DNA from: Galbibacter kalidii
Lineage (GTDB): Bacteria; Bacteroidota; Bacteroidia; Flavobacteriales; Flavobacteriaceae
Direction: 5' to 3'
Assembly: GCF_026241135.1 (NCBI RefSeq)
Contig: NZ_JAPFGA010000007.1
Span: 62,001-126,000 of the forward strand
DNA: 64,000 bases
In this document: positions 1-64,000 of the stretch, one piece after another
Numbering within the stretch: position 1 is the stretch's first letter
How the letters are laid out: each line of letters starts with the position of its first letter
Translations under genes and position numbers: made by a program
Notes under the pieces: generated by a model
Database searches by the model: none
Seen by the model: the letters and a program-made list of their open reading frames with translations, nothing else
Told to the model about the DNA's origin: nothing

Positions 1-460
1 AGTAACGGTCTAGCGCTTTGATGGTTTTGTAATGTAAAACTGCTTTTTTGCTGTCCGGTACTTCGTTTTTATGGGCGTAGGATTTGTTTTGTTTCGGATT
101 GCGTTTCATCCAGTGAACAAGTATGTCGGATGGTTTTTCGGGCTTGTTTTTTACTACTGCCCAATAGGTTTTTTTGGCTTCTTTTTCTTTAAAGAGTTTA
201 TTCAGTCGAGGTAAGGCCTTGGACGTTTTGGCAAAAAGAACAATACCGCTCGTGGGTCGGTCCAGGCGGTGAACAACCCCCAGATATACATTTCCCGGTT
301 TGTTGTATTTCTCCTTGAGATAGCTCTTTACTACCTCAGACAGAGGTTTGTCGCCCGTTTTATCTCCTTGAACAATATCCCCCGCACGTTTGTTTACCAC
401 GATAATGTGGTTGTCTTCATAGAGCACCTGAAGATTGTTTTTATTGGAGAGGGCTTTCAT
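1..460 (-). CDS. RluA-family pseudouridine synthase, 3' part cut by window edge
   Basis: This is the N-terminal 153 codons of an RluA/RluD-type enzyme, which isomerises specific uridines in rRNA or tRNA to pseudouridine. The ATG is at 458-460. The diagnostic HRLDRPTSG motif lies at about residues 64-72, with the catalytic Asp at 67, and the preceding segment YEDNHIIVVNKRAGDIVQGD is typical of the family start. No S4 domain precedes it, so it is a short catalytic-domain form. The gene runs leftward out of the window, so its C-terminus is not seen. It follows panB on the same strand with a four-helix-bundle gene between them. The subfamily (A, C or D) cannot be decided from this part. Confidence 0.9.
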   Translation of the reverse strand, partial: MKALSNKNNLQVLYEDNHIIVVNKRAGDIVQGDKTGDKPLSEVVKSYLKEKYNKPGNVYLGVVHRLDRPTSGIVLFAKTSKALPRLNKLFKEKEAKKTYWAVVKNKPEKPSDILVHWMKRNPKQNKSYAHKNEVPDSKKAVLHYKTIKALDRY

Positions 461-564
461 TGTAGATTGTTAGAGAGTTAGACTTTTAGAGCTTTAGAGC
501 TTTAGATTTATAGATTATTAGATTATTAGATTTTTTGAGTGTTAGATTCATTAGAATTATGGGA
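461..564. repeat. AT-rich low-complexity spacer
   Basis: The stretch repeats short units such as TTAGAGCTTTAGAGC and TAGATTATTAGATTATTAGA. Related TCTAACAATCTAAT sequence sits on the other side of the neighbouring gene at about 930-957. The paired AT-rich flanks look like the borders of an inserted segment. Confidence 0.6.
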
Positions 565-927
565 TTAACCTTTTCCTTGTTTTAACGTTGATTTGAATTT
601 GGAAATCATTTTTATAACTTCTTCTAATTCGTTGGAATGGATTCTTAATTTCTCTTCTGATATAAAATTGAGATCAAATGAGATAAGTAATTGTGTTTGT
701 ATCTCATAAGTAGAACCAATGGCGATTTCAATAAAACGAGCAAAATCTTTGTTAGAATGTCTTGATGACCCTTCGGCTATATTGGAAGGTATTGAAACAG
801 CAGCCCTTCTTAACTGATTTGTGAGACCATACTTTTCAGCTTTAGGAAATTTTGATGTGAGCTTGTAGATACTTGAGCAAAATACCCTGCTTCTTTTCCA
901 TATTTCTAAATCTTTAAACCGATGCAT
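565..927 (-). CDS. four helix bundle protein (23S rRNA intervening-sequence family)
   Basis: A 120-residue all-helical protein of the family first found inside 23S rRNA intervening sequences and related to diversity-generating-retroelement Avd proteins. Recognisable features are the start MHRFKDLEIWKRSR, the central block RRAAVSIPSNIAEGSSR (about residues 41-57) and the following helix EIAIGSTYEIQTQL. The family forms pentameric barrels and binds nucleic acid in some members; the cellular role is unknown. Starts at an ATG at 925-927. It is bracketed by similar AT-rich TTAGATTGTTAG-like repeats and separates panB from rluA, which suggests insertion into an older two-gene arrangement. No reverse transcriptase or rRNA is nearby. 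Confidence 0.9.
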   Translation of the reverse strand: MHRFKDLEIWKRSRVFCSSIYKLTSKFPKAEKYGLTNQLRRAAVSIPSNIAEGSSRHSNKDFARFIEIAIGSTYEIQTQLLISFDLNFISEEKLRIHSNELEEVIKMISKFKSTLKQGKG

Positions 928-953
928 AAAATTATATCTAAAAATCTAACAAT

Positions 954-1790
954 CTAATATTGCTCCTCATCATTAGGGAATTCCCCGGATTTTACGTCTT
1001 CTGAGTATTGTTCAAAGGCATTATTCATTTCTTCATATAAATTAAGGTAACGACGTAAAAAACGCGGATGGAATTCGTGTGTCATTCCCAACATATCATG
1101 AGTCACCAAAACTTGTCCGTCCACACCATTTCCGGCACCGATACCAATAATAGGGATAGAAACTGATTCCGCTACTTCTGTGGCGAGTTTCGCTGGGATT
1201 TTTTCTAATACGATGGCAAAACATCCGGCTTTTTCCAAAAATTTAGCGTCTTCTTTCAATTTTTCGGCTTCTTCTTCTTCTTTGGCCCTAACGGTGTATG
1301 TCCCGAATTTATAGATCGACTGGGGGGTGAGTCCCAAATGGCCCATCACCGGGATTCCGGCATGTAATATTCTTTTGACGGATTCTTTTATTTCTTTACC
1401 ACCTTCCAATTTCACAGCGTGCGCCCCACTTTCTTTCATGATCCTGATGGCAGAGCGCAGCGCTTCTTTGGGATCGGATTGATAACTCCCGAAAGGAAGA
1501 TCGATCACCACCAAAGCCCTTTGTACCGCCCTGATCACCGATGAGGCATGATAGATCATCTGATCCAGGGTGATGGGAAGGGTAGTTTCATGTCCGGCCA
1601 TGACATTACTGGCGGAATCACCAACCAAAATAACATCAATACCAGCACCGTCTACAATCTTTGCCATGGTAAAATCATATGCAGTCAGCATAGATATTTT
1701 TTCATTATCCTTTTTCATTTCTACCAAGGATTTGACGGTAACTCTTTTGTATTCTTTTTTAACTACAGACATTTTCTTGTTTTTTTTCAA
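954..1790 (-). CDS. panB: 3-methyl-2-oxobutanoate hydroxymethyltransferase
   Basis: 278 residues, the usual length for PanB. It transfers a hydroxymethyl group from methylene-tetrahydrofolate to alpha-ketoisovalerate to give ketopantoate, the first committed step of pantothenate and CoA synthesis; cytosolic. The TIM-barrel signatures are visible: [19 protein letters not shown] near the N-terminus, [15 protein letters not shown], the metal-binding DLPFGSY segment, KLEGG, and GHLGLTPQS. The start is the ATG at 1788-1790, followed by a Lys-rich leader. It is followed on the same strand by the four-helix-bundle gene and rluA. Not in an operon with other pan genes here. Confidence 0.95.
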
Positions 1791-1855
1791 AGTGATAAAA
1801 TTACTGTTTTTCAGGAGAAATTATCTATTTATTGATTAAAGAAATTGAGTGTCGA

Positions 1856-1955
1856 CTTACTAAGTGAGATTTAATCCCGATAACTATCGGGAGCTTCGAC
1901 GCCTGCCTTTGTCGGCAGACAGGCTTGCGTCAAAATGTTTTTTAGGTTTTCTAAC
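1856..1955 (+). repeat. family-A interspersed repeat, copy 1
   Basis: Begins CTTACTAAGTGAGATTTAAT and continues to a block ending GCTTGCGTCAAAATG followed by TTTTTTAGGTTTT. The same order of blocks recurs at 12719-12820 and, inverted, inside menC at 38593-38694. This copy is itself interrupted by a TCCCGATAACTATCGGGA palindrome (1875-1892) and a CCTGCCTTTGTCGGCAGACAGG palindrome (about 1902-1923), so repeats are nested. Confidence 0.75.
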
Positions 1956-2188
1956 AATTCTGTCCTAAATAAATTTTTACCTGTTCATTTTTTAGCTCAC
2001 GCCCTTTTCTATTTTTAATTTGAGTTCGTGAACCTCCGTTGTCGGTTTCCATTGATGAAAAAACGAACCAAAAAAATCTAGGCTGACGATAAAAACATAA
2101 GAAAATACTACGGAATCCCCAGCCACACCTACCTGCCGGCAGGCAGGGATAAAAATAACTCATTCCGCCTGAGTCATTATTCCCTCGC

Positions 2189-2245
2189 GCCGGCTGGCCC
2201 CGTCGCTAAAAACATCCACTGGATGTTTTTTTAACGCTTGGTCCT
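2189..2245 (+). repeat. hairpin repeat family C, copy 1
   Basis: Pattern: CGGCTGGCCC, CGTCGCTAAA, then the short hairpin AACATCCACTGGATGTT, then ACGCTTGGTCCT. Further copies are at 51007-51044, 62271-62342 and 62428-62490. The stem changes sequence between copies while staying paired. The T-run after the stem could terminate transcription on the plus strand. Confidence 0.65.
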
Positions 2246-2386
2246 ATCGTAGGCCGGAACCAAACCACAAACGTTGAAATTTCATCTAAACCTCAGCAAA
2301 TTCAGTATGTTTTAAAAATTCAATAAAAACGTTTTGGACGCTATTAGTTTTCTAACTAATATCTTGTGAACCTATCCTATGGTAGT

Positions 2387-3520
2387 TTACTGTTCATCAC
2401 TTTCAGGAGTTGATAATTCACGATAAAGCGTATTCAGTAAAGTGCCATTATCGGCATGATATTCCCAAAACATAGCACCGCCCATTTTCTTTTCTTTGAT
2501 CAGTTGGGTTTTTTCTTTCAGTGAATTTGAACTTTCATACGAAATAAAGGTTCGTGTTTTTTTATTCCATAAAAATGGGGCTTTGGCCTTTTTATCCCAC
2601 AATTGTTGAAAATTCCCTTTGGCAATACTATCAGAAATGTCCCTATACGGAATACTGAAACCGCCTTTGCTTGCCCACTGATGCAAGCCATTGTTCTCTT
2701 CTTGAACTCCATACCATCCACGACCGTAAAAAGCGACGCCCATAACCAATTTTTCAACAGGGGCCCCTGCTTCAATGTGTTGATTTATAGCTTTTAGAAC
2801 ACTACGTTTGTTAGCGGTGGTGTCTGTAGCTGATTCATAAAGGTTACAGTGGTGTCCCGTTTCTGTGTTCCATTCCCCGTGAAAATCATACCCCATGATG
2901 TTGATATAATCGAGGTAGTGGTGAAGCGTGTCCATTTCTATATGATCCAAATACTTCTGATTAGCTCCACTGGCGATGGTGAGCAGGTAATTTTCATCGG
3001 TAACACTCGTAAGCGAATCTAATTTCTCGCGAATGCGTTTTAAAGCGAGCGTAAAATTTCCCTTGTCTTCAGACCTGTACGTGTTTCCCTCACCGGGTTG
3101 TCCGGGATATTCCCAGTCCAGATCGATACCGTTTAATTTGTGTTTCAGAATGAAATCGGCAGCACTGTTAGCAAAAACCTCGCGAGATGTTTTGGTGAGC
3201 ACTGCATCCGAAAAGTGATCGGACCAAGACCATCCACCGACAGAAACCAAAAGTTTTAGGTCCGGGTTTATCGATTTCATGGTATTGATCTTGGCCAATC
3301 GCAGGGAATCTTTGCTGTGCCCTTCTATAATTTTACCATCTTTTATATTGGCAAAGGCATAATTGATATGCGTTAGCTTTTCAACTGCAATACTGTCGGC
3401 TGTATTGTTTATGTGTCCGCTATAAACATACCCCACAATGGTATAGGTTTTTTGGTCTTGACTGTGCCCTAATGCATAGATCAACAGGAAAATACCTGTG
3501 AAAAAGATGCCCCTCTTCAT
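2387..3520 (-). CDS. secreted family 18 glycoside hydrolase (chitinase-like)
   Basis: 377 residues with an N-terminal signal peptide (about residues 1-20, hydrophobic FFTGIFLLIYALGHSQ). The GH18 catalytic signature DGIDLDWEYPG is present at about residues 132-142, with the catalytic Glu in DWE. Other barrel landmarks are KLLVSVGGWSWSDHF, YINIMGYDFHGEW and the C-terminal GGAMFWEYHAD. GH18 enzymes hydrolyse chitin or chitooligosaccharides by substrate-assisted catalysis. There is no carbohydrate-binding or T9SS sorting domain, so it probably acts in the periplasm or at the outer membrane. Stands alone as a transcription unit. Confidence 0.92.
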   Translation of the reverse strand: MKRGIFFTGIFLLIYALGHSQDQKTYTIVGYVYSGHINNTADSIAVEKLTHINYAFANIKDGKIIEGHSKDSLRLAKINTMKSINPDLKLLVSVGGWSWSDHFSDAVLTKTSREVFANSAADFILKHKLNGIDLDWEYPGQPGEGNTYRSEDKGNFTLALKRIREKLDSLTSVTDENYLLTIASGANQKYLDHIEMDTLHHYLDYINIMGYDFHGEWNTETGHHCNLYESATDTTANKRSVLKAINQHIEAGAPVEKLVMGVAFYGRGWYGVQEENNGLHQWASKGGFSIPYRDISDSIAKGNFQQLWDKKAKAPFLWNKKTRTFISYESSNSLKEKTQLIKEKKMGGAMFWEYHADNGTLLNTLYRELSTPESDEQ

Positions 3521-3629
3521 AGCTAATTAATGTTAGTTGATAGTTATTATCTCCCTTCTTAGGGATTTACTCTATAAATTTAGTAAGAATTTATAACGTA
3601 TAGGAATATGAGGGTCAAAAAGATATTTT

Positions 3630-4289
3630 TTAAACTATTTTCCCATCAACCATGGTCATTTTTCTGTCGGCCATATCAGCCAATTCTTCGTTGTGGGTGA
3701 CGATGACGAAAGTTTGTCCGAATTGGTCACGGAGCTCAAAAAAGAGTTTATGAAGCTTGTCGGCACTTTCAGAATCGAGATTTCCGCTGGGTTCATCGGC
3801 AAAAACGATAGATGGGTTGTTGATCAATGCCCTGGCAACAGCCACCCGTTGTTGCTCACCTCCCGAAAGTTCGTTGGGTTTGTGATTCATCCGGTATGAC
3901 AATCCGAGGAAATCCAAGAGCTCACCGGCTCGTTTTTCAGCCTCTTTTCTTGGGGATTTTTTGATAAATGCCGGAATGCAAACATTTTCAAGTGCTGTAA
4001 ATTCAGGTAATAATTGATGGAATTGAAAGATGAAACCAATATGTTCATTTCTGAATTTGGCCAGGTCTTTATCACCGAGCTTACTTACTTCCTTATCATT
4101 TATATGGAGCTGTAGTTCTTTGAGCTTATCAGGCTTGTCCAATGTGCCAAGGATTTGAAGAAGGGTGGTTTTTCCGGCACCCGAGGGTCCCACAATAGAA
4201 ATCACTTCGCTTTTGTCGATATGGATATCAACCCCTTTTAGGACTTCCAACGTTCCGAACGTTTTGTGAATATTTACAGCTTTTATCAT
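3630..4289 (-). CDS. lolD: ABC transporter ATP-binding protein, LolD-like
   Basis: 219 residues, a stand-alone ATPase subunit. Walker [10 protein letters not shown] is at residues 34-42, the signature motif [15 protein letters not shown] near 140, Walker B IVFADEPS near 160, and the H-loop in [10 protein letters not shown]. The long, specific signature region and the GNLD segment after Walker B place it in the LolD/MacB/FtsE group; LolD powers release of lipoproteins from the inner membrane. No permease gene is adjacent, so assignment to LolCE rests on family resemblance only. Confidence 0.85.
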
Positions 4290-4653
4290 AATTTATATTG
4301 TACTCCGTTTTGTAGTTCACAAAGGAAACAAAAATAGCCAGATTTCTGATTTGATTGGCCTTTATTTACTTTTTCTTGCCTATTTTTAAATCGGTTTTGA
4401 TTTAAAAACCAGAAATTTTAGGTATATTTTCCATTGCAAAGTAAAGATTATTGAGTTATACAAATAAATACTATTTACAATTTTTTTATTACCAAGAAGA
4501 TAAATATTATATGGTAGTTTACATTAAAATTGTTGATTCTCTGCGTTTTTTGCGATAATATCGAGACACTAAGAATCCGTAAAAAGCGCAAAGAGTATAT
4601 GGAACTTAATAAAATAACTCTAAAAGATTAATATTCATTTTTAAATAAAATAA
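4290..4653. other. intergenic region between divergent lolD and folE
   Basis: AT-rich, without an open frame of note. The part at about 4544-4600 has an imperfect inverted repeat, CTCTGCGTTTTTTGCG against CGTAAAAAGCGCAAAGAG. It resembles the GCGCAAAGA-type repeat fragment seen at about 21550-21570. Confidence 0.45.
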
Positions 4654-5250
4654 ATGGCATACAAAATACTAGAGGAGTACAATATCAAGATAACTGATAA
4701 GGTACGGGATCAATATAAACAAATTATAGAGGACATTGGGGAGGATTCCGGCCGTGACGGACTCATAAAAACACCGGAAAGGGCAGCAAAAGCAATACAA
4801 TTCCTAACTCAGGGGTATCATCAGGACGCCTCTGAAATTCTTACAGGGGCCATGTTTAAGGAAGATTATAACGAAATGGTGATCGTAAAGGATATTGAAG
4901 TGTACTCTTTGTGTGAACATCATATCTTGCCATTTTTTGGCAAGGCACACATCGCTTATATCCCCGACGGATATATCGTGGGATTAAGTAAGTTGGCCAG
5001 AGTGGTCGATATTTTTGCCCGTCGCTTGCAGGTACAGGAGCGACTTACACACGATATTTTGGAGTGTATCAACGAAACACTAAAACCTCAAGGGGTTGCC
5101 GTAGTAATTGAGGCCTGCCATATGTGTATGATGATGAGGGGTGTACAAAAACAAAATTCGATGACAACCACTTCGGGGTTCAGGGGGCAGTTTGAAAAAC
5201 AAGAAACCCGTAACGAATTCCTAAAACTGATAAGCTCGGACCTAGCGTAA
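4654..5250 (+). CDS. folE: GTP cyclohydrolase I
   Basis: 198 residues. Converts GTP to 7,8-dihydroneopterin triphosphate, the entry step of tetrahydrofolate synthesis; a cytosolic homodecamer in known members. Zinc ligands are visible as Cys87 and His90 in [12 protein letters not shown] and Cys158 in EACHMCM. The family signatures [20 protein letters not shown] and [13 protein letters not shown] are intact. The ATG at 4654 gives the expected N-terminal length. It is followed 54 nt later by a small membrane protein gene on the same strand and then a strong terminator, so the two are probably cotranscribed. Confidence 0.95.
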
Positions 5251-5304
5251 TATTTTGGCATTTTTATTGTTATTCAATATGCATGGAAATCAATTAATTA
5301 AAAT

Positions 5305-5601
5305 ATGACGGAAAATAAATACAAAAAACTGTTTTTGGGATTGTTGTTTGACGCTTTTGGGATGCTTTCTTTTGTTATCCCCGGCATAGGGGAATTCTCC
5401 GATGTGATTTGGGCACCCGTTGCCGGATGGTTAATGACACGTTTGTACAAAGGCAGGGTAGGGCAAACAGCAGGAGTAATTGCATTTATTGAAGAGTTGG
5501 TTCCCGGAATGGATGTTGTTCCTACTTTTACCATTACATGGCTTTATACTTACGTACTTAAAGGCAAGAAAGCAGGAAAGACAGCTACTTCATCAAAATA
5601 A
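5305..5601 (+). CDS. small membrane protein of unknown function
   Basis: 98 residues with two hydrophobic segments (about residues 8-26 and 65-85), a Gly/Pro-rich stretch FVIPGIGEFSDVIWAPVAGW between them, and a basic C-terminal tail. No enzymatic motif is visible. It lies 54 nt downstream of folE on the same strand and just before a terminator, so it probably belongs to the folE transcript. The Pro/Gly motifs repeat in similar order in the two halves (IPGIGE and VPGMDV), suggesting an internal duplication. Function unknown. Confidence 0.75.
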   Translation: MTENKYKKLFLGLLFDAFGMLSFVIPGIGEFSDVIWAPVAGWLMTRLYKGRVGQTAGVIAFIEELVPGMDVVPTFTITWLYTYVLKGKKAGKTATSSK

Positions 5602-5633
5602 TTTACACACTAAGCGAACCCTGGGGAAAAGAA

Positions 5634-5669
5634 AAACCCCGAAAACTTTTAAAATGCTTTTCGGGGTTT
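5634..5669 (+). terminator. rho-independent terminator after folE unit
   Basis: Perfect 12-bp stem AAACCCCGAAAA / TTTTCGGGGTTT with a 12-nt loop, 32 nt after the stop of the small membrane protein. It is symmetrical, so it may also end transcription arriving from the minus-strand TonB receptor gene. Confidence 0.85.
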
Positions 5670-5725
5670 AACATATAAACTTGGGGGAATTACTTTCCTT
5701 GTTTTTTTATTGATAAATAAAATAC

Positions 5726-7996
5726 CTAGAGAACAACACTTAATCCAACGTTGATGTTCCTGCCGATATTGTATATACCGTCTGTTTTTAATCGGGACAA
5801 ATGAGAAACGTACTCCTTGTCCAGGATATTATTGGCCGTTACTTTTAGATTGACAAATTGTTGAAATAACTTTATGTTGGCTCCAAATCCGGTATTGATT
5901 AAGGTGTATCCACCTGTTCGGGTTTCAAACTGACCTATATTGTCTTTGTCAAAAACACTTTGCATGCTTACAAACGCATATTTTTTGGTAAAGTTGTCGT
6001 TGTTGAATTCAACCCGAAAAGTATTGGTCAATTTATTGGCAGGAATAAGGGGTAAATACTCATCACTATCGGTCAATTTTCCGGTTACGGTTTCAAAACT
6101 ACTTTCCAAATGCAACCAATCCAAAGGGTGGGGGTGGATATGAAATCCGGCTTCCCCTCCATATAGATTGCTGTTGGCTTGTACGTATTGATATACAGGA
6201 TCCTCTTCTATAAATGTCCCTGTGGGTTGTAAATAAATGTAATCGCTTATAGTGTTATAAAAACCGTTGACAAAAAATTCAAAATGTTCATTTTCATATT
6301 CCAAAGAGAGATCAGTTTGAAAGTTTTGCTCGTTCTCCAACTCGGGATTTCCTATTTCATATCTGTTGGCTCCACTATGTCCACCGTTTGACATGAGTTC
6401 CCCCAAGTTGGGCGCACGGAATCCGGTAGCAAGATTGAGTCTTGCTATAAAATTTTTCATTAAATTGGCTCTGTAACCGGCAGATACATTAAAGCTATTA
6501 AAGTTTTTATTTAACTCTGAAAAATAGGATTCCCCTTCAGGCTGACCGGTTTCTTTGGTGTCGATCTTTCGGGTATCAAAACGCAATCCGAATTGAATAT
6601 CACTGTTTTTCATGTGATAATGTGTCGTTGCCATAGCACCAAAATCGACTGTACTTGCATCGGGAATCAGAAGCTCTTCTCCAAAGTTTTCATTGCTTTG
6701 ATGCATCCCCTGCACACCTGCGATGGTTTCAAAACTCCCAATTTCAGGCATGTGATATTGTACATTATAGCTTAAGGTATGAAGCTTCATATTCAACGCA
6801 GCTTCTTCACCTTCTTCGTGTTCGTCCTCATGCTCCTCTTCTTCATGTTCCTCTTCTTCCTCTTCATGGTGATGGTCTTCAAACTCCCTTCTATTATTGG
6901 CGATATAACCCAAAGTGACGTCTAAGTAACTGGTGTCAAAAAACAGTGTACTCCTAGAGCTTACCACATGGTTGTCTATTTCCTGATATGGCTCCAATAG
7001 GTTTCTATCCCTATTTTGAACACCGATTTCTTCAGGAATACCAAGGTTCGATCTGTTGAAGTTATAACGAACTTCAGTTTTAAAGGTGTTGTCTTGGTAG
7101 CCAAAACCGGATTTGATGTCGTATTCGTTAAATCGGGAATTGGTAGTGTAAAGTCCGTTTCCGGCTTCATAATCGGCATGAGAGGCATAAGCCCCGCGGA
7201 CTAGAAATTTCAACTTATCTCCTGAGGTTTTAAACCCGGCATTGGCGTTATAACCTTCGGTATTGGTGAAATAATTAAGGTTGATATCCCCTTCGGTATC
7301 GTTTTGGGCTGCAAATTTTTCAGGATTCAAATAAAGAACTCCACCCAAAGCATCCGAACCATAGAGTAGGGAAGCAGGACCTTTAATAACTTCTACGCTT
7401 TCTATACCAGCATCGTTGACTCCGAGTCCGTGCTCGTCTCCAAATTGTTGATTTTCCATACGGATACCCTGTGTGTAAACCAACACCCTGTTGGCGCTTA
7501 GTCCGCGAATCACAGGTTTACCAATACCCACACCGGTAGAAACGGTCTCTACTCCTGCAATGTTGGTAATACCATCTGAAAGCGTCATGGCACCTTTGCT
7601 TTTTAGTGCTTCAATACTTTGTCGTTCGATTTTCATCACGTTTTCACTCTGTAGTTTATGAAAAGGTGTGGAAACGATCACCTGTTCAATTTCGATGGCC
7701 GATGGCGATAGTTGGATGTTCAACAAGGTCTTTCCGGTGATATTGACGTTTTCTGAATGGGTTTTATACCCAACGGAAGAAATAACAATCTTATATGTTC
7801 CCTCTGGTAGATTTTCCAAGATGTAGTTTCCCGATTCGTCAGAGTTGACACCTTTGTCCAATTGCGGAAAATGAACCGAAGCAAAGGGAACAACCTTATT
7901 GTTTTCGGCATTTGTAATAGTTCCGTTGATCGAATTTTGTGAATATATAGTGGTTGCTATGCCTATAAATAGCATAAACAATAAAAACTTATTCAT
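5726..7996 (-). CDS. TonB-dependent receptor with His/Glu-rich loop (probable metal uptake)
   Basis: 756 residues. Signal peptide 1-20 ending in IYSQ, a carboxypeptidase-regulatory-like beta-sandwich (about 22-105), a plug domain (about 115-225, with GIGKPVIRGLSANRVLVY) and a 22-strand type barrel to the C-terminus. A long acidic and His-rich insertion (about 373-400, HHHEEEEEEHEEEEHEDEH) falls in an extracellular-loop position. Such loops are characteristic of receptors for zinc or related divalent metals. The upstream small His/Cys-rich gene supports this. The substrate is inferred, not shown. Ends just before the folE terminator. Confidence 0.9.
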   Translation of the reverse strand: MNKFLLFMLFIGIATTIYSQNSINGTITNAENNKVVPFASVHFPQLDKGVNSDESGNYILENLPEGTYKIVISSVGYKTHSENVNITGKTLLNIQLSPSAIEIEQVIVSTPFHKLQSENVMKIERQSIEALKSKGAMTLSDGITNIAGVETVSTGVGIGKPVIRGLSANRVLVYTQGIRMENQQFGDEHGLGVNDAGIESVEVIKGPASLLYGSDALGGVLYLNPEKFAAQNDTEGDINLNYFTNTEGYNANAGFKTSGDKLKFLVRGAYASHADYEAGNGLYTTNSRFNEYDIKSGFGYQDNTFKTEVRYNFNRSNLGIPEEIGVQNRDRNLLEPYQEIDNHVVSSRSTLFFDTSYLDVTLGYIANNRREFEDHHHEEEEEEHEEEEHEDEHEEGEEAALNMKLHTLSYNVQYHMPEIGSFETIAGVQGMHQSNENFGEELLIPDASTVDFGAMATTHYHMKNSDIQFGLRFDTRKIDTKETGQPEGESYFSELNKNFNSFNVSAGYRANLMKNFIARLNLATGFRAPNLGELMSNGGHSGANRYEIGNPELENEQNFQTDLSLEYENEHFEFFVNGFYNTISDYIYLQPTGTFIEEDPVYQYVQANSNLYGGEAGFHIHPHPLDWLHLESSFETVTGKLTDSDEYLPLIPANKLTNTFRVEFNNDNFTKKYAFVSMQSVFDKDNIGQFETRTGGYTLINTGFGANIKLFQQFVNLKVTANNILDKEYVSHLSRLKTDGIYNIGRNINVGLSVVL

Positions 7997-8089
7997 CCTT
8001 TTTATTTTAAATTTTTAAGACCTCTGTTTTCCTTATAAGAATAGGGTTCCAAATATTATTGTGGTTGGTGGGTTATGATGCTAAAGACA

Positions 8090-8416
8090 TTAGCATGCTG
8101 GAGGACCACGAAGCAAAAAATGGGGTTGTTGATATTCGCCTAAAAAAAGATAATGGTTGAAGCTCTGTTTTGACGGAATTTCAAAAATGTCAAACGTGAT
8201 TTCTTCAGGAGTGAATGCTATTTTACTGTTGTAGTGAAACTTAAAAAGCTTACAGTCTAGATCCGTTTCGTGAAAGTGTACTTTTGTATGATCACTACAT
8301 TCAACATGGGTGTGTGAGAAAAAAACATGAGAAAACTTTAATGCAGAAGGGAGTAGTAGTGCTGTGATGAGCACTGAGGAAAAGAATCCGACTATAATGT
8401 GCTTTAAGATTTTCAA
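8090..8416 (-). CDS. small His/Cys-rich membrane-anchored protein beside the TonB receptor
   Basis: The reading frame has no ATG at all. I place the start at a TTG (8414-8416), giving MKILKHIIVGFFSS as the N-terminus; an alternative TTG at 8482 lies inside a palindromic repeat and is less likely. One hydrophobic segment is followed by FFSHTHVECSDHTKVHFHET and DCKLFKFH, with several His and two Cys suited to metal binding. Small proteins of this type often precede metal-linked TonB receptors in flavobacteria (recalled, not searched). About 93 nt separate it from the receptor on the same strand, suggesting one operon. Confidence 0.65.
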   Translation of the reverse strand: MKILKHIIVGFFSSVLITALLLPSALKFSHVFFSHTHVECSDHTKVHFHETDLDCKLFKFHYNSKIAFTPEEITFDIFEIPSKQSFNHYLFLGEYQQPHFLLRGPPAC

Positions 8417-8476
8417 AATAGGTTTTTTTATTACAATATTCTCCCGAAAGCTTTCAGAAAAATATGTCCCCTCAAG

Positions 8477-8494
8477 TCCCAATAGCTATCGGGA
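8477..8494. repeat. short palindrome, CCCGATAGCTATCGGG type
   Basis: TCCCAATAGCTATCGGGA. Near-identical palindromes occur at 1875-1892 (TCCCGATAACTATCGGGA) and 14658-14675 (TTCCGACAATTATCGGGA). It overlaps the upstream alternative start of the His/Cys-rich gene. Confidence 0.7.
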
Positions 8495-8504
8495 TTAGGG
8501 ATAT

Positions 8505-8801
8505 TTATTTGATTTTAATGCCAAACCAGCGTAGCATTTTCTTTTCGAAGTTCCAAAAAAACTGAAACTGTCCGAAAAGCCATCCAAAGAAAATCAATAA
8601 TACTTGATAAATAGGAAAGATTAACAAAATTCTAACAGGCCAATATATCAATGGATGTAGTGTTTCTTTGTCAAGTCCGATAAGCGCTGCCAGAGGAGCA
8701 GCAAGTTTAGCTGCACATGATCCCGTGATGGCAAATACGACAAAAATGACAAAAAGCTGGAAGTTGGATGTCACGCCCCAGCGCTGTTTTAATTTTTCCA
8801 T
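8505..8801 (-). CDS. DUF6787-like small membrane protein
   Basis: 98 residues from an ATG at 8799-8801 (MEKLKQRWGVTSNFQLFVIF). An upstream extension to 8885 is open but reads through poorly conserved-looking sequence. Two hydrophobic segments (about residues 14-40 and 55-80) and a closing WFGIKIK are seen. The start motif EKLKQRWG and the segment FAITGS match what I recall of DUF6787 proteins of flavobacteria, whose function is unknown. It lies 88 nt upstream of the His/Cys-rich gene on the same strand and may share its transcript. Confidence 0.7.
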   Translation of the reverse strand: MEKLKQRWGVTSNFQLFVIFVVFAITGSCAAKLAAPLAALIGLDKETLHPLIYWPVRILLIFPIYQVLLIFFGWLFGQFQFFWNFEKKMLRWFGIKIK

Positions 8802-8905
8802 AAACAATCTTTCGGCACAAAAGTACATCAATTTTGCCATCTGTAAAAAGTCTTGTTGTGGATTATTAGGGTAAGTGTCAAACAATCAAATCATAATGAA
8901 CTATA

Positions 8906-8987
8906 AAAACCCCGTTAGGGGTGAAATATTAATGGAAAGAAAGAATATGCGTTGACATATTTTTAAGCCCTGTAGGGGCAACATATA
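8906..8987. repeat. two short CCC(N)GGGG palindromic repeats
   Basis: AACCCCGTTAGGGGTGAAATA (8908-8928) and AAGCCCTGTAGGGGCAACAT (8965-8984) are two variants of one repeat type in direct orientation between divergent genes. Similar units are common in Bacteroidota genomes. No gene lies here. Confidence 0.6.
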
Positions 8988-9067
8988 AACACACGGTTTT
9001 TTCATTCCCAATATCAATTTCATCAAATATTTATTTGTACTATATTTATGCTAAATCCAAGAAACCC

Positions 9068-10288
9068 ATGAACAGACGTGATTTTATGAGTAAAACAACC
9101 TTAGGTGCACTAACCGTAGCAGTTGGTGCTCCTGTAGTTTACGGACATTTGATGCCCAATGGTTATAAACCTTTGGCATTACAAGACCCGGATCCTTTTA
9201 GTTTGTTTAAAAAGGATAAGGAGATGAAGGTTTTAAACGATCGCCCGTGGAATATAGAAGCAAGGGCACATTTACTGAATGACAAGATAACACCCAATCA
9301 TTCCATGTTTATTCGTAACAATGGTTTACTCCCTGAAAATATAGATATAAAACAGTGGACGCTTACCATAGACGGTGAGTCGGTTACTGAGCAAAAAACA
9401 TATACGCTTGACGAATTAAAAACACGTTTTAAACACCATACCTATCAGCTTACTTTGGAATGTGCCGGCAACGGACGAAAAGAATTCAATCCGCCGGCGA
9501 AGGGTAATCAGTGGGGGCTTGGTGCTGTGCATTGCTGTGAGTGGACAGGCATTCGTTTACGGGATGTGTTGGATGAAGTGGGGATAAATGATGCTGCTGT
9601 TTACATCGGTTACCATGCCGCTGATATTCACCTGAGCAGGGATCCTGGAAAAGAACCGATCTCCAGGGGTGTTCCGATGGCAAAAGCATATCAGGAGGAG
9701 ACTTTGTTGGCTTTTCAGATGAATGGGGAGGACATTCCCATGGCTCATGGCTATCCGTTGCGATTGATCGCCGGAGGATGGCCAGCCTCGGCTTCAGGAA
9801 AGTGGATCAACCGCATTAGCGTGAGAAATCAAGTGCACGATGGCACCAAAATGACAGGAAAGGCTTATAGGGTGCCGTGTAAACCGGTAGCTCCCGGATC
9901 AGAAGTAAAAGACGAAGATATGTGCATCATAGAATCCATGCCGGTCAAGTCGCTGATCACCTATCCGCGTTCGGGTGCCATTCTTAAATCAGGACAACAA
10001 CTGAATATCAACGGACACGCCTGGGCGGGGGAACTGGAAGTTTCTAAAATGGAATATTCCATCGACTTTGGAGCGACATGGAAAGCATGTGATTTGGAAA
10101 AACCCGTCAACCGATTGGCATGGCAGCATTTTTCGGCGAGTGTTTCGTTTCCGGAAGTGGGTTATTATGAAGTTTGGGCGCGGGCAACCGATTCAAAAGG
10201 TCGAAGTCAGCCCATGCTACTCCCGGGCTGGAACCCAAAAGGATATTTGAACAACGCCTGCCATAGAATTGCAGTAAAAGTAAGTTGA
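9068..10288 (+). CDS. sulfite-oxidase-like molybdopterin oxidoreductase, Tat-exported
   Basis: 406 residues from the ATG at 9068, chosen because the Tat motif NRRDFMSK follows directly and leads into a hydrophobic, Ala/Gly-rich signal region. The molybdenum-binding Cys is in TLECAGNGR (Cys132). The fold continues through WGLGAVHCCEWTGIRL and the dimerisation domain with GHAWAGELEVSKMEYSIDFG. Family enzymes oxidise sulfite to sulfate in the periplasm and pass electrons to cytochrome c. The next gene is a membrane-anchored cytochrome c starting 2 nt after this stop, so the pair looks like SorA/SorB. The exact substrate is inferred. Confidence 0.9.
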   Translation: MNRRDFMSKTTLGALTVAVGAPVVYGHLMPNGYKPLALQDPDPFSLFKKDKEMKVLNDRPWNIEARAHLLNDKITPNHSMFIRNNGLLPENIDIKQWTLTIDGESVTEQKTYTLDELKTRFKHHTYQLTLECAGNGRKEFNPPAKGNQWGLGAVHCCEWTGIRLRDVLDEVGINDAAVYIGYHAADIHLSRDPGKEPISRGVPMAKAYQEETLLAFQMNGEDIPMAHGYPLRLIAGGWPASASGKWINRISVRNQVHDGTKMTGKAYRVPCKPVAPGSEVKDEDMCIIESMPVKSLITYPRSGAILKSGQQLNINGHAWAGELEVSKMEYSIDFGATWKACDLEKPVNRLAWQHFSASVSFPEVGYYEVWARATDSKGRSQPMLLPGWNPKGYLNNACHRIAVKVS

Positions 10289-10290
10289 GT

Positions 10291-10770
10291 ATGAAGAATG
10301 AAGAGCATTTTATAGAACAGGTCAAGGTGATATATCGAAGTCTACTGTGGTTTTGCATTGTCTGTTTCGGACTCGGGTTTTTGATTCTTTTAATACACTT
10401 CAACCCTGATCTGATTAAAGAAGAACCCACAATTACAGCAATAGAAGAGGAGGTAAGCTCAGATATAACTGAAACGATTCGAGACAGCATCCATGCCGAT
10501 ACCGGACTTATCAAAGCCGATGGACTGACCGAAGTGATAAACAATTGTACCAACTGTCATTCAGCAAAGATCATCATTCAAAACCGGATGACCCGTGAAA
10601 ACTGGTTAATGAGCATACGCTGGATGCAGGAAACCCAAAATTTATGGGATTTGGGAGAAAACGAAAATATCATCCTTGACTATCTTGCCACCCACTACGC
10701 CCCCAAAGAAAAAGGTCGCCGCGAAAATCTGATTGTGGAGGAATGGTATGTGTTGGAGAAGGGGCAGTAG
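10291..10770 (+). CDS. membrane-anchored monoheme cytochrome c, partner of the molybdoenzyme
   Basis: 159 residues from the ATG at 10291; a TTG six bases upstream would overlap the previous stop. One transmembrane segment (about 17-37) anchors it, followed by an acidic linker and the heme c motif Cys86-T-N-Cys89-His90. Downstream Met residues in NWLMSIRWM could supply the axial ligand. Translationally close to the sulfite-oxidase-like gene. Such c-type subunits (SorB-like) accept electrons from the molybdenum centre. The short C-terminus YAPKEKGRRENLIVEEWYVL is unusually charged. Confidence 0.87.
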   Translation: MKNEEHFIEQVKVIYRSLLWFCIVCFGLGFLILLIHFNPDLIKEEPTITAIEEEVSSDITETIRDSIHADTGLIKADGLTEVINNCTNCHSAKIIIQNRMTRENWLMSIRWMQETQNLWDLGENENIILDYLATHYAPKEKGRRENLIVEEWYVLEKGQ

Positions 10771-11108
10771 GCAGTATGCGAGCACAGCTCAATAGAAGGA
10801 TTGTCCCCTTGAGGACAAACAGAGTAGCAAAATATATTTTTCCACGAGGTTTGCGAGCGCAGCTCATTAGGGGTGTTTTTTTGAATGCTAAATTTTAATA
10901 TTGAAATTTGTAGTTCACTAAGAAACCCTTTCACAACAAATTTCCTGGGGTTGACAACAAGATTGCTGTTATTCAGAAGAAAATATATATTTTAGCGAGA
11001 TGATATACAGGCTTGTGGTTATAAACTAGTTGTATATAATATGAAACACACAATCTGTTTGATATAGATTTTGATGTATAATTAAGTTGTTAAAATCTAA
11101 ATAAAAAA
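10771..11108. other. intergenic region with repeat pair and LytTR-type promoter
   Basis: The first part holds two related fragments, GCGAGCACAGCTCAATAG (about 10778) and GCGAGCGCAGCTCATTAG (about 10853). The second part holds paired LytTR-type half-sites and a -7 box described separately. A roughly 105-nt leader follows before the gene at 11109. Confidence 0.6.
10930..10995 (+). promoter_or_regulatory. LytTR-type promoter for the gene at 11109
   Basis: Half-sites TTCACAACAA (10930-10939) and TTGACAACAA (10951-10960) are in direct repeat exactly 21 bp apart. A -7-like box TATTTTAG begins at 10988, 37 bp after the second half-site starts. This matches six other promoters in the window. Confidence 0.7.
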
Positions 11109-11495
11109 ATGACTGAAAAGAAATATTTTGAGAAAGCCAAGTTTATTTGGCAAAATTATGTGCCCGAGTCAGGGCAGTCAAAGTATGTTCAAGGTGAATT
11201 ATTAAGAGCAATTGAAAAATTGCGTGATGAAGCTCATAGAAATGGTAATATAAACTTCAATGAAAAATGTCACGGGATATTGATTGACTATCTAAGAAAA
11301 AAACTATCGGACAAAAAAGTGTTTAACCAAAAAACAATTGAACAAATCAACACTGATTTGGATAAGTTATCAATTGAAGATAAACCTTATTCAGAAGATG
11401 ACATTTTTGACCGAATATCTAACAGGGTTGTAGATTGGTGTATGTTATACCATGAGCCTATTTCTCATGAAGAGAATGATGAATTATACTGTTAA
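11109..11495 (+). CDS. hypothetical protein, 128 residues
   Basis: Not recognised. It is a soluble, charged, mostly helical protein rich in Lys, Glu and Asn, with no signal peptide or membrane segment. The C-terminal part reads RISNRVVDWCMLYHEP and ends in Tyr-Cys. Codon use is AT-rich compared with the neighbouring molybdoenzyme genes, which suggests acquisition. It is preceded by a LytTR-type promoter, making it a candidate target of the regulator at 33942. An inverted repeat, TGTTAACGTAA / TTACGTATAACA, follows the stop at about 11488-11513 and may act as its transcription end. Confidence 0.6.
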   Translation: MTEKKYFEKAKFIWQNYVPESGQSKYVQGELLRAIEKLRDEAHRNGNINFNEKCHGILIDYLRKKLSDKKVFNQKTIEQINTDLDKLSIEDKPYSEDDIFDRISNRVVDWCMLYHEPISHEENDELYC

Positions 11496-11641
11496 CGTAA
11501 AAAATTACGTATAACAGTACATCCTATGAAAAAACCAACCTATGATTACCAATTACACCAATGTTGCTAAATGGCTATCAAAAACTGATAAGGAAAATGT
11601 TGGGTAATTGCATATAATTCGGCTATACCAATACATACCAT

Positions 11642-12019
11642 CTAAGACAAACTGTCGACAAACTCCCCTTTTTCATTGACGACTTGGTTTCCCCATTTGG
11701 TAATGGCTTCCAGAACGGGAATAAATGATTTCCCAAAATCAGTTAAACTATAGACAACTTTTATGGGTGGTTTTTTTCCATAAACCTTTCTTGAAACCAA
11801 ACTGTCTTTTTCCAATTGCTTTAACTGTAAACTTAAAGTCATTTCTGTTACAGCGGGCATTTCCCTACGGAGTTCACTGAATCTTTTTTTACCATCTGCT
11901 AAATGATATAGGATAACGGTTTTCCATTTTCCGCCAACTAAATCCATTGTCAAACTTACAGAACAGGGGTAGGTTTTTCCTTTAAGCCTGACATACTCAC
12001 CTTTACATTCATCCTTCAT
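11642..12019 (-). CDS. HxlR-family winged-helix transcriptional regulator
   Basis: 125 residues with the HxlR signature: Cys in PCSVSLTMDLVGGKWKTVI, the recognition region SELRREMPAVTEMTLSLQLKQLE, and the wing KPPIKVVYSLTDFG. Family members sense redox state or electrophiles through the conserved Cys and usually regulate a divergently transcribed reductase. Here the divergent neighbour is a flavodoxin-fold quinone reductase, with 104 bp between starts. Start ATG is at 12017-12019. Confidence 0.92.
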   Translation of the reverse strand: MKDECKGEYVRLKGKTYPCSVSLTMDLVGGKWKTVILYHLADGKKRFSELRREMPAVTEMTLSLQLKQLEKDSLVSRKVYGKKPPIKVVYSLTDFGKSFIPVLEAITKWGNQVVNEKGEFVDSLS

Positions 12020-12037
12020 ATTTATTTGATTTTAAAC

Positions 12038-12106
12038 CTATCTAAATTGATAGTTATTGCAAAAGTAAAAGGCTAAAATTAGTTTTGCAACTATAATTAT
12101 TATAGT
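12038..12106 (+). promoter_or_regulatory. divergent promoter with candidate HxlR operators
   Basis: Two palindromes lie between the divergent genes: CTATCTAAATTGATAG (12038-12053, 5-bp arms) and ACTATAATTATTATAGT (12090-12106, perfect 8-bp arms). A -33-like TTG at 12057-12059 and a -7 box TAGTTTTG at 12080-12087, 20 bp apart, drive the reductase. The second palindrome covers the expected start site, so binding would repress. Confidence 0.55.
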
Positions 12107-12123
12107 ATTAAAATTTAAAAATT

Positions 12124-12669
12124 ATGGCATTAATTATTTTAGGACATCCAACTTTTGAGAAGTCCTTAGCGAACAAAACCATTATTGATGAATTGCAAAA
12201 AAGCGATTTGGAAATAGAAATCAGGAACATCCAAAATCTGTATCCTGATTACAAAATTGAAGCAAAAGTAGAACAACAAGTGTTATTGCAGCATAAGACA
12301 ATCGTGTTTCAATATCCGTTTTATTGGTATAATATGCCAGCTATTTTAAAGCATTGGTTTGATGTGGTATTTGAGCATCAGTTTGCCTTTGGTTCAAAAG
12401 GTGATAAATTAAAAGGCAGAAACTTTTTGGCAAGTTTTAGTATAGGTGGTAAGGAAAAGGAATATAGCACATTAGAAAAACACCATTTTCGAATTCAAGA
12501 ATTCTGTAAAAACCTTGAGCAAACAGCCTATTTTGCTCAGATGAATTATATCGAACCATTTTATTTTTATGAAACTTCCCTTGCCGATGGCTATACAGAA
12601 AATGAAGTGAAGACAAAGGCTAAGGACCACGGCAAGAGATTGATTAAGCTTCTGAGTGAACTAAATTAG
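12124..12669 (+). CDS. flavodoxin-fold NAD(P)H:quinone oxidoreductase
   Basis: 181 residues of the NQO1/KefF/MdaB-like family, which uses FMN or FAD to reduce quinones and electrophiles by two electrons. Key segments are MALIILGHPTFEKSLANKTI, IVFQYPFYWYNMPAILKHWFD (the diagnostic flavin-binding loop), and FAFGSKGDKLKGRNF. Divergent from an HxlR regulator, which very likely controls it. The start is the ATG at 12124, placed after a clear promoter. The electron acceptor is not evident. Confidence 0.9.
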   Translation: MALIILGHPTFEKSLANKTIIDELQKSDLEIEIRNIQNLYPDYKIEAKVEQQVLLQHKTIVFQYPFYWYNMPAILKHWFDVVFEHQFAFGSKGDKLKGRNFLASFSIGGKEKEYSTLEKHHFRIQEFCKNLEQTAYFAQMNYIEPFYFYETSLADGYTENEVKTKAKDHGKRLIKLLSELN

Positions 12670-12718
12670 AAACTGCGGAATTTCCTACTCAGAAATTCAA
12701 CTCATTTTCCTACTTTTA

Positions 12719-12820
12719 CTCACTAAGCGAGATTTTAAATATTCTGATGCTTGCGTTGAAATGTTTTTTAGGTTTTTCCGCCTAATGCCTCGTGGCCTTG
12801 CCCCGAGGTAGTTGATTAAC
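12719..12820 (+). repeat. family-A interspersed repeat, copy 2 (intergenic)
   Basis: Runs from CTCACTAAGCGAGATTTTAA through GCTTGCGTTGAAATG, TTTTTTAGGTTTTTCCGCC and CTCGTGGCCTTGCCCCGAGG to TAGTTGATTAAC. This is the intact reference copy for the element inserted, in reverse, in menC at 38593-38694. Confidence 0.8.
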
Positions 12821-12854
12821 GCAAACATAAAGCATTAACACCAAGTCAAAAACC

Positions 12855-13436
12855 ATGAAAGACTCCAACATCCTTGACAAACCAAAAATTCATTCAGAAA
12901 TAGAAAACAAATCTGAAGAAATCGGGTTTACCATGCCTTCAGATCTTTATATCGGGAGCTTGTTGAAAACATTGATAACATCGAAGCCCAAATCGAATCT
13001 ATTGGAATTGGGAACAGGCATCGGACTTTCCCTTTCCTGGATGGTTGATGGTATGGATCCGGAATCAAAGTTGATAACAGTGGATAATGATCCTAAACTG
13101 ATTGATATTGCGAAGCATTATTTTGGAGCGGACAAAAGAGTAGAAATTGTATGTGAAGACGGGACAGAATGGATAAAAAATTATGACGGAGAAAACTTTG
13201 ATTTAATTTTTGCCGATGCCTGGCCGGGAAAATACAGTGAACTCGATGAGGTTTTAGAATTATTGAATGTCGGTGGATTTTATATCATTGACGATATGAC
13301 AGCACAACCCAACTGGCCTGATGGACATCAGAAAAATGTAGATCAATTGATTGCTGATCTGGAAAAACGAAAAAATCTAAACCTAACCAAGATGAATTGG
13401 TCCACTGGAGTTATTATAGTCACGAAAAAGTATTAA
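12855..13436 (+). CDS. class I SAM-dependent O-methyltransferase
   Basis: 193 residues. The Rossmann-like methyltransferase core shows motif I LLELGTGIGLSLSW (about 54-67), motif II KLITVDNDP, and LIFADAWPGKYSELDEVLELL, which resembles the metal-dependent O-methyltransferase (type 3) family. VGGFYIIDDM follows in the usual place. Substrate unknown. It stands alone between a repeat and the convergent prfB. Confidence 0.88.
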   Translation: MKDSNILDKPKIHSEIENKSEEIGFTMPSDLYIGSLLKTLITSKPKSNLLELGTGIGLSLSWMVDGMDPESKLITVDNDPKLIDIAKHYFGADKRVEIVCEDGTEWIKNYDGENFDLIFADAWPGKYSELDEVLELLNVGGFYIIDDMTAQPNWPDGHQKNVDQLIADLEKRKNLNLTKMNWSTGVIIVTKKY

Positions 13437-13466
13437 ACGAGGCACTAAAGAAAACAAATGAAATAC

Positions 13467-14564
13467 CTACTCCTCTTCATGCTGGCCCATCATCATCAAA
13501 TAGGCTTTTAGGAATTCGTCAATGCTACCGTCCATTACCGCATCTACATTTCCGGTTTCGTGTCCGGTTCTAACGTCTTTAACCAGTTTGTATGGATGCA
13601 TCACGTAGTTGCGTATTTGTGAGCCCCATTCAATCTTCATTTTTCCAGACTCAATCTCTTCTCTGGCAGCCTGGCGTTTTTTCAATTCGATCTCATACAA
13701 CTGTGATTTCAGCATTTGCATTGCCTTTTCGCGGTTTTCAAGCTGCGAACGGGTTTCGGAGTTGTGAATGATAATTCCGGTAGGGTGGTGCGTTAGGATG
13801 GCCTTAGTCTCCACCTTGTTTACATTTTGTCCACCGGCACCGCTCGACCGAGCAAAATCCCATGAAATATCAGCGGGGTTGATATCAATCTCGATAGAAT
13901 CATCTGCTAACGGATAAACATAAACAGAGGCAAAAGAAGTATGTCTTTTAGCATTACTGTCAAAGGGAGAGATACGTACCAATCTGTGCACTCCGTTCTC
14001 ACTCTTCAACCAACCAAAAGCATAATCCCCATCAAATTCAAGTGTAACGGTCTTAATCCCGGCAACATCGCCCTCCTGATGGTTGAGTTCTTTGATCTTA
14101 AAGCCGTTTTTTTCACCCCACATGAGGTACATCCGCATCAACATCGCTGCCCAATCACAACTTTCGGTTCCTCCAGCGCCGGCTGTGATTTGGAGTACAG
14201 CACTCATACTGTCACCTTCTTCAGAAAGCATGTTTTTAAACTCCATACCTTCAATCAGGGTCTTGGCTTTTTCATATTGAGAAACCACATCGTCTTCGGT
14301 AGCTTCGCCTTCTTTATAAAATTCATACAACACGTCAAGGTCACTTACCATGGTCTTGGCAGTGTTATAATCTTCTACCCATTTTTTCAGGCCACGCAAG
14401 TCCTTCATAATAGCCTCAGCCTTCTTGGAGTCATTCCAAAAATCAGGGGCATAGGTTTTCTCCTCTTCATTTTGGATTTCGATGAGCTTTTGCTCTATGT
14501 TTAAGTATTTTTTTAGCTCGGTTGTCCTTTCCTCAAGATCTTTTACCTGATCGGTAGTAATCAT
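13467..14564 (-). CDS. prfB: peptide chain release factor 2
   Basis: 365 residues. Recognises UGA and UAA stop codons and triggers peptide release. The catalytic GGQ is at 244-246 in SGAGGQNVNKVETK, and the UGA-specifying SPF tripeptide at 199-201. The frame is continuous: where many bacteria have the programmed +1 frameshift (after about codon 23-26), this gene reads KKYLNIEQKL without an internal UGA, so autoregulation by frameshifting is absent. ATG at 14562-14564. No lysyl-tRNA synthetase gene is adjacent. Confidence 0.96.
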   Translation of the reverse strand: MITTDQVKDLEERTTELKKYLNIEQKLIEIQNEEEKTYAPDFWNDSKKAEAIMKDLRGLKKWVEDYNTAKTMVSDLDVLYEFYKEGEATEDDVVSQYEKAKTLIEGMEFKNMLSEEGDSMSAVLQITAGAGGTESCDWAAMLMRMYLMWGEKNGFKIKELNHQEGDVAGIKTVTLEFDGDYAFGWLKSENGVHRLVRISPFDSNAKRHTSFASVYVYPLADDSIEIDINPADISWDFARSSGAGGQNVNKVETKAILTHHPTGIIIHNSETRSQLENREKAMQMLKSQLYEIELKKRQAAREEIESGKMKIEWGSQIRNYVMHPYKLVKDVRTGHETGNVDAVMDGSIDEFLKAYLMMMGQHEEE

Positions 14565-14725
14565 ATCATCATATTTTCCTCAAAAGTAAAATACTTTTTT
14601 AAATGATGTACGTTTGTGGTGATATTAATATCAAATTCCAAAAAAAACAAGCACTAATTCCGACAATTATCGGGATCAAGAGCCAAATTAAAAGTTCTGA
14701 CTATCGGTATGTCATCTACACAACG

Positions 14726-15613
14726 CTATTTAACTTTCAATTCAGTTGTGATGTTCAATTTTTTATCAGAGTTTTTGTCTTTTAATCTCGCGACCAGTTT
14801 ACAAGGATTGTTTATTTGTCCACTGGAAAAAGTAATGGTAACGGGAAGTTGACCTTCGGTGAAAGCTTCAGCATTGATACCCTCTAGTTCATATTTACTT
14901 AAAACATTTGAGTCGGAAATGATTTTATTTCCATTGTTATCTATAAGGGCTATTGACAAAACCGGATATACATTTCCGTTTTTTACCGTTAAACCATCAA
15001 GTCCTTCCAGTATTAAAGCCAATTGATTTTCTTGGTTTACTTGATTGTCTAAAACAGGTTGCTTTAGGCTTTCATTCCATAAATAGATGTGCGAGTAGTT
15101 TATATCTTTAGAATCAATATTCAATAGCTCATTTTCTTCTACTGTAAAAGGAAGTTCATATAAAAAAGTTCCTTCTCCTTTTTTATCCCAAATACTGACT
15201 TTGACTTTGTATTTTTCTTTGTTTCTATAAGGTAAAACGGCTATGAAATTCGCCTGAAGTTTGATAGGGGATAGCGCTGTTCCTTCTTTCAAGTCTTTTA
15301 ATAAATCAGGGTAAGTAAGGACAGTATCTTTTTCATTTTTGGTGATAAACAATGATAGTCCGGGAAATATTTTCCCCCCTTCTTTTTTGAAGCCACTTAT
15401 GTTATTGAAAACGAAATTCACTTTTTCCCCATGAACAAAATGATTTCTCTTTTCATTTTTTCCATTGACTTGGATAACCACTTCGTCACAACTAATTCCA
15501 TCACCCCTTGAGTAGGCACCGGAGATCATGTCTTTGTTTACAGATTGGTTAAAATTACAAGCGTTAAAAAATAAGGAAAGTAGGATAATACCAGCTAAAA
15601 TTGTTCTTTTCAT
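14726..15613 (-). CDS. hypothetical lipoprotein
   Basis: 295 residues from the ATG at 15611-15613, chosen because MKRTILAGIILLSLFFNAC is a clean lipoprotein signal with the lipidated Cys at 19. The rest is two similar beta-rich halves: NFVFNNISGFKKEGGKIFPGLSLFI in the first and ALILEGLDGLTVKNGNVYPVLSIAL in the second share the pattern L(x)G-xGK/N-(F/Y)PxLS-(I/L), so the protein seems to be an internal duplication of an immunoglobulin-like or TssD-like fold. No known domain was recognised. Expressed from a LytTR-type promoter at 15666-15732 with an adjacent 21-bp repeat array. Confidence 0.72.
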   Translation of the reverse strand: MKRTILAGIILLSLFFNACNFNQSVNKDMISGAYSRGDGISCDEVVIQVNGKNEKRNHFVHGEKVNFVFNNISGFKKEGGKIFPGLSLFITKNEKDTVLTYPDLLKDLKEGTALSPIKLQANFIAVLPYRNKEKYKVKVSIWDKKGEGTFLYELPFTVEENELLNIDSKDINYSHIYLWNESLKQPVLDNQVNQENQLALILEGLDGLTVKNGNVYPVLSIALIDNNGNKIISDSNVLSKYELEGINAEAFTEGQLPVTITFSSGQINNPCKLVARLKDKNSDKKLNITTELKVK

Positions 15614-15665
15614 AATTAGTTCTCTATTGTTTCTTAGTTTATTTATAAGCACTATTAATTGAGCT

Positions 15666-15732
15666 CTAAACTATGAACTTTATCCTAAAATAACCTCCAT
15701 TTTGTTGTGAACTGTAGTTATATTGTTGTGAA
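15666..15732 (-). promoter_or_regulatory. LytTR-type promoter for the lipoprotein gene
   Basis: On the minus strand, half-sites TTCACAACAA at 15732-15723 and 15711-15702 are identical and 21 bp apart. The -7-like box TAGTTTAG starts at 15673, 38 bp after the second half-site starts. The gene begins about 53 nt further on. Confidence 0.72.
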
Positions 15733-15740
15733 ATCATTTA

Positions 15741-15880
15741 TCTCGGAAGAGAAACATCGGAATAATAGATCAACCACAAGGAATGGAAAACGAACGTGCC
15801 GGAACACGATTGTATCGTATCAGAATCAAAATGTAACGAGTTGGAATGCAATGGTAATGAGCCTGAACATGATTTAGGAT
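15741..15880 (+). repeat. degenerate 21-bp tandem array, six full units plus a partial one
   Basis: Full units begin at 15755, 15776, 15797, 15818, 15839 and 15860, each exactly 21 bp. Examples are CATCGGAATAATAGATCAAC(C) and TGCCGGAACACGATTGTATC(G). A 14-bp partial unit starts at 15741. The consensus is nnYCGGAAYnnnAnnTGTAAC. It directly abuts the paired half-sites. A longer array of the same family is at 43713-43943. Confidence 0.75.
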
Positions 15881-16010
15881 TTATCCAACCAAATTTTAAG
15901 GGATAAAATGTATTTTAGTGGTTCATATTAAGTTAGCGGTTATTGTAGAACGACAGTGTGATAAATCCAACAGGAAAAAATAAATACTCAAATAAAAGAC
16001 ATATAACAAA

Positions 16011-16097
16011 ATGGAGCAGAGCAAATTACCGACAGTAGAATGTCAAATGTTGATAAAACTGAAAACTAAAAAAACCGTATTTTTTACTGAAATATGA
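16011..16097 (+). pseudogene. possible N-terminal remnant of an SRPBCC-domain protein
   Basis: A 28-codon frame starting MEQSKLPTVECQMLIK resembles the first residues I recall for Aha1/SRPBCC-type proteins in this group, where TVE-QMLI precedes the domain. It then loses similarity (KLKTKKTVFFTEI) and stops. The following DUF1801 gene is a frequent partner of SRPBCC genes. Likely a truncated leftover rather than a working gene. Confidence 0.35.
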
Positions 16098-16127
16098 TCA
16101 GTAACTAGATAAATTAGAATTTATAAG

Positions 16128-16556
16128 ATGAGTATGATAGAAATAAAAACAAATTCCAAAGTAGAAGAAGTTCTTGGCAATTACCCGGATACAGTTCGTG
16201 ATAAAATGCAATTCTTAAGGGAACTGATCATAGAAACAGCAGGGGAAATAGAAGGCATAGACAAACTTGAAGAGACATTGAAATGGGGCGAACCAAGTTT
16301 TGTAACCAAAAATGGGAGCACCTTGCGAATGGATTGGAAAGAGAAGGTACCAAACCAGTACGCAATGTATTTCCAATGTACAAGTCGTTTGGTTGATACG
16401 TTTAGAAGGGTATTTGAACATAAATTTCAATATGAGGGAAATCGGGCCATTGTTTTTCAATTAAACCAAAAAATCCCGGTATCGGAATTAAAACAATGTA
16501 TCAAAGCAACTTTGACATACCACAAGGTAAAACATTTGATAACATTGGGGATTTGA
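16128..16556 (+). CDS. DUF1801 domain protein
   Basis: 142 residues. Features of the YdhG-like/DUF1801 fold are visible: YPDTVRDKMQFLRELI, EETLKWGEPSF, GSTLRMDWKEK and AMYFQCTSRLVDTFR. The family is a small alpha/beta domain without a settled activity. ATG at 16128, followed by a second ATG two codons later that could also serve. It stands close to the possible SRPBCC remnant upstream. Confidence 0.85.
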   Translation: MSMIEIKTNSKVEEVLGNYPDTVRDKMQFLRELIIETAGEIEGIDKLEETLKWGEPSFVTKNGSTLRMDWKEKVPNQYAMYFQCTSRLVDTFRRVFEHKFQYEGNRAIVFQLNQKIPVSELKQCIKATLTYHKVKHLITLGI

Positions 16557-16660
16557 AAAAAACGTTGCTAGAGCGAACTTCCCTTTATTGACTGACAGGT
16601 CTCGCTCGTACTGAAACTATAAAAAAAGCACAAAAAATACAGAAATAATAATAGATAAAA

Positions 16661-17089
16661 TTGAACTCAAACCAAGAAAGAATCAAAAACCTATTAACCA
16701 ATTTGGTAAATGGTAATGACGATTATGCCTTTAAACCGGCTACTAGGCAGCAAATAAATACTTTTGTACAACGCGCCGAAGATTATGGCGTTGAAGACAC
16801 GACAATCAAACAACTAGTCGATTTGTATACTGTTGCAGACGATTTTTCTTATGAAATAATAATGGCCTTTCACCCCAGTGATGATCTGGTGATATTTGAA
16901 TGGTGGGAAACCAAAGAATTATGGCTGGGACAAAGGGATTTTTATTCTTTGCGATGGGCAAATGGGAAATTCTGTTTGGGTGATGCAGCCAATGTTAGTT
17001 TTTCTGAAGACTATGAATGTGACACATTAATCGAACTCATAGAAGTCTGTATAAAAGACATCGATGAAGCAAATTATTTTGGTGACTGA
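16661..17089 (+). CDS. hypothetical protein (possibly SMI1/KNR4-like)
   Basis: 142 residues. No ATG is available at the start; I use TTG at 16661, which gives LNSNQERIKNLLTNLVNG. The protein is acidic and soluble, with helical N-terminal half and aromatic-rich core LVIFEWWETKELWLGQRDFYSLRWANGKFCLGDA. The order of helices then a W/G-rich beta region loosely resembles SMI1/KNR4 (SUKH) proteins, often immunity proteins, but the match is weak. No toxin gene is adjacent. Function unassigned. Confidence 0.65.
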   Translation: MNSNQERIKNLLTNLVNGNDDYAFKPATRQQINTFVQRAEDYGVEDTTIKQLVDLYTVADDFSYEIIMAFHPSDDLVIFEWWETKELWLGQRDFYSLRWANGKFCLGDAANVSFSEDYECDTLIELIEVCIKDIDEANYFGD

Positions 17090-17183
17090 GAAAAGAAAAA
17101 TAGAATAAAATGAAATGTCGACCCCTCACTATCATTAGTGTCACCCCAAGGGCTAGCACAAACCTCTTGACTTGTGCTATAAC

Positions 17184-17217
17184 AAAAAAAGGCACAAACA
17201 TAAATGCTTGCGCCTTT
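17184..17217 (-). terminator. rho-independent terminator of the primary sigma factor gene
   Basis: On the minus strand: AAAGGCGCAAGC, 6-nt loop, GTTTGTGCCTTT, then a run of T. It starts about 35 nt after the sigma factor stop. Confidence 0.85.
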
Positions 17218-17251
17218 GGTATATATTGTTTACTGCAAACTGTTTTCTGAA

Positions 17252-18115
17252 CTACCCTAAATACATTTTCAGAATCTTGCTTCTGGAATTGTGTCTTAGT
17301 CTGCGTATTCCTTTTTCACGGATTTGTCGCACGCGTTCGCGGGTAAGGTCAAATACATCACCAATCTCCTCTAGAGTCATGGGTTGTTGATTCCCTATTC
17401 CGTAGTTCAAGCGGATGACATCAGCTTCACGAGTGGTAAGGGTTTCCAGCGCCCTGTTGATCTCAATGTGTAACGAATCGTGCAACAGGGTTTTATCAGG
17501 GTTTGGTGACTCACCCGATTTTACAACATCGTATAAATTGGAAGTTTCCCCTTCTTTAAGCGGTGCATCCATAGAGAGGTGCCTACCTGAATTCCGCATG
17601 GATTGTTTTACATCCTTTACGGTCATATCAAGCTCTTTGGCAATCTCTTCCGCAGAAGGTGCGCGTTCGTGCTCTTGTTCCAAAAACGAATAAGCTTTGT
17701 TGATCTTATTGATAGAACCGATCTTGTTGAGCGGTAATCTCACAATTCTGGATTGTTCAGCAAGGGCTTGCAAAATAGACTGACGAATCCACCACACGGC
17801 ATAAGAGATAAATTTAAATCCGCGTGTCTCATCAAAACGCTTGGCTGCTTTCACGAGTCCGAGGTTTCCTTCATTGATCAAATCAGGAAGTTTCAGCCCT
17901 TGATTCTGATATTGTTTTGCAACCGAAACTACAAAGCGTAAGTTGGCTTTAGTCAGTTTTTCCAAGGCGACTTGATCGCCTTCCCTGATCCGTTGAGCCA
18001 ATTCGACTTCTTCGTCCGCGGTAATCATATCGATCTTACTGATATCCTGAAGGTATTTGTCTAGTGATTTTGATTCTCGATTGGTTACCTGCTTTATTAT
18101 TTTCAGTTGTCTCAT
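17252..18115 (-). CDS. rpoD: primary RNA polymerase sigma factor (sigma-70, Bacteroidota type)
   Basis: 287 residues, the short form typical of Bacteroidota, lacking region 1.1 and the non-conserved insertion. Region 1.2 starts [20 protein letters not shown], region 2 has [36 protein letters not shown] and [14 protein letters not shown], and region 4 has [19 protein letters not shown] with the helix-turn-helix [19 protein letters not shown]. It recognises promoters with a -7 TAnnTTTG and a -33 TTG, a pattern seen throughout this window. ATG at 18113-18115. Confidence 0.96.
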
Positions 18116-18263
18116 ATATCTTGTGTAATATTTTATTATAACCTCGCATTAATACCATTTTTTTTTCAAAAAAGCAAATAGATCAAGGAAATAGTGCTAA
18201 AGAAGCGAAATTTTTAGTAAAAATTTATGATTTGTAGGAATCCATCTACGAAACTTAACAGAA

Positions 18264-18294
18264 AATGCCCGAGAAATAACATTTCTCAGGCATT
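18264..18294 (-). terminator. hairpin terminator after the FKBP gene
   Basis: AATGCCCGAGAAAT / ATTTCTCAGGCATT with a 3-nt loop (one mismatch), 26 nt past the stop of the minus-strand FKBP gene. A T-rich tract follows on that strand. Confidence 0.7.
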
Positions 18295-18320
18295 AAAAAA
18301 ACATATTTTCAAAAAGAAAA

Positions 18321-18749
18321 TTATTTGATCTCTAAAACTTCCACTTCAAATGTCAGGTCTTTTCCTGCTAGTGGGTGATTGGCATCGACTACGATAGCTT
18401 CATCTTTAACATCAGCTACAACCAATTGGATTTCCCTTCCGTCCGGAGTACGGGATACTAAGCCCATACCTACTTCTGGATCGATATTTTCCGGAAGCTC
18501 ACTTTTAGGAACTTCTTGAAACAATTCTTGCTTCACATCGCCATAAGCTTCAGTAGATGGAATATCGATAGTCTTTTTTTCGTTAACCGACATGTCTATG
18601 ATTCCTTTTTCAAATCCCGGGATCAATTGCCCTTGTCCAAGTGTGAATTCCAAAGGTTCTCTTTCCAAAGAACTGTCGAATACTTGTCCGTCTTGCAATT
18701 TTCCTGTGTAATGAACTTTAACCGTGTCGTTTTCCTTTACTTGACTCAT
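18321..18749 (-). CDS. FKBP-type peptidyl-prolyl cis-trans isomerase, SlyD-like
   Basis: 142 residues. The FKBP core is split by an insert-in-flap domain, as in SlyD: VHYTGKLQDGQVFDSSLEREPLEF, then QLIPGFEKGIIDMSVNEKKTI, then the IF segment with PKSELPENIDPEVGMGLVS, and the closing VDANHPLAGKDLTFEVEVLEI. Catalyses proline isomerisation and acts as a folding chaperone. It lacks the His-rich metal-binding tail of E. coli SlyD. ATG at 18747-18749; single-gene unit with its own terminator. Confidence 0.93.
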   Translation of the reverse strand: MSQVKENDTVKVHYTGKLQDGQVFDSSLEREPLEFTLGQGQLIPGFEKGIIDMSVNEKKTIDIPSTEAYGDVKQELFQEVPKSELPENIDPEVGMGLVSRTPDGREIQLVVADVKDEAIVVDANHPLAGKDLTFEVEVLEIK

Positions 18750-19170
18750 AAAATAATTTTAATATGCCTACCCGTTGGCAAGCTTCGTTTTTATTTAAAA
18801 CGCAAAATTACAGGAAATTAGTTAAAATACCATAGCTTTTGTGTTAAGTGTTGTAAAATACACGGTATTTATCAAGTTCTATGTTTTTCTTGGGCGTGCC
18901 TCTCATCGCGCCTCCTCGGGTCGGGCCTGCCTTTGTCGGCAGACAGACTCTCGCTACTCGCTTCCTTCCGCAAGGGCTCTGGGCGAGCTCAGACATGCCG
19001 CTCCATCCCTCACGCAGGTAAAATTCCAAATCCCCCAATTCCTCCAATTAACCCATGATCAAATCTTCAATCTTAAATTTTAAACTTTCAACCTTCAACA
19101 CTGATCACCCAACTTCCAAATAAAAATCACTATGTTTACTGTCAACCAACTAAAAACACTTTAAGTTTCT
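18750..19170. other. intergenic region with long interspersed repeat
   Basis: No gene is supported. A GC-rich repeat (about 18885-19020) begins TCTTGGGCGTGCCTCTCATC, contains CGGGTCGGGCCTGCC and TTTGTCGGCAGACAG, and ends CCATCCCTCACGCAGG. The GGGCGTGCC...GGGTCGGG pattern is a widespread flavobacterial intergenic repeat type as far as I recall. Open frames over it on both strands are repeat artefacts. Confidence 0.6.
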
Positions 19171-19794
19171 ATGAATTGTCCGCTTTGCGACACCACACTT
19201 ACCGAAGAAATAGATGAAGGTTATTATAATTGCAGTACCTGTTTTGCGATCGTAAAGGACAAGAAAGACTATCTGTCACTGGAGGTAGAAAAAGCGAGGT
19301 ATGAAACCCATAATAACGATGTGAACGATGTGCGGTATCAAAATTTTACTTCGCCCATTACCGATTACGTACTGGAAAAGCAGAAAGCAGAACACCTCGG
19401 ATTGGATTTTGGTTGCGGCACCGGACCGGTCATATCAAAAATGCTTGAGGATAATGGGTATCATATCGAACAATACGATCCGTTTTTCAAACCGGACACC
19501 GTTTTATTGGACAATACCTATGATTATATTGTGTCTTGTGAGGTCTTTGAACATTTTTTTAACCCGAAGGAGGAAATCGACAAGCTGTATAAACTGCTGA
19601 AGTTAGGAGGGAGGCTACTAATTATGACTTTGCTTTATAGCGAAAGTATTGATTTTGAGAAATGGGAATATCGAAATGATGCCACTCATGTTTTTTTCTA
19701 CCGAAAGAAAACCATTGAATATATCGCCAAGCATTGGGGATTTAAGATCGAAAAAGTAACAGATCGGTTTATTGGGTTGAAAAAACTGGAATGA
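19171..19794 (+). CDS. class I SAM-dependent methyltransferase with N-terminal zinc ribbon
   Basis: 207 residues. The N-terminus carries four Cys in the zinc-ribbon arrangement CPLCDTTLTEEIDEGYYNCSTC (residues 3-24, C-x2-C...C-x2-C). The methyltransferase core follows with LGLDFGCGTGPVISKML as motif I, DYIVSCEVFEHFFNPKEEI as the post-II region, and LLKLGGRLLIMTLLY as motif III. This build resembles the methyltransferase-type-12 proteins. Substrate unknown. Monocistronic. Confidence 0.85.
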   Translation: MNCPLCDTTLTEEIDEGYYNCSTCFAIVKDKKDYLSLEVEKARYETHNNDVNDVRYQNFTSPITDYVLEKQKAEHLGLDFGCGTGPVISKMLEDNGYHIEQYDPFFKPDTVLLDNTYDYIVSCEVFEHFFNPKEEIDKLYKLLKLGGRLLIMTLLYSESIDFEKWEYRNDATHVFFYRKKTIEYIAKHWGFKIEKVTDRFIGLKKLE

Positions 19795-19971
19795 ACAAAT
19801 TCCAAGTAACAAATTCCAAAAAAAACAGCGCCATACCATATTGATTTCTTCCCTCCTTTGGAGGGGTTGGGGAGGGTTTTTTCACCCCTGACTTCCGGCT
19901 TCCAACCTCGGTCTCCATACCCTTCACAAACTTTTAAACTTTATAATTTCACATTATCGTTAAAACGAATT

Positions 19972-19979
19972 AACTTTGT
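19972..19979 (+). promoter_or_regulatory. -7 box upstream of the helicase gene
   Basis: TAACTTTG matches the Bacteroidota -7 consensus TAnnTTTG exactly and lies 30 bp before the helicase ATG. The preceding 100 bp includes a CCCTCCTTTGGAGGGG-type repeat at about 19851-19870. Confidence 0.5.
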
Positions 19980-20009
19980 TCGCTTAACCGATTACCATTA
20001 ATCACACGT

Positions 20010-21512
20010 ATGTTTGCTATTGGAGAAGAAGAAGAAAAAGAACTTTACGATTACCAAAAAGGGGCGATAGACCAGATTTTTGAACGCATCCACAACAAGC
20101 CTCACAATTACCACCTTCTCTATCAATTACCTACGGGAGGAGGGAAGACGGTTATTTTTTCCGAGATTGTAAGAAGATATATTCAGGAAACCCAAAAAAA
20201 GGTAGTGGTGCTCACCCACAGGATTGAATTGAGTAAGCAAACCTCAAAAATGCTTGAAGAGTTCAAAGTAAAGAACAAGATCATCAACAGCAAGGTGAAG
20301 GAATTGCCCGATCAGGATGAATATATGTGTTTTGTGGCGATGGTGGAGACCTTAAAAAACCGACTTAATGAAAAAAAGCTGGAGATTGATGATGTAGGTT
20401 TGGTTATTATTGATGAAGCACACTATAATTCTTTCCGAAAATTACTGTCCTTTTTTAAGAATAGTTTTATACTTGGGGTAACAGCGACACCGCTCAGTTC
20501 CAACATCAAACTTCCGATGAAGGATAATTATAACGAACTTGTCATTGGAGAGGCAATCAAAACATTGATCGAAAAAGGTTTTTTGGCAAAAGCGGAAACA
20601 TTTACCTATGATGTAGGACTAAGTGCTCTTAAAGTCGGGATTAACGGAGATTATACTGTAAAATCGTCTGAAGCTTTGTATTCGAATTTTGAAATGCAGG
20701 AAAAGCTCTTGTATGCTTATGAAGAAAAAGCCAAGAGAACCAAAACATTGATCTTCAACAATGGTATCAATACGTCGTGGTATGTGTATGAAATGTTTAG
20801 GGAAGCCGGTTATCCGGTGCGACATTTGGATAATACGCATAGCAATAAAGAACGTAAAGAAATATTAAAATGGTTCAAAAACACTCCTGACGCCATTTTG
20901 AGTTCAGTAAGTATTTTAACCACTGGATTTGATGAACCTTCCGTAGAGACCATTATTCTGAATAGGGCGACTCGTTCGTTGACCCTTTATTTCCAGATGA
21001 TTGGAAGGGGATCGCGAGTGTTGCCAAATAAAAACAAATTTAAGGTGATTGACCTTGGGAATAATGTGGCGAGATTTGGTTTGTGGAGCGAACCGGTGGA
21101 CTGGCATCATATTTTCAGATATCCTGATTTTTATTTGGAAAACATCAAGGATGATGAAGAGATTGAAAGTAATTTCGTTTACGAGATGCCTCAAAAAATA
21201 AGGGAGATGTTCGGTAAAACTGAAGACGTCACTTTTGATATTGAAGATGTTTATGATGAAAGCATCAAAAAAGGCTTGAGATCGAAAACCGTTTTGGAAA
21301 AATCTTTAAAACAACATACCCAAATGTGTGTTGAAAACAGCGAAGATGCCTATGATGCCCGTATGTTGGCCATGGAGCTAAAAGACGATATTGAGAGTAG
21401 GATCAAACGGTATTCCTATTGTATCAGTAAGAGTACGAAGAACTACAGGGATTGGCTGGCAGAAGATTATTTCAGAAAACTGCGAATGAATATCGTTAAA
21501 AAATATCAGTAA
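20010..21512 (+). CDS. DEAD/DEAH-box superfamily 2 helicase
   Basis: 500 residues. Motif I PTGGGKT is at 41-47, motif II DEAH at 135-138, motif III VTATPLS follows, and the second RecA domain has STGFDEPSVE-like sequence (TTGFDEPSVETIILNRATRS) and QMIGRGSR as motif VI. It resembles the helicase part of type I/III restriction and UvrB-like enzymes without their accessory domains. It likely unwinds or remodels nucleic acid; a specific pathway is not evident. No methylase or nuclease gene is adjacent. Ends near a strong terminator. Confidence 0.9.
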   Translation: MFAIGEEEEKELYDYQKGAIDQIFERIHNKPHNYHLLYQLPTGGGKTVIFSEIVRRYIQETQKKVVVLTHRIELSKQTSKMLEEFKVKNKIINSKVKELPDQDEYMCFVAMVETLKNRLNEKKLEIDDVGLVIIDEAHYNSFRKLLSFFKNSFILGVTATPLSSNIKLPMKDNYNELVIGEAIKTLIEKGFLAKAETFTYDVGLSALKVGINGDYTVKSSEALYSNFEMQEKLLYAYEEKAKRTKTLIFNNGINTSWYVYEMFREAGYPVRHLDNTHSNKERKEILKWFKNTPDAILSSVSILTTGFDEPSVETIILNRATRSLTLYFQMIGRGSRVLPNKNKFKVIDLGNNVARFGLWSEPVDWHHIFRYPDFYLENIKDDEEIESNFVYEMPQKIREMFGKTEDVTFDIEDVYDESIKKGLRSKTVLEKSLKQHTQMCVENSEDAYDARMLAMELKDDIESRIKRYSYCISKSTKNYRDWLAEDYFRKLRMNIVKKYQ

Positions 21513-21610
21513 AAAAGTAAAATTTAACCCTGCCTTTGCCGGCAGGCAGGCGCAAGGAGCGCAAAGAAATACAATACGCAAGGTTCGCAAGAACAATAGA
21601 TAGAAAGTAA

Positions 21611-21650
21611 AAGCCCAGTAAATCTCATGATTTACTGGGCTTTTTGTTTT
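21611..21650 (+). terminator. bidirectional rho-independent terminator
   Basis: Perfect 14-bp stem AAGCCCAGTAAATC / GATTTACTGGGCTT with a 4-nt loop and T-runs on both sides. It lies between the convergent helicase and VWA lipoprotein genes and can serve both. Confidence 0.88.
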
Positions 21651-21669
21651 GGTAAACACTTAATATGTC

Positions 21670-22731
21670 TTACTCACAACCTGAGGTAAACCCTGTAGCA
21701 TCAAATTCTGATTCGATTGCTCCTTGCTCTTCACCTTTTACAGCTTGGATCACCAGTTGGTTAACACCACTACCATCCCTTTTCGGACTACAATATTCAA
21801 AGAGGTAATAACTATGTGCTTGTCCGGCCACATTTTGTGAAATTTGTCGGAAGGTAGCTTCCAGTTCTTCTTTGTTTTCGGCAACCGCATAGGCGGTTTT
21901 TCCGATGGCTTTCAAGACATTTTCGTCGATTTCGCTTCCTAGACCAATACTAAAGAACGAAATGTTTTCATTGGCATTATTCACTTTGTTGATGGCATCA
22001 CTTTCTTTATATCGGGCTGCTTGATCGGTTCCATCGGTAAAAACAACAACGGAAGAAGCCGCCAAAATATCATTATCTTCATTTTCTTTTAGGATAGCTG
22101 TAGCCGAATCGGTTGCTTTTATTACAGCTCCGTAAAGATCGGTCGAAGGGTCATCACTTATATCTGCCGTGATGCTATCGATCGATGCTTTAAGTTCTTC
22201 GCTACTGGAGGTCAGTGGGTTCAATTCGTGTAAGGCATCTTCTCCGTCGAACCAATAAATAGCCATTCTGAATTGTTCATCGGGTGTGGCGGGCATTACT
22301 TCATCAATAAAACTTACAGAAGCGGTTTTCAGCTCCTCAAGGCTGGTGCTCAACACACTGTTACTCAAATCCAAGACCAAAAGGGTGTTGGTGTTGAATA
22401 CTTGTGAGTTAGGCGATATACGTCCGTTGGATTCCGAAGGGGAAATAGGTTTGTAGCAATTGTCGTTTCTCCCTTTTTCGAAAATATTAAAATTGCTGGC
22501 GGTCAATCCCGGAACAGGATTACCATCCATGTCGTTTACCTTAAAGAAAATCGATACTTTTCCGGGTAAGGCTGTAAAAGTTTCCTGAATGGAAAGCCTG
22601 AATTGATTCTCTCCAAGTCCGAGGCATTTATCTACTTCGGGACCTGATCCAAAGTCATCATCCGACGAACTACAGGCATAAAATAAGCCGATTAGACACA
22701 ATACGCTTAATGCTGTTTTTATTAGTTTCAT
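21670..22731 (-). CDS. von Willebrand factor A domain lipoprotein
   Basis: 353 residues. Lipoprotein signal with Cys20 (LFYACSSSDDD). A short beta domain (about 40-95, IFFKVNDMDGNPVPGLTASNF) precedes the VWA domain, whose metal-ion-dependent adhesion site begins LLVLDLSNSV (D-x-S-x-S) and includes the downstream Thr/Asp region VVFTDGTD. The C-terminus KRDGSGVNQLVIQAVKGEEQG suggests a second small beta domain. Probably an envelope protein acting in adhesion or complex assembly. ATG at 22729-22731. Confidence 0.88.
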   Translation of the reverse strand: MKLIKTALSVLCLIGLFYACSSSDDDFGSGPEVDKCLGLGENQFRLSIQETFTALPGKVSIFFKVNDMDGNPVPGLTASNFNIFEKGRNDNCYKPISPSESNGRISPNSQVFNTNTLLVLDLSNSVLSTSLEELKTASVSFIDEVMPATPDEQFRMAIYWFDGEDALHELNPLTSSSEELKASIDSITADISDDPSTDLYGAVIKATDSATAILKENEDNDILAASSVVVFTDGTDQAARYKESDAINKVNNANENISFFSIGLGSEIDENVLKAIGKTAYAVAENKEELEATFRQISQNVAGQAHSYYLFEYCSPKRDGSGVNQLVIQAVKGEEQGAIESEFDATGFTSGCE

Positions 22732-22816
22732 ATTTTAACTGCTTTTTGTTCTGCTGTTTTAACGGTACAAAGCAATTAAAATTATATCAGTTTGATTAAA
22801 TGTTTTATAAAGCAAC

Positions 22817-22889
22817 CTCTCGACAAGCTTTGCTTGGTATCTTCAATTCAAAATATATTTTGAATCATTGATAATGATCGAGGTGACAC
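22817..22889. repeat. palindromic interspersed element, copy 1
   Basis: About 73 bp, CTCTCGACAAGCTTTGCTTG...GATCGAGGTGAC, centred on the perfect 20-bp palindrome ATTCAAAATATATTTTGAAT (22846-22865). The same element is at 52494-52564 with an identical centre and diverged arms. Confidence 0.8.
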
Positions 22890-22946
22890 TTTCTATTTTT
22901 AAACTTGCTCAAAATTGATGTCCTTTTAGTGTATTAAGGGGTAGTT

Positions 22947-23555
22947 TTAAGAAACAATAGTCCTAAAGGTTAGATTGATACGTGGACTGTTCACTTTTTT
23001 AGTGGGAGGAAGGCTGTGCAGCCAGTGGGTTTGGGTTATGCCTTTCATGAGGATAAGACTTCCGTTTTCCAGTGTTACAGCCACTTTTTCTTTGGTCTTT
23101 TTATGTTTAAAGACAAATTTTCGTTCCGCACCTAAGCTCAATGACGCAATAGCACCGTTCTTTTGCAGTTCTTTTTCGTCGTCACTGTGCCATGACATGC
23201 CTTCACTTCCGTTGTGATAGAGATTCAACAGGCAGGAATTATAGGTTTCTCCGGTTTTTTCTTCGATTAGCTGTTTTAACTCCATAAGCTCTTTTGTCCA
23301 CTCGAGGGCTTGCTTCGTTATATTTGAATAGGTATACGTAAACGGTTTGTCCCCATACCAGGCCACTTTTCGTTTGGTAACGATCTGTTTTCCAAAAAGA
23401 ATGATTTTGTCGTGCTCCCAGGTAATGCTATTCAGAAGAGAATCATACAAATCGGAAGCCTTCACATGAGGAATCACATTTCCGTAATAATTCACAATAC
23501 CGTCATATGGCAGTAAATTCTGATTGGGATCGGTATGGATATCGAATAGTTTCAT
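22947..23555 (-). CDS. alkB: AlkB-like 2-oxoglutarate/Fe(II) dioxygenase
   Basis: 202 residues. It repairs N-alkylated bases in DNA or RNA by oxidative demethylation. The iron ligands appear in GMSWHSDDE (His-x-Asp) and in the later GITQTHWLHSLP (His), and the 2-oxoglutarate-binding Arg in SPRINLTFR. The length and the motif NLYHNGSEGMSWH fit the ALKBH2/3-like type common in Bacteroidota. ATG at 23553-23555, divergent from dnaK with 140 bp between. Confidence 0.93.
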   Translation of the reverse strand: MKLFDIHTDPNQNLLPYDGIVNYYGNVIPHVKASDLYDSLLNSITWEHDKIILFGKQIVTKRKVAWYGDKPFTYTYSNITKQALEWTKELMELKQLIEEKTGETYNSCLLNLYHNGSEGMSWHSDDEKELQKNGAIASLSLGAERKFVFKHKKTKEKVAVTLENGSLILMKGITQTHWLHSLPPTKKVNSPRINLTFRTIVS

Positions 23556-23602
23556 TTCTTATCAGCTAAAATAATCAATTCGTCAGGGCTGTCTCTTGTT
23601 TA

Positions 23603-23643
23603 TGACAGTTTGTCATTTTTTTGGTCATGGCATAAAGATTGAC
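23603..23643 (+). promoter_or_regulatory. regulatory region of dnaK with palindrome and sigma-54-like box
   Basis: A perfect short palindrome TGACAGTTTGTCA (23603-23615) is followed by TGGCATAAAGATTGAC (23628-23643). The latter matches the -24/-12 pattern TGGCA-N6-TTGC except that the final C is A. The arrangement may serve heat-shock control. It is offered from pattern only; no rpoN is in the window. Confidence 0.4.
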
Positions 23644-23695
23644 TTTTGTATTGCGATTGAAATAAAGAATTTTCAAACACTATAAAAATATAAAC

Positions 23696-25609
23696 ATGAG
23701 TAAAATTATTGGAATAGACTTAGGAACAACCAACTCTTGTGTTTCCGTAATGGAAGGTAACGAACCGGTTGTTATACCTAATGCTGAAGGAAAAAGAACG
23801 ACACCTTCTGTCATTGCTTTTGTTGATGAAGGAGAAATTAAAGTGGGGGACCCTGCAAAGCGTCAGGCGGTAACCAACCCTCATAAAACCATATATTCAA
23901 TCAAACGTTTTATGGGTAATAAGTTCTCTGAATCTGCAAAGGAGGCAGGACGAGTACCTTATAAAGTTATAAAAGGAGACAACAATACACCCCGTGTAGA
24001 TATAGACGGGCGTTTATACACACCTCAGGAATTATCGGCTATGATTCTTCAAAAAATGAAGAAAACTGCTGAAGATTACTTGGGACAAGATGTAGCACAG
24101 GCGGTTATTACCGTTCCTGCTTATTTTAACGATGCTCAGCGTCAAGCTACAAAAGAGGCCGGAGAGATCGCAGGTTTAAAAGTAGAGCGAATCATCAACG
24201 AGCCTACAGCTGCAGCATTGGCATACGGATTGGATAAAAAAGGAGAAGACCAGAAGATCGTGGTATTCGACTTTGGTGGAGGTACACATGACGTTTCTAT
24301 CCTTGAATTGGGAGATGGCGTTTTTGAAGTACTTTCAACAGACGGAGATACTCACCTTGGTGGGGATGATGTAGATGAAAAGATCATCAACTGGTTGGCA
24401 GAAGAATTTAAAAAAGATGAGGATATCGACCTTAGGAAAGACCCTATGGCGCTTCAACGTCTAAAAGAAGCTGCGGAGAAAGCAAAAATCGAATTGTCAT
24501 CTGCAAGCCAAACTGAAATCAACTTGCCTTATGTTACGGCTACATCAAGTGGTCCTAAACACTTGGTGAGAACCTTGACACGCTCTAAGTTTGAGCAATT
24601 GATCGCTGATTTGGTAGAAAGAACCATCGCTCCGTGTGAAAAAGCATTGAAAAGCGCCGGACTTTCTAAAAGCGATATCAATGAGGTTATTTTAGTGGGT
24701 GGTTCAACAAGGATTCCTGCAGTTCAAGAAGCTGTTGAGAAATTCTTTGGTAAGAAACCATCAAAAGGAGTAAACCCAGACGAAGTTGTTGCTATTGGTG
24801 CAGCTATTCAAGGTGGAGTGTTGACCGGTGATGTGAAAGATGTAGTGCTATTGGATGTTACCCCACTTTCTTTGGGTATTGAAACCATGGGCGGTGTAAT
24901 GACCAAACTTATTGAGGCCAATACGACCATTCCTTCTAAAAAATCGCAGATATTCTCTACAGCGGCAGACAGTCAGTCATCAGTGGAAATTCACGTGTTG
25001 CAAGGAGAAAGACCAATGGCAGCCGACAATAAGACCATCGGACGCTTCCACTTAGACGGAATCCCACCAGCACCAAGAGGAGTTCCTCAAATTGAAGTGA
25101 CTTTTGATATCGATGCCAATGGTATTATCAATGTTTCTGCTAAAGATAAAGGAACAAACAAAGAGCAAAACATTCGTATCGAGGCTTCTTCAGGATTGAC
25201 AGAAGAAGAAATCGAGAAAATGAAGAAGGAAGCTGAAGCCAATGCTGAAGCGGATAAAAAGGCTAAGGAAAAAGTTGATAAACTCAATGAAGCTGATGCC
25301 ATGATCTTCCAAACTGAAAAGCAATTGAAAGAATTTGGCGATAAATTATCTGACGATAAGAAAAAGCCGATTGAAGATGCTTTGGAAGAATTGAAGAAAG
25401 CATACGAAACTAAAGATGTAGATACTATTCAACCTGCATTAGACAAAATCAATGAGGCTTGGAAAGTAGCATCTGAAGAAATGTACAAAGCTCAAGCGGA
25501 AGCACAACAAAATGGTGATGCAGCTGCAGGAGACGCTCAAGGTAGTGCCGGGGGTGACTCTAAAGAAGGAGAAGATGTACAGGATGTAGACTTTGAAGAA
25601 GTGAAGTAA
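23696..25609 (+). CDS. dnaK: molecular chaperone DnaK (Hsp70)
   Basis: 637 residues, full length. The ATPase domain opens [17 protein letters not shown], has [20 protein letters not shown] and [14 protein letters not shown], and [11 protein letters not shown]; the substrate domain has [20 protein letters not shown] and [27 protein letters not shown]. The C-terminal tail is acidic and ends [12 protein letters not shown], close to the EEVD-like end of bacterial DnaK. Folds client proteins with DnaJ and GrpE, neither of which is in this window. Monocistronic, with its own terminator. Confidence 0.98.
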
Positions 25610-25661
25610 ATAAGTCGGAAGATGGAAGTCAGGAGACAGAAGTTGAAAGACAGTAGTTATA

Positions 25662-25691
25662 AAAAATCCCCGGTGTTTGCCGGGGATTTTT
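25662..25691 (+). terminator. rho-independent terminator after dnaK
   Basis: AAAAATCCCCGG / CCGGGGATTTTT stem, 6-nt loop, followed by TGTTTTT, 53 nt past the dnaK stop. Confidence 0.9.
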
Positions 25692-25698
25692 GTTTTTA

Positions 25699-25806
25699 TC
25701 AATCATTATTTTTCTTAAGTAAATAAAGGCCAACTTCTTTAATCAGCCAGATGACTATACCAAGGAGGGCTGCAAAGATTCCTATTTGTATAAGTACTGT
25801 ATCCAT
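25699..25806 (-). CDS. 35-residue single-pass membrane protein
   Basis: An ATG at 25804-25806 opens a 35-codon frame: MDTVLIQIGIFAALLGIVIW followed by LIKEVGLYLLKKNND. It has a hydrophobic helix of about 20 residues and a basic tail, a plausible small membrane protein. The stop (25699-25701) lies just past the dnaK terminator, which could also end this gene on the minus strand. Similar one-helix microproteins are common but usually unannotated. Conservation has not been tested. Confidence 0.5.
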   Translation of the reverse strand: MDTVLIQIGIFAALLGIVIWLIKEVGLYLLKKNND

Positions 25807-25892
25807 AACATATCATTTAGTATTAGTACATATACGATGCAAAAAGAACTAAAGGTTGCTTAAGAAAATCACAAAAATTCTTAAAACTTCTC

Positions 25893-26441
25893 TTATCGAG
25901 CAAGCCATTCTTCTTTTAAAATACCATAACAGCAGGTGTTTCTTTTGTAACCATCCAATAAGTAGACATTTTTGCGAAGAATACCCTCTAGTTGGGCTCC
26001 TAATTTTTCCACGGCTTTTCTGGAACGGATATTGCGTTCGTCAATCCTGAATTCTATTTTTTCAAATCCCATCTTGTAGAAAACATAATTGATCATCAAG
26101 TTTTTCATGGCAGTGTTGAGTCCGTTACCGTGAAACTCCCTGCCAATCCATGTCGAACCGATATGAAGTACCTTATTGTCCCAGTCAATATTCATAAAAC
26201 GCGTACATCCGGCATATTTTTTTGCTCTTTTGTCGTAGATAATAAAAGGAATGGCAGTTTTCGCTTCTTGGAGTTCCAAAGCCTTTTTTACATACTGCGT
26301 TAACGCTTGTAAAGTGGAAATATTTGAAGGAGAATATTGTACGAGTTTGTCTTCAGAAGCGATGGTATATAGATTTTTATAATTTTCCAGCGTAAGCGGA
26401 GCAAGCTGTACGATTTCATTTTCCAAGGTGGGTGTATTCAT
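25893..26441 (-). CDS. GNAT N-acetyltransferase, RimJ/RimL type
   Basis: 182 residues from the ATG at 26439-26441 (MNTPTLENEIVQLAPLTLEN). The open frame extends upstream but overlaps the divergent thioesterase gene there, so the shorter start is preferred. RimL-like features: HIGSTWIGREFHGNGLNTAMKNLMI carries the acetyl-CoA pyrophosphate loop (R/Q-x-x-G-x-G/A), followed by EFRIDERNIRSRKAVEKLGAQLEG. Acetylates an amine on an unknown protein or small molecule. Divergent from the thioesterase with 37 bp between starts. Confidence 0.87.
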   Translation of the reverse strand: MNTPTLENEIVQLAPLTLENYKNLYTIASEDKLVQYSPSNISTLQALTQYVKKALELQEAKTAIPFIIYDKRAKKYAGCTRFMNIDWDNKVLHIGSTWIGREFHGNGLNTAMKNLMINYVFYKMGFEKIEFRIDERNIRSRKAVEKLGAQLEGILRKNVYLLDGYKRNTCCYGILKEEWLAR

Positions 26442-26478
26442 GATAGTTGTTGTATTTTTACAAATCAAATTTAGAGAT

Positions 26479-26898
26479 ATGCATCCTGATAAAGAAAAAA
26501 TATTGGCGCTTATTCGTGAACGTTGTAAAAACACGTTGATGGAAACACTTGACATAGAATTTACTGAAATAGGAGAGGACTATCTGATGGCCAAAATGCC
26601 GGTAACGCCCCGTGTTCATCAACCGGATGGTGTGCTTCACGGTGGGGCCACTGTTGCTTTGGCTGAAAGTGTTGGGAGTGCCGCTTCGTATATTTTTCTT
26701 GATACGGACAAGTTTTTTATCCGCGGGATTGAAATTTCTGCCAATCATCTTAAAAGTGTTAAAGACGGAGTGATTTATGCTAAAACCTCTATAATCCACA
26801 AAGGAAGAACGACGCAATTGTGGGAAATAAAGATAACGGATGAATCCGATAACCTGATATCGCTCTGTAAACTCACCACTATTGCCTTGCCGAAATAA
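26479..26898 (+). CDS. menI: hotdog-fold thioesterase, candidate DHNA-CoA thioesterase
   Basis: 139 residues from the ATG at 26479 (MHPDKEKILALIRERCKN). The PaaI/YdiI-type hotdog signature is VHQPDGVLHGGATVALAESVGSAAS, with the catalytic Glu in the LAES region, followed by GIEISANHLKSVKDG and GRTTQLWEIKI. It lies 8 nt before menF and at the head of a menaquinone gene run, which makes hydrolysis of 1,4-dihydroxy-2-naphthoyl-CoA (MenI) its most likely job. Fold assignment is firm; the substrate is inferred from context. Confidence 0.85.
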   Translation: MHPDKEKILALIRERCKNTLMETLDIEFTEIGEDYLMAKMPVTPRVHQPDGVLHGGATVALAESVGSAASYIFLDTDKFFIRGIEISANHLKSVKDGVIYAKTSIIHKGRTTQLWEIKITDESDNLISLCKLTTIALPK

Positions 26899-26906
26899 AA
26901 TAGTTT

Positions 26907-28034
26907 ATGACGATAGCTGCAGATCAATTTTTTAAAAAGCTTGCATCACATTTAAAAAATGAGCTTCCGTTTGTGGTTTACAGGAAACCGGACGATAGAA
27001 ATATCAATGGTTTATTGCAACATAACGATGATTTGTTTTTTGTTGAAGACTATACCGAAAGCGGTTTTGCTTTTGCTCCTTTTCAAGCCGATAAAAAGGC
27101 GATTCTCATTCCTCAAAACACATCAGAAACAATACAATGTCTTGTTGAAACCTATGAAAATGGTGTCTCTGCTTTCATTTCTGAAATAGAAGATGATAAG
27201 GCTAAGGAATCACATATCAAGTTGGTTGAAAAAGCGATTACTGCCATTGAAAATTCAGAAACGAAAAAGGTGGTTGTTTCCAGAAAAAAAGAAATAGGTA
27301 TTGAAAAATTTGATATGCTCTCGGTTTTTAAAAAACTGGTTACCAAATATCCACAGGCGTTTTGTTATGTCTGGTATCATCCAAAAGGAGGGATGTGGAT
27401 AGGAGCTACCCCTGAGACACTGTTGCAGGTAAAAAACAACCAATTTCAAACTATGGCACTGGCATCAACTCAGTCATATCAAGGATCGATGAATGTACTA
27501 TGGGGTGAAAAAGAACGACAGGAACAACAATTTGTAACCGATTATATCGTAGGTAATATTCAGTCATTGGTTAAAAATATTTCGGTTTCTGATGTTGAAA
27601 CAGTACGAGCCGGGAGTTTACTTCACTTAAAAACGAAAATTACAGGTAACCTAATTAGACATTCAAATCTTGAGCAAGTGCTTTACACTTTACATCCAAC
27701 CCCTGCAGTTTGCGGACTTCCGAAAGAAAAAGCAAGAGCGTTTATTTTGGAGAACGAAAATTATAGGCGCGAATTCTACACTGGTTTTTTGGGAGAGCTC
27801 AACCTAAAAGAAATCCGAAAGCGGAACCCCAACCGACGTAATGTAGAAAACAACGCGTATGTATCGGTAAAAACAGTTTCCAGATTGTACGTTAATCTAC
27901 GTTGCATGCAGTATAGAAATAAAAAACTGGAATTATATGTTGGTGGCGGGATCACCAAAGACTCTGATGCAGAACAGGAATGGCAGGAAACCGTAGACAA
28001 AACACGAACCATGTTGGATGTTTTAAAAGGATAA
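26907..28034 (+). CDS. menF: isochorismate synthase
   Basis: 375 residues. Converts chorismate to isochorismate, the first step toward menaquinone (or a siderophore; the men neighbours decide for menaquinone). Chorismate-binding-domain motifs: KVVVSRKKEI, GATPETLL, MALASTQSY, LKTKITGNL, LHPTPAVCGLPKEKA and FYTGFLGE, with VGGGITKDSDAEQEWQET at the C-terminus. The N-terminal third is diverged, as usual. It follows the thioesterase by 8 nt, almost certainly cotranscribed; menD comes next after 197 bp with its own -7 box. Confidence 0.93.
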   Translation: MTIAADQFFKKLASHLKNELPFVVYRKPDDRNINGLLQHNDDLFFVEDYTESGFAFAPFQADKKAILIPQNTSETIQCLVETYENGVSAFISEIEDDKAKESHIKLVEKAITAIENSETKKVVVSRKKEIGIEKFDMLSVFKKLVTKYPQAFCYVWYHPKGGMWIGATPETLLQVKNNQFQTMALASTQSYQGSMNVLWGEKERQEQQFVTDYIVGNIQSLVKNISVSDVETVRAGSLLHLKTKITGNLIRHSNLEQVLYTLHPTPAVCGLPKEKARAFILENENYRREFYTGFLGELNLKEIRKRNPNRRNVENNAYVSVKTVSRLYVNLRCMQYRNKKLELYVGGGITKDSDAEQEWQETVDKTRTMLDVLKG

Positions 28035-28197
28035 ATATTACATGGCTTCTTTAAAGTATAATAGCTTTTTGTGCATTGTGATGTTTTTTGGAAAGAAATG
28101 TCAGGGCACTCGGAGTGAGGGTAAAATAAAATATATGAAACCTATTGTGCATTTATATTAAAAACACAAGACTTTCGGAAAAGCAGACTTTATTCAG

Positions 28198-28205
28198 TAA
28201 TTTTG
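28198..28205 (+). promoter_or_regulatory. -7 box upstream of menD
   Basis: TAATTTTG fits the TAnnTTTG consensus and lies 27 bp before the menD ATG. No clear -33 TTG was found at the usual spacing. Confidence 0.45.
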
Positions 28206-28231
28206 CCCTCCGATAACCACCTTAGTTTTAT

Positions 28232-30007
28232 ATGACATATTCAGACATACCGTTGGCACAAACGGTCGTTGCTTTGTGCAAAGCGAAAGGAATTCAGCAT
28301 ATTGTAATCTCTCCGGGTAGTAGAAATGCGCCTTTGACTATCGGATTTACAGAAAATAACTTTTTTAAGACCTACAGTATAGTCGACGAGCGTAGTGCCG
28401 CCTTTTTTGCTTTGGGAATGGCGCAGCAATTGCAGCAACCCACGGCTGTGGTGTGTACTTCGGGTTCTGCCTTACTCAATTATTATCCGGCCATAGCCGA
28501 AGCGTTTTACAGCGATATTCCATTGGTGATTTTATCAGCAGACAGACCTCCGTACCGAATCGATATAGGGGATGGACAAACCATAAGGCAGGATCATGTC
28601 TTTGAACGGCATATTTTGTATTCGGTTAACCTAAAGCAGGATGTTAGGGGGGATGATCAAAAAGTTTTGAACGAGGGTAAAAATTTGCCAAAACTGGATA
28701 AGTACATCAATCCCACCCAGCTTCAAAAGAGCATACAGGGCTATAACGAAGACGAACTTAACAAGGCGATCAATACGGCTTTTGAAGAAAAAGGGCCAGT
28801 ACATATCAACATTCCATTTGAAGAGCCTTTATACGGAATGACTGACACCCAATTTGTGACTCCACAGGTAAAACAACCTGAGAAGAGTTATGAAAGACTG
28901 AGTGATGAATCGCTACAAGCCTATGCTGATATCTGGAACAAGGCGAAAAAGAAAATGATACTCGTAGGGGTCAATCCGCCGAATGCACTCGAACAGCAAT
29001 TTTTGGATATAATAGCTGAAGACGAATCGGTTGTGGTTTTTACGGAGACAACATCCAATTTACATCACCATCGTTTCTTTCCGAATATCGACAAGATCAT
29101 AGCGCCTTTGGAAAAAATAAAGGATGGGGTGGATTATTTCAAGGATTTACAACCTGAAATCTTACTGACTTTTGGAGGAATGGTGGTTTCCAAAAAAATA
29201 AAGGCTTTTTTGAGGAAATATCAACCTGAACACCATTGGCATATCGACTCTAAAAAGGCATATGATACTTTTTATTGTCTCAAAAAGCATTTTAAAACCA
29301 CTCCAAACCTCTTCTTTGAGCTTTTCTTCAAACTGATGAAACCTCAAAAGAGTGAATATCTACAGTATTGGCTCAAGATAAAAGCCAAAAGGAGTAGTGC
29401 GCATAAGGAATATGTGACACAAATACCATATTCAGATTTAAAGGTCTACGAAAGGATATTAAAAAACATTCCAGAGCAGTACCAATTACATTTGAGTAAC
29501 AGTTCGACCATACGCTATGCACAATTGTTTCAGTTGAACGAAACGCTTGAGGTATATTGCAACAGGGGAACGAGTGGGATAGACGGAAGTACAAGTACAG
29601 CTGTAGGGGCGTCGGTGGTATCAAAAAAACCGGTTGTTTTTGTAACGGGAGACCTGAGTTTCTTTTATGATAGCAATGCATTGTGGAATACTTATTTGAA
29701 GTCAAACTTCAAAATCATATTGATCAACAATGGAGGGGGAGGTATCTTCAGAATCCTTCCAGGTCATAAGGATTCGAAAAATTTTGACAAATATTTTGAA
29801 ACGATTCATAAGTTGAACGCAAAAGGTATTTGTGAGACACATAATATAAAATACATGGTTGTAGATAGTGAAAAAGATTTAACAGTAGCACTTTCAGGCT
29901 TTTATGACGATACTTCAAGGCCTTCTTTACTCGAAATTTTCACCCCTAGAACAATTAATGATGAAATTTTACTCAATTATTTTAGTTTTTTAGGTAAAAA
30001 TCAATAA
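28232..30007 (+). CDS. menD: 2-succinyl-5-enolpyruvyl-6-hydroxy-3-cyclohexene-1-carboxylate synthase
   Basis: 591 residues. Thiamine-diphosphate enzyme that adds succinic semialdehyde to isochorismate in menaquinone synthesis. Motifs: VISPGSRNAPLTIGF with the N-terminal SRNAPL, the catalytic-region DERSAAFFALGMA (conserved Glu), CNRGTSGIDGSTSTAVGAS, and the ThDP/Mg motif VTGDLSFFYDSNALWN...INNGGGGIF. Slightly longer than E. coli MenD (556). ATG at 28232. Confidence 0.96.
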   Translation: MTYSDIPLAQTVVALCKAKGIQHIVISPGSRNAPLTIGFTENNFFKTYSIVDERSAAFFALGMAQQLQQPTAVVCTSGSALLNYYPAIAEAFYSDIPLVILSADRPPYRIDIGDGQTIRQDHVFERHILYSVNLKQDVRGDDQKVLNEGKNLPKLDKYINPTQLQKSIQGYNEDELNKAINTAFEEKGPVHINIPFEEPLYGMTDTQFVTPQVKQPEKSYERLSDESLQAYADIWNKAKKKMILVGVNPPNALEQQFLDIIAEDESVVVFTETTSNLHHHRFFPNIDKIIAPLEKIKDGVDYFKDLQPEILLTFGGMVVSKKIKAFLRKYQPEHHWHIDSKKAYDTFYCLKKHFKTTPNLFFELFFKLMKPQKSEYLQYWLKIKAKRSSAHKEYVTQIPYSDLKVYERILKNIPEQYQLHLSNSSTIRYAQLFQLNETLEVYCNRGTSGIDGSTSTAVGASVVSKKPVVFVTGDLSFFYDSNALWNTYLKSNFKIILINNGGGGIFRILPGHKDSKNFDKYFETIHKLNAKGICETHNIKYMVVDSEKDLTVALSGFYDDTSRPSLLEIFTPRTINDEILLNYFSFLGKNQ

Positions 30008-30041
30008 ATTTAAGAACTAGTATTAATCAAAAACTTAAATC

Positions 30042-30380
30042 ATGAGTAAAAGAGACGAGTTAATTTCTAAGTATGCCGCCGACTTAAAAGAAAAATGTGG
30101 TGTTACTGCTGACGTGGATTTGTTGACTAAAGTCACAGTTGGACTTGGGCCATCAATCTACAATGCAGACGCTTCTACAGTTTCAGGATCAGATGAAAAA
30201 GAGCTTGAAACAATTAAAAAGAACTTCCTCATTAAAAAATTAGGACTGTCGGATTCTGCAGCTTTGGATAGTGCTATTGGTTCCGTTATCGACAAATATG
30301 GAAAATCCAATAGAAACAAGTACAGAGCTGTTGTGTATTACTTGTTGGTAAAACACTTCAAAAAAGAGTCTATATACTAG
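30042..30380 (+). CDS. DUF2853 family protein
   Basis: 112 residues. Starts MSKRDELISKYAADLKEKCG and contains KVTVGLGPSIYNADAS and YRAVVYYLLVKHF, which I recognise as the DUF2853 family, small helical cytosolic proteins of unknown function widely seen in Bacteroidota. It lies 34 nt after menD and is followed by a long-loop hairpin. Possibly cotranscribed with menD. No activity can be proposed. Confidence 0.85.
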   Translation: MSKRDELISKYAADLKEKCGVTADVDLLTKVTVGLGPSIYNADASTVSGSDEKELETIKKNFLIKKLGLSDSAALDSAIGSVIDKYGKSNRNKYRAVVYYLLVKHFKKESIY

Positions 30381-30406
30381 ATCATTTTTCGTAAATAAAT
30401 TTCAGA

Positions 30407-30491
30407 AGACTGTCTTAACTGATCGATTTGATTGCCCTTGGCATGATATTTAGGTTGATAAAACCACGTAATATTTAAGACAGTCTTTTTT
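30407..30491 (+). terminator. terminator-like hairpin with long loop
   Basis: Perfect 12-bp arms AGACTGTCTTAA (30407-30418) and TTAAGACAGTCT (30475-30486), followed by a T-run. The 56-nt loop is much longer than in a simple terminator, so the loop may fold separately. Confidence 0.65.
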
Positions 30492-30551
30492 ATGCTCAAA
30501 AATTAATAATTAATCACTTCCTTTGCATAGCGGTTATAAAACAAGAAAGAT

Positions 30552-31385
30552 TTGATACAGATAGGCGAATACAATACCCTGGAAATACTGAGGGAAACCT
30601 CCGTAGGACTTTTTTTGGGAGATGAAGAAGGAAATGATATTCTCTTGCCCAACAAATATGTCCCAAACGATTATGAAATAGGGGACACCATAACGGTTTT
30701 TTGCTATTTGGATCACGAAGAAAGACCGGTTTCAACCACATTGACCCCAAAAATAACCAAAAACAGCTTTGCCCTTTTACATGTAGCAGAAACAAGTGGG
30801 ATAGGGGCTTTTTTAGACTGGGGATTGGAAAAACAATTGTTCGTGCCTTTCAAAGAGCAAGCGCGAAAAATGGAAGCCGGGAAATGGTATCTTGTTTATG
30901 CGTTTTTGGATGAAAAAACCAACCGAATGGTGGGTTCCAGCAAAACGAATCAGTTTTTAAGCAATGAAGAACTGACAATTACTCCAGATGAAGAAGTGGA
31001 TTTGATCATATCCCGTTTTACCGATATAGGGGTGGAAGTAATTATCAATGAAAAACACAAGGGCCTAGTGTATAACAATGAGATTTTTCATGACTTGAAA
31101 TTAGGAGGACGTCAAAAGGGCTATGTAAAGAAAATCCGTGAAGGAAATAAAGTGGATATCAGCTTGCAGCCTATTGGTTATAAAAATCTTGAACCGGTAT
31201 CACAAAAAGTGATGGATGCCTTGAAACGTAACAATGGTTTTTTAGGACTGCATGACAAAAGTGATCCGGAGGATATAAAAGCAATTTTGGGCATGAGCAA
31301 AAAGAGTTTTAAAAAGGCCATTGGCATACTCTACAAAAACCGTCAATTGCTTATTAAAGATGATGGAATTCATCTTATTTCTTAA
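30552..31385 (+). CDS. S1-like RNA-binding protein, CvfB family
   Basis: 277 residues. Starts at TTG (30552-30554); there is no ATG near the conserved N-terminus IQIGEYNTLEILRETSVGLFLGD, so the TTG start is preferred. Three S1-like beta-barrel modules can be seen: about 1-65, 72-130 (GIGAFLDWGLEKQLFVPF), and 140-210 (GYVKKIREGNKVDISLQP), and a C-terminal winged-helix (IKAILGMSKKSFKKAIGILYKN). CvfB proteins bind RNA and influence virulence-factor expression in Firmicutes. Function in Bacteroidota is unknown. Lies inside the menaquinone gene run. Confidence 0.9.
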   Translation: MIQIGEYNTLEILRETSVGLFLGDEEGNDILLPNKYVPNDYEIGDTITVFCYLDHEERPVSTTLTPKITKNSFALLHVAETSGIGAFLDWGLEKQLFVPFKEQARKMEAGKWYLVYAFLDEKTNRMVGSSKTNQFLSNEELTITPDEEVDLIISRFTDIGVEVIINEKHKGLVYNNEIFHDLKLGGRQKGYVKKIREGNKVDISLQPIGYKNLEPVSQKVMDALKRNNGFLGLHDKSDPEDIKAILGMSKKSFKKAIGILYKNRQLLIKDDGIHLIS

Positions 31386-31488
31386 AAAAATCTTAAATCT
31401 TCGTATAAAAACGGAAGATCAGGGCTTTTTTATGGGAAAAAGACCCAAAAAACCATTCGATTTGTTTAGAAGTAAAACAGATATCTCT

Positions 31489-31496
31489 TACATTTG
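31489..31496 (+). promoter_or_regulatory. -7 box upstream of menB
   Basis: TACATTTG, an exact TAnnTTTG match 18 bp before the menB ATG. A TTTG at 31461-31464 could be the -33 element, though spacing is slightly long. Confidence 0.45.
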
Positions 31497-31514
31497 GGGG
31501 AAATACCAAAAAGT

Positions 31515-32357
31515 ATGAGTGTACCGCAGTGGAAAACTGTTAAGGAATTTGAAGATATTACTTATAAAAAATCAAATGGAGTAGCCCGAATCGCTTTCAA
31601 CCGACCTAATGTTAGAAATGCGTTCAGACCACAAACCACAGGTGAATTGTATGAAGCGTTCTATGACGCACAGGAAGATACAAGTATAGGAGTTGTATTA
31701 CTGTCAGCTGAAGGGCCTTCTACAAAAGACGGTGTTTATTCCTTTTGTAGTGGTGGTGATCAACGTGCCCGCGGACATCAAGGATATGTTGGAGAAGATG
31801 GGATGCACCGCTTGAATATTCTCGAAGTACAGCGTTTGATTCGTTTTATGCCCAAGGTGGTTATTGCCGTAGTTCCCGGATGGGCCGTTGGAGGCGGACA
31901 CAGCCTACATGTGGTTTGTGACATGACTTTGGCCAGTAAAGAACACGCCATTTTTAAACAAACCGATGCCGATGTAACAAGTTTTGACGGTGGGTACGGA
32001 TCAGCTTATCTCGCTAAAATGGTGGGACAGAAAAAAGCACGTGAAATATTTTTCTTAGGAAGGAATTATTCTGCCCAAGAGGCTTTTGACATGGGTATGG
32101 TCAATGCTGTAGTTCCACATGACGAATTGGAAGACACTGCCTACCAATGGGCTCAGGAAATTCTGGAAAAATCACCGACTTCTATAAAAATGTTAAAGTT
32201 CGCGATGAACCTAACCGATGATGGTATGGTAGGACAACAGGTATTTGCAGGTGAAGCGACACGTTTGGCCTATATGACGGAGGAAGCTAAAGAAGGAAGA
32301 AACGCATTTCTGGAGAAAAGGAAACCAGATTTTAAAAATATAAAATGGATTCCATAA
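31515..32357 (+). CDS. menB: 1,4-dihydroxy-2-naphthoyl-CoA synthase
   Basis: 280 residues from the ATG at 31515 (MSVPQWKTVKEFEDI); a longer frame exists but this start fits MenB proteins and follows the -7 box. Crotonase-fold enzyme that closes the naphthoquinone ring from o-succinylbenzoyl-CoA. Signatures: IAFNRPNVRNAFRPQTTGEL, FCSGGDQRARG, VPGWAVGGGHSLHVVCDMTLAS (oxyanion-hole region) and TDADVTSFDGGYGSAYLA. Downstream genes follow closely on the same strand. Confidence 0.97.
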   Translation: MSVPQWKTVKEFEDITYKKSNGVARIAFNRPNVRNAFRPQTTGELYEAFYDAQEDTSIGVVLLSAEGPSTKDGVYSFCSGGDQRARGHQGYVGEDGMHRLNILEVQRLIRFMPKVVIAVVPGWAVGGGHSLHVVCDMTLASKEHAIFKQTDADVTSFDGGYGSAYLAKMVGQKKAREIFFLGRNYSAQEAFDMGMVNAVVPHDELEDTAYQWAQEILEKSPTSIKMLKFAMNLTDDGMVGQQVFAGEATRLAYMTEEAKEGRNAFLEKRKPDFKNIKWIP

Positions 32358-32386
32358 AAATGATTGTTTAATTAAAAATTCATGAT

Positions 32387-32995
32387 ATGCCCTACATTGA
32401 TGAAAATCACTTAGTTAACCTGCATAAGGTTATCGAATCTAAAGAGATTTCCGAGGAAAAGCTTTTGAATGAATTGAGAAGGCAGAGAGAAGAAAAAGAT
32501 AGGATTCACCGTTCCAGAAATGTGTTCAGGTGGACATCCGTTTCTTTGATTGCTGTATTGTTTGTTGGAGTACTTTTGTATTTTGTAAAGCCATCGGTAT
32601 ATGTAAACGATTCGCTTTTACAATCGCAGAACAAAATGCTGATCGATAAGAACGACCTACAATCTTATAAAGATCAGATATCACAATTAGAAGGTCATAT
32701 TGAAAACTCAAACCATCAATTGGACGAAATTGATTACAGGAATATTGATAAAGAAGTAATTTATGCTGTTCAAATAGCAGCACTGGAAAACAAAGATCTT
32801 TCCCTGTATTCAGAAGAGTTGCGAAATATCAGTCAGTACAGAGACCAACCATACAACAAATATTCCCTTGGCAATTTCACTTCTCTGGACGACGCCAAAA
32901 CATTTAGAAAAGAATTGGTCGATTTAGGGTTTAACGATGCTTTTGTAGCATCCTATAAAGATGGAAAACGAATAAAAATAGAAGAGGCTTTTTAA
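32387..32995 (+). CDS. membrane protein with C-terminal SPOR-like domain
   Basis: 202 residues. A cytoplasmic helical part (1-45), one transmembrane helix (about 48-67, WTSVSLIAVLFVGVLLYFV), a short coiled-coil (about 80-115), and a C-terminal domain beginning VIYAVQIAALENKDLS with NKYSLGNFTSLDDAKTFRKELVDLGFNDAFVASYKDG. The last block has the alternation of a SPOR domain, which binds denuded peptidoglycan at division sites. It lies 29 nt after menB and 7 nt before menA, so it is probably cotranscribed although unrelated to quinones. Confidence 0.8.
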   Translation: MPYIDENHLVNLHKVIESKEISEEKLLNELRRQREEKDRIHRSRNVFRWTSVSLIAVLFVGVLLYFVKPSVYVNDSLLQSQNKMLIDKNDLQSYKDQISQLEGHIENSNHQLDEIDYRNIDKEVIYAVQIAALENKDLSLYSEELRNISQYRDQPYNKYSLGNFTSLDDAKTFRKELVDLGFNDAFVASYKDGKRIKIEEAF

Positions 32996-33002
32996 TTTTT
33001 TA

Positions 33003-33911
33003 ATGACAAAATCTAAAACACTGCTATCAGCCGCCAGGCTGAGGACATTACCACTTTCTGTTTCCGGAATCATAGTAGGTTCTGCCATAGCATTTTCAGA
33101 AGGGTATTACAATCTCTACGTTCTTATTTTTGCTTTGACAACCACCGTTGGCTTGCAGATACTTTCCAACTTTGCTAATGACTATGGGGATGGAGTTAAG
33201 GGAACAGACAACATGGATAGGGTAGGGCCAGTAAGAGCCATCCAAAGTGGGGTGATTACCAACAAAGAAATGTTGAGTGCCATTGTTGTGACTGTTGTTT
33301 TAACGATCATATCGGCCATTGTTTTGATCTATTTTGCTTTTAGGGGCAATAATTTCACCTATTCCCTTTTCTTCTTTTTACTGGGTATCGCTGCTGTTGT
33401 GGCTGCCATAAAATATACGGTAGGAAACTCTGCATATGGCTATAGCGGATTTGGAGATGTTTTTGTGTTTATATTTTTCGGTTTGGTGAGTGTTGCGGGA
33501 TCTTACTTTCTATATACCCAAAACATGAACCCTGATGTGCTGTTGCCCGCTTTTTCCATCGGACTTCTGAGTGTTGGGGTTTTAAACCTGAACAATATGC
33601 GGGACATGGAAAGCGATAAAAAAGCCGGAAAACACACACTTGTGGTTAAAATTGGAGCTGGAAAAGCAAAACAATATCATTATATAATTCTTATATTAGC
33701 CATGTTCTTTGGTTTTATATATTTATTATTTAATTATAGGTCTCTCATAAATTTACTGTTTCTTATTTCATACATACCTATAATTCTACATTTAAGAAGA
33801 GTGTATGTTAATAAAAATGCAAAAACATTAGACCCTGAATTAAAGAAGCTTGCATTGAGTACCTTTTTCTTTGCCATACTGTTTTTACTGAGTTATAATA
33901 TTTTTTTGTAG
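33003..33911 (+). CDS. menA: 1,4-dihydroxy-2-naphthoate polyprenyltransferase
   Basis: 302 residues, an integral membrane UbiA-family enzyme that prenylates DHNA to demethylmenaquinone. The first Asp-rich motif is NFANDYGDGVKGTDNMDRVGP (about 61-80) and the second, LNNMRDMESDKKAGKHTL (about 197-214). About eight hydrophobic segments span the chain. TSS AARLRTLPLSVSGI at the start is family-typical. ATG at 33003, 7 nt after the SPOR gene stop. Confidence 0.95.
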   Translation: MTKSKTLLSAARLRTLPLSVSGIIVGSAIAFSEGYYNLYVLIFALTTTVGLQILSNFANDYGDGVKGTDNMDRVGPVRAIQSGVITNKEMLSAIVVTVVLTIISAIVLIYFAFRGNNFTYSLFFFLLGIAAVVAAIKYTVGNSAYGYSGFGDVFVFIFFGLVSVAGSYFLYTQNMNPDVLLPAFSIGLLSVGVLNLNNMRDMESDKKAGKHTLVVKIGAGKAKQYHYIILILAMFFGFIYLLFNYRSLINLLFLISYIPIILHLRRVYVNKNAKTLDPELKKLALSTFFFAILFLLSYNIFL

Positions 33912-33941
33912 ATTTAAAGAAGAATTTAACCCTAACATATT

Positions 33942-34709
33942 TTGAACCAACCAATTAAAGTTCTAATTATCGAGGATAATGTCATTATCGCCGACGATAT
34001 GCAATCCATGCTTGAGGATATTGGATATGAAATTGTAGCCAATGTAGTTGATTATGAAAGTGCGGTTGAAGCACTTGAAAAAAATGAGGTAGATCTTGCT
34101 TTGGTTGATATCGTTCTTGCATCAAAGAAAACAGGGATAGATTTAGGGAAACACATTAGGGAAAACTACAGTATTCCATTCATTTTTGTAACTTCAAATT
34201 CTGATAAAGCCACTGTTGAAAATGCCAAAACGGTAAAACCTAACGGATATTTGGTAAAACCTTTTGAACAGCAGGATTTATTCACTTCCATAGAAATAGC
34301 CCTTTCTAATTTTAATGAAGAAACCGCATACTTGTCCAATAAACAAATAGAAAAAGAGGAGGATGAGGATGACAGTAAATTGGTATCGAATTCGGTTCTG
34401 AGGAATTCTATTTTTATCAAAAAATCACAACACTATTACAGAATCCCTTTTGACGAGATTCAATATGTCAAGGCAGATAACGTCTATTTAGAGGTTCATA
34501 CTGTTGATAAAACCTTTTTGGTTCGTTCAGCTTTAAAAGATTATTTGGAAAAATTACCGCCCAAACAGTTCTATCGCGCTCACAAATCGTATATCGTAAA
34601 TTTAGATCACATAGAAGCTATCAACACGAGAGATATTGTGATTAAAGGAGAAAACATCCCAATTTCCAAGGAATTTAGGGAGTTTATACTTTCCAATATG
34701 AACTCTTAA
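33942..34709 (+). CDS. LytTR-family response regulator
   Basis: 255 residues. Start is TTG (33942-33944), giving NQPIKVLIIEDNVIIADDMQ. Receiver domain (about 1-122): acidic pair Glu11-Asp12, phospho-acceptor Asp56 in ALVDIVLA, Thr/Ser in FVTSNSD and Lys in YLVKPF. An acidic linker (about 130-150) leads to the C-terminal LytTR DNA-binding domain (about 155-253) with IFIKKSQHYYRIPFDEI, YVKADNVYLEVH and QFYRAHKSYIVNLDHIEAI. LytTR regulators bind direct repeats about 21 bp apart, and such repeats occur in three places just downstream. The histidine kinase at 35534 is the likely partner. Confidence 0.95.
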   Translation: MNQPIKVLIIEDNVIIADDMQSMLEDIGYEIVANVVDYESAVEALEKNEVDLALVDIVLASKKTGIDLGKHIRENYSIPFIFVTSNSDKATVENAKTVKPNGYLVKPFEQQDLFTSIEIALSNFNEETAYLSNKQIEKEEDEDDSKLVSNSVLRNSIFIKKSQHYYRIPFDEIQYVKADNVYLEVHTVDKTFLVRSALKDYLEKLPPKQFYRAHKSYIVNLDHIEAINTRDIVIKGENIPISKEFREFILSNMNS

Positions 34710-34737
34710 AACCCCTTTTACAACATTAATAGTATAC

Positions 34738-34803
34738 TTCACCACAAAAAGGGAGCAGTTGACAACATATTTTTTTTAATATCAAGCTAAGGCTATATAT
34801 TTA
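34738..34803 (+). promoter_or_regulatory. LytTR-type promoter, unit 1
   Basis: Half-sites TTCACCACAA (34738-34747) and TTGACAACAT (34759-34768), 21 bp apart; -7-like box TATATTTA at 34796, 37 bp after the second site starts. It sits 29 bp after the regulator's stop codon. Confidence 0.68.
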
Positions 34804-34808
34804 CATCA

Positions 34809-34926
34809 GTTAGTTAATGTATTGATACTGCCCCGATTCTTAACTAATACCTATTGCATACAACTACCTAACAAATGGTAAATTAGTAAAAAGAGCTTTA
34901 GTTTTCTATTGCTCTTTTTATTTTTT
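34809..34926 (+). ncRNA. candidate small RNA 1
   Basis: Predicted from position only: start near GTTAGTTAATG at 34809, end at the hairpin AAAAAGAGC / GCTCTTTTT with trailing T-rich tract (34888-34926). About 115 nt. The longest internal ATG frame is two codons, so a peptide is unlikely. Confidence 0.5.
34888..34926 (+). terminator. terminator of unit 1
   Basis: 9-bp arms AAAAAGAGC (34888-34896) and GCTCTTTTT (34911-34919), a 14-nt loop, then ATTTTTT. Confidence 0.7.
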
Positions 34927-35096
34927 ATCCCCCTCCAGCTCCCGCCTTGGGCGGGGAGAGTGAAAAAACACTAAATTTCCAGTTTGCATCCATATTCTTT
35001 TGAGGAGTTAGGGGAGGGTTTAAATTCCAATTTGACACTCCTAATTTCGTACTTAGTATTTCAGATTTCGTATTTCAAAAACATATAATAGTTCAT

Positions 35097-35162
35097 TTCA
35101 CAACAAGAATTGGACAGTTCACAACAAAAATTATTTTATCCGGGATATATGGGTTAAGTTCG
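35097..35162 (+). promoter_or_regulatory. LytTR-type promoter, unit 2
   Basis: Half-sites TTCACAACAA at 35097-35106 and 35118-35127 are identical and 21 bp apart; the similarity extends a few bases beyond (AATT). The -7-like box TAAGTTCG starts at 35155, 37 bp after the second site. Confidence 0.75.
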
Positions 35163-35166
35163 TCCT

Positions 35167-35258
35167 GTTAATAATTAAGTCGGTTAATGCACAGACAACT
35201 TGTTTCATAATGTTGCTGAAAAGAGTTTTAAGGTTCTCCTTAAGACTCTTTTTCAGTT
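35167..35258 (+). ncRNA. candidate small RNA 2
   Basis: Predicted to start near GTTAATAATTAAG at 35167 and end at the long hairpin 35216-35256, about 90 nt. A seven-codon ATG frame (MHRQLVS) lies inside but has no other coding signs. Confidence 0.5.
35216..35258 (+). terminator. terminator of unit 2
   Basis: CTGAAAAGAGTTTTAAGG (35216-35233), TTCT loop, CCTTAAGACTCTTTTTCAG (35238-35256): an 18-bp stem with one bulge. The following sequence TTTG is only moderately T-rich. Confidence 0.72.
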
Positions 35259-35345
35259 TGTGCAAGATACATCCTTCTCTTTTTATTGCTTTAAAGCCAA
35301 AATACTGAGCTGTGTTTGAGGATAATACATACCTTATCTGTTGAT

Positions 35346-35410
35346 TTACAACAACTTTTGCTTTTCACACAACAAAAATTTAGTTTTTTTACCAATTTGA
35401 TTTAAGTTTA
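35346..35410 (+). promoter_or_regulatory. LytTR-type promoter, unit 3
   Basis: Half-sites TTACAACAA (35346) and ACACAACAA (35367) share ACAACAA exactly 21 bp apart. The -7-like box TAAGTTTA starts at 35403, 36 bp after the second site. Confidence 0.66.
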
Positions 35411-35417
35411 TCTTGCT

Positions 35418-35503
35418 GTTAAGATGTTAGTTATATAATCTAGAGAAATGGTTATTATATAAACTGTCTGGAAAAGCCTAAACTAAAATTTAGGCTTTTT
35501 TTA
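35418..35503 (+). ncRNA. candidate small RNA 3
   Basis: Predicted to start near GTTAAGATGTTAGTTA at 35418 and end at the hairpin 35472-35499, about 85 nt. It stops 30 bp before the histidine kinase ATG, so readthrough could also feed the kinase. Confidence 0.48.
35472..35503 (+). terminator. terminator of unit 3
   Basis: AAAAGCCTAAA (35472-35482) / TTTAGGCTTTT (35489-35499), 6-nt loop, followed by a T-run. A strong rho-independent terminator directly upstream of the kinase gene. Confidence 0.85.
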
Positions 35504-35533
35504 AAAGATGTTATACCTTTAAGGGTTTTATAA

Positions 35534-37507
35534 ATGTCCATATTGTCACAATTACTTAAATATAAAAAAGAAACGCTTTTTATTGTATTGTTGCTTATGG
35601 CAGTAATGCCTTTTTATGCGCAATCGACTAATACCAATATAAAAGAAAAGGATCCCTTAGAGGTTTTTCTGCAACAACCCACTGCACAGGGGAAATTCAA
35701 CTATTTTTTTAATACTGAAGATAAATACAAAGTAAGCTCGGTTTACACTTGGCTTGATTCTATTGCTTCACCTATGAGTGTGGCAGAAATCAGGAAGGAC
35801 TCTGTAAGTATTTACAAATACAGAACTGTCTTATCACAGCTTTATTATGATGTTGGAAACTATGACAAGGGAATTTTAATAGCTGAATTGCTCTACCAAA
35901 AAAATGAAAAGCTGGATAAGGATGTCAAAACCCGACTTCTTAAAATAATGGATAACCTCTATGGGTCACTTCAATTGTATGATAAACAACTGGAAGTGAG
36001 AAGGGGGCTAAAATATTCAGGAGAGGACGTTGTGCTTTATGATATATATGCAGATCTAGGTTTGTATAGACAGGCCATGATGGAATATATCATGAGCAAC
36101 AAGGAGGCTATGGAGAGTAGTGGGGATCAATATGAAAAGGCAAAATATTATAACGATCTTGGGTTTTATCTGCTTAAAGACGGTTCGATCTTTACTGCGA
36201 TCAAAAATATTGAAACCGCTAAACACAGCATTAATCGTTATCTAATGGATAATGAGAAAATAACGTCTGATCAATTTGATGAAGCACTTTTTTTGGAAGG
36301 ACAAATAGAGAGCAATCTTGGAAAATGCAGAATGCTCCAAAACAAGTATAGAGAAGCAATACCCTATTTGGAAACGGGTGTTTCAGCCGCCAGGATATAT
36401 GATATGGGAAGATACTCCCAAACGATGGTAGATTTATGGGGGGATTTGGCCGAGTGCTATCTCGAAACGGGAAACTTGAGGTATGCTAAAGCCTACCTTG
36501 ATAGCATCGTTAGCAAACAACAAATCGTAAAATCACATTCAGTAAACTACAATCGGCTTAGGGCTAATTATCATTTAAAGGACAGCAATCCGGATTCAGC
36601 TTCTTTGTTTTTCAAAAGATATGTAAAACTGATAGACTCTTTGGATTACAACAGCAAAAAGAAGCAATTGCTCAGTCTCTTGGTTCAGTTTGATTTGAAT
36701 AATCAGAAGGAAACCATAGCGCGGCAACGCTTAAATATAGAGAGAAATAAAGCAGAGATTCTTGAGCGTGAAAAAACCATTTATGTCAGTGTGACCGCAC
36801 TCGGACTTTGTGTTGTTTGTGTTATCGGTTTGATCGTGGCCTATATTATCAGTATTAAAAACAAACGACTGATTGAAAATCAGAAAATGATCATCGAAAA
36901 CTCATTGGTGGAAAAAGATTCGCTTCTTAAGGAAATCCACCATAGGGTAAAGAACAATCTTCAAATGGTTTCCAGCTTGTTGAGTCTTCAAACAAAAAAT
37001 ACGCGAAGCCGGGCGGCGATCAGTGCTTTGGAAGAAGGAAAGAGTAGGGTGAAGGCTATGGCACTTATCCATCAGAAATTATATCAGAATGAAGACCTTT
37101 CCGTGATCGAGATGCAGGAATATATTGAATCCCTATCGGCCAGTATACAGTCGGTGTACAAAAAAGAAGGATATCATATTTGTATGCATATCAATGCCAA
37201 AGGAACAGAACTGGATGTGGATAGGGCCATACCTATTGGGTTGATACTGAATGAATTGATATCCAATTCCTTCAAATATGCTTTTGAAAACAACAAAAAA
37301 GGGAATATTTATATCAATCTCAAGCGGGAGGAAGGTATTTTCTTTGAATATATGGATGATGGTATAGGTTTCCCGGAAGAATCGGTAGCGGTCACTTCCA
37401 ATTCCATGGGAATGAATCTCGTAAGCCGGTTGGCCGATCAGCTTCGCTCCAAACTTCACATAGATACAGGCGTACAAGGCGTTCGTTTTTGGTTCTATTT
37501 CAATTAA
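35534..37507 (+). CDS. membrane sensor histidine kinase with TPR-like sensor region (HisKA_2)
   Basis: 657 residues. Signal-like hydrophobic N-terminus (about 14-30, ending FYAQS), a periplasmic helical TPR-like region (about 90-380, with YNDLGFYLLKDGSIFTAIKNIETA and LWGDLAECYLETGNLRYAKAYLDS), a coiled-coil, one transmembrane helix (about 418-440), then the kinase core. The phospho-acceptor is His470 in LLKEIHHRVKNNLQMVSSLLSLQ, the HisKA_2 type, followed by an N-box ELISNSFKYAFE and DDGIGFPEE. This kind usually pairs with LytTR regulators. It lies 824 bp downstream of one, with three candidate small RNAs between. Confidence 0.93.
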   Translation: MSILSQLLKYKKETLFIVLLLMAVMPFYAQSTNTNIKEKDPLEVFLQQPTAQGKFNYFFNTEDKYKVSSVYTWLDSIASPMSVAEIRKDSVSIYKYRTVLSQLYYDVGNYDKGILIAELLYQKNEKLDKDVKTRLLKIMDNLYGSLQLYDKQLEVRRGLKYSGEDVVLYDIYADLGLYRQAMMEYIMSNKEAMESSGDQYEKAKYYNDLGFYLLKDGSIFTAIKNIETAKHSINRYLMDNEKITSDQFDEALFLEGQIESNLGKCRMLQNKYREAIPYLETGVSAARIYDMGRYSQTMVDLWGDLAECYLETGNLRYAKAYLDSIVSKQQIVKSHSVNYNRLRANYHLKDSNPDSASLFFKRYVKLIDSLDYNSKKKQLLSLLVQFDLNNQKETIARQRLNIERNKAEILEREKTIYVSVTALGLCVVCVIGLIVAYIISIKNKRLIENQKMIIENSLVEKDSLLKEIHHRVKNNLQMVSSLLSLQTKNTRSRAAISALEEGKSRVKAMALIHQKLYQNEDLSVIEMQEYIESLSASIQSVYKKEGYHICMHINAKGTELDVDRAIPIGLILNELISNSFKYAFENNKKGNIYINLKREEGIFFEYMDDGIGFPEESVAVTSNSMGMNLVSRLADQLRSKLHIDTGVQGVRFWFYFN

Positions 37508-37616
37508 AATTCATTAATTTAGGCTTTTATTAGATATGGAGCACAGCGATTCCATGTGTGCAACATCCCAAAGCTTCGGGATTGCACATTTTGGTCGGTG
37601 TAAAAATTTTAAACAC

Positions 37617-38294
37617 ATGAAAATTACATTTTACGGACATGCCTGTCTCGGAATAAAGGTTGATGATGTACATCTGTTGGTAGATCCGTTTATATCAGGA
37701 AATGAAAAAGCAAATCATGTTGATATAGAAGCCATCAAGGCTGATTATATTTTGGTGACCCATGCACATCGAGACCACACGCTTGATGTAGAAACCATAG
37801 CTAAACGCACCGGAGCAATGGTCGTTTCAAATTTTGAAATTGCCGGTTATTATGAAAATAAGGGTTTTGAAACTCATGGTATGAATCACGGTGGTCATTG
37901 GGATTTTGAATTCGGACTTCTTAAATATGTAAATGCTATTCATACTTCTTCTTTTCCTGATGGCACCTATGGCGGACAACCGGGTGGGTTTATTATAGAA
38001 GGCGAACATAAAAACATCTATATCGCAGGCGATACGGCTTTGACAATGGATATGAAACTGATCCCCATGCGAACGAAATTAGACCTGGCCATCCTTCCTA
38101 TTGGTGATAATTTTACCATGGGCATAAAAGATGCGATTATTGCATCAAATTTTGTGGAATGTGATAAGGTGCTGGGATGTCATTATGATACCTTTGGTTA
38201 TATCGAAATCGACCATGAAGATGCCAAAAAACAATTTTACAATAGCGGGAAAGACCTGATGCTACTCGAAATAGGTGAAAGTATCGAATTATAG
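37617..38294 (+). CDS. UPF0173-type metal-dependent hydrolase (metallo-beta-lactamase fold)
   Basis: 225 residues from the ATG at 37617 (MKITFYGHACLGIK); an upstream extension to 37536 is open but reads as spacer. The metal site shows THAHRDHTLDV (H-x-H-x-D-H) and later CHYDTFGYIEID and AGDTALTMD. Members of this family hydrolyse unknown substrates. The next gene, menC, begins directly after this stop, so the pair is cotranscribed; no quinone role is known. Confidence 0.9.
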   Translation: MKITFYGHACLGIKVDDVHLLVDPFISGNEKANHVDIEAIKADYILVTHAHRDHTLDVETIAKRTGAMVVSNFEIAGYYENKGFETHGMNHGGHWDFEFGLLKYVNAIHTSSFPDGTYGGQPGGFIIEGEHKNIYIAGDTALTMDMKLIPMRTKLDLAILPIGDNFTMGIKDAIIASNFVECDKVLGCHYDTFGYIEIDHEDAKKQFYNSGKDLMLLEIGESIEL

Positions 38295-39437
38295 ATGAAA
38301 GCAAGTTATAAACGATACGTATTGAATTTTAAACGTCCCGGAGGAACTTCCAGAGGGGTGCTTACTCAAAAAGAAACATGGTTTATCATTATAGAAGATC
38401 AAAGCCACTATGGTATTGGCGAATGTGGTATTTTACGGAAGCTGAGCATTGATGACCGACCAGATTATGAAGAAAAACTGGATTGGACCTGTAAAAATAT
38501 CACCCTGGGGAAAGAAAAACTTTGGGAAGCACTAAAAGAATTCCCGTCCATTCAGTTTGGGGTGGAGCAGGCTTTTGTTTCTTTGAAAAATCAACAGCCT
38601 CAGGGAAAGACCGCGAAGTATAAATCGGAACCTCCCCAAAAAAACATTTCAACGCAAGCGTCGGGTCATATTAAATCTCACTTAGTGAGAAGGTCCCCTT
38701 TTCAATTATTTCCATCCGATTTTAGTACAGGAAAAGCGGCTATCAACATCAACGGTTTGGTTTGGATGGGTGATGAAGCCTTTATGCGGGAACAGATCAC
38801 GGAAAAAATAGCTGCGGGTTTTGGGTGTATCAAAATGAAAATAGGTGCGATCGATTTTGAAACCGAATTGAAATTATTACAATCCATTCGAAAAACATTT
38901 TCAGCTAAAGAAATAGAATTAAGGGTAGATGCCAATGGGGCTTTTGCGCCGAATGAAGCATTGGACAAACTCAGAAGACTGTCAGAACTAGAACTGCATT
39001 CCATCGAGCAGCCCATCAAACAAGGACAATGGGAAGAAATGGCAGCATTGTGCAGGGAAACGCCTTTACCGATCGCCTTGGACGAGGAATTAATCGGCGT
39101 TTTTGATGTAACAAAAAAGAAAGAATTGCTACAAACTATTAAACCACAATACATCATTTTAAAGCCGAGTTTGGTGGGTGGATATCGTGGTGCTGAAGAG
39201 TGGATCAACCTATGTGAAGGAATGAACATCTATTGGTGGATTACCAGTGCGCTGGAAAGTAATATAGGGCTGAATGCCATTGCTCAGTGGACATACACCT
39301 TAAACAACAACATGCCACAAGGTTTAGGGACAGGGAGTTTGTTCACGAATAATATCGAGAGTCCACTGGAAGTAAAAAACGGTGCTTTGCAGTACAATTC
39401 GTCAAGGGAATGGAATTGGCAATCCACAATATTATAA
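38295..39437 (+). CDS. menC: o-succinylbenzoate synthase with in-frame repeat insertion
   Basis: 380 residues. Enolase-superfamily enzyme that dehydrates SHCHC to o-succinylbenzoate in menaquinone synthesis. Barrel motifs: CIKMKIGAIDFETELKLL with the KxK-type catalytic Lys, LRVDANGAF, SIEQPI, ALDEELIGV, and YIILKPSLVGGYRGAEEW. Residues about 100-133 (QQPQGKTAKYKSEPP through KSHLVR) are encoded by an inverted copy of the family-A intergenic repeat, 102 bp long, so 34 residues are added without breaking the frame. That makes the protein about 34 residues longer than flavobacterial relatives as I recall them. The catalytic parts look intact. Confidence 0.9.
   Translation: MKASYKRYVLNFKRPGGTSRGVLTQKETWFIIIEDQSHYGIGECGILRKLSIDDRPDYEEKLDWTCKNITLGKEKLWEALKEFPSIQFGVEQAFVSLKNQQPQGKTAKYKSEPPQKNISTQASGHIKSHLVRRSPFQLFPSDFSTGKAAININGLVWMGDEAFMREQITEKIAAGFGCIKMKIGAIDFETELKLLQSIRKTFSAKEIELRVDANGAFAPNEALDKLRRLSELELHSIEQPIKQGQWEEMAALCRETPLPIALDEELIGVFDVTKKKELLQTIKPQYIILKPSLVGGYRGAEEWINLCEGMNIYWWITSALESNIGLNAIAQWTYTLNNNMPQGLGTGSLFTNNIESPLEVKNGALQYNSSREWNWQSTIL
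38593..38694 (-). repeat. family-A interspersed repeat, copy 3, inside menC
   Basis: Read on the minus strand it begins CTCACTAAGTGAGATTTAAT, continues GACGCTTGCGTTGAAATG and TTTTTTTGGGGAGG, and ends CTTCGCGGTCTTTCCCTGAG then GCTGTTG. This follows the block order of the intergenic copy at 12719-12820 (56 bp nearly identical, then about 20 of 27 matching). Length 102 bp, divisible by three. Confidence 0.85.
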
Positions 39438-39447
39438 AAAGACATTT

Positions 39448-40428
39448 ATGTTTATAAAACAAGCTTTTAATTACAAGTATAAATTTCCGCGCTATATCAT
39501 TGGACTTGTTTTGGTGGTGTTTTTCTATTTTATGGGACAGATTCCATTGGGAGCTGCCTTATTTTTAAGTGGCAAGATGGATGAAATAGATCCTAATGAT
39601 ACTGCAGCACTCCTAGGCTTGTTGGAGCCCAATCTTGGGCTTTTCTTGATGTTATTGTCTCCTGCCTTTGGTTTATTAGTATTATTGCTTTGGGTGAAAT
39701 TCGGACATCAACAACCCATCAGGGCATTGACCACCGCCCGTAAAAAAGTGGACTGGAAACGCATTTGGTTTTCGTTCCTGTTGTGGGCTTCGATTTCAAC
39801 TATACTAGTCTTTGTTGATATATGGTTATCCCCGGAAAGTTATGAGTTCAACTTCAAATTATACCCTTTTTTAATCTTGGTAGTTATCGCCATAGTGATG
39901 CTTCCTATACAAACCAGTATGGAAGAATACCTCTTCAGGGGATATCTGATGCAAGGCTTGGGGACACTACTGAAGAACAAATGGGCGCCTTTGGTGATTA
40001 CCTCGCTTATGTTCGGATTATTGCATGGTGCTAATCCGGAAGTGGATAAACTAGGCTGGGGCATTATGGTGTATTATATCGGAACCGGACTTTTTCTGGG
40101 AATCATCACTTTGATGGATGACGGTATGGAGCTCGCTTTGGGTTTTCACGCGGCCAACAACTTAACCGCAGCTTTGCTCGTTACTGCTGATTGGACAGCC
40201 CTACAAACACACTCCCTCTACAAAGATATATCCGATCCCGTGCTGGGGTATGACGTCTTAGTTCCTGTTTTGGTTTTCTTCCCGATTATAATACTCATCT
40301 TTTCCCTGAAATACGGTTGGAATGATTGGGTAGAAAAATTAACCGGGAAAATAGAGAAGCCTTTGATGCCAGAAAAAGTAAAGAACCTCGAAATGGTTGA
40401 TGAAAAACCGGAAACAAATACCTTGTAA
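39448..40428 (+). CDS. CPBP-family intramembrane protease
   Basis: 326 residues from the ATG at 39448 (MFIKQAFNYKYKFPRYIIG); earlier starts fall inside menC. About eight transmembrane segments. The Abi/CPBP motifs are EEYLFRGYL (motif 1, Glu-Glu-x3-Arg), HGANPE (motif 2, His) and GFHAANN (motif 4, His-x3-Asn). These proteases process prenylated or other membrane proteins; the substrate is unknown. A hydrophilic C-terminal tail (about 290-326) is typical of flavobacterial forms. Sits between menC and menE. Confidence 0.92.
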   Translation: MFIKQAFNYKYKFPRYIIGLVLVVFFYFMGQIPLGAALFLSGKMDEIDPNDTAALLGLLEPNLGLFLMLLSPAFGLLVLLLWVKFGHQQPIRALTTARKKVDWKRIWFSFLLWASISTILVFVDIWLSPESYEFNFKLYPFLILVVIAIVMLPIQTSMEEYLFRGYLMQGLGTLLKNKWAPLVITSLMFGLLHGANPEVDKLGWGIMVYYIGTGLFLGIITLMDDGMELALGFHAANNLTAALLVTADWTALQTHSLYKDISDPVLGYDVLVPVLVFFPIIILIFSLKYGWNDWVEKLTGKIEKPLMPEKVKNLEMVDEKPETNTL

Positions 40429-40474
40429 ACCTTTGTTTCCAGGAAAAACCGTTTTAAATTTATTGCACTAACGA

Positions 40475-41614
40475 ATGGACTCGTTTATGAGTTCAATAAT
40501 TAAAAAAACGGTGACAAAACTACCTAGCTTTGATAAGATCCATTTACGGTTTAGGCTAAACAATACCTACTACAGCAGGGAAGACCTAAAAGAAGTGGCC
40601 TATAGCTTCGTAAAAGAAGGAGCGCCCTATGAGCAATCTGTTGGTGATTTCCTGATTGATTGGTTGAACGATAAAGATCATCTGTATGTGCGGACTTCTG
40701 GTTCTACGGGAACGCCAAAAACCATTCGTTTGCAAAAACAATATATGGTCAATTCGGCCGTAGCCTCGGGGGATTTCTTCGGGATCTCCGTTGGGGATTC
40801 CGCTCTTCATTGTTTACCGGCTGCCTATATTGCCGGAAAGATGATGTTGGTACGTGCTATGGTCCTCGGTTTGGAAATAGATCTGGTAGAACCCAGCCTG
40901 CATCCGATGCAGAAAATTGAAAAAAACTACGATTTCTCGGCCATGATCCCTTTGCAGGTGTATAATTCGTTAGGACAGCTCAATCAGATTAAACAATTGA
41001 TCGTAGGTGGTGCTCCCGTGACCAAGGAGTTGATAGAAAGCGTTCAAGGTAAAATAACTTTTGTTTATGAAACCTACGGAATGACTGAAACGGTAACGCA
41101 TATCGCTGCCAAACAGATCAATAATTTTAAATCTGCTGAAGAAATAGAGGTCGCACACTTCAAGACCCTGCCCAATGTAAGAATAGGGCTAGATGACCGA
41201 AAATGTTTGGTGATCGATGCACCCTATATCGCTGAAGAAACTATTGTAACCAACGATATAGTTGAATTGATCGCTGCTGATGAATTTGAATGGTTGGGGC
41301 GATATGACAACATCATCAATTCCGGTGGCGTAAAACTGATTCCCGAACAGGTGGAAGAAAAACTCGCAGCAGTTATCAAAGAACGTTTTTTTGTCTACGG
41401 AATAGAAGACAAAGCCCTAGGTGAGAAATTAGTGCTGGTTGTTGAAGCCGAAAAAGGAAAATATGACACAGAAGCTCTTTCCAAAAAGATAAAAAGTCTC
41501 AAAAAACTTGACAAATACGAAAACCCAAAGGAAATCTATTGTACCGATGCCTTTATAGAAACCGAAAACGGAAAAGTTATTCGGGAAGCGTCTTTACAGA
41601 AGGCGTTGGGGTAA
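40475..41614 (+). CDS. menE: o-succinylbenzoate-CoA ligase (short form)
   Basis: 379 residues. Adenylate-forming enzyme that activates o-succinylbenzoate with CoA before MenB. Signatures: TSGSTGTPKTIRLQK (AMP/phosphate-binding loop), AAYIAGKMMLVRAM, YGMTETVTHIA and LGRYDNIINSGGVKLIPEQVEE. It is shorter than E. coli MenE (451), missing part of the N-terminal domain, as is common in Bacteroidota. The last 17 codons are repeated downstream at 42298-42352. Confidence 0.94.
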   Translation: MDSFMSSIIKKTVTKLPSFDKIHLRFRLNNTYYSREDLKEVAYSFVKEGAPYEQSVGDFLIDWLNDKDHLYVRTSGSTGTPKTIRLQKQYMVNSAVASGDFFGISVGDSALHCLPAAYIAGKMMLVRAMVLGLEIDLVEPSLHPMQKIEKNYDFSAMIPLQVYNSLGQLNQIKQLIVGGAPVTKELIESVQGKITFVYETYGMTETVTHIAAKQINNFKSAEEIEVAHFKTLPNVRIGLDDRKCLVIDAPYIAEETIVTNDIVELIAADEFEWLGRYDNIINSGGVKLIPEQVEEKLAAVIKERFFVYGIEDKALGEKLVLVVEAEKGKYDTEALSKKIKSLKKLDKYENPKEIYCTDAFIETENGKVIREASLQKALG

Positions 41615-41790
41615 AGGGGGCAAGGTTTAAAGTTTAAGGTTTAAAATTTTAAGTTTATAAACTGGAAAAGAGCTGATAACGTGGATCTACCTACCTGACT
41701 GCCGTCAGGCAAGTTCGGAAGACAGGTTTGCAATCCGTGTATGAACGATGCCTTGTACGGAAAGCTTTTCTGCGCTATCGAGTTGTAAGT
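41565..41790 (+). repeat. left direct repeat flanking the acetyltransferase
   Basis: About 226 bp: the 3' end of menE (AACGGAAAAGTTATTCGGGA...GGGTAA), AAGGTTTAAAGTTTAAGG, GATAACGTGGATCTACCTAC, CTGACTGCCGTCAGGCAAG, and ACGGAAAGCTTTTCTGCGCT. The right arm is at 42300-42508 in the same order. Confidence 0.8.
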
Positions 41791-41810
41791 GCAATGATAA
41801 AAAGATAATA

Positions 41811-42245
41811 ATGAAGTTTATATTTATCGACAAAAAAAGTAAATACTATAAAGAGGCGATTGATTTGAGAATATCATTATTCTTTAGCGGTATGGATAAT
41901 ACCAATGAACTAATAAATGACACTTATGAAAATCAAAGCCAACATTTAGTTTGTTTAAATGAAAATAAAGTTGTTGGAACAGGAAGATTGAGCATTAGAA
42001 ATAATCAAGGAATTATTTCTCAAATGGCCATAAAAAAAGAGTTTCAAAAGAAAGGGATTGGTTCCGAAATATTATCAAAACTATTAAGTCAATGCTCAAG
42101 CTTGGAATTGGATAAAATAAAATTAAGCGCCAGAAAAACTGCAGTTGATTTTTACAAAAAATTTGGATTCCAAGATTATGGTGAGGATTATAAATCAAAA
42201 AAAACAGGGATAATCCATAGAAATATGAGTAAACAAGGGAGCTGA
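41811..42245 (+). CDS. GNAT-family N-acetyltransferase
   Basis: 144 residues from the ATG at 41811 (MKFIFIDKKSKYYKEAIDLR); an upstream start at 41748 would translate repeat sequence. The acetyl-CoA motif is ISQMAIKKEFQKKGIGSEILSKLL (Q/R-x-x-G-x-G), followed by LSARKTAVDFYKKFGFQDYG. It resembles ElaA/YjgM-type acetyltransferases. The gene is AT-rich relative to the men genes around it. It is bracketed by direct repeats that duplicate the end of menE, so it appears to have been inserted there. Confidence 0.88.
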   Translation: MKFIFIDKKSKYYKEAIDLRISLFFSGMDNTNELINDTYENQSQHLVCLNENKVVGTGRLSIRNNQGIISQMAIKKEFQKKGIGSEILSKLLSQCSSLELDKIKLSARKTAVDFYKKFGFQDYGEDYKSKKTGIIHRNMSKQGS

Positions 42246-42299
42246 TGAATAGCATTTGCTAATACCGAATATAAAAAATAGGGTGAGAAAGCACTAAAA

Positions 42300-42508
42300 A
42301 CCGAAAACGGTAAGGTTATCCGGGAAGCGTCTTTACAGAAGGCGTTGGGGTAAAGGGGGCAAGGTTTAAGGTTTAAAATTTAAAACTCGGAAAAGAGTTG
42401 ATAACGAGGATCTACCTACCTGACTGCCGTCAGGCAAGTTCGGCAGACAGGTTTGCAATCCGTCTATTAACAAAGCCTAGCCCGGAAAACATTTCCGGGC
42501 TATCGAGT
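42300..42508 (+). repeat. right direct repeat flanking the acetyltransferase, with menE 3' fragment
   Basis: Second copy of the block at 41565-41790. It starts with a duplicate of the last codons of menE (ENGKVIREASLQKALG and stop, 42304-42352), then AAGGTTTAAGG, GATAACGAGGATCTACCTAC and CTGACTGCCGTCAGGCAAG, and the hairpin CCCGGAAAACATTTCCGGG (about 42481-42499). Confidence 0.82.
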
Positions 42509-42603
42509 ATGAAATATAACACTTTAAGTAAGTAGCTGAGCATTTCGCGTTGTTGTTTTCAATCATAATTTTAAAACGATACAGATTTTTATTTCTACAT
42601 AGA

Positions 42604-42611
42604 TATATTTG
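42604..42611 (+). promoter_or_regulatory. -7 box upstream of the epimerase gene
   Basis: TATATTTG, an exact match to TAnnTTTG, 27 bp before the ATG at 42638. Confidence 0.5.
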
Positions 42612-42637
42612 ACATCTAGATAAATAAATATCAAGTC

Positions 42638-43369
42638 ATGAAAAAAATTCTAATAACAGGAGGATTTGGAAAAATAGGGGAGTATTTCATAAAAAACTTC
42701 AATCATAAATATGATATAACAGTTGCTGATTTAAAGGTTACTGAAGGGATTTTCCCTAAGCATGTGAGAATCGAAAAAGTTGATCTAACCGACTTTTCGA
42801 GTTGTATGAAAATTTGTGAAGGGATAGATACCGTAATCCATTTAGCCGGGATTGTTGACCCTGTTTCTGAATCGGATGAAGTTCTTGACATCAACATCAA
42901 AATGACGCAGAATATTTTTAAAGCAGCAGTAAAACTCAATTGTAAAAGACTGATATATGCTAGTAGTGCTCAAACTATTGAGTCTTATCCAGAGGATGTT
43001 CAGGTTGATAAAAATATGTTGGTGAAGCCCAAAAACTTGTACGGAGTATCAAAATGTTTTGGTGAAGTTCTTGCAGCTTACTATTCCTATAACAAGGGGA
43101 TATCCACCATTTGTTTAAGAATCGGAGCTTATGAATTCCCAAAAGATTTTACAGCGATGAATGCCAGGGATTTGAGTGCATTTTTACACCCGGACGATTT
43201 TAATCAATTGTTGATGGGGTGCATTGAAACAAAAAACATTCAACACGAAGTACTCAATGCAATCTCAGATAACAGGTACAAAAGGCTTGATATCCGAGAA
43301 TCCAAAGAAAAAGTAGGGTATACCCCAAAAGCAGATGCTTTTAAATTGTTCAAATTGGCAACAGACTAA
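42638..43369 (+). CDS. NAD-dependent epimerase/dehydratase (short-chain, extended type)
   Basis: 243 residues. The Rossmann nucleotide-binding motif is ITGGFGKIGEYFIKNF (G-x-x-G-x-x-G), followed by Asp in VADLK, VIHLAGIVDP, and the active-site YGVSK (Tyr-x3-Lys) with Ser in LIYASSAQ. Length and FPKDFTAMNARDLSAFLHPDDF resemble uronate dehydrogenase/GalE-like short members. Substrate not evident. Monocistronic, with its own -7 box. Confidence 0.88.
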   Translation: MKKILITGGFGKIGEYFIKNFNHKYDITVADLKVTEGIFPKHVRIEKVDLTDFSSCMKICEGIDTVIHLAGIVDPVSESDEVLDINIKMTQNIFKAAVKLNCKRLIYASSAQTIESYPEDVQVDKNMLVKPKNLYGVSKCFGEVLAAYYSYNKGISTICLRIGAYEFPKDFTAMNARDLSAFLHPDDFNQLLMGCIETKNIQHEVLNAISDNRYKRLDIRESKEKVGYTPKADAFKLFKLATD

Positions 43370-43401
43370 AAGTAGCAAAGAATGAAGCGCTTAATTTTCA
43401 C

Positions 43402-43409
43402 TAAATTTG
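43402..43409 (+). promoter_or_regulatory. -7 box upstream of the SEC-C gene
   Basis: TAAATTTG, matching TAnnTTTG, 44 bp before the ATG at 43454. Confidence 0.4.
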
Positions 43410-43453
43410 GAATAGAAGCTTTTAAAGTGATACATCTCAAAATAAATTAAGCC

Positions 43454-43642
43454 ATGACTAAAACACTCGGGAGAAACGATCCATGCCATTGCGGTAGTGG
43501 TAAGAAATACAAACGTTGCTGTATGGGAAAGGAACGTTTAACAAGAACAAGGAAATCAAAGATGGCCTTAATTGTTGTTGTAGGAGTGATACTCTTAGGT
43601 ATTGTGCTTGTTGTAGTCTCAATGATCAACAGCGGCAATTAA
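43454..43642 (+). CDS. SEC-C motif membrane protein
   Basis: 62 residues. The zinc-binding SEC-C motif [18 protein letters not shown] fills residues 6-23 with four metal ligands (C-x-C...C-C), as found at the C-terminus of SecA. A single transmembrane helix (about 37-58, [20 protein letters not shown]) follows. Proteins that combine only a SEC-C motif and one helix may contact ribosomes or SecYEG, but nothing is established. ATG at 43454. Confidence 0.9.
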
Positions 43643-43712
43643 TCCACATGTCCTCCCGGAAAAACCTGGTCGGATACACATCAACACTGTCATTAGAGAC
43701 TACGGTAGCTAA

Positions 43713-43943
43713 TGTCGGAGCAGGAATGTCCCCTATCGGAACAAAACTGTAACGCGTCGGAATTCAACTGCAATGAGTCGGAACACAATTGTAACGTACC
43801 GGAACAGGAATGTAACAGCGTGGAACGCAATTCGATCCTATCGGAATGGGATTTGAACGTGCCGGAATAGAACTTGAACCAGTCGGAACGCATTTTGACC
43901 CTATCGGAACGGAACTTAAGCCTGTCGGAACAGGAATCTAATC
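43713..43943 (+). repeat. perfectly periodic 21-bp tandem array, 11 units
   Basis: Eleven consecutive units of exactly 21 bp, starting at 43713, 43734, 43755 and so on to 43923. Examples: TATCGGAACAAAACTGTAAC(G), AGTCGGAACACAATTGTAAC(G), TGTCGGAACAGGAATCTAAT(C). Consensus nnYCGGAAYnnnAnYTGnAnC. Units vary at many positions yet no indel breaks the phase. A related array is at 15741-15880. Confidence 0.9.
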
Positions 43944-44007
43944 ATAAGCAATAGAAAAGTAACCATAAGCAACTTATGTCCCATTAATAAAAAGCTTATT
44001 ATATTTA
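43942..44007 (+). promoter_or_regulatory. LytTR-like promoter for the DUF3667 gene
   Basis: Half-sites TCATAAGCAA (43942-43951) and CCATAAGCAA (43963-43972), 21 bp apart and continuous in phase with the upstream array. The -7-like box TATATTTA starts at 44000, 37 bp after the second site, the same spacing as the TTCACAACAA promoters although the half-site sequence differs. Confidence 0.6.
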
Positions 44008-44029
44008 CAGAAATCAATCAAAATGACTT

Positions 44030-45013
44030 ATGAATAAACCTACTAAGGCATGCAACAATTGCGAAAAGACATTTGATGTTTCTTATGATTTTTGTCCTTT
44101 TTGCGGACAGAAAAAGGAAGATAAGCTTACTTTGGGCGTGTTGTTTTATAACACGATAAGCAATTATTTTTCATTTGATGCCCGGTTTTTCAAAAGCTTT
44201 CTTCCGTTGATGATCAAACCGGGTTTTTTACCCGAAAAATTTATCGAGGGAAAACGTCGTACCTACATCCATCCTGCGCAATTTTATTTGTTTATATCCA
44301 TTGTCTTCTTCTTTCTATTTTCGATTTCCATAGATTTTTCCGGAGGAATAGACTCAGAAGAATCCAATATCAAAGTCAACACTTTAGTTGATAAAGAATT
44401 AAGGGAAGAGCTGAATGATTCTTTGGACTTGGAAAATGAACAACTATCGAAAACCGTGTCCAGTGCAATTGACAAAGTTACAGAAGAATCCAAGATAGAT
44501 TCCATGATACAAGCTGGTGCTCCAAAAACTGAGATTTATAGCGCTATGGGAATGAATGAAGATGCAGGGTATTTTGAGCGAAAAACATATGAACAAATGT
44601 TGCGGCTTCGAAAGGGCACAGGAAAGAAAGCCATTGCTCAAGCATTTATTGATAGTTTTCCAATTGCTATGTTCTTTTTATTGCCAATTTTCGCACTATT
44701 GCTCAAGCTGTTTTTTTACAAAGACAGGCCATATGTGTGGCATTTGGTGTTTAGCTTTTACTTTTTTTGTTTTGGGTTTGCACTATTGTCTTTTGATTAT
44801 TTAGTGAGCTATGTCGTTAACATACCGACTTGGATTAACGCTCTTCTGTTTTTAGCCTTCTTTGTGTATTTGATTTTTGCGATAAGACGCTTTTACAAAC
44901 AAAGCTACTTGGTGAGTGTGATAAAAAGTGGTGCGGTCAGTATCCTGTTTTTATTGGTGGTATTGCCTGTAGCTTTTGCTATAATGGGGCTCACTGCCTT
45001 TTTCTTTTATTAA
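44030..45013 (+). CDS. DUF3667 membrane protein with N-terminal zinc ribbon
   Basis: 327 residues. A zinc-ribbon start ACNNCEKTFDVSYDFCPFCGQ (four Cys) leads into GVLFYNTISNYFSFDARFFKSF, a stretch I recognise from DUF3667 proteins (RTLGDLL...F..D.RFLRTL), then LMIKPGFLPEKFIEGKRRTYIHPAQFYLF. A first transmembrane segment (about 84-105) is followed by an acidic soluble part (110-200) and about four more transmembrane segments. Function unknown; the family is common in Bacteroidota. It is driven by a LytTR-like promoter with an unusual array, so regulation is probably the key to its role. Confidence 0.85.
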   Translation: MNKPTKACNNCEKTFDVSYDFCPFCGQKKEDKLTLGVLFYNTISNYFSFDARFFKSFLPLMIKPGFLPEKFIEGKRRTYIHPAQFYLFISIVFFFLFSISIDFSGGIDSEESNIKVNTLVDKELREELNDSLDLENEQLSKTVSSAIDKVTEESKIDSMIQAGAPKTEIYSAMGMNEDAGYFERKTYEQMLRLRKGTGKKAIAQAFIDSFPIAMFFLLPIFALLLKLFFYKDRPYVWHLVFSFYFFCFGFALLSFDYLVSYVVNIPTWINALLFLAFFVYLIFAIRRFYKQSYLVSVIKSGAVSILFLLVVLPVAFAIMGLTAFFFY

Positions 45014-45352
45014 ATTTATTTAAGCTTTGGAATTTGATGCTTGGAGTTTGGGATTTGAACTATAATGTACTTGCGTTATGTAACATTGCTTTGGTAAAAA
45101 GCAACCTCAACTAATAATCTTCTGAAAAGTTTTCCGCCTAAATTTTCTTAAAAATGTAATAAACACTCTTTGCCGGGAGTGGTAGTAGGAGGGGAGGGCA
45201 ATGTGTGTGGAATGGGGTGTAAGGATGATAAAGGACAAATCCAAACCAAAAAGTATTATGTGTGTTTTGAGTATTTCATTACGAGATTTTTAAAATTTCT
45301 CTGAAAAGTTTTCTCTCCAAAACGTCCTTTAAATTCAGGAAAAAACGAGGGG
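45014..45352. other. intergenic region with left arm of a direct repeat
   Basis: Holds a repeat arm (45054-45215) and about 140 nt of sequence (CTGAAAAGTTTTCTCTCC at about 45301 repeats CTGAAAAGTTTTCCGCC at about 45122). No gene. Confidence 0.55.
45054..45215 (+). repeat. direct repeat, left of the PEP-mutase-like gene
   Basis: Begins TTTGAACTATAATGTACTTG and CGTTATGTAAC, ends GGGAGGGCAATGTGTGTGGA. The second arm is at 46205-46369. The ends are well conserved; the middle has diverged. Confidence 0.75.
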
Positions 45353-46114
45353 TTATGAGCCTAACACTAATGTATAGTCCTTCGTCTGCTGAAAATTTTT
45401 AAATATCTCTTCGGATTTTTTCATCAGTAATTCATACTGCTTAGCGCCATGACTGATACGTTTTACTCCCAGCTTTCCCAATGTTTCATAATCCGGTAAT
45501 TTTGGTGTAGTGAATACATTCAGCGGCAGATCTACTTTCGTTATAAATGATTTAATATCCGTTTCTTTTTCTATCAGCGGTAAAAATATGCCGTCTGCAC
45601 CAGCTGTTTTGTAGATCAGTGCCCTGGAAACCGATTCGTTAAGGCTGTCTGGATGTTTGGTTGTATACGTATCTATCCGGGCATTTATAAAAATAGCTGT
45701 GGTTGCTTTAACGGCTTTAATTTTTGCCGCCAATACTGTCGCATCACCGAGTATACGCTTACCCTCTTTTACAACGCCGTCTTCCAGGTTAATACCGACC
45801 ACGCCAATATCCGCAAGTTGCTTCACATACTTTGCCACCTGCTTCGGATCGTCCGCATATCCTGCTTCAAAATCGACCGATACGGGCACTTCCGCAACAG
45901 CTACGATGTGCTTCACTACAAAAAATAATGCCTCAAAGTTGATCTCTTCTCCATCTTTAAATCCTAAAGAGTTGGCAATGGCATGGCTGGAAGTTCCCAA
46001 TGCCGTATAGCCGGCTTCCTGTGCTAATTTTGCTGTATGTGCATCCCATACGTTGGCCAATAATAATGGAGTGTTGTTTTGGTGAAGCGCTTTGAAATTA
46101 CTTACTATGCTCAT
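45353..46114 (-). CDS. isocitrate lyase/phosphoenolpyruvate mutase family protein
   Basis: 253 residues. TIM-barrel signature of the superfamily: LLANVWDAHTAKLAQEAGY, VPVSVDFEAGYADDPKQVA (metal-binding Asp/Glu region), VGINLEDGVV and INARIDTYT, then GADGIFLPLIE. These enzymes cleave or form C-C or C-P bonds in 2-oxo acids; the small single-domain form here lacks a recognisable partner, so the substrate is unknown. ATG at 46112-46114. The gene lies between two direct repeats, which suggests it entered as a unit. Confidence 0.9.
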   Translation of the reverse strand: MSIVSNFKALHQNNTPLLLANVWDAHTAKLAQEAGYTALGTSSHAIANSLGFKDGEEINFEALFFVVKHIVAVAEVPVSVDFEAGYADDPKQVAKYVKQLADIGVVGINLEDGVVKEGKRILGDATVLAAKIKAVKATTAIFINARIDTYTTKHPDSLNESVSRALIYKTAGADGIFLPLIEKETDIKSFITKVDLPLNVFTTPKLPDYETLGKLGVKRISHGAKQYELLMKKSEEIFKNFQQTKDYTLVLGS

Positions 46115-46500
46115 AATTGTTTTTTTAGGATTAGAATGTTAAGTAATGTACTGAATATAATTGAAGAAAGCCTGTAACTAAGAAAACATTATAATTATAT
46201 GTAGTTTGAACTATAATGTACTTGCGTTATGTAACTTTGCTTTGGTTAAAAACGAAAGTTGTTACTAAAGTTTCTTGAAAAAAATTATTCTCAAAAGTTT
46301 CTTCTACAATGCTAATGGAACACTTTTTACGCGACGGCGTAGGAGGGAAGCGTAATGTGTGTGGAATGGTTTTAAAAGATGTTAATGACAAGTTGACATA
46401 AAATTATCATTAGTAAACAAATAATTGATAATTCTTAATTTTTATGTTAAATGGTATAGATGTTGACTTGATAATTGTTTTATAATTAACAGTTTAGAAC
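46115..46500. other. intergenic region with right arm of a direct repeat
   Basis: Contains the second repeat arm (46205-46369) and an AT-rich stretch leading to the large gene at 46501. No gene seen. Confidence 0.55.
46205..46369 (+). repeat. direct repeat, right of the PEP-mutase-like gene
   Basis: TTTGAACTATAATGTACTTG and CGTTATGTAAC at the left, GGAGGGAAGCGTAATGTGTG and TGGAATGG at the right; same orientation as 45054-45215. An internal inverted pair, ACTTTTTACGC / GCGTAATGTGT, could form a hairpin. Confidence 0.75.
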
Positions 46501-49500
46501 ATGAAATATATTACTTCAACAGACATAAAACATTGGGCAGATACTCTTGAATGCAAAAGCACCTTGCCTTTACTGATTAGAAAATTAATACTTGCTGGAG
46601 TAGAAATAGAACATATAAAGAAAATTGAATTTCCTTATGGTGATGATGTTCAAACTGGTGGTTATGATGGTGATTTAGAAACTGAAAAAGGCAATCTGTT
46701 TATACCTTTAGGAAATTCAGTTTGGGAGTTTGGAGTAACTGAAAGAAAGAGAGAAAAGGCTGATGATGATTACGAAAAAAGAAAAAAGGATACACTAGGA
46801 AAAGTTCCTAAAGACACGACATACGTTAGTGTTACGGCTAAGAAATGGACAAAGACTAAATCATGGTCAGAAGCAAAAGAAAAAGAAGGTTTCTGGGCTA
46901 ATGTAAGATGTTATGATGCAGTAGATTTGGAACATTGGTTAGAATTAGCTCCTACAGTTGAAATTTGGCTTGCAAAACATTTAGGAAAACCAATTGAAGG
47001 TGTCTATTCTGCTGATGATTATTGGAAAGATTGGGCGACAAAAGGAGCAATGAAATTTCCAGCAGGTTTATTGGTTGATTCAAGAGAAGTACAGTTAAAA
47101 GTATTACAAGAAAATTTGTTAAGTAAAAAGCCTGTTGTTCATTATATTCAATCAAACACTAAAGAGGGTTCTTTGGCATTTATATTAGCCTCCATAGACA
47201 AGTTAGAAGAAAATATTAAAGATAGCATTCAAGCCAAAACTTTAGTCGTTGAAAATAGAAATAGTTTCAACCAATTGATTGAAAACAGACAGCCGTTGAT
47301 ACTTTTGCCAAAGTTTGATGAAGAATATCTTGACATAAACAAAGCTATTACAAATGGTCATACGGTTTTAGTTCCAGTTAGTAATAGTTTTTCATCAGAT
47401 AAAAACAATCTAATCAAACTTCCAATCTTAAGTAATGAGACATTAGTAGATTGCCTAAATCAAATGGGTATTGATAAAGAAAAATCAAGATTGTTATCTA
47501 AAAATTCGGGAAGAAACATATCAGTCTTAAGAAGAAGTTTGGAATTTACATCTAAAAAACCAAGTTGGTTGAATAATCCAAACTACATTAAATTCATACC
47601 TTTTTTATTAATTGCCAGATTTAATTCTGCCTCTGAAGAAGATAGAAAAATAATTGAGCAAATTTCAGGTGAAAAATTCTCTGAATATGAGAGATTTTTG
47701 AAAGAATTAGAGTTCAGTGACGAAAGCCCAGTTTATAATATAGGCTCAAATTGGAGATTAATTTCGCACTCTGACACATGGATTTATTTAGCAAAATATC
47801 TATCTATAGAAGATTTAGAAAAATTTAAAGAAATATGTATTCAGGTATTGACTGAAGAACATCCAAAATACCAACTTTCTTCAGATAAACGCCACATGGC
47901 ATCTTTATATAATGCGATGCCAAAATATTCTCATGAAATTAAGAAAGGAGTTGCAGAAACTCTTATTATTTTATCTGTTTTAGGAAAAAAATATGGAGTA
48001 TCAGCAGTTAATGAACCTAGAGTTTTTGTTGATAATATAGTAAATGAGGTATTAAATAATGCCAGCCCTGAATTATATAGGTCTTTAGGATATAATTTAA
48101 TGCTTTTGGCTGAAGCTTCACCAGAAGTTTTCCTTAATCAAATTCAATCAATAATCGATGATAAGAAAGTAATGTCATTTTTCGAAGAAGAAGGAGGGAT
48201 AATGGGTTCGTCTAACGATTTACCATATCTATTGTGGTCGTTAGAAAGCATAGCGTGGATACCTCATTTGTTAACGAAAGTTTGCTTGATAATTTGCCAA
48301 TTAATAGAACTTGCTCCTGAAAAATTACCAACTTTAAATACTCCTTTTAATACATTAAAAAGCATTTTTAAAACGTGGTATCCACAAACTAACGCGTCTT
48401 TTGAAGAAAGAAAGCAAATTCTAACTATACTTTCTAGTAAATATCCAATTATCGGTTTTCAACTGTTAAATTCGTTAATATTCAAACGTAATGACCATGC
48501 TTCTCCAAATCATAAAATGCAATGGCGATTATTTGAAGAAACGAGTGAAGTATCTCTAACTAATCTTGAGGTATATGAAATGGAGAATTTTGCAACAAAT
48601 AAAATGATTGAATTAATTGAGAAAAATAATGATATCAATCAAATACTTACACTAATCTCAAAATTTGATTCATTAAGAAAAAATAATATTGATTTATTCC
48701 TTGAAAGCCTAAAAAAACTAGATAAATCTAACCAAGAAAACAATGGAAAAATATACAATGCATTTAGAGAAATAATTGGCAGGCATAGGACTCATTCAAA
48801 ACAAAACTGGGCAATTCCAGAAAAGATACTATCAGAAACTCAAGAAGTTGCCGATTTGTTTAAACCTGAAGATATAATACTTTCGAATGAATATTTATTA
48901 AGTCATCATCCCATTCCAATGGAAGGAAGAAATAGTGATTTGGGTTATGATGAACAAAGTAAAGAGCTGAATATAAAACAAAAAGAGTTTGTGGAAAAAG
49001 TGTTAACTGATTATTCAATTGAAAAGGTAATTGAATTGGCAGTTAATCTTGAAACACCTGGGTATGTAGGTTATCCATTGGCAAGTATTAAATTGTCAGA
49101 AGAAGATGAACATAAAACATTTCAACTTCTAAAATCCCAAAAGAAAGAAGATTTAAGCTTTGTTCAAAGTTTTGTATATGCAATAGAGTCAATAAATGGA
49201 CAAAAAAAATCTCTTGATATTTTTAAGAAACTTCAGAAAAGTGGCGATTATGACAATGAAAGTTTATCAAGATACCTTTTAGCGTTAAGATTTGACATTA
49301 AACTCTGGAAATTCATTGAAGGACTTAAAATTCCGGATATTGAAAAGTACTATTGGGAACATTTTAATGCATTATACATAAGCGATGTTGAGGAAATCAA
49401 GTATAGTATTAACAAATTAAAAGAATACAAAAGAACAATTGCTGTATTAAATATTTTAGGGCATATACAAGGTGTAAGCAAACTTGATAGTGATATGATA

Positions 49501-50307
49501 ATGAATACATTGGAAGAATTATCACTAACAGATTATGTGGAGCATTCAAATTTGCATCTTGACCATTACGGTTTAGGTAATGTATTCAATGATTTATTTT
49601 CGAGAGGAGAAGAAATTGATGCAGAGAGAATGGCGAAAATTGAATTTACCTATTTGTTTGTTTTTGATTCTACAGGTCATGGAGTGCAACCGAAATATCT
49701 TTTTACTGCTATTGCCAAAGACCCAAATTTGTTTATGGAATTAATTAAAAATGTCTATGTTCCAAAGAATCGAGAATTGACCGAAGAGGAAGTTGAAAAA
49801 ATTAATGACCAAAGTCAGAAAACCTTCATAGAGTATTCATATACTTTATTAAGAAATTTTAATTTAATACCTGGATTAGAACCTGATGGAGGCATTGTTG
49901 AAGATGAATTAAATACTTGGATAGATAAAGTAAGGGAATTGGCAGCTGAATGTGATAGATTAGAAGTTACTGACCAAAAAATAGGTGAAATATTAGCTAG
50001 ATACCCAAATAAGGAGAAAGGTATTTTCTTTCCAGATGAAATTTGTAATACTTTAGAAAGAATTGATAGTAATGATATGTATATAGGATTTAAAATTCAA
50101 ATAACAAACAGGTTAGGCTTTACCTCAAGGCCATCAGGTGCTGGAGGCGATATTGAAAGGTCTAGAGCTAAACATTTTAATAAACTCGCTGAAGAAAGAA
50201 AAATTTCTCATCCTACGGTGTCATCAGTATATCGACAGATAGCAGAAAGATACATTCAAGATGGACAAAGAATGGATGAAGAAGCAATACAAGATAGTTT
50301 AAGATAG
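46501..50307 (+). CDS. 1268-residue protein with restriction-endonuclease-like N-terminus (putative defence protein)
   Basis: N-terminal domain (about 1-165): GGYDGDLE (Asp56, Asp58), NSVWEFGVTERKREKADDDYEKR (Glu76) and the block WANVRCYDAVDLEHWLELAPTVEIWLAKHLG. I recall this layout from large uncharacterised proteins whose first part looks like a PD-(D/E)xK nuclease. The next region (about 185-330) has the spacing of a P-loop NTPase (LVVENRNSFNQLIENRQPLILLPKFDEE) but no Walker A. The rest (about 350-1268) is Leu/Ile-rich helical, like HEAT-type repeats, ending RPSGAGGDIERSRAKHFNKL. Strongly AT-rich and linked to the next gene (6-nt gap). Defence is inferred from architecture only. Confidence 0.6.
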   Translation: MKYITSTDIKHWADTLECKSTLPLLIRKLILAGVEIEHIKKIEFPYGDDVQTGGYDGDLETEKGNLFIPLGNSVWEFGVTERKREKADDDYEKRKKDTLGKVPKDTTYVSVTAKKWTKTKSWSEAKEKEGFWANVRCYDAVDLEHWLELAPTVEIWLAKHLGKPIEGVYSADDYWKDWATKGAMKFPAGLLVDSREVQLKVLQENLLSKKPVVHYIQSNTKEGSLAFILASIDKLEENIKDSIQAKTLVVENRNSFNQLIENRQPLILLPKFDEEYLDINKAITNGHTVLVPVSNSFSSDKNNLIKLPILSNETLVDCLNQMGIDKEKSRLLSKNSGRNISVLRRSLEFTSKKPSWLNNPNYIKFIPFLLIARFNSASEEDRKIIEQISGEKFSEYERFLKELEFSDESPVYNIGSNWRLISHSDTWIYLAKYLSIEDLEKFKEICIQVLTEEHPKYQLSSDKRHMASLYNAMPKYSHEIKKGVAETLIILSVLGKKYGVSAVNEPRVFVDNIVNEVLNNASPELYRSLGYNLMLLAEASPEVFLNQIQSIIDDKKVMSFFEEEGGIMGSSNDLPYLLWSLESIAWIPHLLTKVCLIICQLIELAPEKLPTLNTPFNTLKSIFKTWYPQTNASFEERKQILTILSSKYPIIGFQLLNSLIFKRNDHASPNHKMQWRLFEETSEVSLTNLEVYEMENFATNKMIELIEKNNDINQILTLISKFDSLRKNNIDLFLESLKKLDKSNQENNGKIYNAFREIIGRHRTHSKQNWAIPEKILSETQEVADLFKPEDIILSNEYLLSHHPIPMEGRNSDLGYDEQSKELNIKQKEFVEKVLTDYSIEKVIELAVNLETPGYVGYPLASIKLSEEDEHKTFQLLKSQKKEDLSFVQSFVYAIESINGQKKSLDIFKKLQKSGDYDNESLSRYLLALRFDIKLWKFIEGLKIPDIEKYYWEHFNALYISDVEEIKYSINKLKEYKRTIAVLNILGHIQGVSKLDSDMIMNTLEELSLTDYVEHSNLHLDHYGLGNVFNDLFSRGEEIDAERMAKIEFTYLFVFDSTGHGVQPKYLFTAIAKDPNLFMELIKNVYVPKNRELTEEEVEKINDQSQKTFIEYSYTLLRNFNLIPGLEPDGGIVEDELNTWIDKVRELAAECDRLEVTDQKIGEILARYPNKEKGIFFPDEICNTLERIDSNDMYIGFKIQITNRLGFTSRPSGAGGDIERSRAKHFNKLAEERKISHPTVSSVYRQIAERYIQDGQRMDEEAIQDSLR

Positions 50308-50313
50308 TTTTTT

Positions 50314-50853
50314 ATGGAAAATAATATTTGTGTGTTTGGATATGGTTCTATAATTTGGGATAATAAGGAAGTTGAGCCTATAAAAATGGTTGATGCTAAA
50401 TTAATTGGTGCACACAGAAGTTTTAATAAAAAATCAACAGAATCAAGAGGAACTAAAACTAATCCAGGTCTCGTATTAGGTCTTGAATATGGTGGTGAAT
50501 GCACCGGAAAATTGATTTGGATAAATAAAGAGAACTACCCAAAAGTACTTAAAAGAGAAGGAGGTTATATCCCGATTAATACTTCAAACAATAAGCAGTT
50601 AGAAGTTGTAAATGAACAGAATGAAATTTTTGAAAATTGCATTGTGTTTTTTCCAAATCCAAAAGGGCCAAATTTCGTCAAATCAGATGTAGATTTGAAT
50701 GAAAAAGCGAAAATCATTTTAAATGGAAAAAAGGGATTGAGAAGCGACTCTAAAGAATATTTATCAGAAATTAGAAGCTATCTAAAAGAATATGAGATAG
50801 TTGATAATGAAATAGAGAGTCTTTACAAACTTGTATTTTATAATATTATGTAA
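50314..50853 (+). CDS. gamma-glutamylcyclotransferase-like protein
   Basis: 179 residues. The GGCT fold shows the substrate-binding loop VFGYGSIIW (residues 7-15), GAHRSFNKKS, and the catalytic Glu at 82 in LKREGGYIPI, the E-G-x-Y pattern of ChaC/GGCT/AIG2 proteins. They release 5-oxoproline from gamma-glutamyl peptides or amines. It starts 6 nt after the 1268-residue gene and shares its AT-rich composition, so the two form an operon. In this pairing it might modify or detoxify a small molecule linked to the large protein; that is speculation. Confidence 0.85.
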   Translation: MENNICVFGYGSIIWDNKEVEPIKMVDAKLIGAHRSFNKKSTESRGTKTNPGLVLGLEYGGECTGKLIWINKENYPKVLKREGGYIPINTSNNKQLEVVNEQNEIFENCIVFFPNPKGPNFVKSDVDLNEKAKIILNGKKGLRSDSKEYLSEIRSYLKEYEIVDNEIESLYKLVFYNIM

Positions 50854-51535
50854 AATAGAATCTCGATGTTAAACTTGGCCACATAAAATTTTGGTCAAAA
50901 CAATAGGAGAAAAAAGCGTCCATATTTTAGGCTATACAAATGCAATTATCCAGTGGATGATTGTATTTGCATACAACAATTTACTAAATGTTCGTTTCAA
51001 ATCGTATTTAGCTAAAAATGTCTGCTAGACATTTTCTTAACGCCAAATAGTCTAAAATATAGCGAATGAGCCGTTAATTGTTTCCAAAATTATATGCAGC
51101 CTTAAAAAAAAGATTAATTGAAGTTCTACATATAACAAGTGCATAGAATTTTATTTTTCTTAAAATTTATGCTCTTGTGGCAATCCACGAGAATCTCCTA
51201 AAATTTTTTATGACGTACATTTATCGAATACGCGATTTTTAATAAGTGTAAAAAGGTTAGCTTTTATTTTGGCGTTGGCAAGCGATGGATAATTGTGTGT
51301 AAAATAAATTGCCTGAGTAATTTGATTTTATAAAACAATCTAGCGGTTGGGCGCGGCAATTTTACATAGCGACTAATTATAGCTTACGAATTTTAATAAA
51401 CATTCCAGTAAAACGGCTTTGACATAATATCTGCCGATATAGTGCTGCGCCCGATAAACTAATTTGTACTATAATTTATATTATGTAAAATAAAATATTT
51501 TTAAACCCTGTCCTACTTTTATGTAATTGGGTGTT
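50854..51535. other. 682-bp AT-rich structured intergenic region
   Basis: No gene. It has several nested inverted repeats: ATATTTTAGGCTAT (about 50921) with ATAGTCTAAAATAT (about 51048); inside that a hairpin CAAATGCAATTATCC / GGATGATTGTATTTG (about 50937-50970) and AAAATGTCTGCTAGACATTTT (51016-51036); and further right TTGGGCGCGGCA (about 51354) with TGCTGCGCCCGATAAAC (about 51441). The whole looks like the tail of an acquired segment. Confidence 0.55.
51007..51044 (+). repeat. hairpin repeat family C, copy 2
   Basis: TTTAGCTAAAAATGTCTGCT then AGACATTTTCTTAACGCC, a variant of the CGCTAAAA...hairpin...ACGC repeat. Confidence 0.55.
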
Positions 51536-52408
51536 TTATTTAAGACTATTATAGATATAGTCAATCAAACTATTCGGATCACTGCTGTGGTTGTCGTCAT
51601 ATTCCGCAGTCAGTGACATGGCTTGTGTTTCTTCCAGGGTTTTCCCGTCGTCTTTGGCTTGTTGTACGCGTTCGCGTATGGTGACGAGCATTTCCCGATA
51701 CTTTTTAAGTGTACTTTTATCGGTTACTTTTCCGTGACCCGGAATGATCTTAGTATCGTCGTTTACGATAAACAATGCATGGTCAAGTCCTTCAATAACA
51801 CCATTTATGGAACCTCCTGAGCTTAGATCGATATATGGATACCTTCCGTCGTTAAAAAAGACATCGCCCATGTGTATTGCATTTTCAGAAGGAAAATAAA
51901 TTAATGCATCCGTATCGGTATGTGCGTCGTGTACGTGCATAATCATAATTTCGGTATTCCTGTCCAGGTGCATCATCATATTATCCGAAAAGGTAATTTG
52001 TGGCAGCGCCATATCAGGAGCAGCTTCCTGAACCCTGCCTCCACCTCTGTCTTGCCTGACACTCATACGCTTAAAAACATTGTTATGGGCAACGATCACA
52101 GCCCCTTGTTTGGCCATGTTTTCATTTCCACCGGTGTGGTCGCCGTGCCAATGGCTGTTGATCAGGTATTTTACCGGTTCATCGGTTATGGTTTTGATTT
52201 TTTCCAATATTTTGGGGGTGAGTTCTGCAAATTGGTCGTCGATCATATAAACACCGTTGTCGGTCACCGCCAATCCGATATTCCCGCCCCGTCCGTACAA
52301 GACATACACATGATCTGATATTTTTTCTGAAGTAATGGTGACATCCTGTGCCATAAGGCTGTTCCCTATAATGGTGAAGATGATGATTAGGGATTTTATT
52401 GATTTCAT
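51536..52408 (-). CDS. secreted metallo-beta-lactamase-fold hydrolase
   Basis: 290 residues with a signal peptide (about 1-20, ending SLMAQ). The metal motif SHWHGDHTGG (H-x-H-x-D-H) is at about 84-93, then MHVHDAHTDTDALIYFPS and HMGDVFF, and a C-terminal IIPGHG with the last His ligand. The arrangement is that of the class B/quinoprotein relay group of periplasmic MBL enzymes, where a true beta-lactamase role is uncertain. The region QAKDDGKTLEETQAMSLTAEYDD is a helical tail. ATG at 52406-52408. Divergent from the dipeptidase gene. Confidence 0.88.
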   Translation of the reverse strand: MKSIKSLIIIFTIIGNSLMAQDVTITSEKISDHVYVLYGRGGNIGLAVTDNGVYMIDDQFAELTPKILEKIKTITDEPVKYLINSHWHGDHTGGNENMAKQGAVIVAHNNVFKRMSVRQDRGGGRVQEAAPDMALPQITFSDNMMMHLDRNTEIMIMHVHDAHTDTDALIYFPSENAIHMGDVFFNDGRYPYIDLSSGGSINGVIEGLDHALFIVNDDTKIIPGHGKVTDKSTLKKYREMLVTIRERVQQAKDDGKTLEETQAMSLTAEYDDNHSSDPNSLIDYIYNSLK

Positions 52409-52460
52409 GATGTTGATTATTAATTAGTTAGATTAAAGATAGTGAAAATATTGATTCGAT

Positions 52461-52564
52461 GTCAGGTTGAGCGCAGTCGAAACCTATAGATAGTTCTCGA
52501 TAAGCTTCGCTTAGTATCTTCAATTCAAAATATATTTTGAATCTCGATAATGCTCGAACTGACA
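52461..52564. repeat. composite palindromic element (copy 2 plus REP-like unit)
   Basis: Starts with GTCAGGTTGAGCGCAGTCGA, the unit also found at 54091-54150, and continues into a copy of the 22817-22889 element: TTCTCGATAAGCTTCGCTTA, the perfect palindrome ATTCAAAATATATTTTGAAT (52523-52542), and TGCTCGAACTGAC. Confidence 0.8.
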
Positions 52565-52726
52565 ATGTCCGGTTTCTACTCGTTCTTAAGGTAGCCGGAT
52601 TCCCAATGGCTACATTTATCACACTCATTATTTGCACAAACAATTATATACGCTTAATTTCAACTCTGCTAATCAACAATAATTATAACAGAGGGATTTA
52701 AAGTGTTTAATATAAATCTAATTCGT

Positions 52727-54049
52727 ATGAAAAAAAATAACTTGGTATTGCTATGCGCCTTTTTTGCCATGGTAACCCTGACTTTCTCTTGTAAAGAGGC
52801 TGCTAAAAAAGAAACTTCGGAAAAAGAAATAACCGAAGATCAAATTATAGCCAAGGCTAAAGAAATCCATGCAAACGTTATTACGCTGGATACGCATTGC
52901 GATATCAACGTAAACAATTTCACCGATTCTATTAACTACACACAACGACTTGACAGTCAGGTGAATATTCCGAAAATGGAAGAAGGCGGACTCGATGTGG
53001 CTTGGCTTATTGTGTATACCGGACAGGATACCCTCACCGCCGAAGGCTATAAAAAGGCCTACAACAACGCGATTTCCAAATTTGAAGCGATTCACAGGCT
53101 TTGTGAAGATATTGCTCCCGGGAAAATCGGTTTGGCTTTGAATTCTGAAGATGTGCGCCGTCATCACGTAGCGGGTAAAAAAGTAGCCATGATCGGTATT
53201 GAGAACGGCTACCCTATCGGAACCGACATCAGCAATGTAAAGAAATTCTACGATCTTGGCGGACGTTATATGTCACTTGCGCACCAAGGCCACAGTCAGT
53301 TATCCGACTCCAACACCGGTGAAAAAGACAGCGTTTGGCTTCACAATGGGTTGAGTGAACTCGGAAAAGAAGTTATTACCGAAATGAACAAATATGGGAT
53401 GATGATCGATGTTTCCCACCCTTCCAAAGAAGCAATGAGACAGATGATCGAACTGACCAAGGCTCCGGTGATCGCCTCCCACTCCTCTGCCCGTGCGCTA
53501 TGCAACCACAGCAGGAATCTCGATGACGAACAACTACAATGGCTTAAAGAAAATGGCGGCGTGGTACAAACTGTAGCTTTTGCTTCTTATGTGGACACTG
53601 AAAAAGCCGAAGCTTTTAACGCATTGGCGGATAAAATATTAAAGGAAGAAGCTGAAAAGAACAATTTTGCCATTCTAGAATGGGACGATGTAAGAGCGTT
53701 GTCTGATGAAGCGAGAGGTGCCTATTATAAGGAATATATGGCATTACGCGATAAAATAAAACCACAAATAGATTCCTTGTCCGAGGCCGGTAATCCCGTA
53801 GATGTAAGCGATTTTGTAGATCATATTGATTATATGGTTGAAAAAATCGGGATTGACCACGTGGGAATCAGCTCTGATTTTGACGGTGGCGGCGGTATCT
53901 ATGGATGGAACGATGCTTCTGAAACCCTGAACGTAACCATAGAATTGGTAAAAAGAGGTTATACCGAAGAAGATATTGAAAAACTGTGGAGCGGTAATCT
54001 CCTACGTGTTCTTGATGAAGTGCAGGCCGTTGCTAAAGAAATTAGTTAA
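52727..54049 (+). CDS. membrane dipeptidase (M19) lipoprotein
   Basis: 440 residues from the ATG at 52727; a GTG 24 nt upstream would add a poor leader. The lipobox is LTFSCKEA with lipidated Cys at about 22. The M19 zinc site shows TLDTHCDINVNNF (H-x-D), Glu in MIGIENGYPIG, and the later His residues in SLAHQGHSQLSDS and IASHSSARAL; SSDFDGGGG closes the site. Hydrolyses dipeptides, including D-amino-acid containing ones, in the periplasm. Monocistronic. Confidence 0.94.
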   Translation: MKKNNLVLLCAFFAMVTLTFSCKEAAKKETSEKEITEDQIIAKAKEIHANVITLDTHCDINVNNFTDSINYTQRLDSQVNIPKMEEGGLDVAWLIVYTGQDTLTAEGYKKAYNNAISKFEAIHRLCEDIAPGKIGLALNSEDVRRHHVAGKKVAMIGIENGYPIGTDISNVKKFYDLGGRYMSLAHQGHSQLSDSNTGEKDSVWLHNGLSELGKEVITEMNKYGMMIDVSHPSKEAMRQMIELTKAPVIASHSSARALCNHSRNLDDEQLQWLKENGGVVQTVAFASYVDTEKAEAFNALADKILKEEAEKNNFAILEWDDVRALSDEARGAYYKEYMALRDKIKPQIDSLSEAGNPVDVSDFVDHIDYMVEKIGIDHVGISSDFDGGGGIYGWNDASETLNVTIELVKRGYTEEDIEKLWSGNLLRVLDEVQAVAKEIS

Positions 54050-54090
54050 AGGTTAGATATAGGCTATTGTATGGTCAAAAAAACTCTCTC

Positions 54091-54150
54091 CTGTCAGTTC
54101 GAGCGCAGTCGAGAACTATCTATAGGTTTCGACTGCGCTCAACCTGACAA
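54091..54150. repeat. REP-like inverted repeat
   Basis: GTCAGTTCGAGCGCAGTCGA, GAAC, CTATCTATAG spacer, then GTTTCGACTGCGCTCAACCT, GAC: two near-perfect 24-bp arms. It can form a strong hairpin between the dipeptidase and arsC-like genes. The same arm sequence is at 52461-52500. Confidence 0.85.
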
Positions 54151-54182
54151 TCAAGTAAATTTTAATGTATAAACCACAAAAA

Positions 54183-54524
54183 ATGATCAAAATATACCAT
54201 AATCCACGTTGTAGAAAATCCAGGGAAGGGTTGCAATTGTTGGAAGCATCAGGAAAAGAGTTTGAAATTGTAAAATACCTTGAAGATGTTCCTTCAAAAA
54301 AAGAACTTCAGGAAATAATTAACTATTTAGGAATCCACCCTATTGAGCTCATCAGAAAAAATGAAGCAATCTGGAAAGAACAGTATAAAAACAAGGATAT
54401 GACTGACGATGAGATTGTTGAGGCTATGGTTTCAAATCCAAAATTGATAGAGCGTCCAATCGTAGTAAAAAATAAAGTAGCCGTGATAGGCAGACCGCCC
54501 GAAAACATTAAAACAATTTTATGA
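54183..54524 (+). CDS. arsenate-reductase/Spx-family protein (ArsC-like)
   Basis: 113 residues from the ATG at 54183 (MIKIYHNPRCRKSREGLQLL). The redox Cys in PRCRKSREG matches the ArsC glutaredoxin-fold active site (Cys-x5-R class), and GIHPIELIRKNEAIWKE and LIERPIVVKNKVAVIGRPPENI are typical. It may reduce arsenate with a glutaredoxin partner, or act as a general ArsC-like thiol protein; no arsenic genes are nearby. A shorter start is chosen over the one at 54165 because it fits the family N-terminus. Confidence 0.9.
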   Translation: MIKIYHNPRCRKSREGLQLLEASGKEFEIVKYLEDVPSKKELQEIINYLGIHPIELIRKNEAIWKEQYKNKDMTDDEIVEAMVSNPKLIERPIVVKNKVAVIGRPPENIKTIL

Positions 54525-54616
54525 AAAGTTTAACCTTTTAGGCTTAAACCATCATCTAAATTTGGCGTCTGACTTACATCAAGTAAGAAAAAAAACTACT
54601 AATTTTTACATTCACT

Positions 54617-57115
54617 ATGAGATTTAGACGCTACTGCTTTTTTGCAGCTATTTTGTTTTCAACATTTCTATCTGCACAAACTCCAAATGGAAATGTCCCA
54701 AAACAAATCAAACTTACCGGTAAGGTTGTAGATGCCGAAACAGCCGAACCCTTGGAATATGCCACCCTGGTATTAGAAAGCATTGACAACCCCAGCCAAG
54801 TAACAGGAGGGGTTACTGATGCCAATGGTTATTTTAATGTAGATGCTAAAGCCGGAAACTACAATATTAAGGTTGAATACATATCATACAAAACACATAC
54901 CCTAAACAATCAAAATCTAACGCAAGACAAAAACTTTGGAGTCATCAGGCTGTCTTTGGATGTTGCCACATTAGATGCTGTAGAAGTTACAGGGGAAAAA
55001 ACAACAGTGGAAGTTCGCCTTGACAAAAAAGTGTACAACATAGGAAAAGATTTGACTACCAGCGGTGCTTCCGTAAGTGACGCATTGAACAATGTCCCTT
55101 CCGTAACTGTTGATGTAGAAGGCGCCATTAGTCTCCGGGGGAATGAAAATGTGCGTATCCTTATCAACGGAAAGCCTTCTGCCATGGCCGGTTTTGGTTC
55201 AACAGATGCTTTACGCCAACTCCCAGCCGATGCCATCGAAAAAGTAGAAGTAATCACGAGTCCGTCTGCCCGTTATGATGCAGAGGGAACTGCCGGGATA
55301 TTAAATATTGTTCTTAAAAAAGAGAAAACGCGAGGTTTTAATGGCTCTGTCAGTTTAAATACAGGCTACCCTATCAGAAGTAGGACGAATGCCAATTTAA
55401 ACCTTAGGACAGATAAGTTCAACCTCTTTACCACTTTAGGATATTCCTATAGCGAACCGCCAGGAAATGCTTATTTTGACAACCACTACTTCAGTGGAGA
55501 ATATGACAGGATTATCGAAGACCGGGATATGTTCCGAAAAAACCAAGGGGTGAATGCCAATATCGGTTTGGAATATTTTTTAACCGAAAGATCCTCGATC
55601 ACAGGTAGTTTCTTCACCCGCTTTTCTGATGAACAAGACGTTACGGAAAATAATACATCTCGATTTGTTGATAATGCACTGAACAGTAGAACCATCCGTA
55701 GGGAAACTGAAAATGAAGACGATAAAACCTATCAGGTGTCATTGAACTATACCAATAATTTTAATGAAGACGGACATAAATTAACAGCCGATTTTCAGTA
55801 TTCGTTTGACGATGAAGCTATTCTTACCGATATTGATGAGAACAGAAATTTTCCAACAGACAGCCTTCTGGCCCTCGAACTGATAGACGAAACAGAAGTA
55901 CAAAATGAATATTTGATACAAGCCGATTATGTGCTACCCATGGGTGAAGCACAGTTTGAAGCCGGATATCGCGGGAATTTTGAAGAAGAAGTAAACGACT
56001 ATCAGTTGGACATCTACAATCCGGAAACAGGTGATTTTGAAACTGATACCGGTCTCACCAATGAATTCACCTATACCGAAAATGTCAATGCGTTTTATAC
56101 GCAATACGGAAATAAACTAGGAAAGAAATTCTCTTTCTTGTTGGGTCTACGCTTGGAGAACACACAAATGAAAGGAAAAGTGGAATCTGAACTGAGTGAA
56201 TCCGATCTCAGTGAAGAATTGGGTGTTGATTTTGACACCAATTTTGATAAAAATTATCTGGGCCTCTTCCCTACCATCAATTTAGTTTATGAATTGGCTG
56301 AAAATGAAAATATCTCTTTGGGGTACAACAGACGTATCAACAGACCAAGGGGATGGTTTATCAACCCCTTCCCTTCCAGATCAAGTAGAACCAATGTTTT
56401 TCAAGGGAATCCCGACTTGGATCCAGCCTATGCCGATGCCTATGATATTGGGTATTTAAAAAGATGGGATAAGCTTACATTAACTTCTTCAGTTTACTAC
56501 CAAAGGGAAACCAATGCTTTTGAGCGTGTTCAGGAAGAAACGGGAGAGCAGACTTCAGATGGAATTAACATCATCAGGTCGCTTCCTATCAACCTGTCAA
56601 CCAATGAACGTTTTGGTGCCGAGGCAGGTATCATGTACAACCCTTCAAAGTGGTTGCGATTAAACGGAAGTTTTAACTTCTTTAAGTTTGCTACTGAAGG
56701 GATTTATAATGAAGTTGATTACGGAGCGGAAAATACGAGTTGGTTTGCGCGTTTTAGTTCTAAAGTAAGTTTACCGGCTAAGGTTGATTGGCAAACCAAT
56801 GCGTTCTACATGGGACCAAGGGAGAACTCCCAAACCCGATCAGAAGGCATGTTCTCGTTAAATTTAGCAATGAGCAAAGACATTATGAACGACAATGCTA
56901 CCATATCTTTTAACGTAAGCGATCTGTTGAACAGTAGAAAAAGACAATCGTTTACGGAAACACAGTTCTTTACTTCAGATAGTGAGTTCCAATGGAGACA
57001 AAGACAGTTTACCATTTCATTTATGTACCGTTTCAATCAGCAGAAAAATGGGCGTGAACGCGGTGGTAATAGGGAAATGCAAGATGATATGGATGGAGGA
57101 GGATTTCAAGGATAG
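54617..57115 (+). CDS. TonB-dependent receptor, outer-membrane beta-barrel family
   Basis: 832 residues. Signal peptide (1-20, ending LSAQ), carboxypeptidase-regulatory-like domain (about 30-115, KLTGKVVDAETAEPLEYATLVLE), plug (about 120-230, DALNNVPSVTVDVEGAISLRGNENVRILING) and a long barrel. The plug region with VRILINGKPSAMAGF and the barrel motif GYNRRINRPRGW are typical of OMP_b-brl_3-type receptors. No substrate loop stands out. The C-terminus is unusual: after the last strand it ends in a Gly/Asp/Met-rich tail (RGGNREMQDDMDGGGFQG). Confidence 0.93.
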   Translation: MRFRRYCFFAAILFSTFLSAQTPNGNVPKQIKLTGKVVDAETAEPLEYATLVLESIDNPSQVTGGVTDANGYFNVDAKAGNYNIKVEYISYKTHTLNNQNLTQDKNFGVIRLSLDVATLDAVEVTGEKTTVEVRLDKKVYNIGKDLTTSGASVSDALNNVPSVTVDVEGAISLRGNENVRILINGKPSAMAGFGSTDALRQLPADAIEKVEVITSPSARYDAEGTAGILNIVLKKEKTRGFNGSVSLNTGYPIRSRTNANLNLRTDKFNLFTTLGYSYSEPPGNAYFDNHYFSGEYDRIIEDRDMFRKNQGVNANIGLEYFLTERSSITGSFFTRFSDEQDVTENNTSRFVDNALNSRTIRRETENEDDKTYQVSLNYTNNFNEDGHKLTADFQYSFDDEAILTDIDENRNFPTDSLLALELIDETEVQNEYLIQADYVLPMGEAQFEAGYRGNFEEEVNDYQLDIYNPETGDFETDTGLTNEFTYTENVNAFYTQYGNKLGKKFSFLLGLRLENTQMKGKVESELSESDLSEELGVDFDTNFDKNYLGLFPTINLVYELAENENISLGYNRRINRPRGWFINPFPSRSSRTNVFQGNPDLDPAYADAYDIGYLKRWDKLTLTSSVYYQRETNAFERVQEETGEQTSDGINIIRSLPINLSTNERFGAEAGIMYNPSKWLRLNGSFNFFKFATEGIYNEVDYGAENTSWFARFSSKVSLPAKVDWQTNAFYMGPRENSQTRSEGMFSLNLAMSKDIMNDNATISFNVSDLLNSRKRQSFTETQFFTSDSEFQWRQRQFTISFMYRFNQQKNGRERGGNREMQDDMDGGGFQG

Positions 57116-57135
57116 AAATCGAGTAACATAGATAC

Positions 57136-57166
57136 AAAAAAAGAAGCCGTTTTGGCTTCTTTTTTT
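57136..57166. terminator. bidirectional terminator between convergent genes
   Basis: AAAAAAGAAGCC / GGCTTCTTTTTT stem with TTTT-flanks, 20 nt past the TonB receptor stop and touching the stop of the convergent small membrane gene. Confidence 0.85.
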
Positions 57167-57338
57167 ATTTGTCTTGTTTTGCTTTTTTAGCGGCTCTCTT
57201 TTCTTTTATCATTTCAATGATCGATCCTCCGATCCAATAAGGAATAACGAAGGTCAACAAAAAGATCATCAACCAAAATCCTATCGTCAGGATGGTAAGG
57301 AATGCTAAAAAACCAAGATACTGATCAAATTCAAACAT
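57165..57338 (-). CDS. small membrane protein of unknown function
   Basis: 57 residues from the ATG at 57336-57338 (MFEFDQYLGFLAFLTILTIG). An upstream start at 57401 would add an unlikely leader. Two hydrophobic stretches merge into one long segment (about 9-43), followed by IIEMIKEKRAAKKAKQDK, a basic tail. No motif is recognised. It ends at a shared terminator, convergent to the TonB receptor gene. Confidence 0.65.
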   Translation of the reverse strand: MFEFDQYLGFLAFLTILTIGFWLMIFLLTFVIPYWIGGSIIEMIKEKRAAKKAKQDK

Positions 57339-57574
57339 AGTTTCCGGAAATTTTTCTGAATTCGCTCCAAAGATAAGCACAATTCTTAATTTTTTGCCCA
57401 TCTAGGCTGAAATAATTTTTTATTCATCTGTGCAATTCTAAATTTTAATCTTATTTAGAGTCCTCCCCTAACCTCTTCTGACACTATATCCCACCCGTTT
57501 TGAATCTAAGTCATTTTTTTTGTAAATTGGGATAAGAAACTATATTTAAATTGCTGTAAAACAACTACTTTGTA

Positions 57575-58009
57575 ATGAAATCAATCATTTACTTTATTCC
57601 AGTTTTTTTCTGCTTCGGACTGCTGCTCAGTTGCTCTTCTAGTGATGATGGTTTGTCCAATCCCAAAATGGAAATGGAACAAGAAGACGATGAAAACAAC
57701 AATGATGATTCTCTTCCCCAAGGCGATTTTGTAGCCGACGCCCACCCCACTTCGGGCACTGCTACTGTAAATGCTGATGGCGACACCCTTTATTTTATGG
57801 ATTTTATGACTGATGACGAGCCAAATTTAGATGTCTATCTAGCAACAGACACCTCCGCTGGCGACTATGTATCGCTCGGTGATTTGCAGGGTATAGAAGG
57901 TGATTTTGATTATAACATTCCTTCAAGCGTCGACCTAGACAAGTACAATTATGTGCTTATTTGGTGTGTCGACTTTTCGGTAAATTTCGGCTATGCCGTT
58001 TTGGAGTGA
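57575..58009 (+). CDS. DM13-domain lipoprotein
   Basis: 144 residues. Lipoprotein signal with Cys at about 20 (LLLSCSSSDDG), an acidic spacer, then a DM13 domain: GDFVADAHPTSGTATV, LDVYLATDTSAGDYVSLGDLQG, and YNYVLIWCVDFSVNFGYAVL. DM13 domains are thought to bind heme or act in electron transfer via a conserved Cys, here the Cys in IWCVDF. Monocistronic with a weak promoter. Its role in this organism is unknown. Confidence 0.9.
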   Translation: MKSIIYFIPVFFCFGLLLSCSSSDDGLSNPKMEMEQEDDENNNDDSLPQGDFVADAHPTSGTATVNADGDTLYFMDFMTDDEPNLDVYLATDTSAGDYVSLGDLQGIEGDFDYNIPSSVDLDKYNYVLIWCVDFSVNFGYAVLE

Positions 58010-58083
58010 TTTTTTCGGAAACAACAACAGTTTTCCATAAAAACCAAAGCGCTTTCCCGCTTCAAAAATTACGTTAAAAAACG

Positions 58084-58091
58084 TACATTTG
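58084..58091 (+). promoter_or_regulatory. -7 box upstream of fumC
   Basis: TACATTTG matches TAnnTTTG and lies 25 bp before the ATG at 58116. Confidence 0.5.
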
Positions 58092-58115
58092 CTGGACTAA
58101 AACACTTCATGAATT

Positions 58116-59513
58116 ATGGATTACAGAATAGAAAAAGACACTATGGGGGAAGTAAAAGTCCCCGCAGATAAATTATGGGGAGCACAAACGGAACGCTCCA
58201 GAAATAATTTTAAAATAGGTGCTCCGGCATCCATGCCTTTAGAAGTTGTATACGGATTTGCTTATTTAAAAAAGGCTGCTGCTTATACCAATTGTGAGCT
58301 AGGGGTGCTTCCTGCCGAAAAAAGGGATCTTATTGCGCAGGCATGTGATGAAATTTTAGAAGGAAAACACGACGATCAGTTTCCTTTGGTGATATGGCAA
58401 ACCGGTTCGGGTACGCAAAGCAATATGAACGTCAATGAAGTGGTTGCGAACAGAGCTCATCAGCTGGCCGGGAAAAAGATCGGTGAAGGTGAAAAAACCT
58501 TACAACCCAATGATGATGTGAACAAATCGCAATCGTCCAACGACACCTTTCCTACCGGAATGCATATTGCAGCCTACAAAATGGTCGTTGAAAAAACCAT
58601 TCCCGGGGTTACACAGCTAAGAAACACACTACAAAAGAAATCCGATGAATTTAAAGATGTCGTAAAAATTGGGAGAACACATCTTATGGATGCCACTCCC
58701 CTCACCCTCGGACAGGAATTTTCGGGTTATGTTTCCCAATTGGATCACGGATTAAAAGCATTGAATAATACTTTAGATCACCTTTCTGAATTGGCTTTAG
58801 GGGGAACCGCTGTCGGTACCGGATTGAACACTCCAAATGGTTATGCCAAACGCGTAGCTGAATTTATCGCTAAGTTTACTGAGCATCCGTTCAAATCGGC
58901 TGACAATAAATTTGAAGCCTTGGCGGCACACGATGCTTTTGTGGAAACACACGGGGCTTTAAAACAATTGGCAGTATCGCTCAATAAGATCGCAAACGAT
59001 ATCCGTTTGATGGCTTCAGGGCCCCGAAGTGGTATTGGTGAACTTCTAATTCCGGCCAACGAACCCGGAAGCTCGATCATGCCGGGGAAAGTAAACCCAA
59101 CACAATGTGAAGCCCTTACCATGGTTTGCGCGCAAGTGATGGGGAATGATGTTGCCATTACCGTTGGCGGCACACAAGGACATTATGAATTGAACGTATT
59201 CAAACCCATGATGGCAGCGAATCTTTTGCAATCCGCCCGATTGATCGGTGATGCCTGTGTGAGTTTTGAACAACACTGTGCGAGTGGTATCGAACCTAAC
59301 CAAAAACGAATTGACGAATTGGTGAATAATTCGCTGATGCTGGTAACCGCACTGAACACCAAGATTGGTTATTACAAAGCTGCAGAGATTGCCAATAAAG
59401 CACACCAGGAAGGCACAACCCTTAAAGAAGCTGCTTTGGCCTTAGGATATCTCACCGCTGAAGAGTTTGACGAATGGGTAAAACCGGAAGACATGGTTGG
59501 TGGGTTGAAATAA
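58116..59513 (+). CDS. fumC: class II fumarate hydratase
   Basis: 465 residues. Interconverts fumarate and malate in the TCA cycle; iron-free homotetramer. Signatures: [14 protein letters not shown], the superfamily signature [36 protein letters not shown] and the B-site region. Length equals E. coli FumC. ATG at 58116 in the correct frame; another ATG at 58109 is out of frame. Monocistronic. Confidence 0.97.
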
Positions 59514-59540
59514 TCAACCGATAAGCGTACATAAAAGTTA

Positions 59541-59726
59541 CGTCAGGTCGAGTGCCCTGTGGAATAGGTTGTTTCACGACATTCCACAGGGTGTATCGAG
59601 ACCCTTTGCAATGCTTCTCGATACATTTTTTTCTTCGCCAAGCTGCGAAAAAAACACTCGAAGTGACGAAAGAGAATACATTTTTTTACTTCGTCATAAA
59701 TTCGTGAAAAACACTCGAAGTGACGG
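59541..59726. repeat. REP-like repeat cluster downstream of fumC
   Basis: ACGTCAGGTCGAGTGCCCTG, then GTGGAATAGGTTGTTTCACG ACATTCCACAGGG forming a hairpin, CTTCTCGATACATTTTTT, and two copies of ACACTCGAAGTGACG (about 59652-59666 and 59710-59724). No gene. Confidence 0.75.
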
Positions 59727-59751
59727 TTTTATTTAAACTTAAATATGTAAA

Positions 59752-60162
59752 ATGGAACTAACAAACAAAAAAATCATCCTTTTTGACGGGGTTTGCAATT
59801 TGTGCAACAATACAGTCACTTTTGTCATAAAACGTGATAAAAAGGATGTGTTTCGTTTTGCTTCGCTACAAAGCGACATCGGACAAAAAATGCTGTCCGA
59901 TCGCGGGATTGATCCTGAAGTTGTGGATTCCATTGTACTTATCGAACCCGGTGTGGCATATTACACCAAATCCGCCGCTGCTATCGAAATCGCCAGGGAA
60001 ATAGGTGGTTTTTGGAAGGTTCTCAATGTTTTTAACCATATCCTACCGGAAAGTTTCCGTAACCTTATTTACGATCTTATCGCCAGAAACCGCTATAAAT
60101 GGTTCGGCAAAAAAGAAAGCTGTATGGTTCCTACGGCTGAGTTGAAAGGGAAGTTTTTGTGA
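59752..60162 (+). CDS. DCC-family thiol-disulfide oxidoreductase-like protein
   Basis: 136 residues. The family name motif appears as ILFDGVCNLCNNTVTFVIKRD (Asp-x-Cys-x2-Cys), then FRFASLQSDIGQKML and VVDSIVLIEPGVAYYTKSAAAIEIAREIGG. DCC proteins have a thioredoxin-like N-terminus and unknown partners. ATG at 59752. A terminator follows at 60326-60371. No clear pathway is suggested by neighbours. Confidence 0.92.
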   Translation: MELTNKKIILFDGVCNLCNNTVTFVIKRDKKDVFRFASLQSDIGQKMLSDRGIDPEVVDSIVLIEPGVAYYTKSAAAIEIAREIGGFWKVLNVFNHILPESFRNLIYDLIARNRYKWFGKKESCMVPTAELKGKFL

Positions 60163-60325
60163 GGTTAGAGGTTAGAGGTTAGAAATGTGTACATCCCTGA
60201 ATAAGGTTAACCGTGGAATTTTGATTTCAAGTACTAAATAATAATAAAAGTAAAAAATAGCTCCTCCCTTTAGACAAAGGGAGGTGGATTATCCGCCCAA
60301 AGCGGATAAGACGGAGGGTTCTGAT
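60163..60325. repeat. repeat-bearing spacer after the DCC gene
   Basis: Includes CTCCTCCCTTTAGACAAAGG GAGGTGG (about 60263-60289), CCGCCCAAAGCGG, and GACGGAGGG, all variants of the CCTCC...GGAGG repeat group also seen near 19855 and 35000. Confidence 0.55.
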
Positions 60326-60371
60326 GAGTCCGTTTTATAAATTGACACACTTTATGAAACGGACTCTTTTT
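60326..60371 (+). terminator. rho-independent terminator
   Basis: GAGTCCGTTTTATAAA / TTTATGAAACGGACTC stem with TTTTT following. It ends the DCC transcript and, on the other strand, may end the lipoprotein transcript. Confidence 0.8.
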
Positions 60372-60381
60372 GTACTGGGTT

Positions 60382-61353
60382 TTAAAAACTTCTAACAGCT
60401 CTTACATGATTTTCAAAACCTTTTATTCCAATATCATAAGTGGTTTGCAACCCATCATCTCCATTTCTGAAAGATTGCACCCAAGCTGCTTCATATCCAT
60501 TAGTTTCATAATTATCTTGATCTTCAAATTCAGTGGAGCTCCAATACCAACCATTGCAACATTCACTTTCGCCATCTTCAAAGTCTCCAAAACCATTAAG
60601 GTGTAAGTTGCTGTATATCAAGTCAAGTTCATCTTTACTGGGGAGATACCAATTAGTGTAACCGTCTAAAGTTAGTTCATCACATATTTTAGCGGCATAA
60701 TCTGATTCATTGCAAATTTTTACAATTTCATTAGTGTTTGATATTCCTGAACCGATTGATGAAAATTCAGCTCCCGAAACATTTGTTCCTTCACAACCCC
60801 ATATGGCACCAGTGCTTTGGTCAGAAGGAGCAGCTACCATTCCATTTCCATTACTTGTGTCTAAATAAAAGATCAAACCTCCCTGATAAGTTAGTCCATA
60901 CAGTTCTTCCAACAATGAATTATCGCTTTGATATATTTCAAAGGGTGTTTCCCCACTATCTAGCCTTTCTTGTAAACTTAATTCGTTAACATCGTTCAAA
61001 TTTATAGTTACCGAAATGTTTTTAAATCTATCTTCAGTTTCTATTCTAACTGTAGCTGTGACCTGAGAATTGTTTTCAAAATCAAATAAACTAGCGTTCA
61101 TAACAAATAGTTCTCCGGTTGATAGGTTTATTTCCATAGCATCATTTGGATTTTGTTCCTCAATAGAGAAAGACAAAGTCCCTTGATTTACAGTGGCATC
61201 AACTATGCCTAATGATTGATTATTCATTGGATTTTCATCTATTTCAGTTGAAAAATTTGAAGCTGTTATGGTTATATCAACTATTTCTTCGTCGCTATTT
61301 TCAGTACAAGAGATTACTATGCAAAATAATACTATAAACCTTATTTGTTCCAT
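60382..61353 (-). CDS. lipoprotein with cadherin-like and DUF1566-like domains
   Basis: 323 residues. Signal with a lipobox near Cys16 (FCIVISCTEN). A beta-rich N-terminal half resembling cadherin-type repeats: IDENPMNNQSLGIVDA, MEINLSTGELFVMNASLFDFEN and VTATVRIETEDRFKNISVTINLNDVNE. The C-terminal half resembles DUF1566/Lcl: GGLIFYLDTSNGNGMVAAPSDQ, AAKICDELTLDGYTNWYLPSKDELDLIY and ENHVRAVRSF. Surface adhesin-like architecture. Its start overlaps the end of the GIY-YIG-like gene by 13 bp, so the two are cotranscribed. Confidence 0.88.
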   Translation of the reverse strand: MEQIRFIVLFCIVISCTENSDEEIVDITITASNFSTEIDENPMNNQSLGIVDATVNQGTLSFSIEEQNPNDAMEINLSTGELFVMNASLFDFENNSQVTATVRIETEDRFKNISVTINLNDVNELSLQERLDSGETPFEIYQSDNSLLEELYGLTYQGGLIFYLDTSNGNGMVAAPSDQSTGAIWGCEGTNVSGAEFSSIGSGISNTNEIVKICNESDYAAKICDELTLDGYTNWYLPSKDELDLIYSNLHLNGFGDFEDGESECCNGWYWSSTEFEDQDNYETNGYEAAWVQSFRNGDDGLQTTYDIGIKGFENHVRAVRSF

Positions 61354-61979
61354 TTCGTATCTTTTTTTAAGATTCTAAATTCGTATTTTTCAGTCAAACT
61401 TTCTCTTATAGATTCAAAATCATAATTGTTTTCTGAACAAACTTGCTTAACAAACTTTTTAGCTTTAGAATATGAACAATGAAAAGTTTCGTGAGAATCT
61501 TGCCAATGTCCATCATGTTCATAATCGAGAGAAAAAGCATAGTTGTTTAAAAGTGAATTTGCTCTTGTTTCGATTCGTCCAGCATTTTTACTCTTAAGTG
61601 CAAATAGAACTTTCCAATCATTAAATCCAGCATAATTTGTTCTGTTTAATGATTCTGAACGTATTTCTACAGCTTTTGTGAACCCAATTTTAATAACATT
61701 TCCTGTCAAAGAACCTGCAATATATGTCACTCCAACAGAGTCGTTTCTTTTCTGAAAGGCCATGTGCGCTGTATTACATTGACAACAATGTCCGCTTCTT
61801 GTTCTTAAAGTGTGTCCTGATTTTTTACAAGGTGTTACATTATAAGCTATATATTTATTCAGCTCTTTCATTATTGGACGATACTTCGATTTAGACATCC
61901 CTTTTGCATTAAAAACAAACTTAAGATGAACTCTATGTTCGTTAAGAAAGTTAATTTGTTCTTTAGTTAAACCATGCAT
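61341..61979 (-). CDS. GIY-YIG-like (T5orf172-type) protein
   Basis: 212 residues. The N-terminal half is basic with a CCQC zinc-ribbon hint (GHTLRTRSGHCCQCNTAHMAF). The C-terminal half reads GVTYIAGSLTGNVIKIGFTKAVEIRSESLNRTNY, where Y-I and K-I-G-x-(T/S) in that spacing match the GIY-YIG/T5orf172 fold; ETRANSLLNNYAF supplies the Glu. This fold occurs in DNA-processing nucleases. ATG at 61977-61979, 160 nt after a LytTR-type promoter. The downstream lipoprotein overlaps its end. Confidence 0.75.
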   Translation of the reverse strand: MHGLTKEQINFLNEHRVHLKFVFNAKGMSKSKYRPIMKELNKYIAYNVTPCKKSGHTLRTRSGHCCQCNTAHMAFQKRNDSVGVTYIAGSLTGNVIKIGFTKAVEIRSESLNRTNYAGFNDWKVLFALKSKNAGRIETRANSLLNNYAFSLDYEHDGHWQDSHETFHCSYSKAKKFVKQVCSENNYDFESIRESLTEKYEFRILKKDTKWNK

Positions 61980-62145
61980 TTTGTTTCTTTTAAATTACCT
62001 ACAATTCCATTATATAAGCAAAGTACCATTTAACAATCTTCATTATCAAATATCATCGCTTTTTTGGCATAAACATTCCCCCAAAATAATCAAATTAACT
62101 TTAACAACCCTTGCGGAATCCCGTAAAACTTGTATTTATTCCCTT

Positions 62146-62211
62146 CTAAACTATATTTTTTTCTCTTAAAAGCACAATTATTGTTGTGAAGGGTTGGGGA
62201 TTTGTTGTGAA
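62146..62211 (-). promoter_or_regulatory. LytTR-type promoter for the GIY-YIG/lipoprotein operon
   Basis: On the minus strand, half-sites TTCACAACAA at 62211-62202 and 62190-62181 are identical and 21 bp apart. The -7-like box TAGTTTAG starts at 62153, 37 bp after the second half-site, and is identical to the box of the lipoprotein gene at 15613. Confidence 0.75.
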
Positions 62212-62270
62212 GGGTCAGAAGCCTGAAGTTTTAGGATTGGTGTTTTTTAGTTCTGGTTTGGGATTTCTTG

Positions 62271-62342
62271 CCTGCCCACCGGCTGGCCCGTTCGCTAAAA
62301 CAGTCCACCGGACTGTTTCTATACGCTCCGTTCTGTTGTGAA
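62271..62342 (+). repeat. hairpin repeat family C, copy 3
   Basis: GCCCACCGGCTGGCCCGTTC, GCTAAAACAGTCCACCGGAC, TGTTTCTATACGCTCCG, TTCTGTTGTGAA. The hairpin is ACAGTCCACCGGACTGT. Confidence 0.75.
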
Positions 62343-62427
62343 AGCAGTTTTTATTGAAAATGTGTAGGCTGACAATCAAGTCTTATTTGTCCATGCGCCA
62401 CCTGGCTCTATATGCCCACACGACAAG

Positions 62428-62490
62428 CCGACCCCTTCGTTAAAAATGTCCACCGGACATTTTCTTTACACTCGGTCCTGTTGTGAAATG
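62428..62490 (+). repeat. hairpin repeat family C, copy 4
   Basis: AGCCGACCCCTTCGTTAAAA, ATGTCCACCGGACAT hairpin, TTTCTTTACACTCGGTCC, TGTTGTGAAA. Same pattern as copy 3, 157 bp downstream. Confidence 0.75.
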
Positions 62491-62519
62491 AGGGAAGTCG
62501 GGAGTCGGAAATACAAAAA

Positions 62520-62975
62520 TCACTTTTTAAACTCCACAAAAGTATGGTCTTCGCCATCTAGTTCTTCTGCGATTATTTTTGAAATAACATTCCAGTCCCC
62601 GCCGGCAAGTCCTGCTCCAATAGCAGGGTATCCAATTCGGAGTCCGGAAAACGATTCCTTTATTTTTTTAAAAGCTTCCCGTATGGCATCATAATCAGCC
62701 TTTCGACCACTTCCACGCCAATGGTATTGTGTATAGGCGTTAACAACCGTCAACTTACCGTTTGGTAATTCTATTTCCGCAAAACTCAGCTTTCCCAACT
62801 TTGGCCTATCCCCTTTTCCAGTTTTTAAGTCCGCCTCATAAGCTTTTGGGAATTTGAGTTTTATCGTTTTGGCAATTCCTGCCCCCATAGTACAAAAACA
62901 GTTGCATCCGTGTACAATTAAGTCAAACTCTCCGTCTAATGCCAGTTCTATTAAATCTCCTTGTATCGTTTTCAA
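62520..62975 (-). CDS. macro-domain protein (ADP-ribose binding)
   Basis: 151 residues. The macro domain reads LIVHGCNCFCTMGAGIAKTIKLKFPKAYEAD (phosphate-binding loop), and GYPAIGAGLAGGDWNVISKII (second loop). No ATG opens the frame; I use TTG at 62973-62975, which yields LKTIQGDLIELALDGEFD and lies 11 nt after the upstream gene's stop. A longer TTG start at 63032 would overlap that gene. Macro domains bind or hydrolyse ADP-ribose and related nucleotides. It forms an operon with the upstream hypothetical gene. Confidence 0.88.
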   Translation of the reverse strand: MKTIQGDLIELALDGEFDLIVHGCNCFCTMGAGIAKTIKLKFPKAYEADLKTGKGDRPKLGKLSFAEIELPNGKLTVVNAYTQYHWRGSGRKADYDAIREAFKKIKESFSGLRIGYPAIGAGLAGGDWNVISKIIAEELDGEDHTFVEFKK

Positions 62976-62986
62976 TTCGGTATATT

Positions 62987-63439
62987 TTATTTTGTTTGTT
63001 TCAGTTCTATAGTTTGTTCCTTGGTTCCACAAACGAGTTTTATCCGATTAACCCCCCAATGTCCAGAGGTGATGATATATTCATTTGTAAATTTAAATTT
63101 CTCAACAGCTCCATTCATTTTTTTGCCCTTTTTGACTGCAACTATCGGAGTCAATTCAATTATCCGATCACAATTTGGAGTCGTGTTTTTATTTAACCGT
63201 TCTGAAATATGAATTTCTTTTACATAAGACACCCAATCCCCATCAGGTTTTATTTTTCCATTTATGGTATAGGAAATCAAGGATTTGTTGTTGAATAGAT
63301 TCAATTCACTTTGAATTATTTCTACTGAAAATCCCTCAATAATCAACTTCTCTTGATTTGACCACCAACCAACACGGAATGTCTCCGGAATTTCAATTTT
63401 AGGTTTTCTGGTTTTCTTCGATAATTTCTTTTTAAACAC
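62987..63439 (-). CDS. hypothetical protein upstream of macro-domain gene
   Basis: 150 residues, not recognised. Basic N-terminus (MFKKKLSKKTRKPKIEIPE), then a mixed alpha/beta body without signal or membrane segment: GWWSNQEKLIIEGFSVEIIQSELNLF and a C-terminal strand-rich part ITSGHWGVNRIKLVCGTKEQT. ATG at 63437-63439. The macro-domain gene starts 11 nt after its stop, so the pair is cotranscribed. A functional link to ADP-ribose metabolism is possible but not shown. Confidence 0.7.
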   Translation of the reverse strand: MFKKKLSKKTRKPKIEIPETFRVGWWSNQEKLIIEGFSVEIIQSELNLFNNKSLISYTINGKIKPDGDWVSYVKEIHISERLNKNTTPNCDRIIELTPIVAVKKGKKMNGAVEKFKFTNEYIITSGHWGVNRIKLVCGTKEQTIELKQTK

Positions 63440-63543
63440 GCGTTAGATTTTAGATATGGTTTACAACTGGTAGAACTTAGGATCCTAGCTGTTTTATTTC
63501 ACATCAAACCCCCGTCTTCCGACTTCAGACTCCCGACCAACCT

Positions 63544-64000
63544 CTAACTGATCAACTCATACGTTTGTTTCGCAATCTCCAATTCTTCATTGGTAGGGAT
63601 GACCAAGACCATCACTTTGGAGGTTTCTTTGCTGATGATTCTGTTTTCGGTGGAGCGGACGTTGTTTTTGTAGTCTTCGAGTTCAATCCCCAGATAGTCC
63701 ATATCCTCACAGACCAATCGCCTTAAAACACTACTGTTCTCCCCTATTCCAGCGGTGAACACAAGGGCGTCCACTCCGTTTAATGCGGCGGCATAGGCGC
63801 CGATGTATTTTTTGATCCGGTAGGCGTTCATCACCAAGGCGAGTTGGCATTCCTTGTTGCCTTTTTCAGCTTGTTCTTCAATTTCCCTGAGGTCACTGTA
63901 ACCGGTAAGTCCGAGCATTCCACTTTTTTTGTGGAGGAGTTCGCTGACTTCTTCCAAAGAATAGCCCAGGGTTTTGACCATATAAAATATAATAGACTGG
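63544..64000 (-). CDS. ackA: acetate kinase, C-terminal part (cut by window edge)
   Basis: The last 151 codons of an acetate kinase: SIIFYMVKTLGYSLEEVSELLHKKSG, LGLTGYSDLREIEE, YIGAYAAALNGVDALVFTAGIGENSSVLRRLVCEDMDYLG (the signature near the nucleotide site), and IPTNEELEIAKQT. Converts acetyl phosphate and ADP to acetate and ATP. The open frame continues to base 64000, so the gene starts outside the window. A partner phosphotransacetylase gene would be expected next to it upstream. Confidence 0.95.
   Translation of the reverse strand, partial: QSIIFYMVKTLGYSLEEVSELLHKKSGMLGLTGYSDLREIEEQAEKGNKECQLALVMNAYRIKKYIGAYAAALNGVDALVFTAGIGENSSVLRRLVCEDMDYLGIELEDYKNNVRSTENRIISKETSKVMVLVIPTNEELEIAKQTYELIS

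Follow-up and report, generated by a model that had tools for sequence, protein, structure and literature searches.

A LytTR two-component system and its proposed small-RNA regulon in Galbibacter kalidii and related Flavobacteriaceae

A LytTR response regulator and a HisKA_2 histidine kinase of Galbibacter kalidii are encoded amid a set of similar promoters, and it is highly probable that this two-component system runs a regulon through one promoter type, with small RNAs as a main output. The window, i.e., the whole stretch of DNA that was analysed, comprises 64,000 nt (contig NZ_JAPFGA010000007.1, positions 62,001-126,000, forward strand). In the proposed mechanism, the signal would pass from the TPR-containing HisKA_2 kinase (35534) to the LytTR response regulator (33942), and the phosphorylated regulator would occupy two, sometimes three, TTCACAACA half-sites lying 21 bp apart on the same helix face. 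Bound in this way, about 40-70 bp ahead of the transcription start, it would recruit RNA polymerase to a TAnnTTTG -7 box. Small RNAs would form a main class of outputs, three of them (c, d and e) in tandem between regulator and kinase and others dispersed in sister genera; a conserved 33-48-aa protein encoded downstream of a CoA-transferase operon and lineage-specific genes would be further outputs. Since the last site lies upstream of the kinase gene, with a terminator between them, positive feedback would be expected. The motif, its geometry, its co-occurrence with the regulator, the conservation and the terminators were established computationally. From these sequence data we infer that the regulator binds the sites, that binding activates rather than represses, and that the units are transcribed; the RNAs may act in trans via exposed loops.

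Promoter sites and adjoining genes in the window

The window was scanned for TTSACAACAA-N11-TTSACAACAA with up to 3 mismatches, and 8 matches were obtained (two of them overlapping third repeats), whereas 100 shuffled sequences gave 0.08 on average and in no case as many as 8. The sites, whose coordinates were verified by script, and the genes next to them are as follows.

Site a: 10930..10960, plus strand; -7 box TATTTTAG at 10988-10995
Gene 3' of site a: 11109..11495, plus strand; 128 aa, without Pfam family
Gene 3' of site b: 14726..15613, minus strand; lipoprotein-like (by eye), without Pfam family
Site b: 15702..15732, minus strand; -7 box TAGTTTAG at 15673-15666
LytTR response regulator (P0001), proposed activator: 33942..34709, plus strand; receiver PF00072 (E 3.8e-21) and LytTR PF04397 (E 1.2e-21) by Pfam
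Site c: 34717..34768, plus strand; half-sites 34738-34747 and 34759-34768 and a weaker third at 34717-34726, all 21 bp apart
-7 box of site c, TATATTTA: 34796..34803, plus strand
Site d: 35097..35127, plus strand; half-sites 35097-35106 and 35118-35127, both perfect
-7 box of site d, TAAGTTCG: 35155..35162, plus strand
Site e: 35345..35375, plus strand; half-sites 35345-35354 and 35366-35375
-7 box of site e, TAAGTTTA: 35403..35410, plus strand
Histidine kinase (P0002): 35534..37507, plus strand; TPR region, HisKA_2 and HATPase_c by Pfam
Site f: 43942..43972, plus strand; 21 bp/+28 geometry, -7 box TATATTTA, half-site CATAAGCAA, DUF3667 gene downstream; outside the motif family
Gene 3' of site g: 61341..61979, minus strand; T5orf172 / MUG113 protein
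Site g: 62181..62211, minus strand; -7 box TAGTTTAG at 62153-62146, then a leader of about 100 nt

Pairs of TTSACAACAA-like half-sites at an exact distance of 21 bp, together with a TAnnTTTG-type -7 box, are present at six sites (a-e and g). From the end of the second half-site to the start of the -7 box, the distance is 29 bp in b and 28 bp in the other five. A third half-site-like repeat, again 21 bp away, was found at sites a (10972) and c (34717), and a triple repeat like that of site c is present in three relatives (L028, L030 and L031). The first-pass annotation had described seven promoters of one architecture, which holds for a, b, c, d, e and g and fails for f (43942), where the half-site is a different one. 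Its exact 21-bp spacing of the half-sites was borne out by script at the checked sites, the geometry of f included, and b and g indeed share an identical -7 box, TAGTTTAG; the start of site e had been given as 35346 and is corrected to 35345. Membership of site f in the motif family was rejected: a scan of 7 genomes of the genus for the CATAAGCAA pair (up to 2 mismatches) gave 18 matches, its reversed control gave 10, and site f itself was the sole exact match.

For whole-genome pattern searches, reversed whole patterns served as control. In the G. kalidii genome, the motif with up to 3 mismatches was matched 27 times versus 12 times for the reversed pattern, and a stricter pattern (up to 1 mismatch) 9 times versus 0. 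Inspection by eye showed a -7-like box for all 9 strict sites, either at +28 or at +29.

The kinase carries a signal sequence and one transmembrane helix (read by eye). Sites a, b and g of the window precede protein genes rather than small RNAs. The leader of about 100 nt behind site g is present in 9 copies in the genome; on contig C20 this element is arranged in an array-like fashion, and an integron site is a candidate reading of it.

Predicted small RNAs in the window and in relatives

Promoters c, d and e (34738, 35097 and 35345) each lie ahead of a non-coding unit that is conserved, measures about 90-115 nt and ends in a terminator. These units, which the first-pass annotation had overlooked, appear to be three tandem predicted small RNAs, of which e would additionally run into the kinase gene.

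Predicted small RNA c: 34808..34922 (ends approximate), plus strand; hairpin whose loop is C-rich (GCCCC), terminator stem at about 34888-34919
Predicted small RNA d: 35167..35256 (ends approximate), plus strand; terminator hairpin at about 35218-35256
Predicted small RNA e, or attenuated kinase leader: 35415..35502, plus strand; GCTGTTAAGATGTTA block, terminator at about 35472-35502

The fold z-scores were -4.7 for c, -3.5 for d and -2.95 for e (2 of 200 shuffles equally good), and the units could be aligned with 8, 7 and 5 relatives, respectively. A simple terminator scanner run on the window reported none of the three terminators. Neither the window nor 10 relatives contained a match to an Rfam 15 covariance model at gathering score; matches at E<=5 were all under the gathering scores and were taken as chance.

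In relatives, similar arrangements were found together with dispersed units. Among 72 classified promoters, 40 lead to terminator-ended, sRNA-like units without an ORF and 19 to short ORFs, 16 of which belong to one family. The RNA units fall into several types. In type I, a 26-nt block is exact in 37 of 39 sequences, a set that was chosen by 11 of the 26 letters of this block. The type II terminator shows changes on both sides in 5 of 9 pairs, and the terminator pairing is weak in the consensus fold of type V. Rfam 15, applied to 10 dispersed loci, gave no match in the units and one Flavo-1 match outside them.

Units c, d and e might instead be leaders or attenuators of one long kinase mRNA, with internal terminators setting the kinase level. 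The end of unit e lies about 30 nt ahead of the kinase start codon, and in Eudoraea, among others, the last site directly precedes the kinase without an evident terminator. Unit e by itself can also be taken for a kinase leader, its fold z being only -2.95. However, c and d have promoters and terminators of their own, followed by more spacer and promoters, and like units occur elsewhere (a type I unit in locus L248, type V units in tandem in L209). A leader function of all three is therefore unlikely, and separate small RNAs remain the preferred reading.

A short motif recurs in the loops of these RNAs. In 17 type V RNAs, which were selected independently of it, CCCAAAT was found 21 times in sense and 0 times in antisense orientation (expected 0.56), and it is unpaired at 0.86 versus 0.49. 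In the window, d and e are without this motif and c has an altered form, GCCCCGATT. CCCAAAUC sits in unpaired loops of many dispersed RNAs. It has the same orientation in the small RNAs and in the short-ORF mRNA, many copies of which carry it in their leaders; the short-ORF mRNA leaders of regulator-lacking relatives carry it too, sometimes tandemly repeated. This shared, equally oriented motif suggests competition instead of separate targets for each small RNA. It is therefore tempting to speculate, though only tentatively, that the RNAs under LytTR control act as a decoy (sponge) network of Bacteroidota in which small RNAs and short-ORF mRNAs compete for one ligand, e.g., an RNA-binding protein. 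CsrB, which competes with mRNAs for CsrA, would be a parallel. Antisense pairing, if true, would imply partner mRNAs with GAUUUGGG; complements of the loop motif gave five matches in the window, c itself among them, which were scattered and formed no pattern.

Co-occurrence of regulator and promoter in the family

Orthologs of the regulator (E<=1e-60) were detected in 26 of the 149 Flavobacteriaceae genomes of the family sample. The full promoter pattern was counted 70 times and was confined to regulator-positive genomes, 25 of the 26 having it versus 0 of the 123 regulator-negative ones; its reversed control gave 3 matches in total. Among 197 further genomes of a class sample, the pattern was found in none (control: 2). 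Promoter pattern, regulator and RNA types are tied together over 24 genera of the sample; the regulator-positive genera may be one or a few clades, and therefore the 149 genomes do not represent 149 independent tests. The one regulator-positive genome without the full pattern (G065) has a regulator that is 58% identical, and in a comparison of 8 genomes, one (Cellulophaga baltica) was without the exact full pattern.

Of 19 other family loci examined, 18 have sites directly 3' of the regulator gene; in genome G055, no site adjoins the regulator. The HisKA_2 kinase gene adjoins the regulator across the intergenic region, with the exception of Arenibacter. Four Arenibacter genomes have neither kinase nor site after the regulator, yet carry 3, 2, 1 and 1 full promoters elsewhere, and in most of these loci a scored half-site pair is located about 1.6 kb upstream of the regulator.

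The geometry was constant. A spacing of 21 bp was found in 123 half-site pairs, the runner-up being 42 bp with 6, and 114 of 129 strong pairs have their -7 box at +28. The condition under which the first-pass annotation would have given up its proposal, a pattern no commoner between genes than within them, did not hold in the loci tested: the 123 pairs came from 40.7 kb of intergenic DNA, whereas the same length of upstream DNA, most of it coding, contained 0 pairs at spacings from 8 to 60 bp. A reversed intergenic control (78 pairs at 21 bp) was discarded in favour of this upstream DNA because the core ACAACA is identical when read backwards.

Co-occurrence, the position of the sites 3' of the regulator gene and the +28 distance thus uphold, for six of the seven sites, the earlier proposal of promoters that belong to one regulon under the LytTR regulator 33942; for f they do not. 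The link between this regulator and the sites is strongly supported, and binding itself is its probable basis. Alternatively, another LytTR protein of the same genomes might read the sites, with regulator 33942 as a chance neighbour. Many related candidates exist per genome (12-71 at first look in the genomes listed, one with 87), and at the same short ORF, relatives without the regulator carry a 21-bp repeat of another kind; similar sites may thus be read by paralogs or by orthologs that have diverged. Nevertheless, a chance neighbour is quite improbable given the distribution of the promoter over ortholog-bearing and ortholog-free genomes and the sites directly behind this very gene. That the pattern is functionless inherited intergenic sequence of one clade, as the restriction of regulator and motif to a subset of Flavobacteriaceae genera might suggest, is hardly credible, because promoters and RNA cores are kept while neighbouring bases vary, a terminator stem shows both-side changes, and dispersed sites lie ahead of unrelated genes.

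Significance and comparison with known systems

Few regulatory RNAs have been charted in marine Flavobacteriaceae, and the literature found on them, as far as titles and abstract openings go, was all on fish-pathogenic Flavobacterium. A search of the same scope, outside subscription papers and preprints, returned no LytTR-sRNA regulon in Flavobacteriaceae. The proposed outputs range from small RNAs, which appear to be previously unlisted, to a conserved protein of very small size and a number of other genes. The promoter code TTCACAACA-N12-TTCACAACA, 28 bp, TAnnTTTG would offer a direct route to the small RNAs of these organisms, and regulator, code and several Rfam-unmatched RNA types together make up a testable regulatory-RNA network. 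Bacteroidota are not known to possess Hfq, and the network opens a test of how small RNAs act there without it. If true, it also shows the wiring of a LytTR system to an RNA output outside Gram-positive bacteria.

A regulator with receiver and LytTR domains, an adjoining kinase and 21-bp repeats at a fixed promoter distance, the marks of a LytTR two-component system, were all found. The VirR/VirS system of Clostridium perfringens likewise combines a LytTR regulator, paired direct repeats and a non-coding RNA intermediate; there, one main RNA is made, whereas here tandem and dispersed RNAs with a loop motif are predicted. In streptococci, the response regulator CiaR controls a set of paralogous csRNAs; CiaR is not known to be a LytTR protein and its hosts are Gram-positive.

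Within the Flavobacteriaceae, Rfp18 of Flavobacterium psychrophilum is a small RNA of strong predicted structure that is conserved beyond the species (PMC9723704); the likeness to our units is by description only, and LytTR does not occur in the main text of that paper. The FopS/GibS small RNAs of Bacteroides thetaiotaomicron (PMC11697453) are a paralogous Bacteroidota family whose members have a terminator and an unpaired core that is conserved, as proposed here. FopS has a single-stranded 5' seed, whereas our motif is often in hairpin loops and core and promoter differ; the scanned units had no match in Rfam 15, which may lack FopS. LytTR regulatory systems (PMC6193735) carry direct repeats with 11-13 bp between them, immediately ahead of promoters. 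Their 9-bp repeats, mostly 12 bp apart (a 21-bp period), positive autoregulation and short fixed promoter distance resemble our system; they pair the LytTR protein with a membrane protein, whereas phospho-signalling and a small-RNA output are proposed here.

PMC3673130 names VR-RNA, the RNA of the VirR/VirS system, and treats agr of Staphylococcus aureus, where the LytTR regulator AgrA drives RNAIII. As in agr, a LytTR response regulator would activate its own locus and a regulatory RNA beside it, with which the layout of sites and terminators is compatible, and small amphipathic peptides would be in the regulon too. Unlike agr, the kinase is of the HisKA_2 type with TPRs and not AgrC-type, no AgrB family member was found among the ten neighbours scanned at the locus, and several short RNAs stand in place of one long RNA, in another phylum and with another promoter type. 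Taken as a whole, the proposal amounts to a two-component system of the familiar LytTR type that acts via regulatory RNAs, in this case in Bacteroidota.

Promoter architecture in the window and in the genome

The first-pass annotation had proposed seven promoters of one architecture as a probable regulon of the LytTR response regulator at 33942: two similar half-sites 21 bp apart, followed by a -7 box. The features concerned are as follows.

Features of the window
33942-34709: regulator, receiver and LytTR domains
35534-37507: kinase, TPR and HisKA_2 domains
10930 (+): site a, before a 128-aa gene with no Pfam family; third half-site-like repeat at 10972-10981, in register at 21 bp
15732 (-): site b, before a lipoprotein-like gene with no Pfam family
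34738 (+): site c; third half-site-like repeat at 34717-34726, in register at 21 bp
35097 (+): site d
35345 (+): site e
43942-44007 (+): site f, before a DUF3667 gene
62211 (-): site g, before a gene for a T5orf172 protein

For six of these promoters (a-e and g) the architecture was confirmed, with TTSACAACAA-like half-sites exactly 21 bp apart and -7 boxes of the TAnnTTTG type (TATTTTAG, TAGTTTAG, TATATTTA, TAAGTTCG, TAAGTTTA), whereas f carries another half-site; site e starts at 35345, not at 35346 as annotated before. On re-reading each site, the -7 box was found to begin 28 bp past the second half-site (29 bp at site b). At up to three mismatches, the motif matches eight times in the window, two of these arising from the overlapping third repeat of sites a and c, against a shuffle mean of 0.08. 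Triple half-site repeats likewise occur in Galbibacter relatives. The scan of the whole G. kalidii genome that had been suggested yielded 27 matches at up to three mismatches versus 12 with the reversed pattern, and, with a stricter pattern at up to one mismatch, nine versus none in the control.

Site f shares the geometry (21 bp, TATATTTA box at +28) but has the half-site CATAAGCAA. Pairs of CATAAGCAA with up to two mismatches matched 18 times in seven genomes of the genus, compared to 10 reversed matches, and the sole exact match was f itself; f was therefore left out of the motif family. Possibly, it is a site for a different LytTR regulator.

Co-occurrence of regulator and sites

The regulator is present (E <= 1e-60) in 26 of 149 genomes of the family. 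The full promoter, i.e., half-site pair plus -7 box, was found 70 times in 25 of these 26 genomes and in none of the 123 negative ones, which strongly supports the proposed assignment of the sites to the regulator at 33942; the reversed control gave three matches in all 149 genomes. Fisher's test gives p = 1.6e-27, a value that ignores phylogeny, and the regulator-positive genomes may represent a small number of clades. The one positive genome without a full promoter (G065) has a regulator that is 58% identical. Half-site pairs with up to one mismatch occur in 25 of the 149 genomes, 24 of them regulator-positive; the other, G116, has one pair immediately before a start codon and lacks the -7 box at +28. 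At this threshold, the regulator-positive G113 and G125 contained no pair. In a search of eight genomes, the full promoter was found in seven, with none at zero mismatches in Cellulophaga baltica. Across a class-wide sample of 198 genomes, it occurred in the G. kalidii genome only (control, two matches), and five other regulator matches (E <= 1e-50) were 40-42% identical. Behind two of these five distant homologs (L227 and L228, from other families, about 40% identity) lie three TTCAGAACA-like repeats spaced 21 bp apart, hinting that self-control via 21-bp repeats predates the Flavobacteriaceae.

Sites lie directly after the regulator in 18 of 19 other family loci (exception, G055). Relatives' loci were compared for the best 80 of 276 (Galbibacter, Joostella, Robertkochia, Arenibacter, Muricauda, Maribacter, Eudoraea, Cellulophaga and others), among which Galbibacter and Joostella were the closest named relatives for this locus. 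Among these best 80, the gene after the regulator was readable by script in 76: on the same strand in 64, where it is usually the kinase judging by its first residues, and on the opposite strand in 12, all Arenibacter. At least one half-site pair above 11 bits was present in 63 of these 64 loci (the exception, L043, is also Arenibacter) and in none of the 12. In most Arenibacter loci, a scored pair (TTTGCAACAA..TTTACAACAA) precedes a 203-aa ORF and is located some 1.6 kb upstream of the regulator (L038:2343; like pairs in L037, L039-L042 and L044-L048). In four Arenibacter genomes, the regulator is directly followed by neither a kinase nor a scored site, yet full promoters occur 3, 2, 1 and 1 times.

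The geometry is fixed. Across the window and the 64 loci, 40.7 kb in total, pairs of the AC[AC]ACA core occur 123 times at 21 bp, six times at 42 bp and four times at 22 bp. The pattern had been expected to favor intergenic DNA, and the 123 pairs indeed lie between genes, compared to none at any spacing of 8-60 in equal-length upstream, mostly coding DNA. In 114 of the 129 strong pairs, exactly 28 bp separate the second half-site from the start of the -7 box. From 197 distinct promoters, preselected for matching core and box, the consensus is tTTcACAACA-n11-TTCACAACAA-tAaTtt-..-TAnnTTTg.

Proposed regulon members and predicted RNAs

Sites c, d and e lie in the 824 gene-free bases between regulator and kinase, and each -7 box is followed by 88-115 nt closing with a terminator-like hairpin and T run (fold z-scores -4.7, -3.5 and -2.95; for e, 2 of 200 shuffles folded equally well). 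The terminators were identified by reading and folding, and are not among the results of a simple consensus terminator scan of the window; the ends of the predicted RNAs are approximate. A signal peptide and membrane helix were assigned to the kinase by eye. Regulator, RNAs and kinase are surrounded (31494-41614) by menaquinone biosynthesis genes, UbiA/MenA-, MenB-, MenC- and MenE-like by Pfam domain. Elsewhere in this genome (L011, contig C22), a gene resembling that of a ribosome hibernation factor (by eye) lies behind one site.

We classified 72 distinct promoters (all with a -7 box and a pair score of 17 or more; the rest were dropped) by output: 40 are sRNA-like (a terminator without preceding ORF), 19 precede short ORFs, 11 longer ORFs, several being the kinase judged by its start, and two neither; as the set was partly collected via a short-ORF search, these proportions are no census. 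CCCAAA is found within 200 nt in 44 of the 72, versus 219 of 2206 windows from the same loci. Sixteen of the 19 short ORFs belong to one family of 33-48 aa ending like AKKLFML; in 12 of the 13 loci examined, this family is encoded downstream of what by eye is the CoA-transferase operon scoAB. Its profile finds a match at E <= 0.01 in 50 of the 149 genomes, and the 14 best matches (E <= 4.1e-7) are all in regulator-positive genomes. Among 21 copies, a site scoring at least 18 lies upstream in 12 of 13 from regulator-positive genomes and in 0 of 8 from negative ones. In regulator-negative genomes (L175, L179, L181, L183, L184, L187, L188, L190), the short ORF carries another repeat, TGTATTTCATCGAT..TTTTTAACTGAT, with a period of about 21 bp and a TATTAG-like box after it, as if a different LytTR protein controlled the short ORF there. 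Several of the short-ORF leaders in regulator-negative genomes contain CCCCAAATCTACC-like motifs, some in two copies. In three genomes (L136, L247, L249), a predicted secreted-protein family (VKIGENPNSI..ELESTxKAFVLTR, signal-like start, by eye) lies directly behind sites.

The predicted RNAs fall into groups that we label types I, II and V. Type I (39 distinct sequences selected by TTCATTTTCAT) has a 26-nt block, TTTTTTCATTTTCATATAGTGTTCTC, invariant in 25 aligned sequences and exact in 37 of 39 (not L064 and L091). Type II comprises 36 sequences selected by CCCAAA-like cores, with CCCAAATCTTA exact in 21. Twenty-one were aligned, leaving aside ten Galbibacter/Robertkochia-group rows and five with cut or deviant ends; CCCAAA is invariant, the following TCTTA nearly so, and both sides changed in five of nine terminator pairs. 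Within the window's group, whose named relatives are Galbibacter, Joostella and Robertkochia, alignments of c, d and e comprised 8, 7 and 5 relatives, and each consensus fold has a terminator hairpin. The 17 dispersed type V sequences (110-181 nt) frequently have hairpins such as AGTG-TTGACCCCAAATCGG-CACT; their overall consensus fold is weak. G055 has three type V copies in tandem. CCCAAAT occurs in the 17 sequences 21 times in sense and never in antisense orientation (0.56 expected from shuffles), with an unpaired probability of 0.86 versus 0.49 elsewhere. In 29 type II RNAs, a set preselected by a related core, it occurs 24 times in sense and never in antisense (0.4 expected), with 0.86 versus 0.55. 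No RNA unit scanned matched Rfam 15. A Flavo-1 RNA (RF01705; L209:893-970, minus strand) adjoins the three tandem units of G055 on the opposite strand.

A leader of about 100 nt occurs in nine copies in the G. kalidii genome (L240, G000:C20:9000-28500; window 62077-62153; three other places) and is absent from six genus relatives. Five copies are arrayed between accessory genes (HNH, SEC-C/HEPN_Swt1, FRG and SMC-like domains), an array that looks cassette-like; a LytTR site precedes five of the nine.

Proposed mechanism and known systems

Beyond the observed anatomy, geometry and co-occurrence, known LytTR biology suggests that the phosphorylated regulator would bind the half-site pair and activate transcription. 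The LytTR systems treated in PMC6193735 have 9-bp repeats, mostly with 12 bp between them, just upstream of promoters, and positive autoregulation. With the -7 box placed at -12 to -5 (PMC9723704), the half-sites would fall between about -40 and -70. Positive feedback would come from site e and from the corresponding sites that immediately precede the kinase in certain other genera. The RNAs might act either by base pairing or by competition for a shared ligand. Short-ORF mRNA leaders, including those in genomes lacking the regulator, contain a motif identical to that of the RNAs in sequence and orientation, which suggests that the RNAs may compete with these leaders for a common ligand.

An agr classification was rejected, as the kinase is of a different type and no AgrB was found among the neighbor genes scanned. 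In agr-RNAIII and VirR-VR-RNA, a LytTR regulator drives a regulatory RNA (PMC3673130), as is proposed here, and the predicted RNAs resemble FopS in forming a group of related Bacteroidota sRNAs (PMC11697453). We call the proposed regulon a variant of the known LytTR-to-regulatory-RNA wiring.
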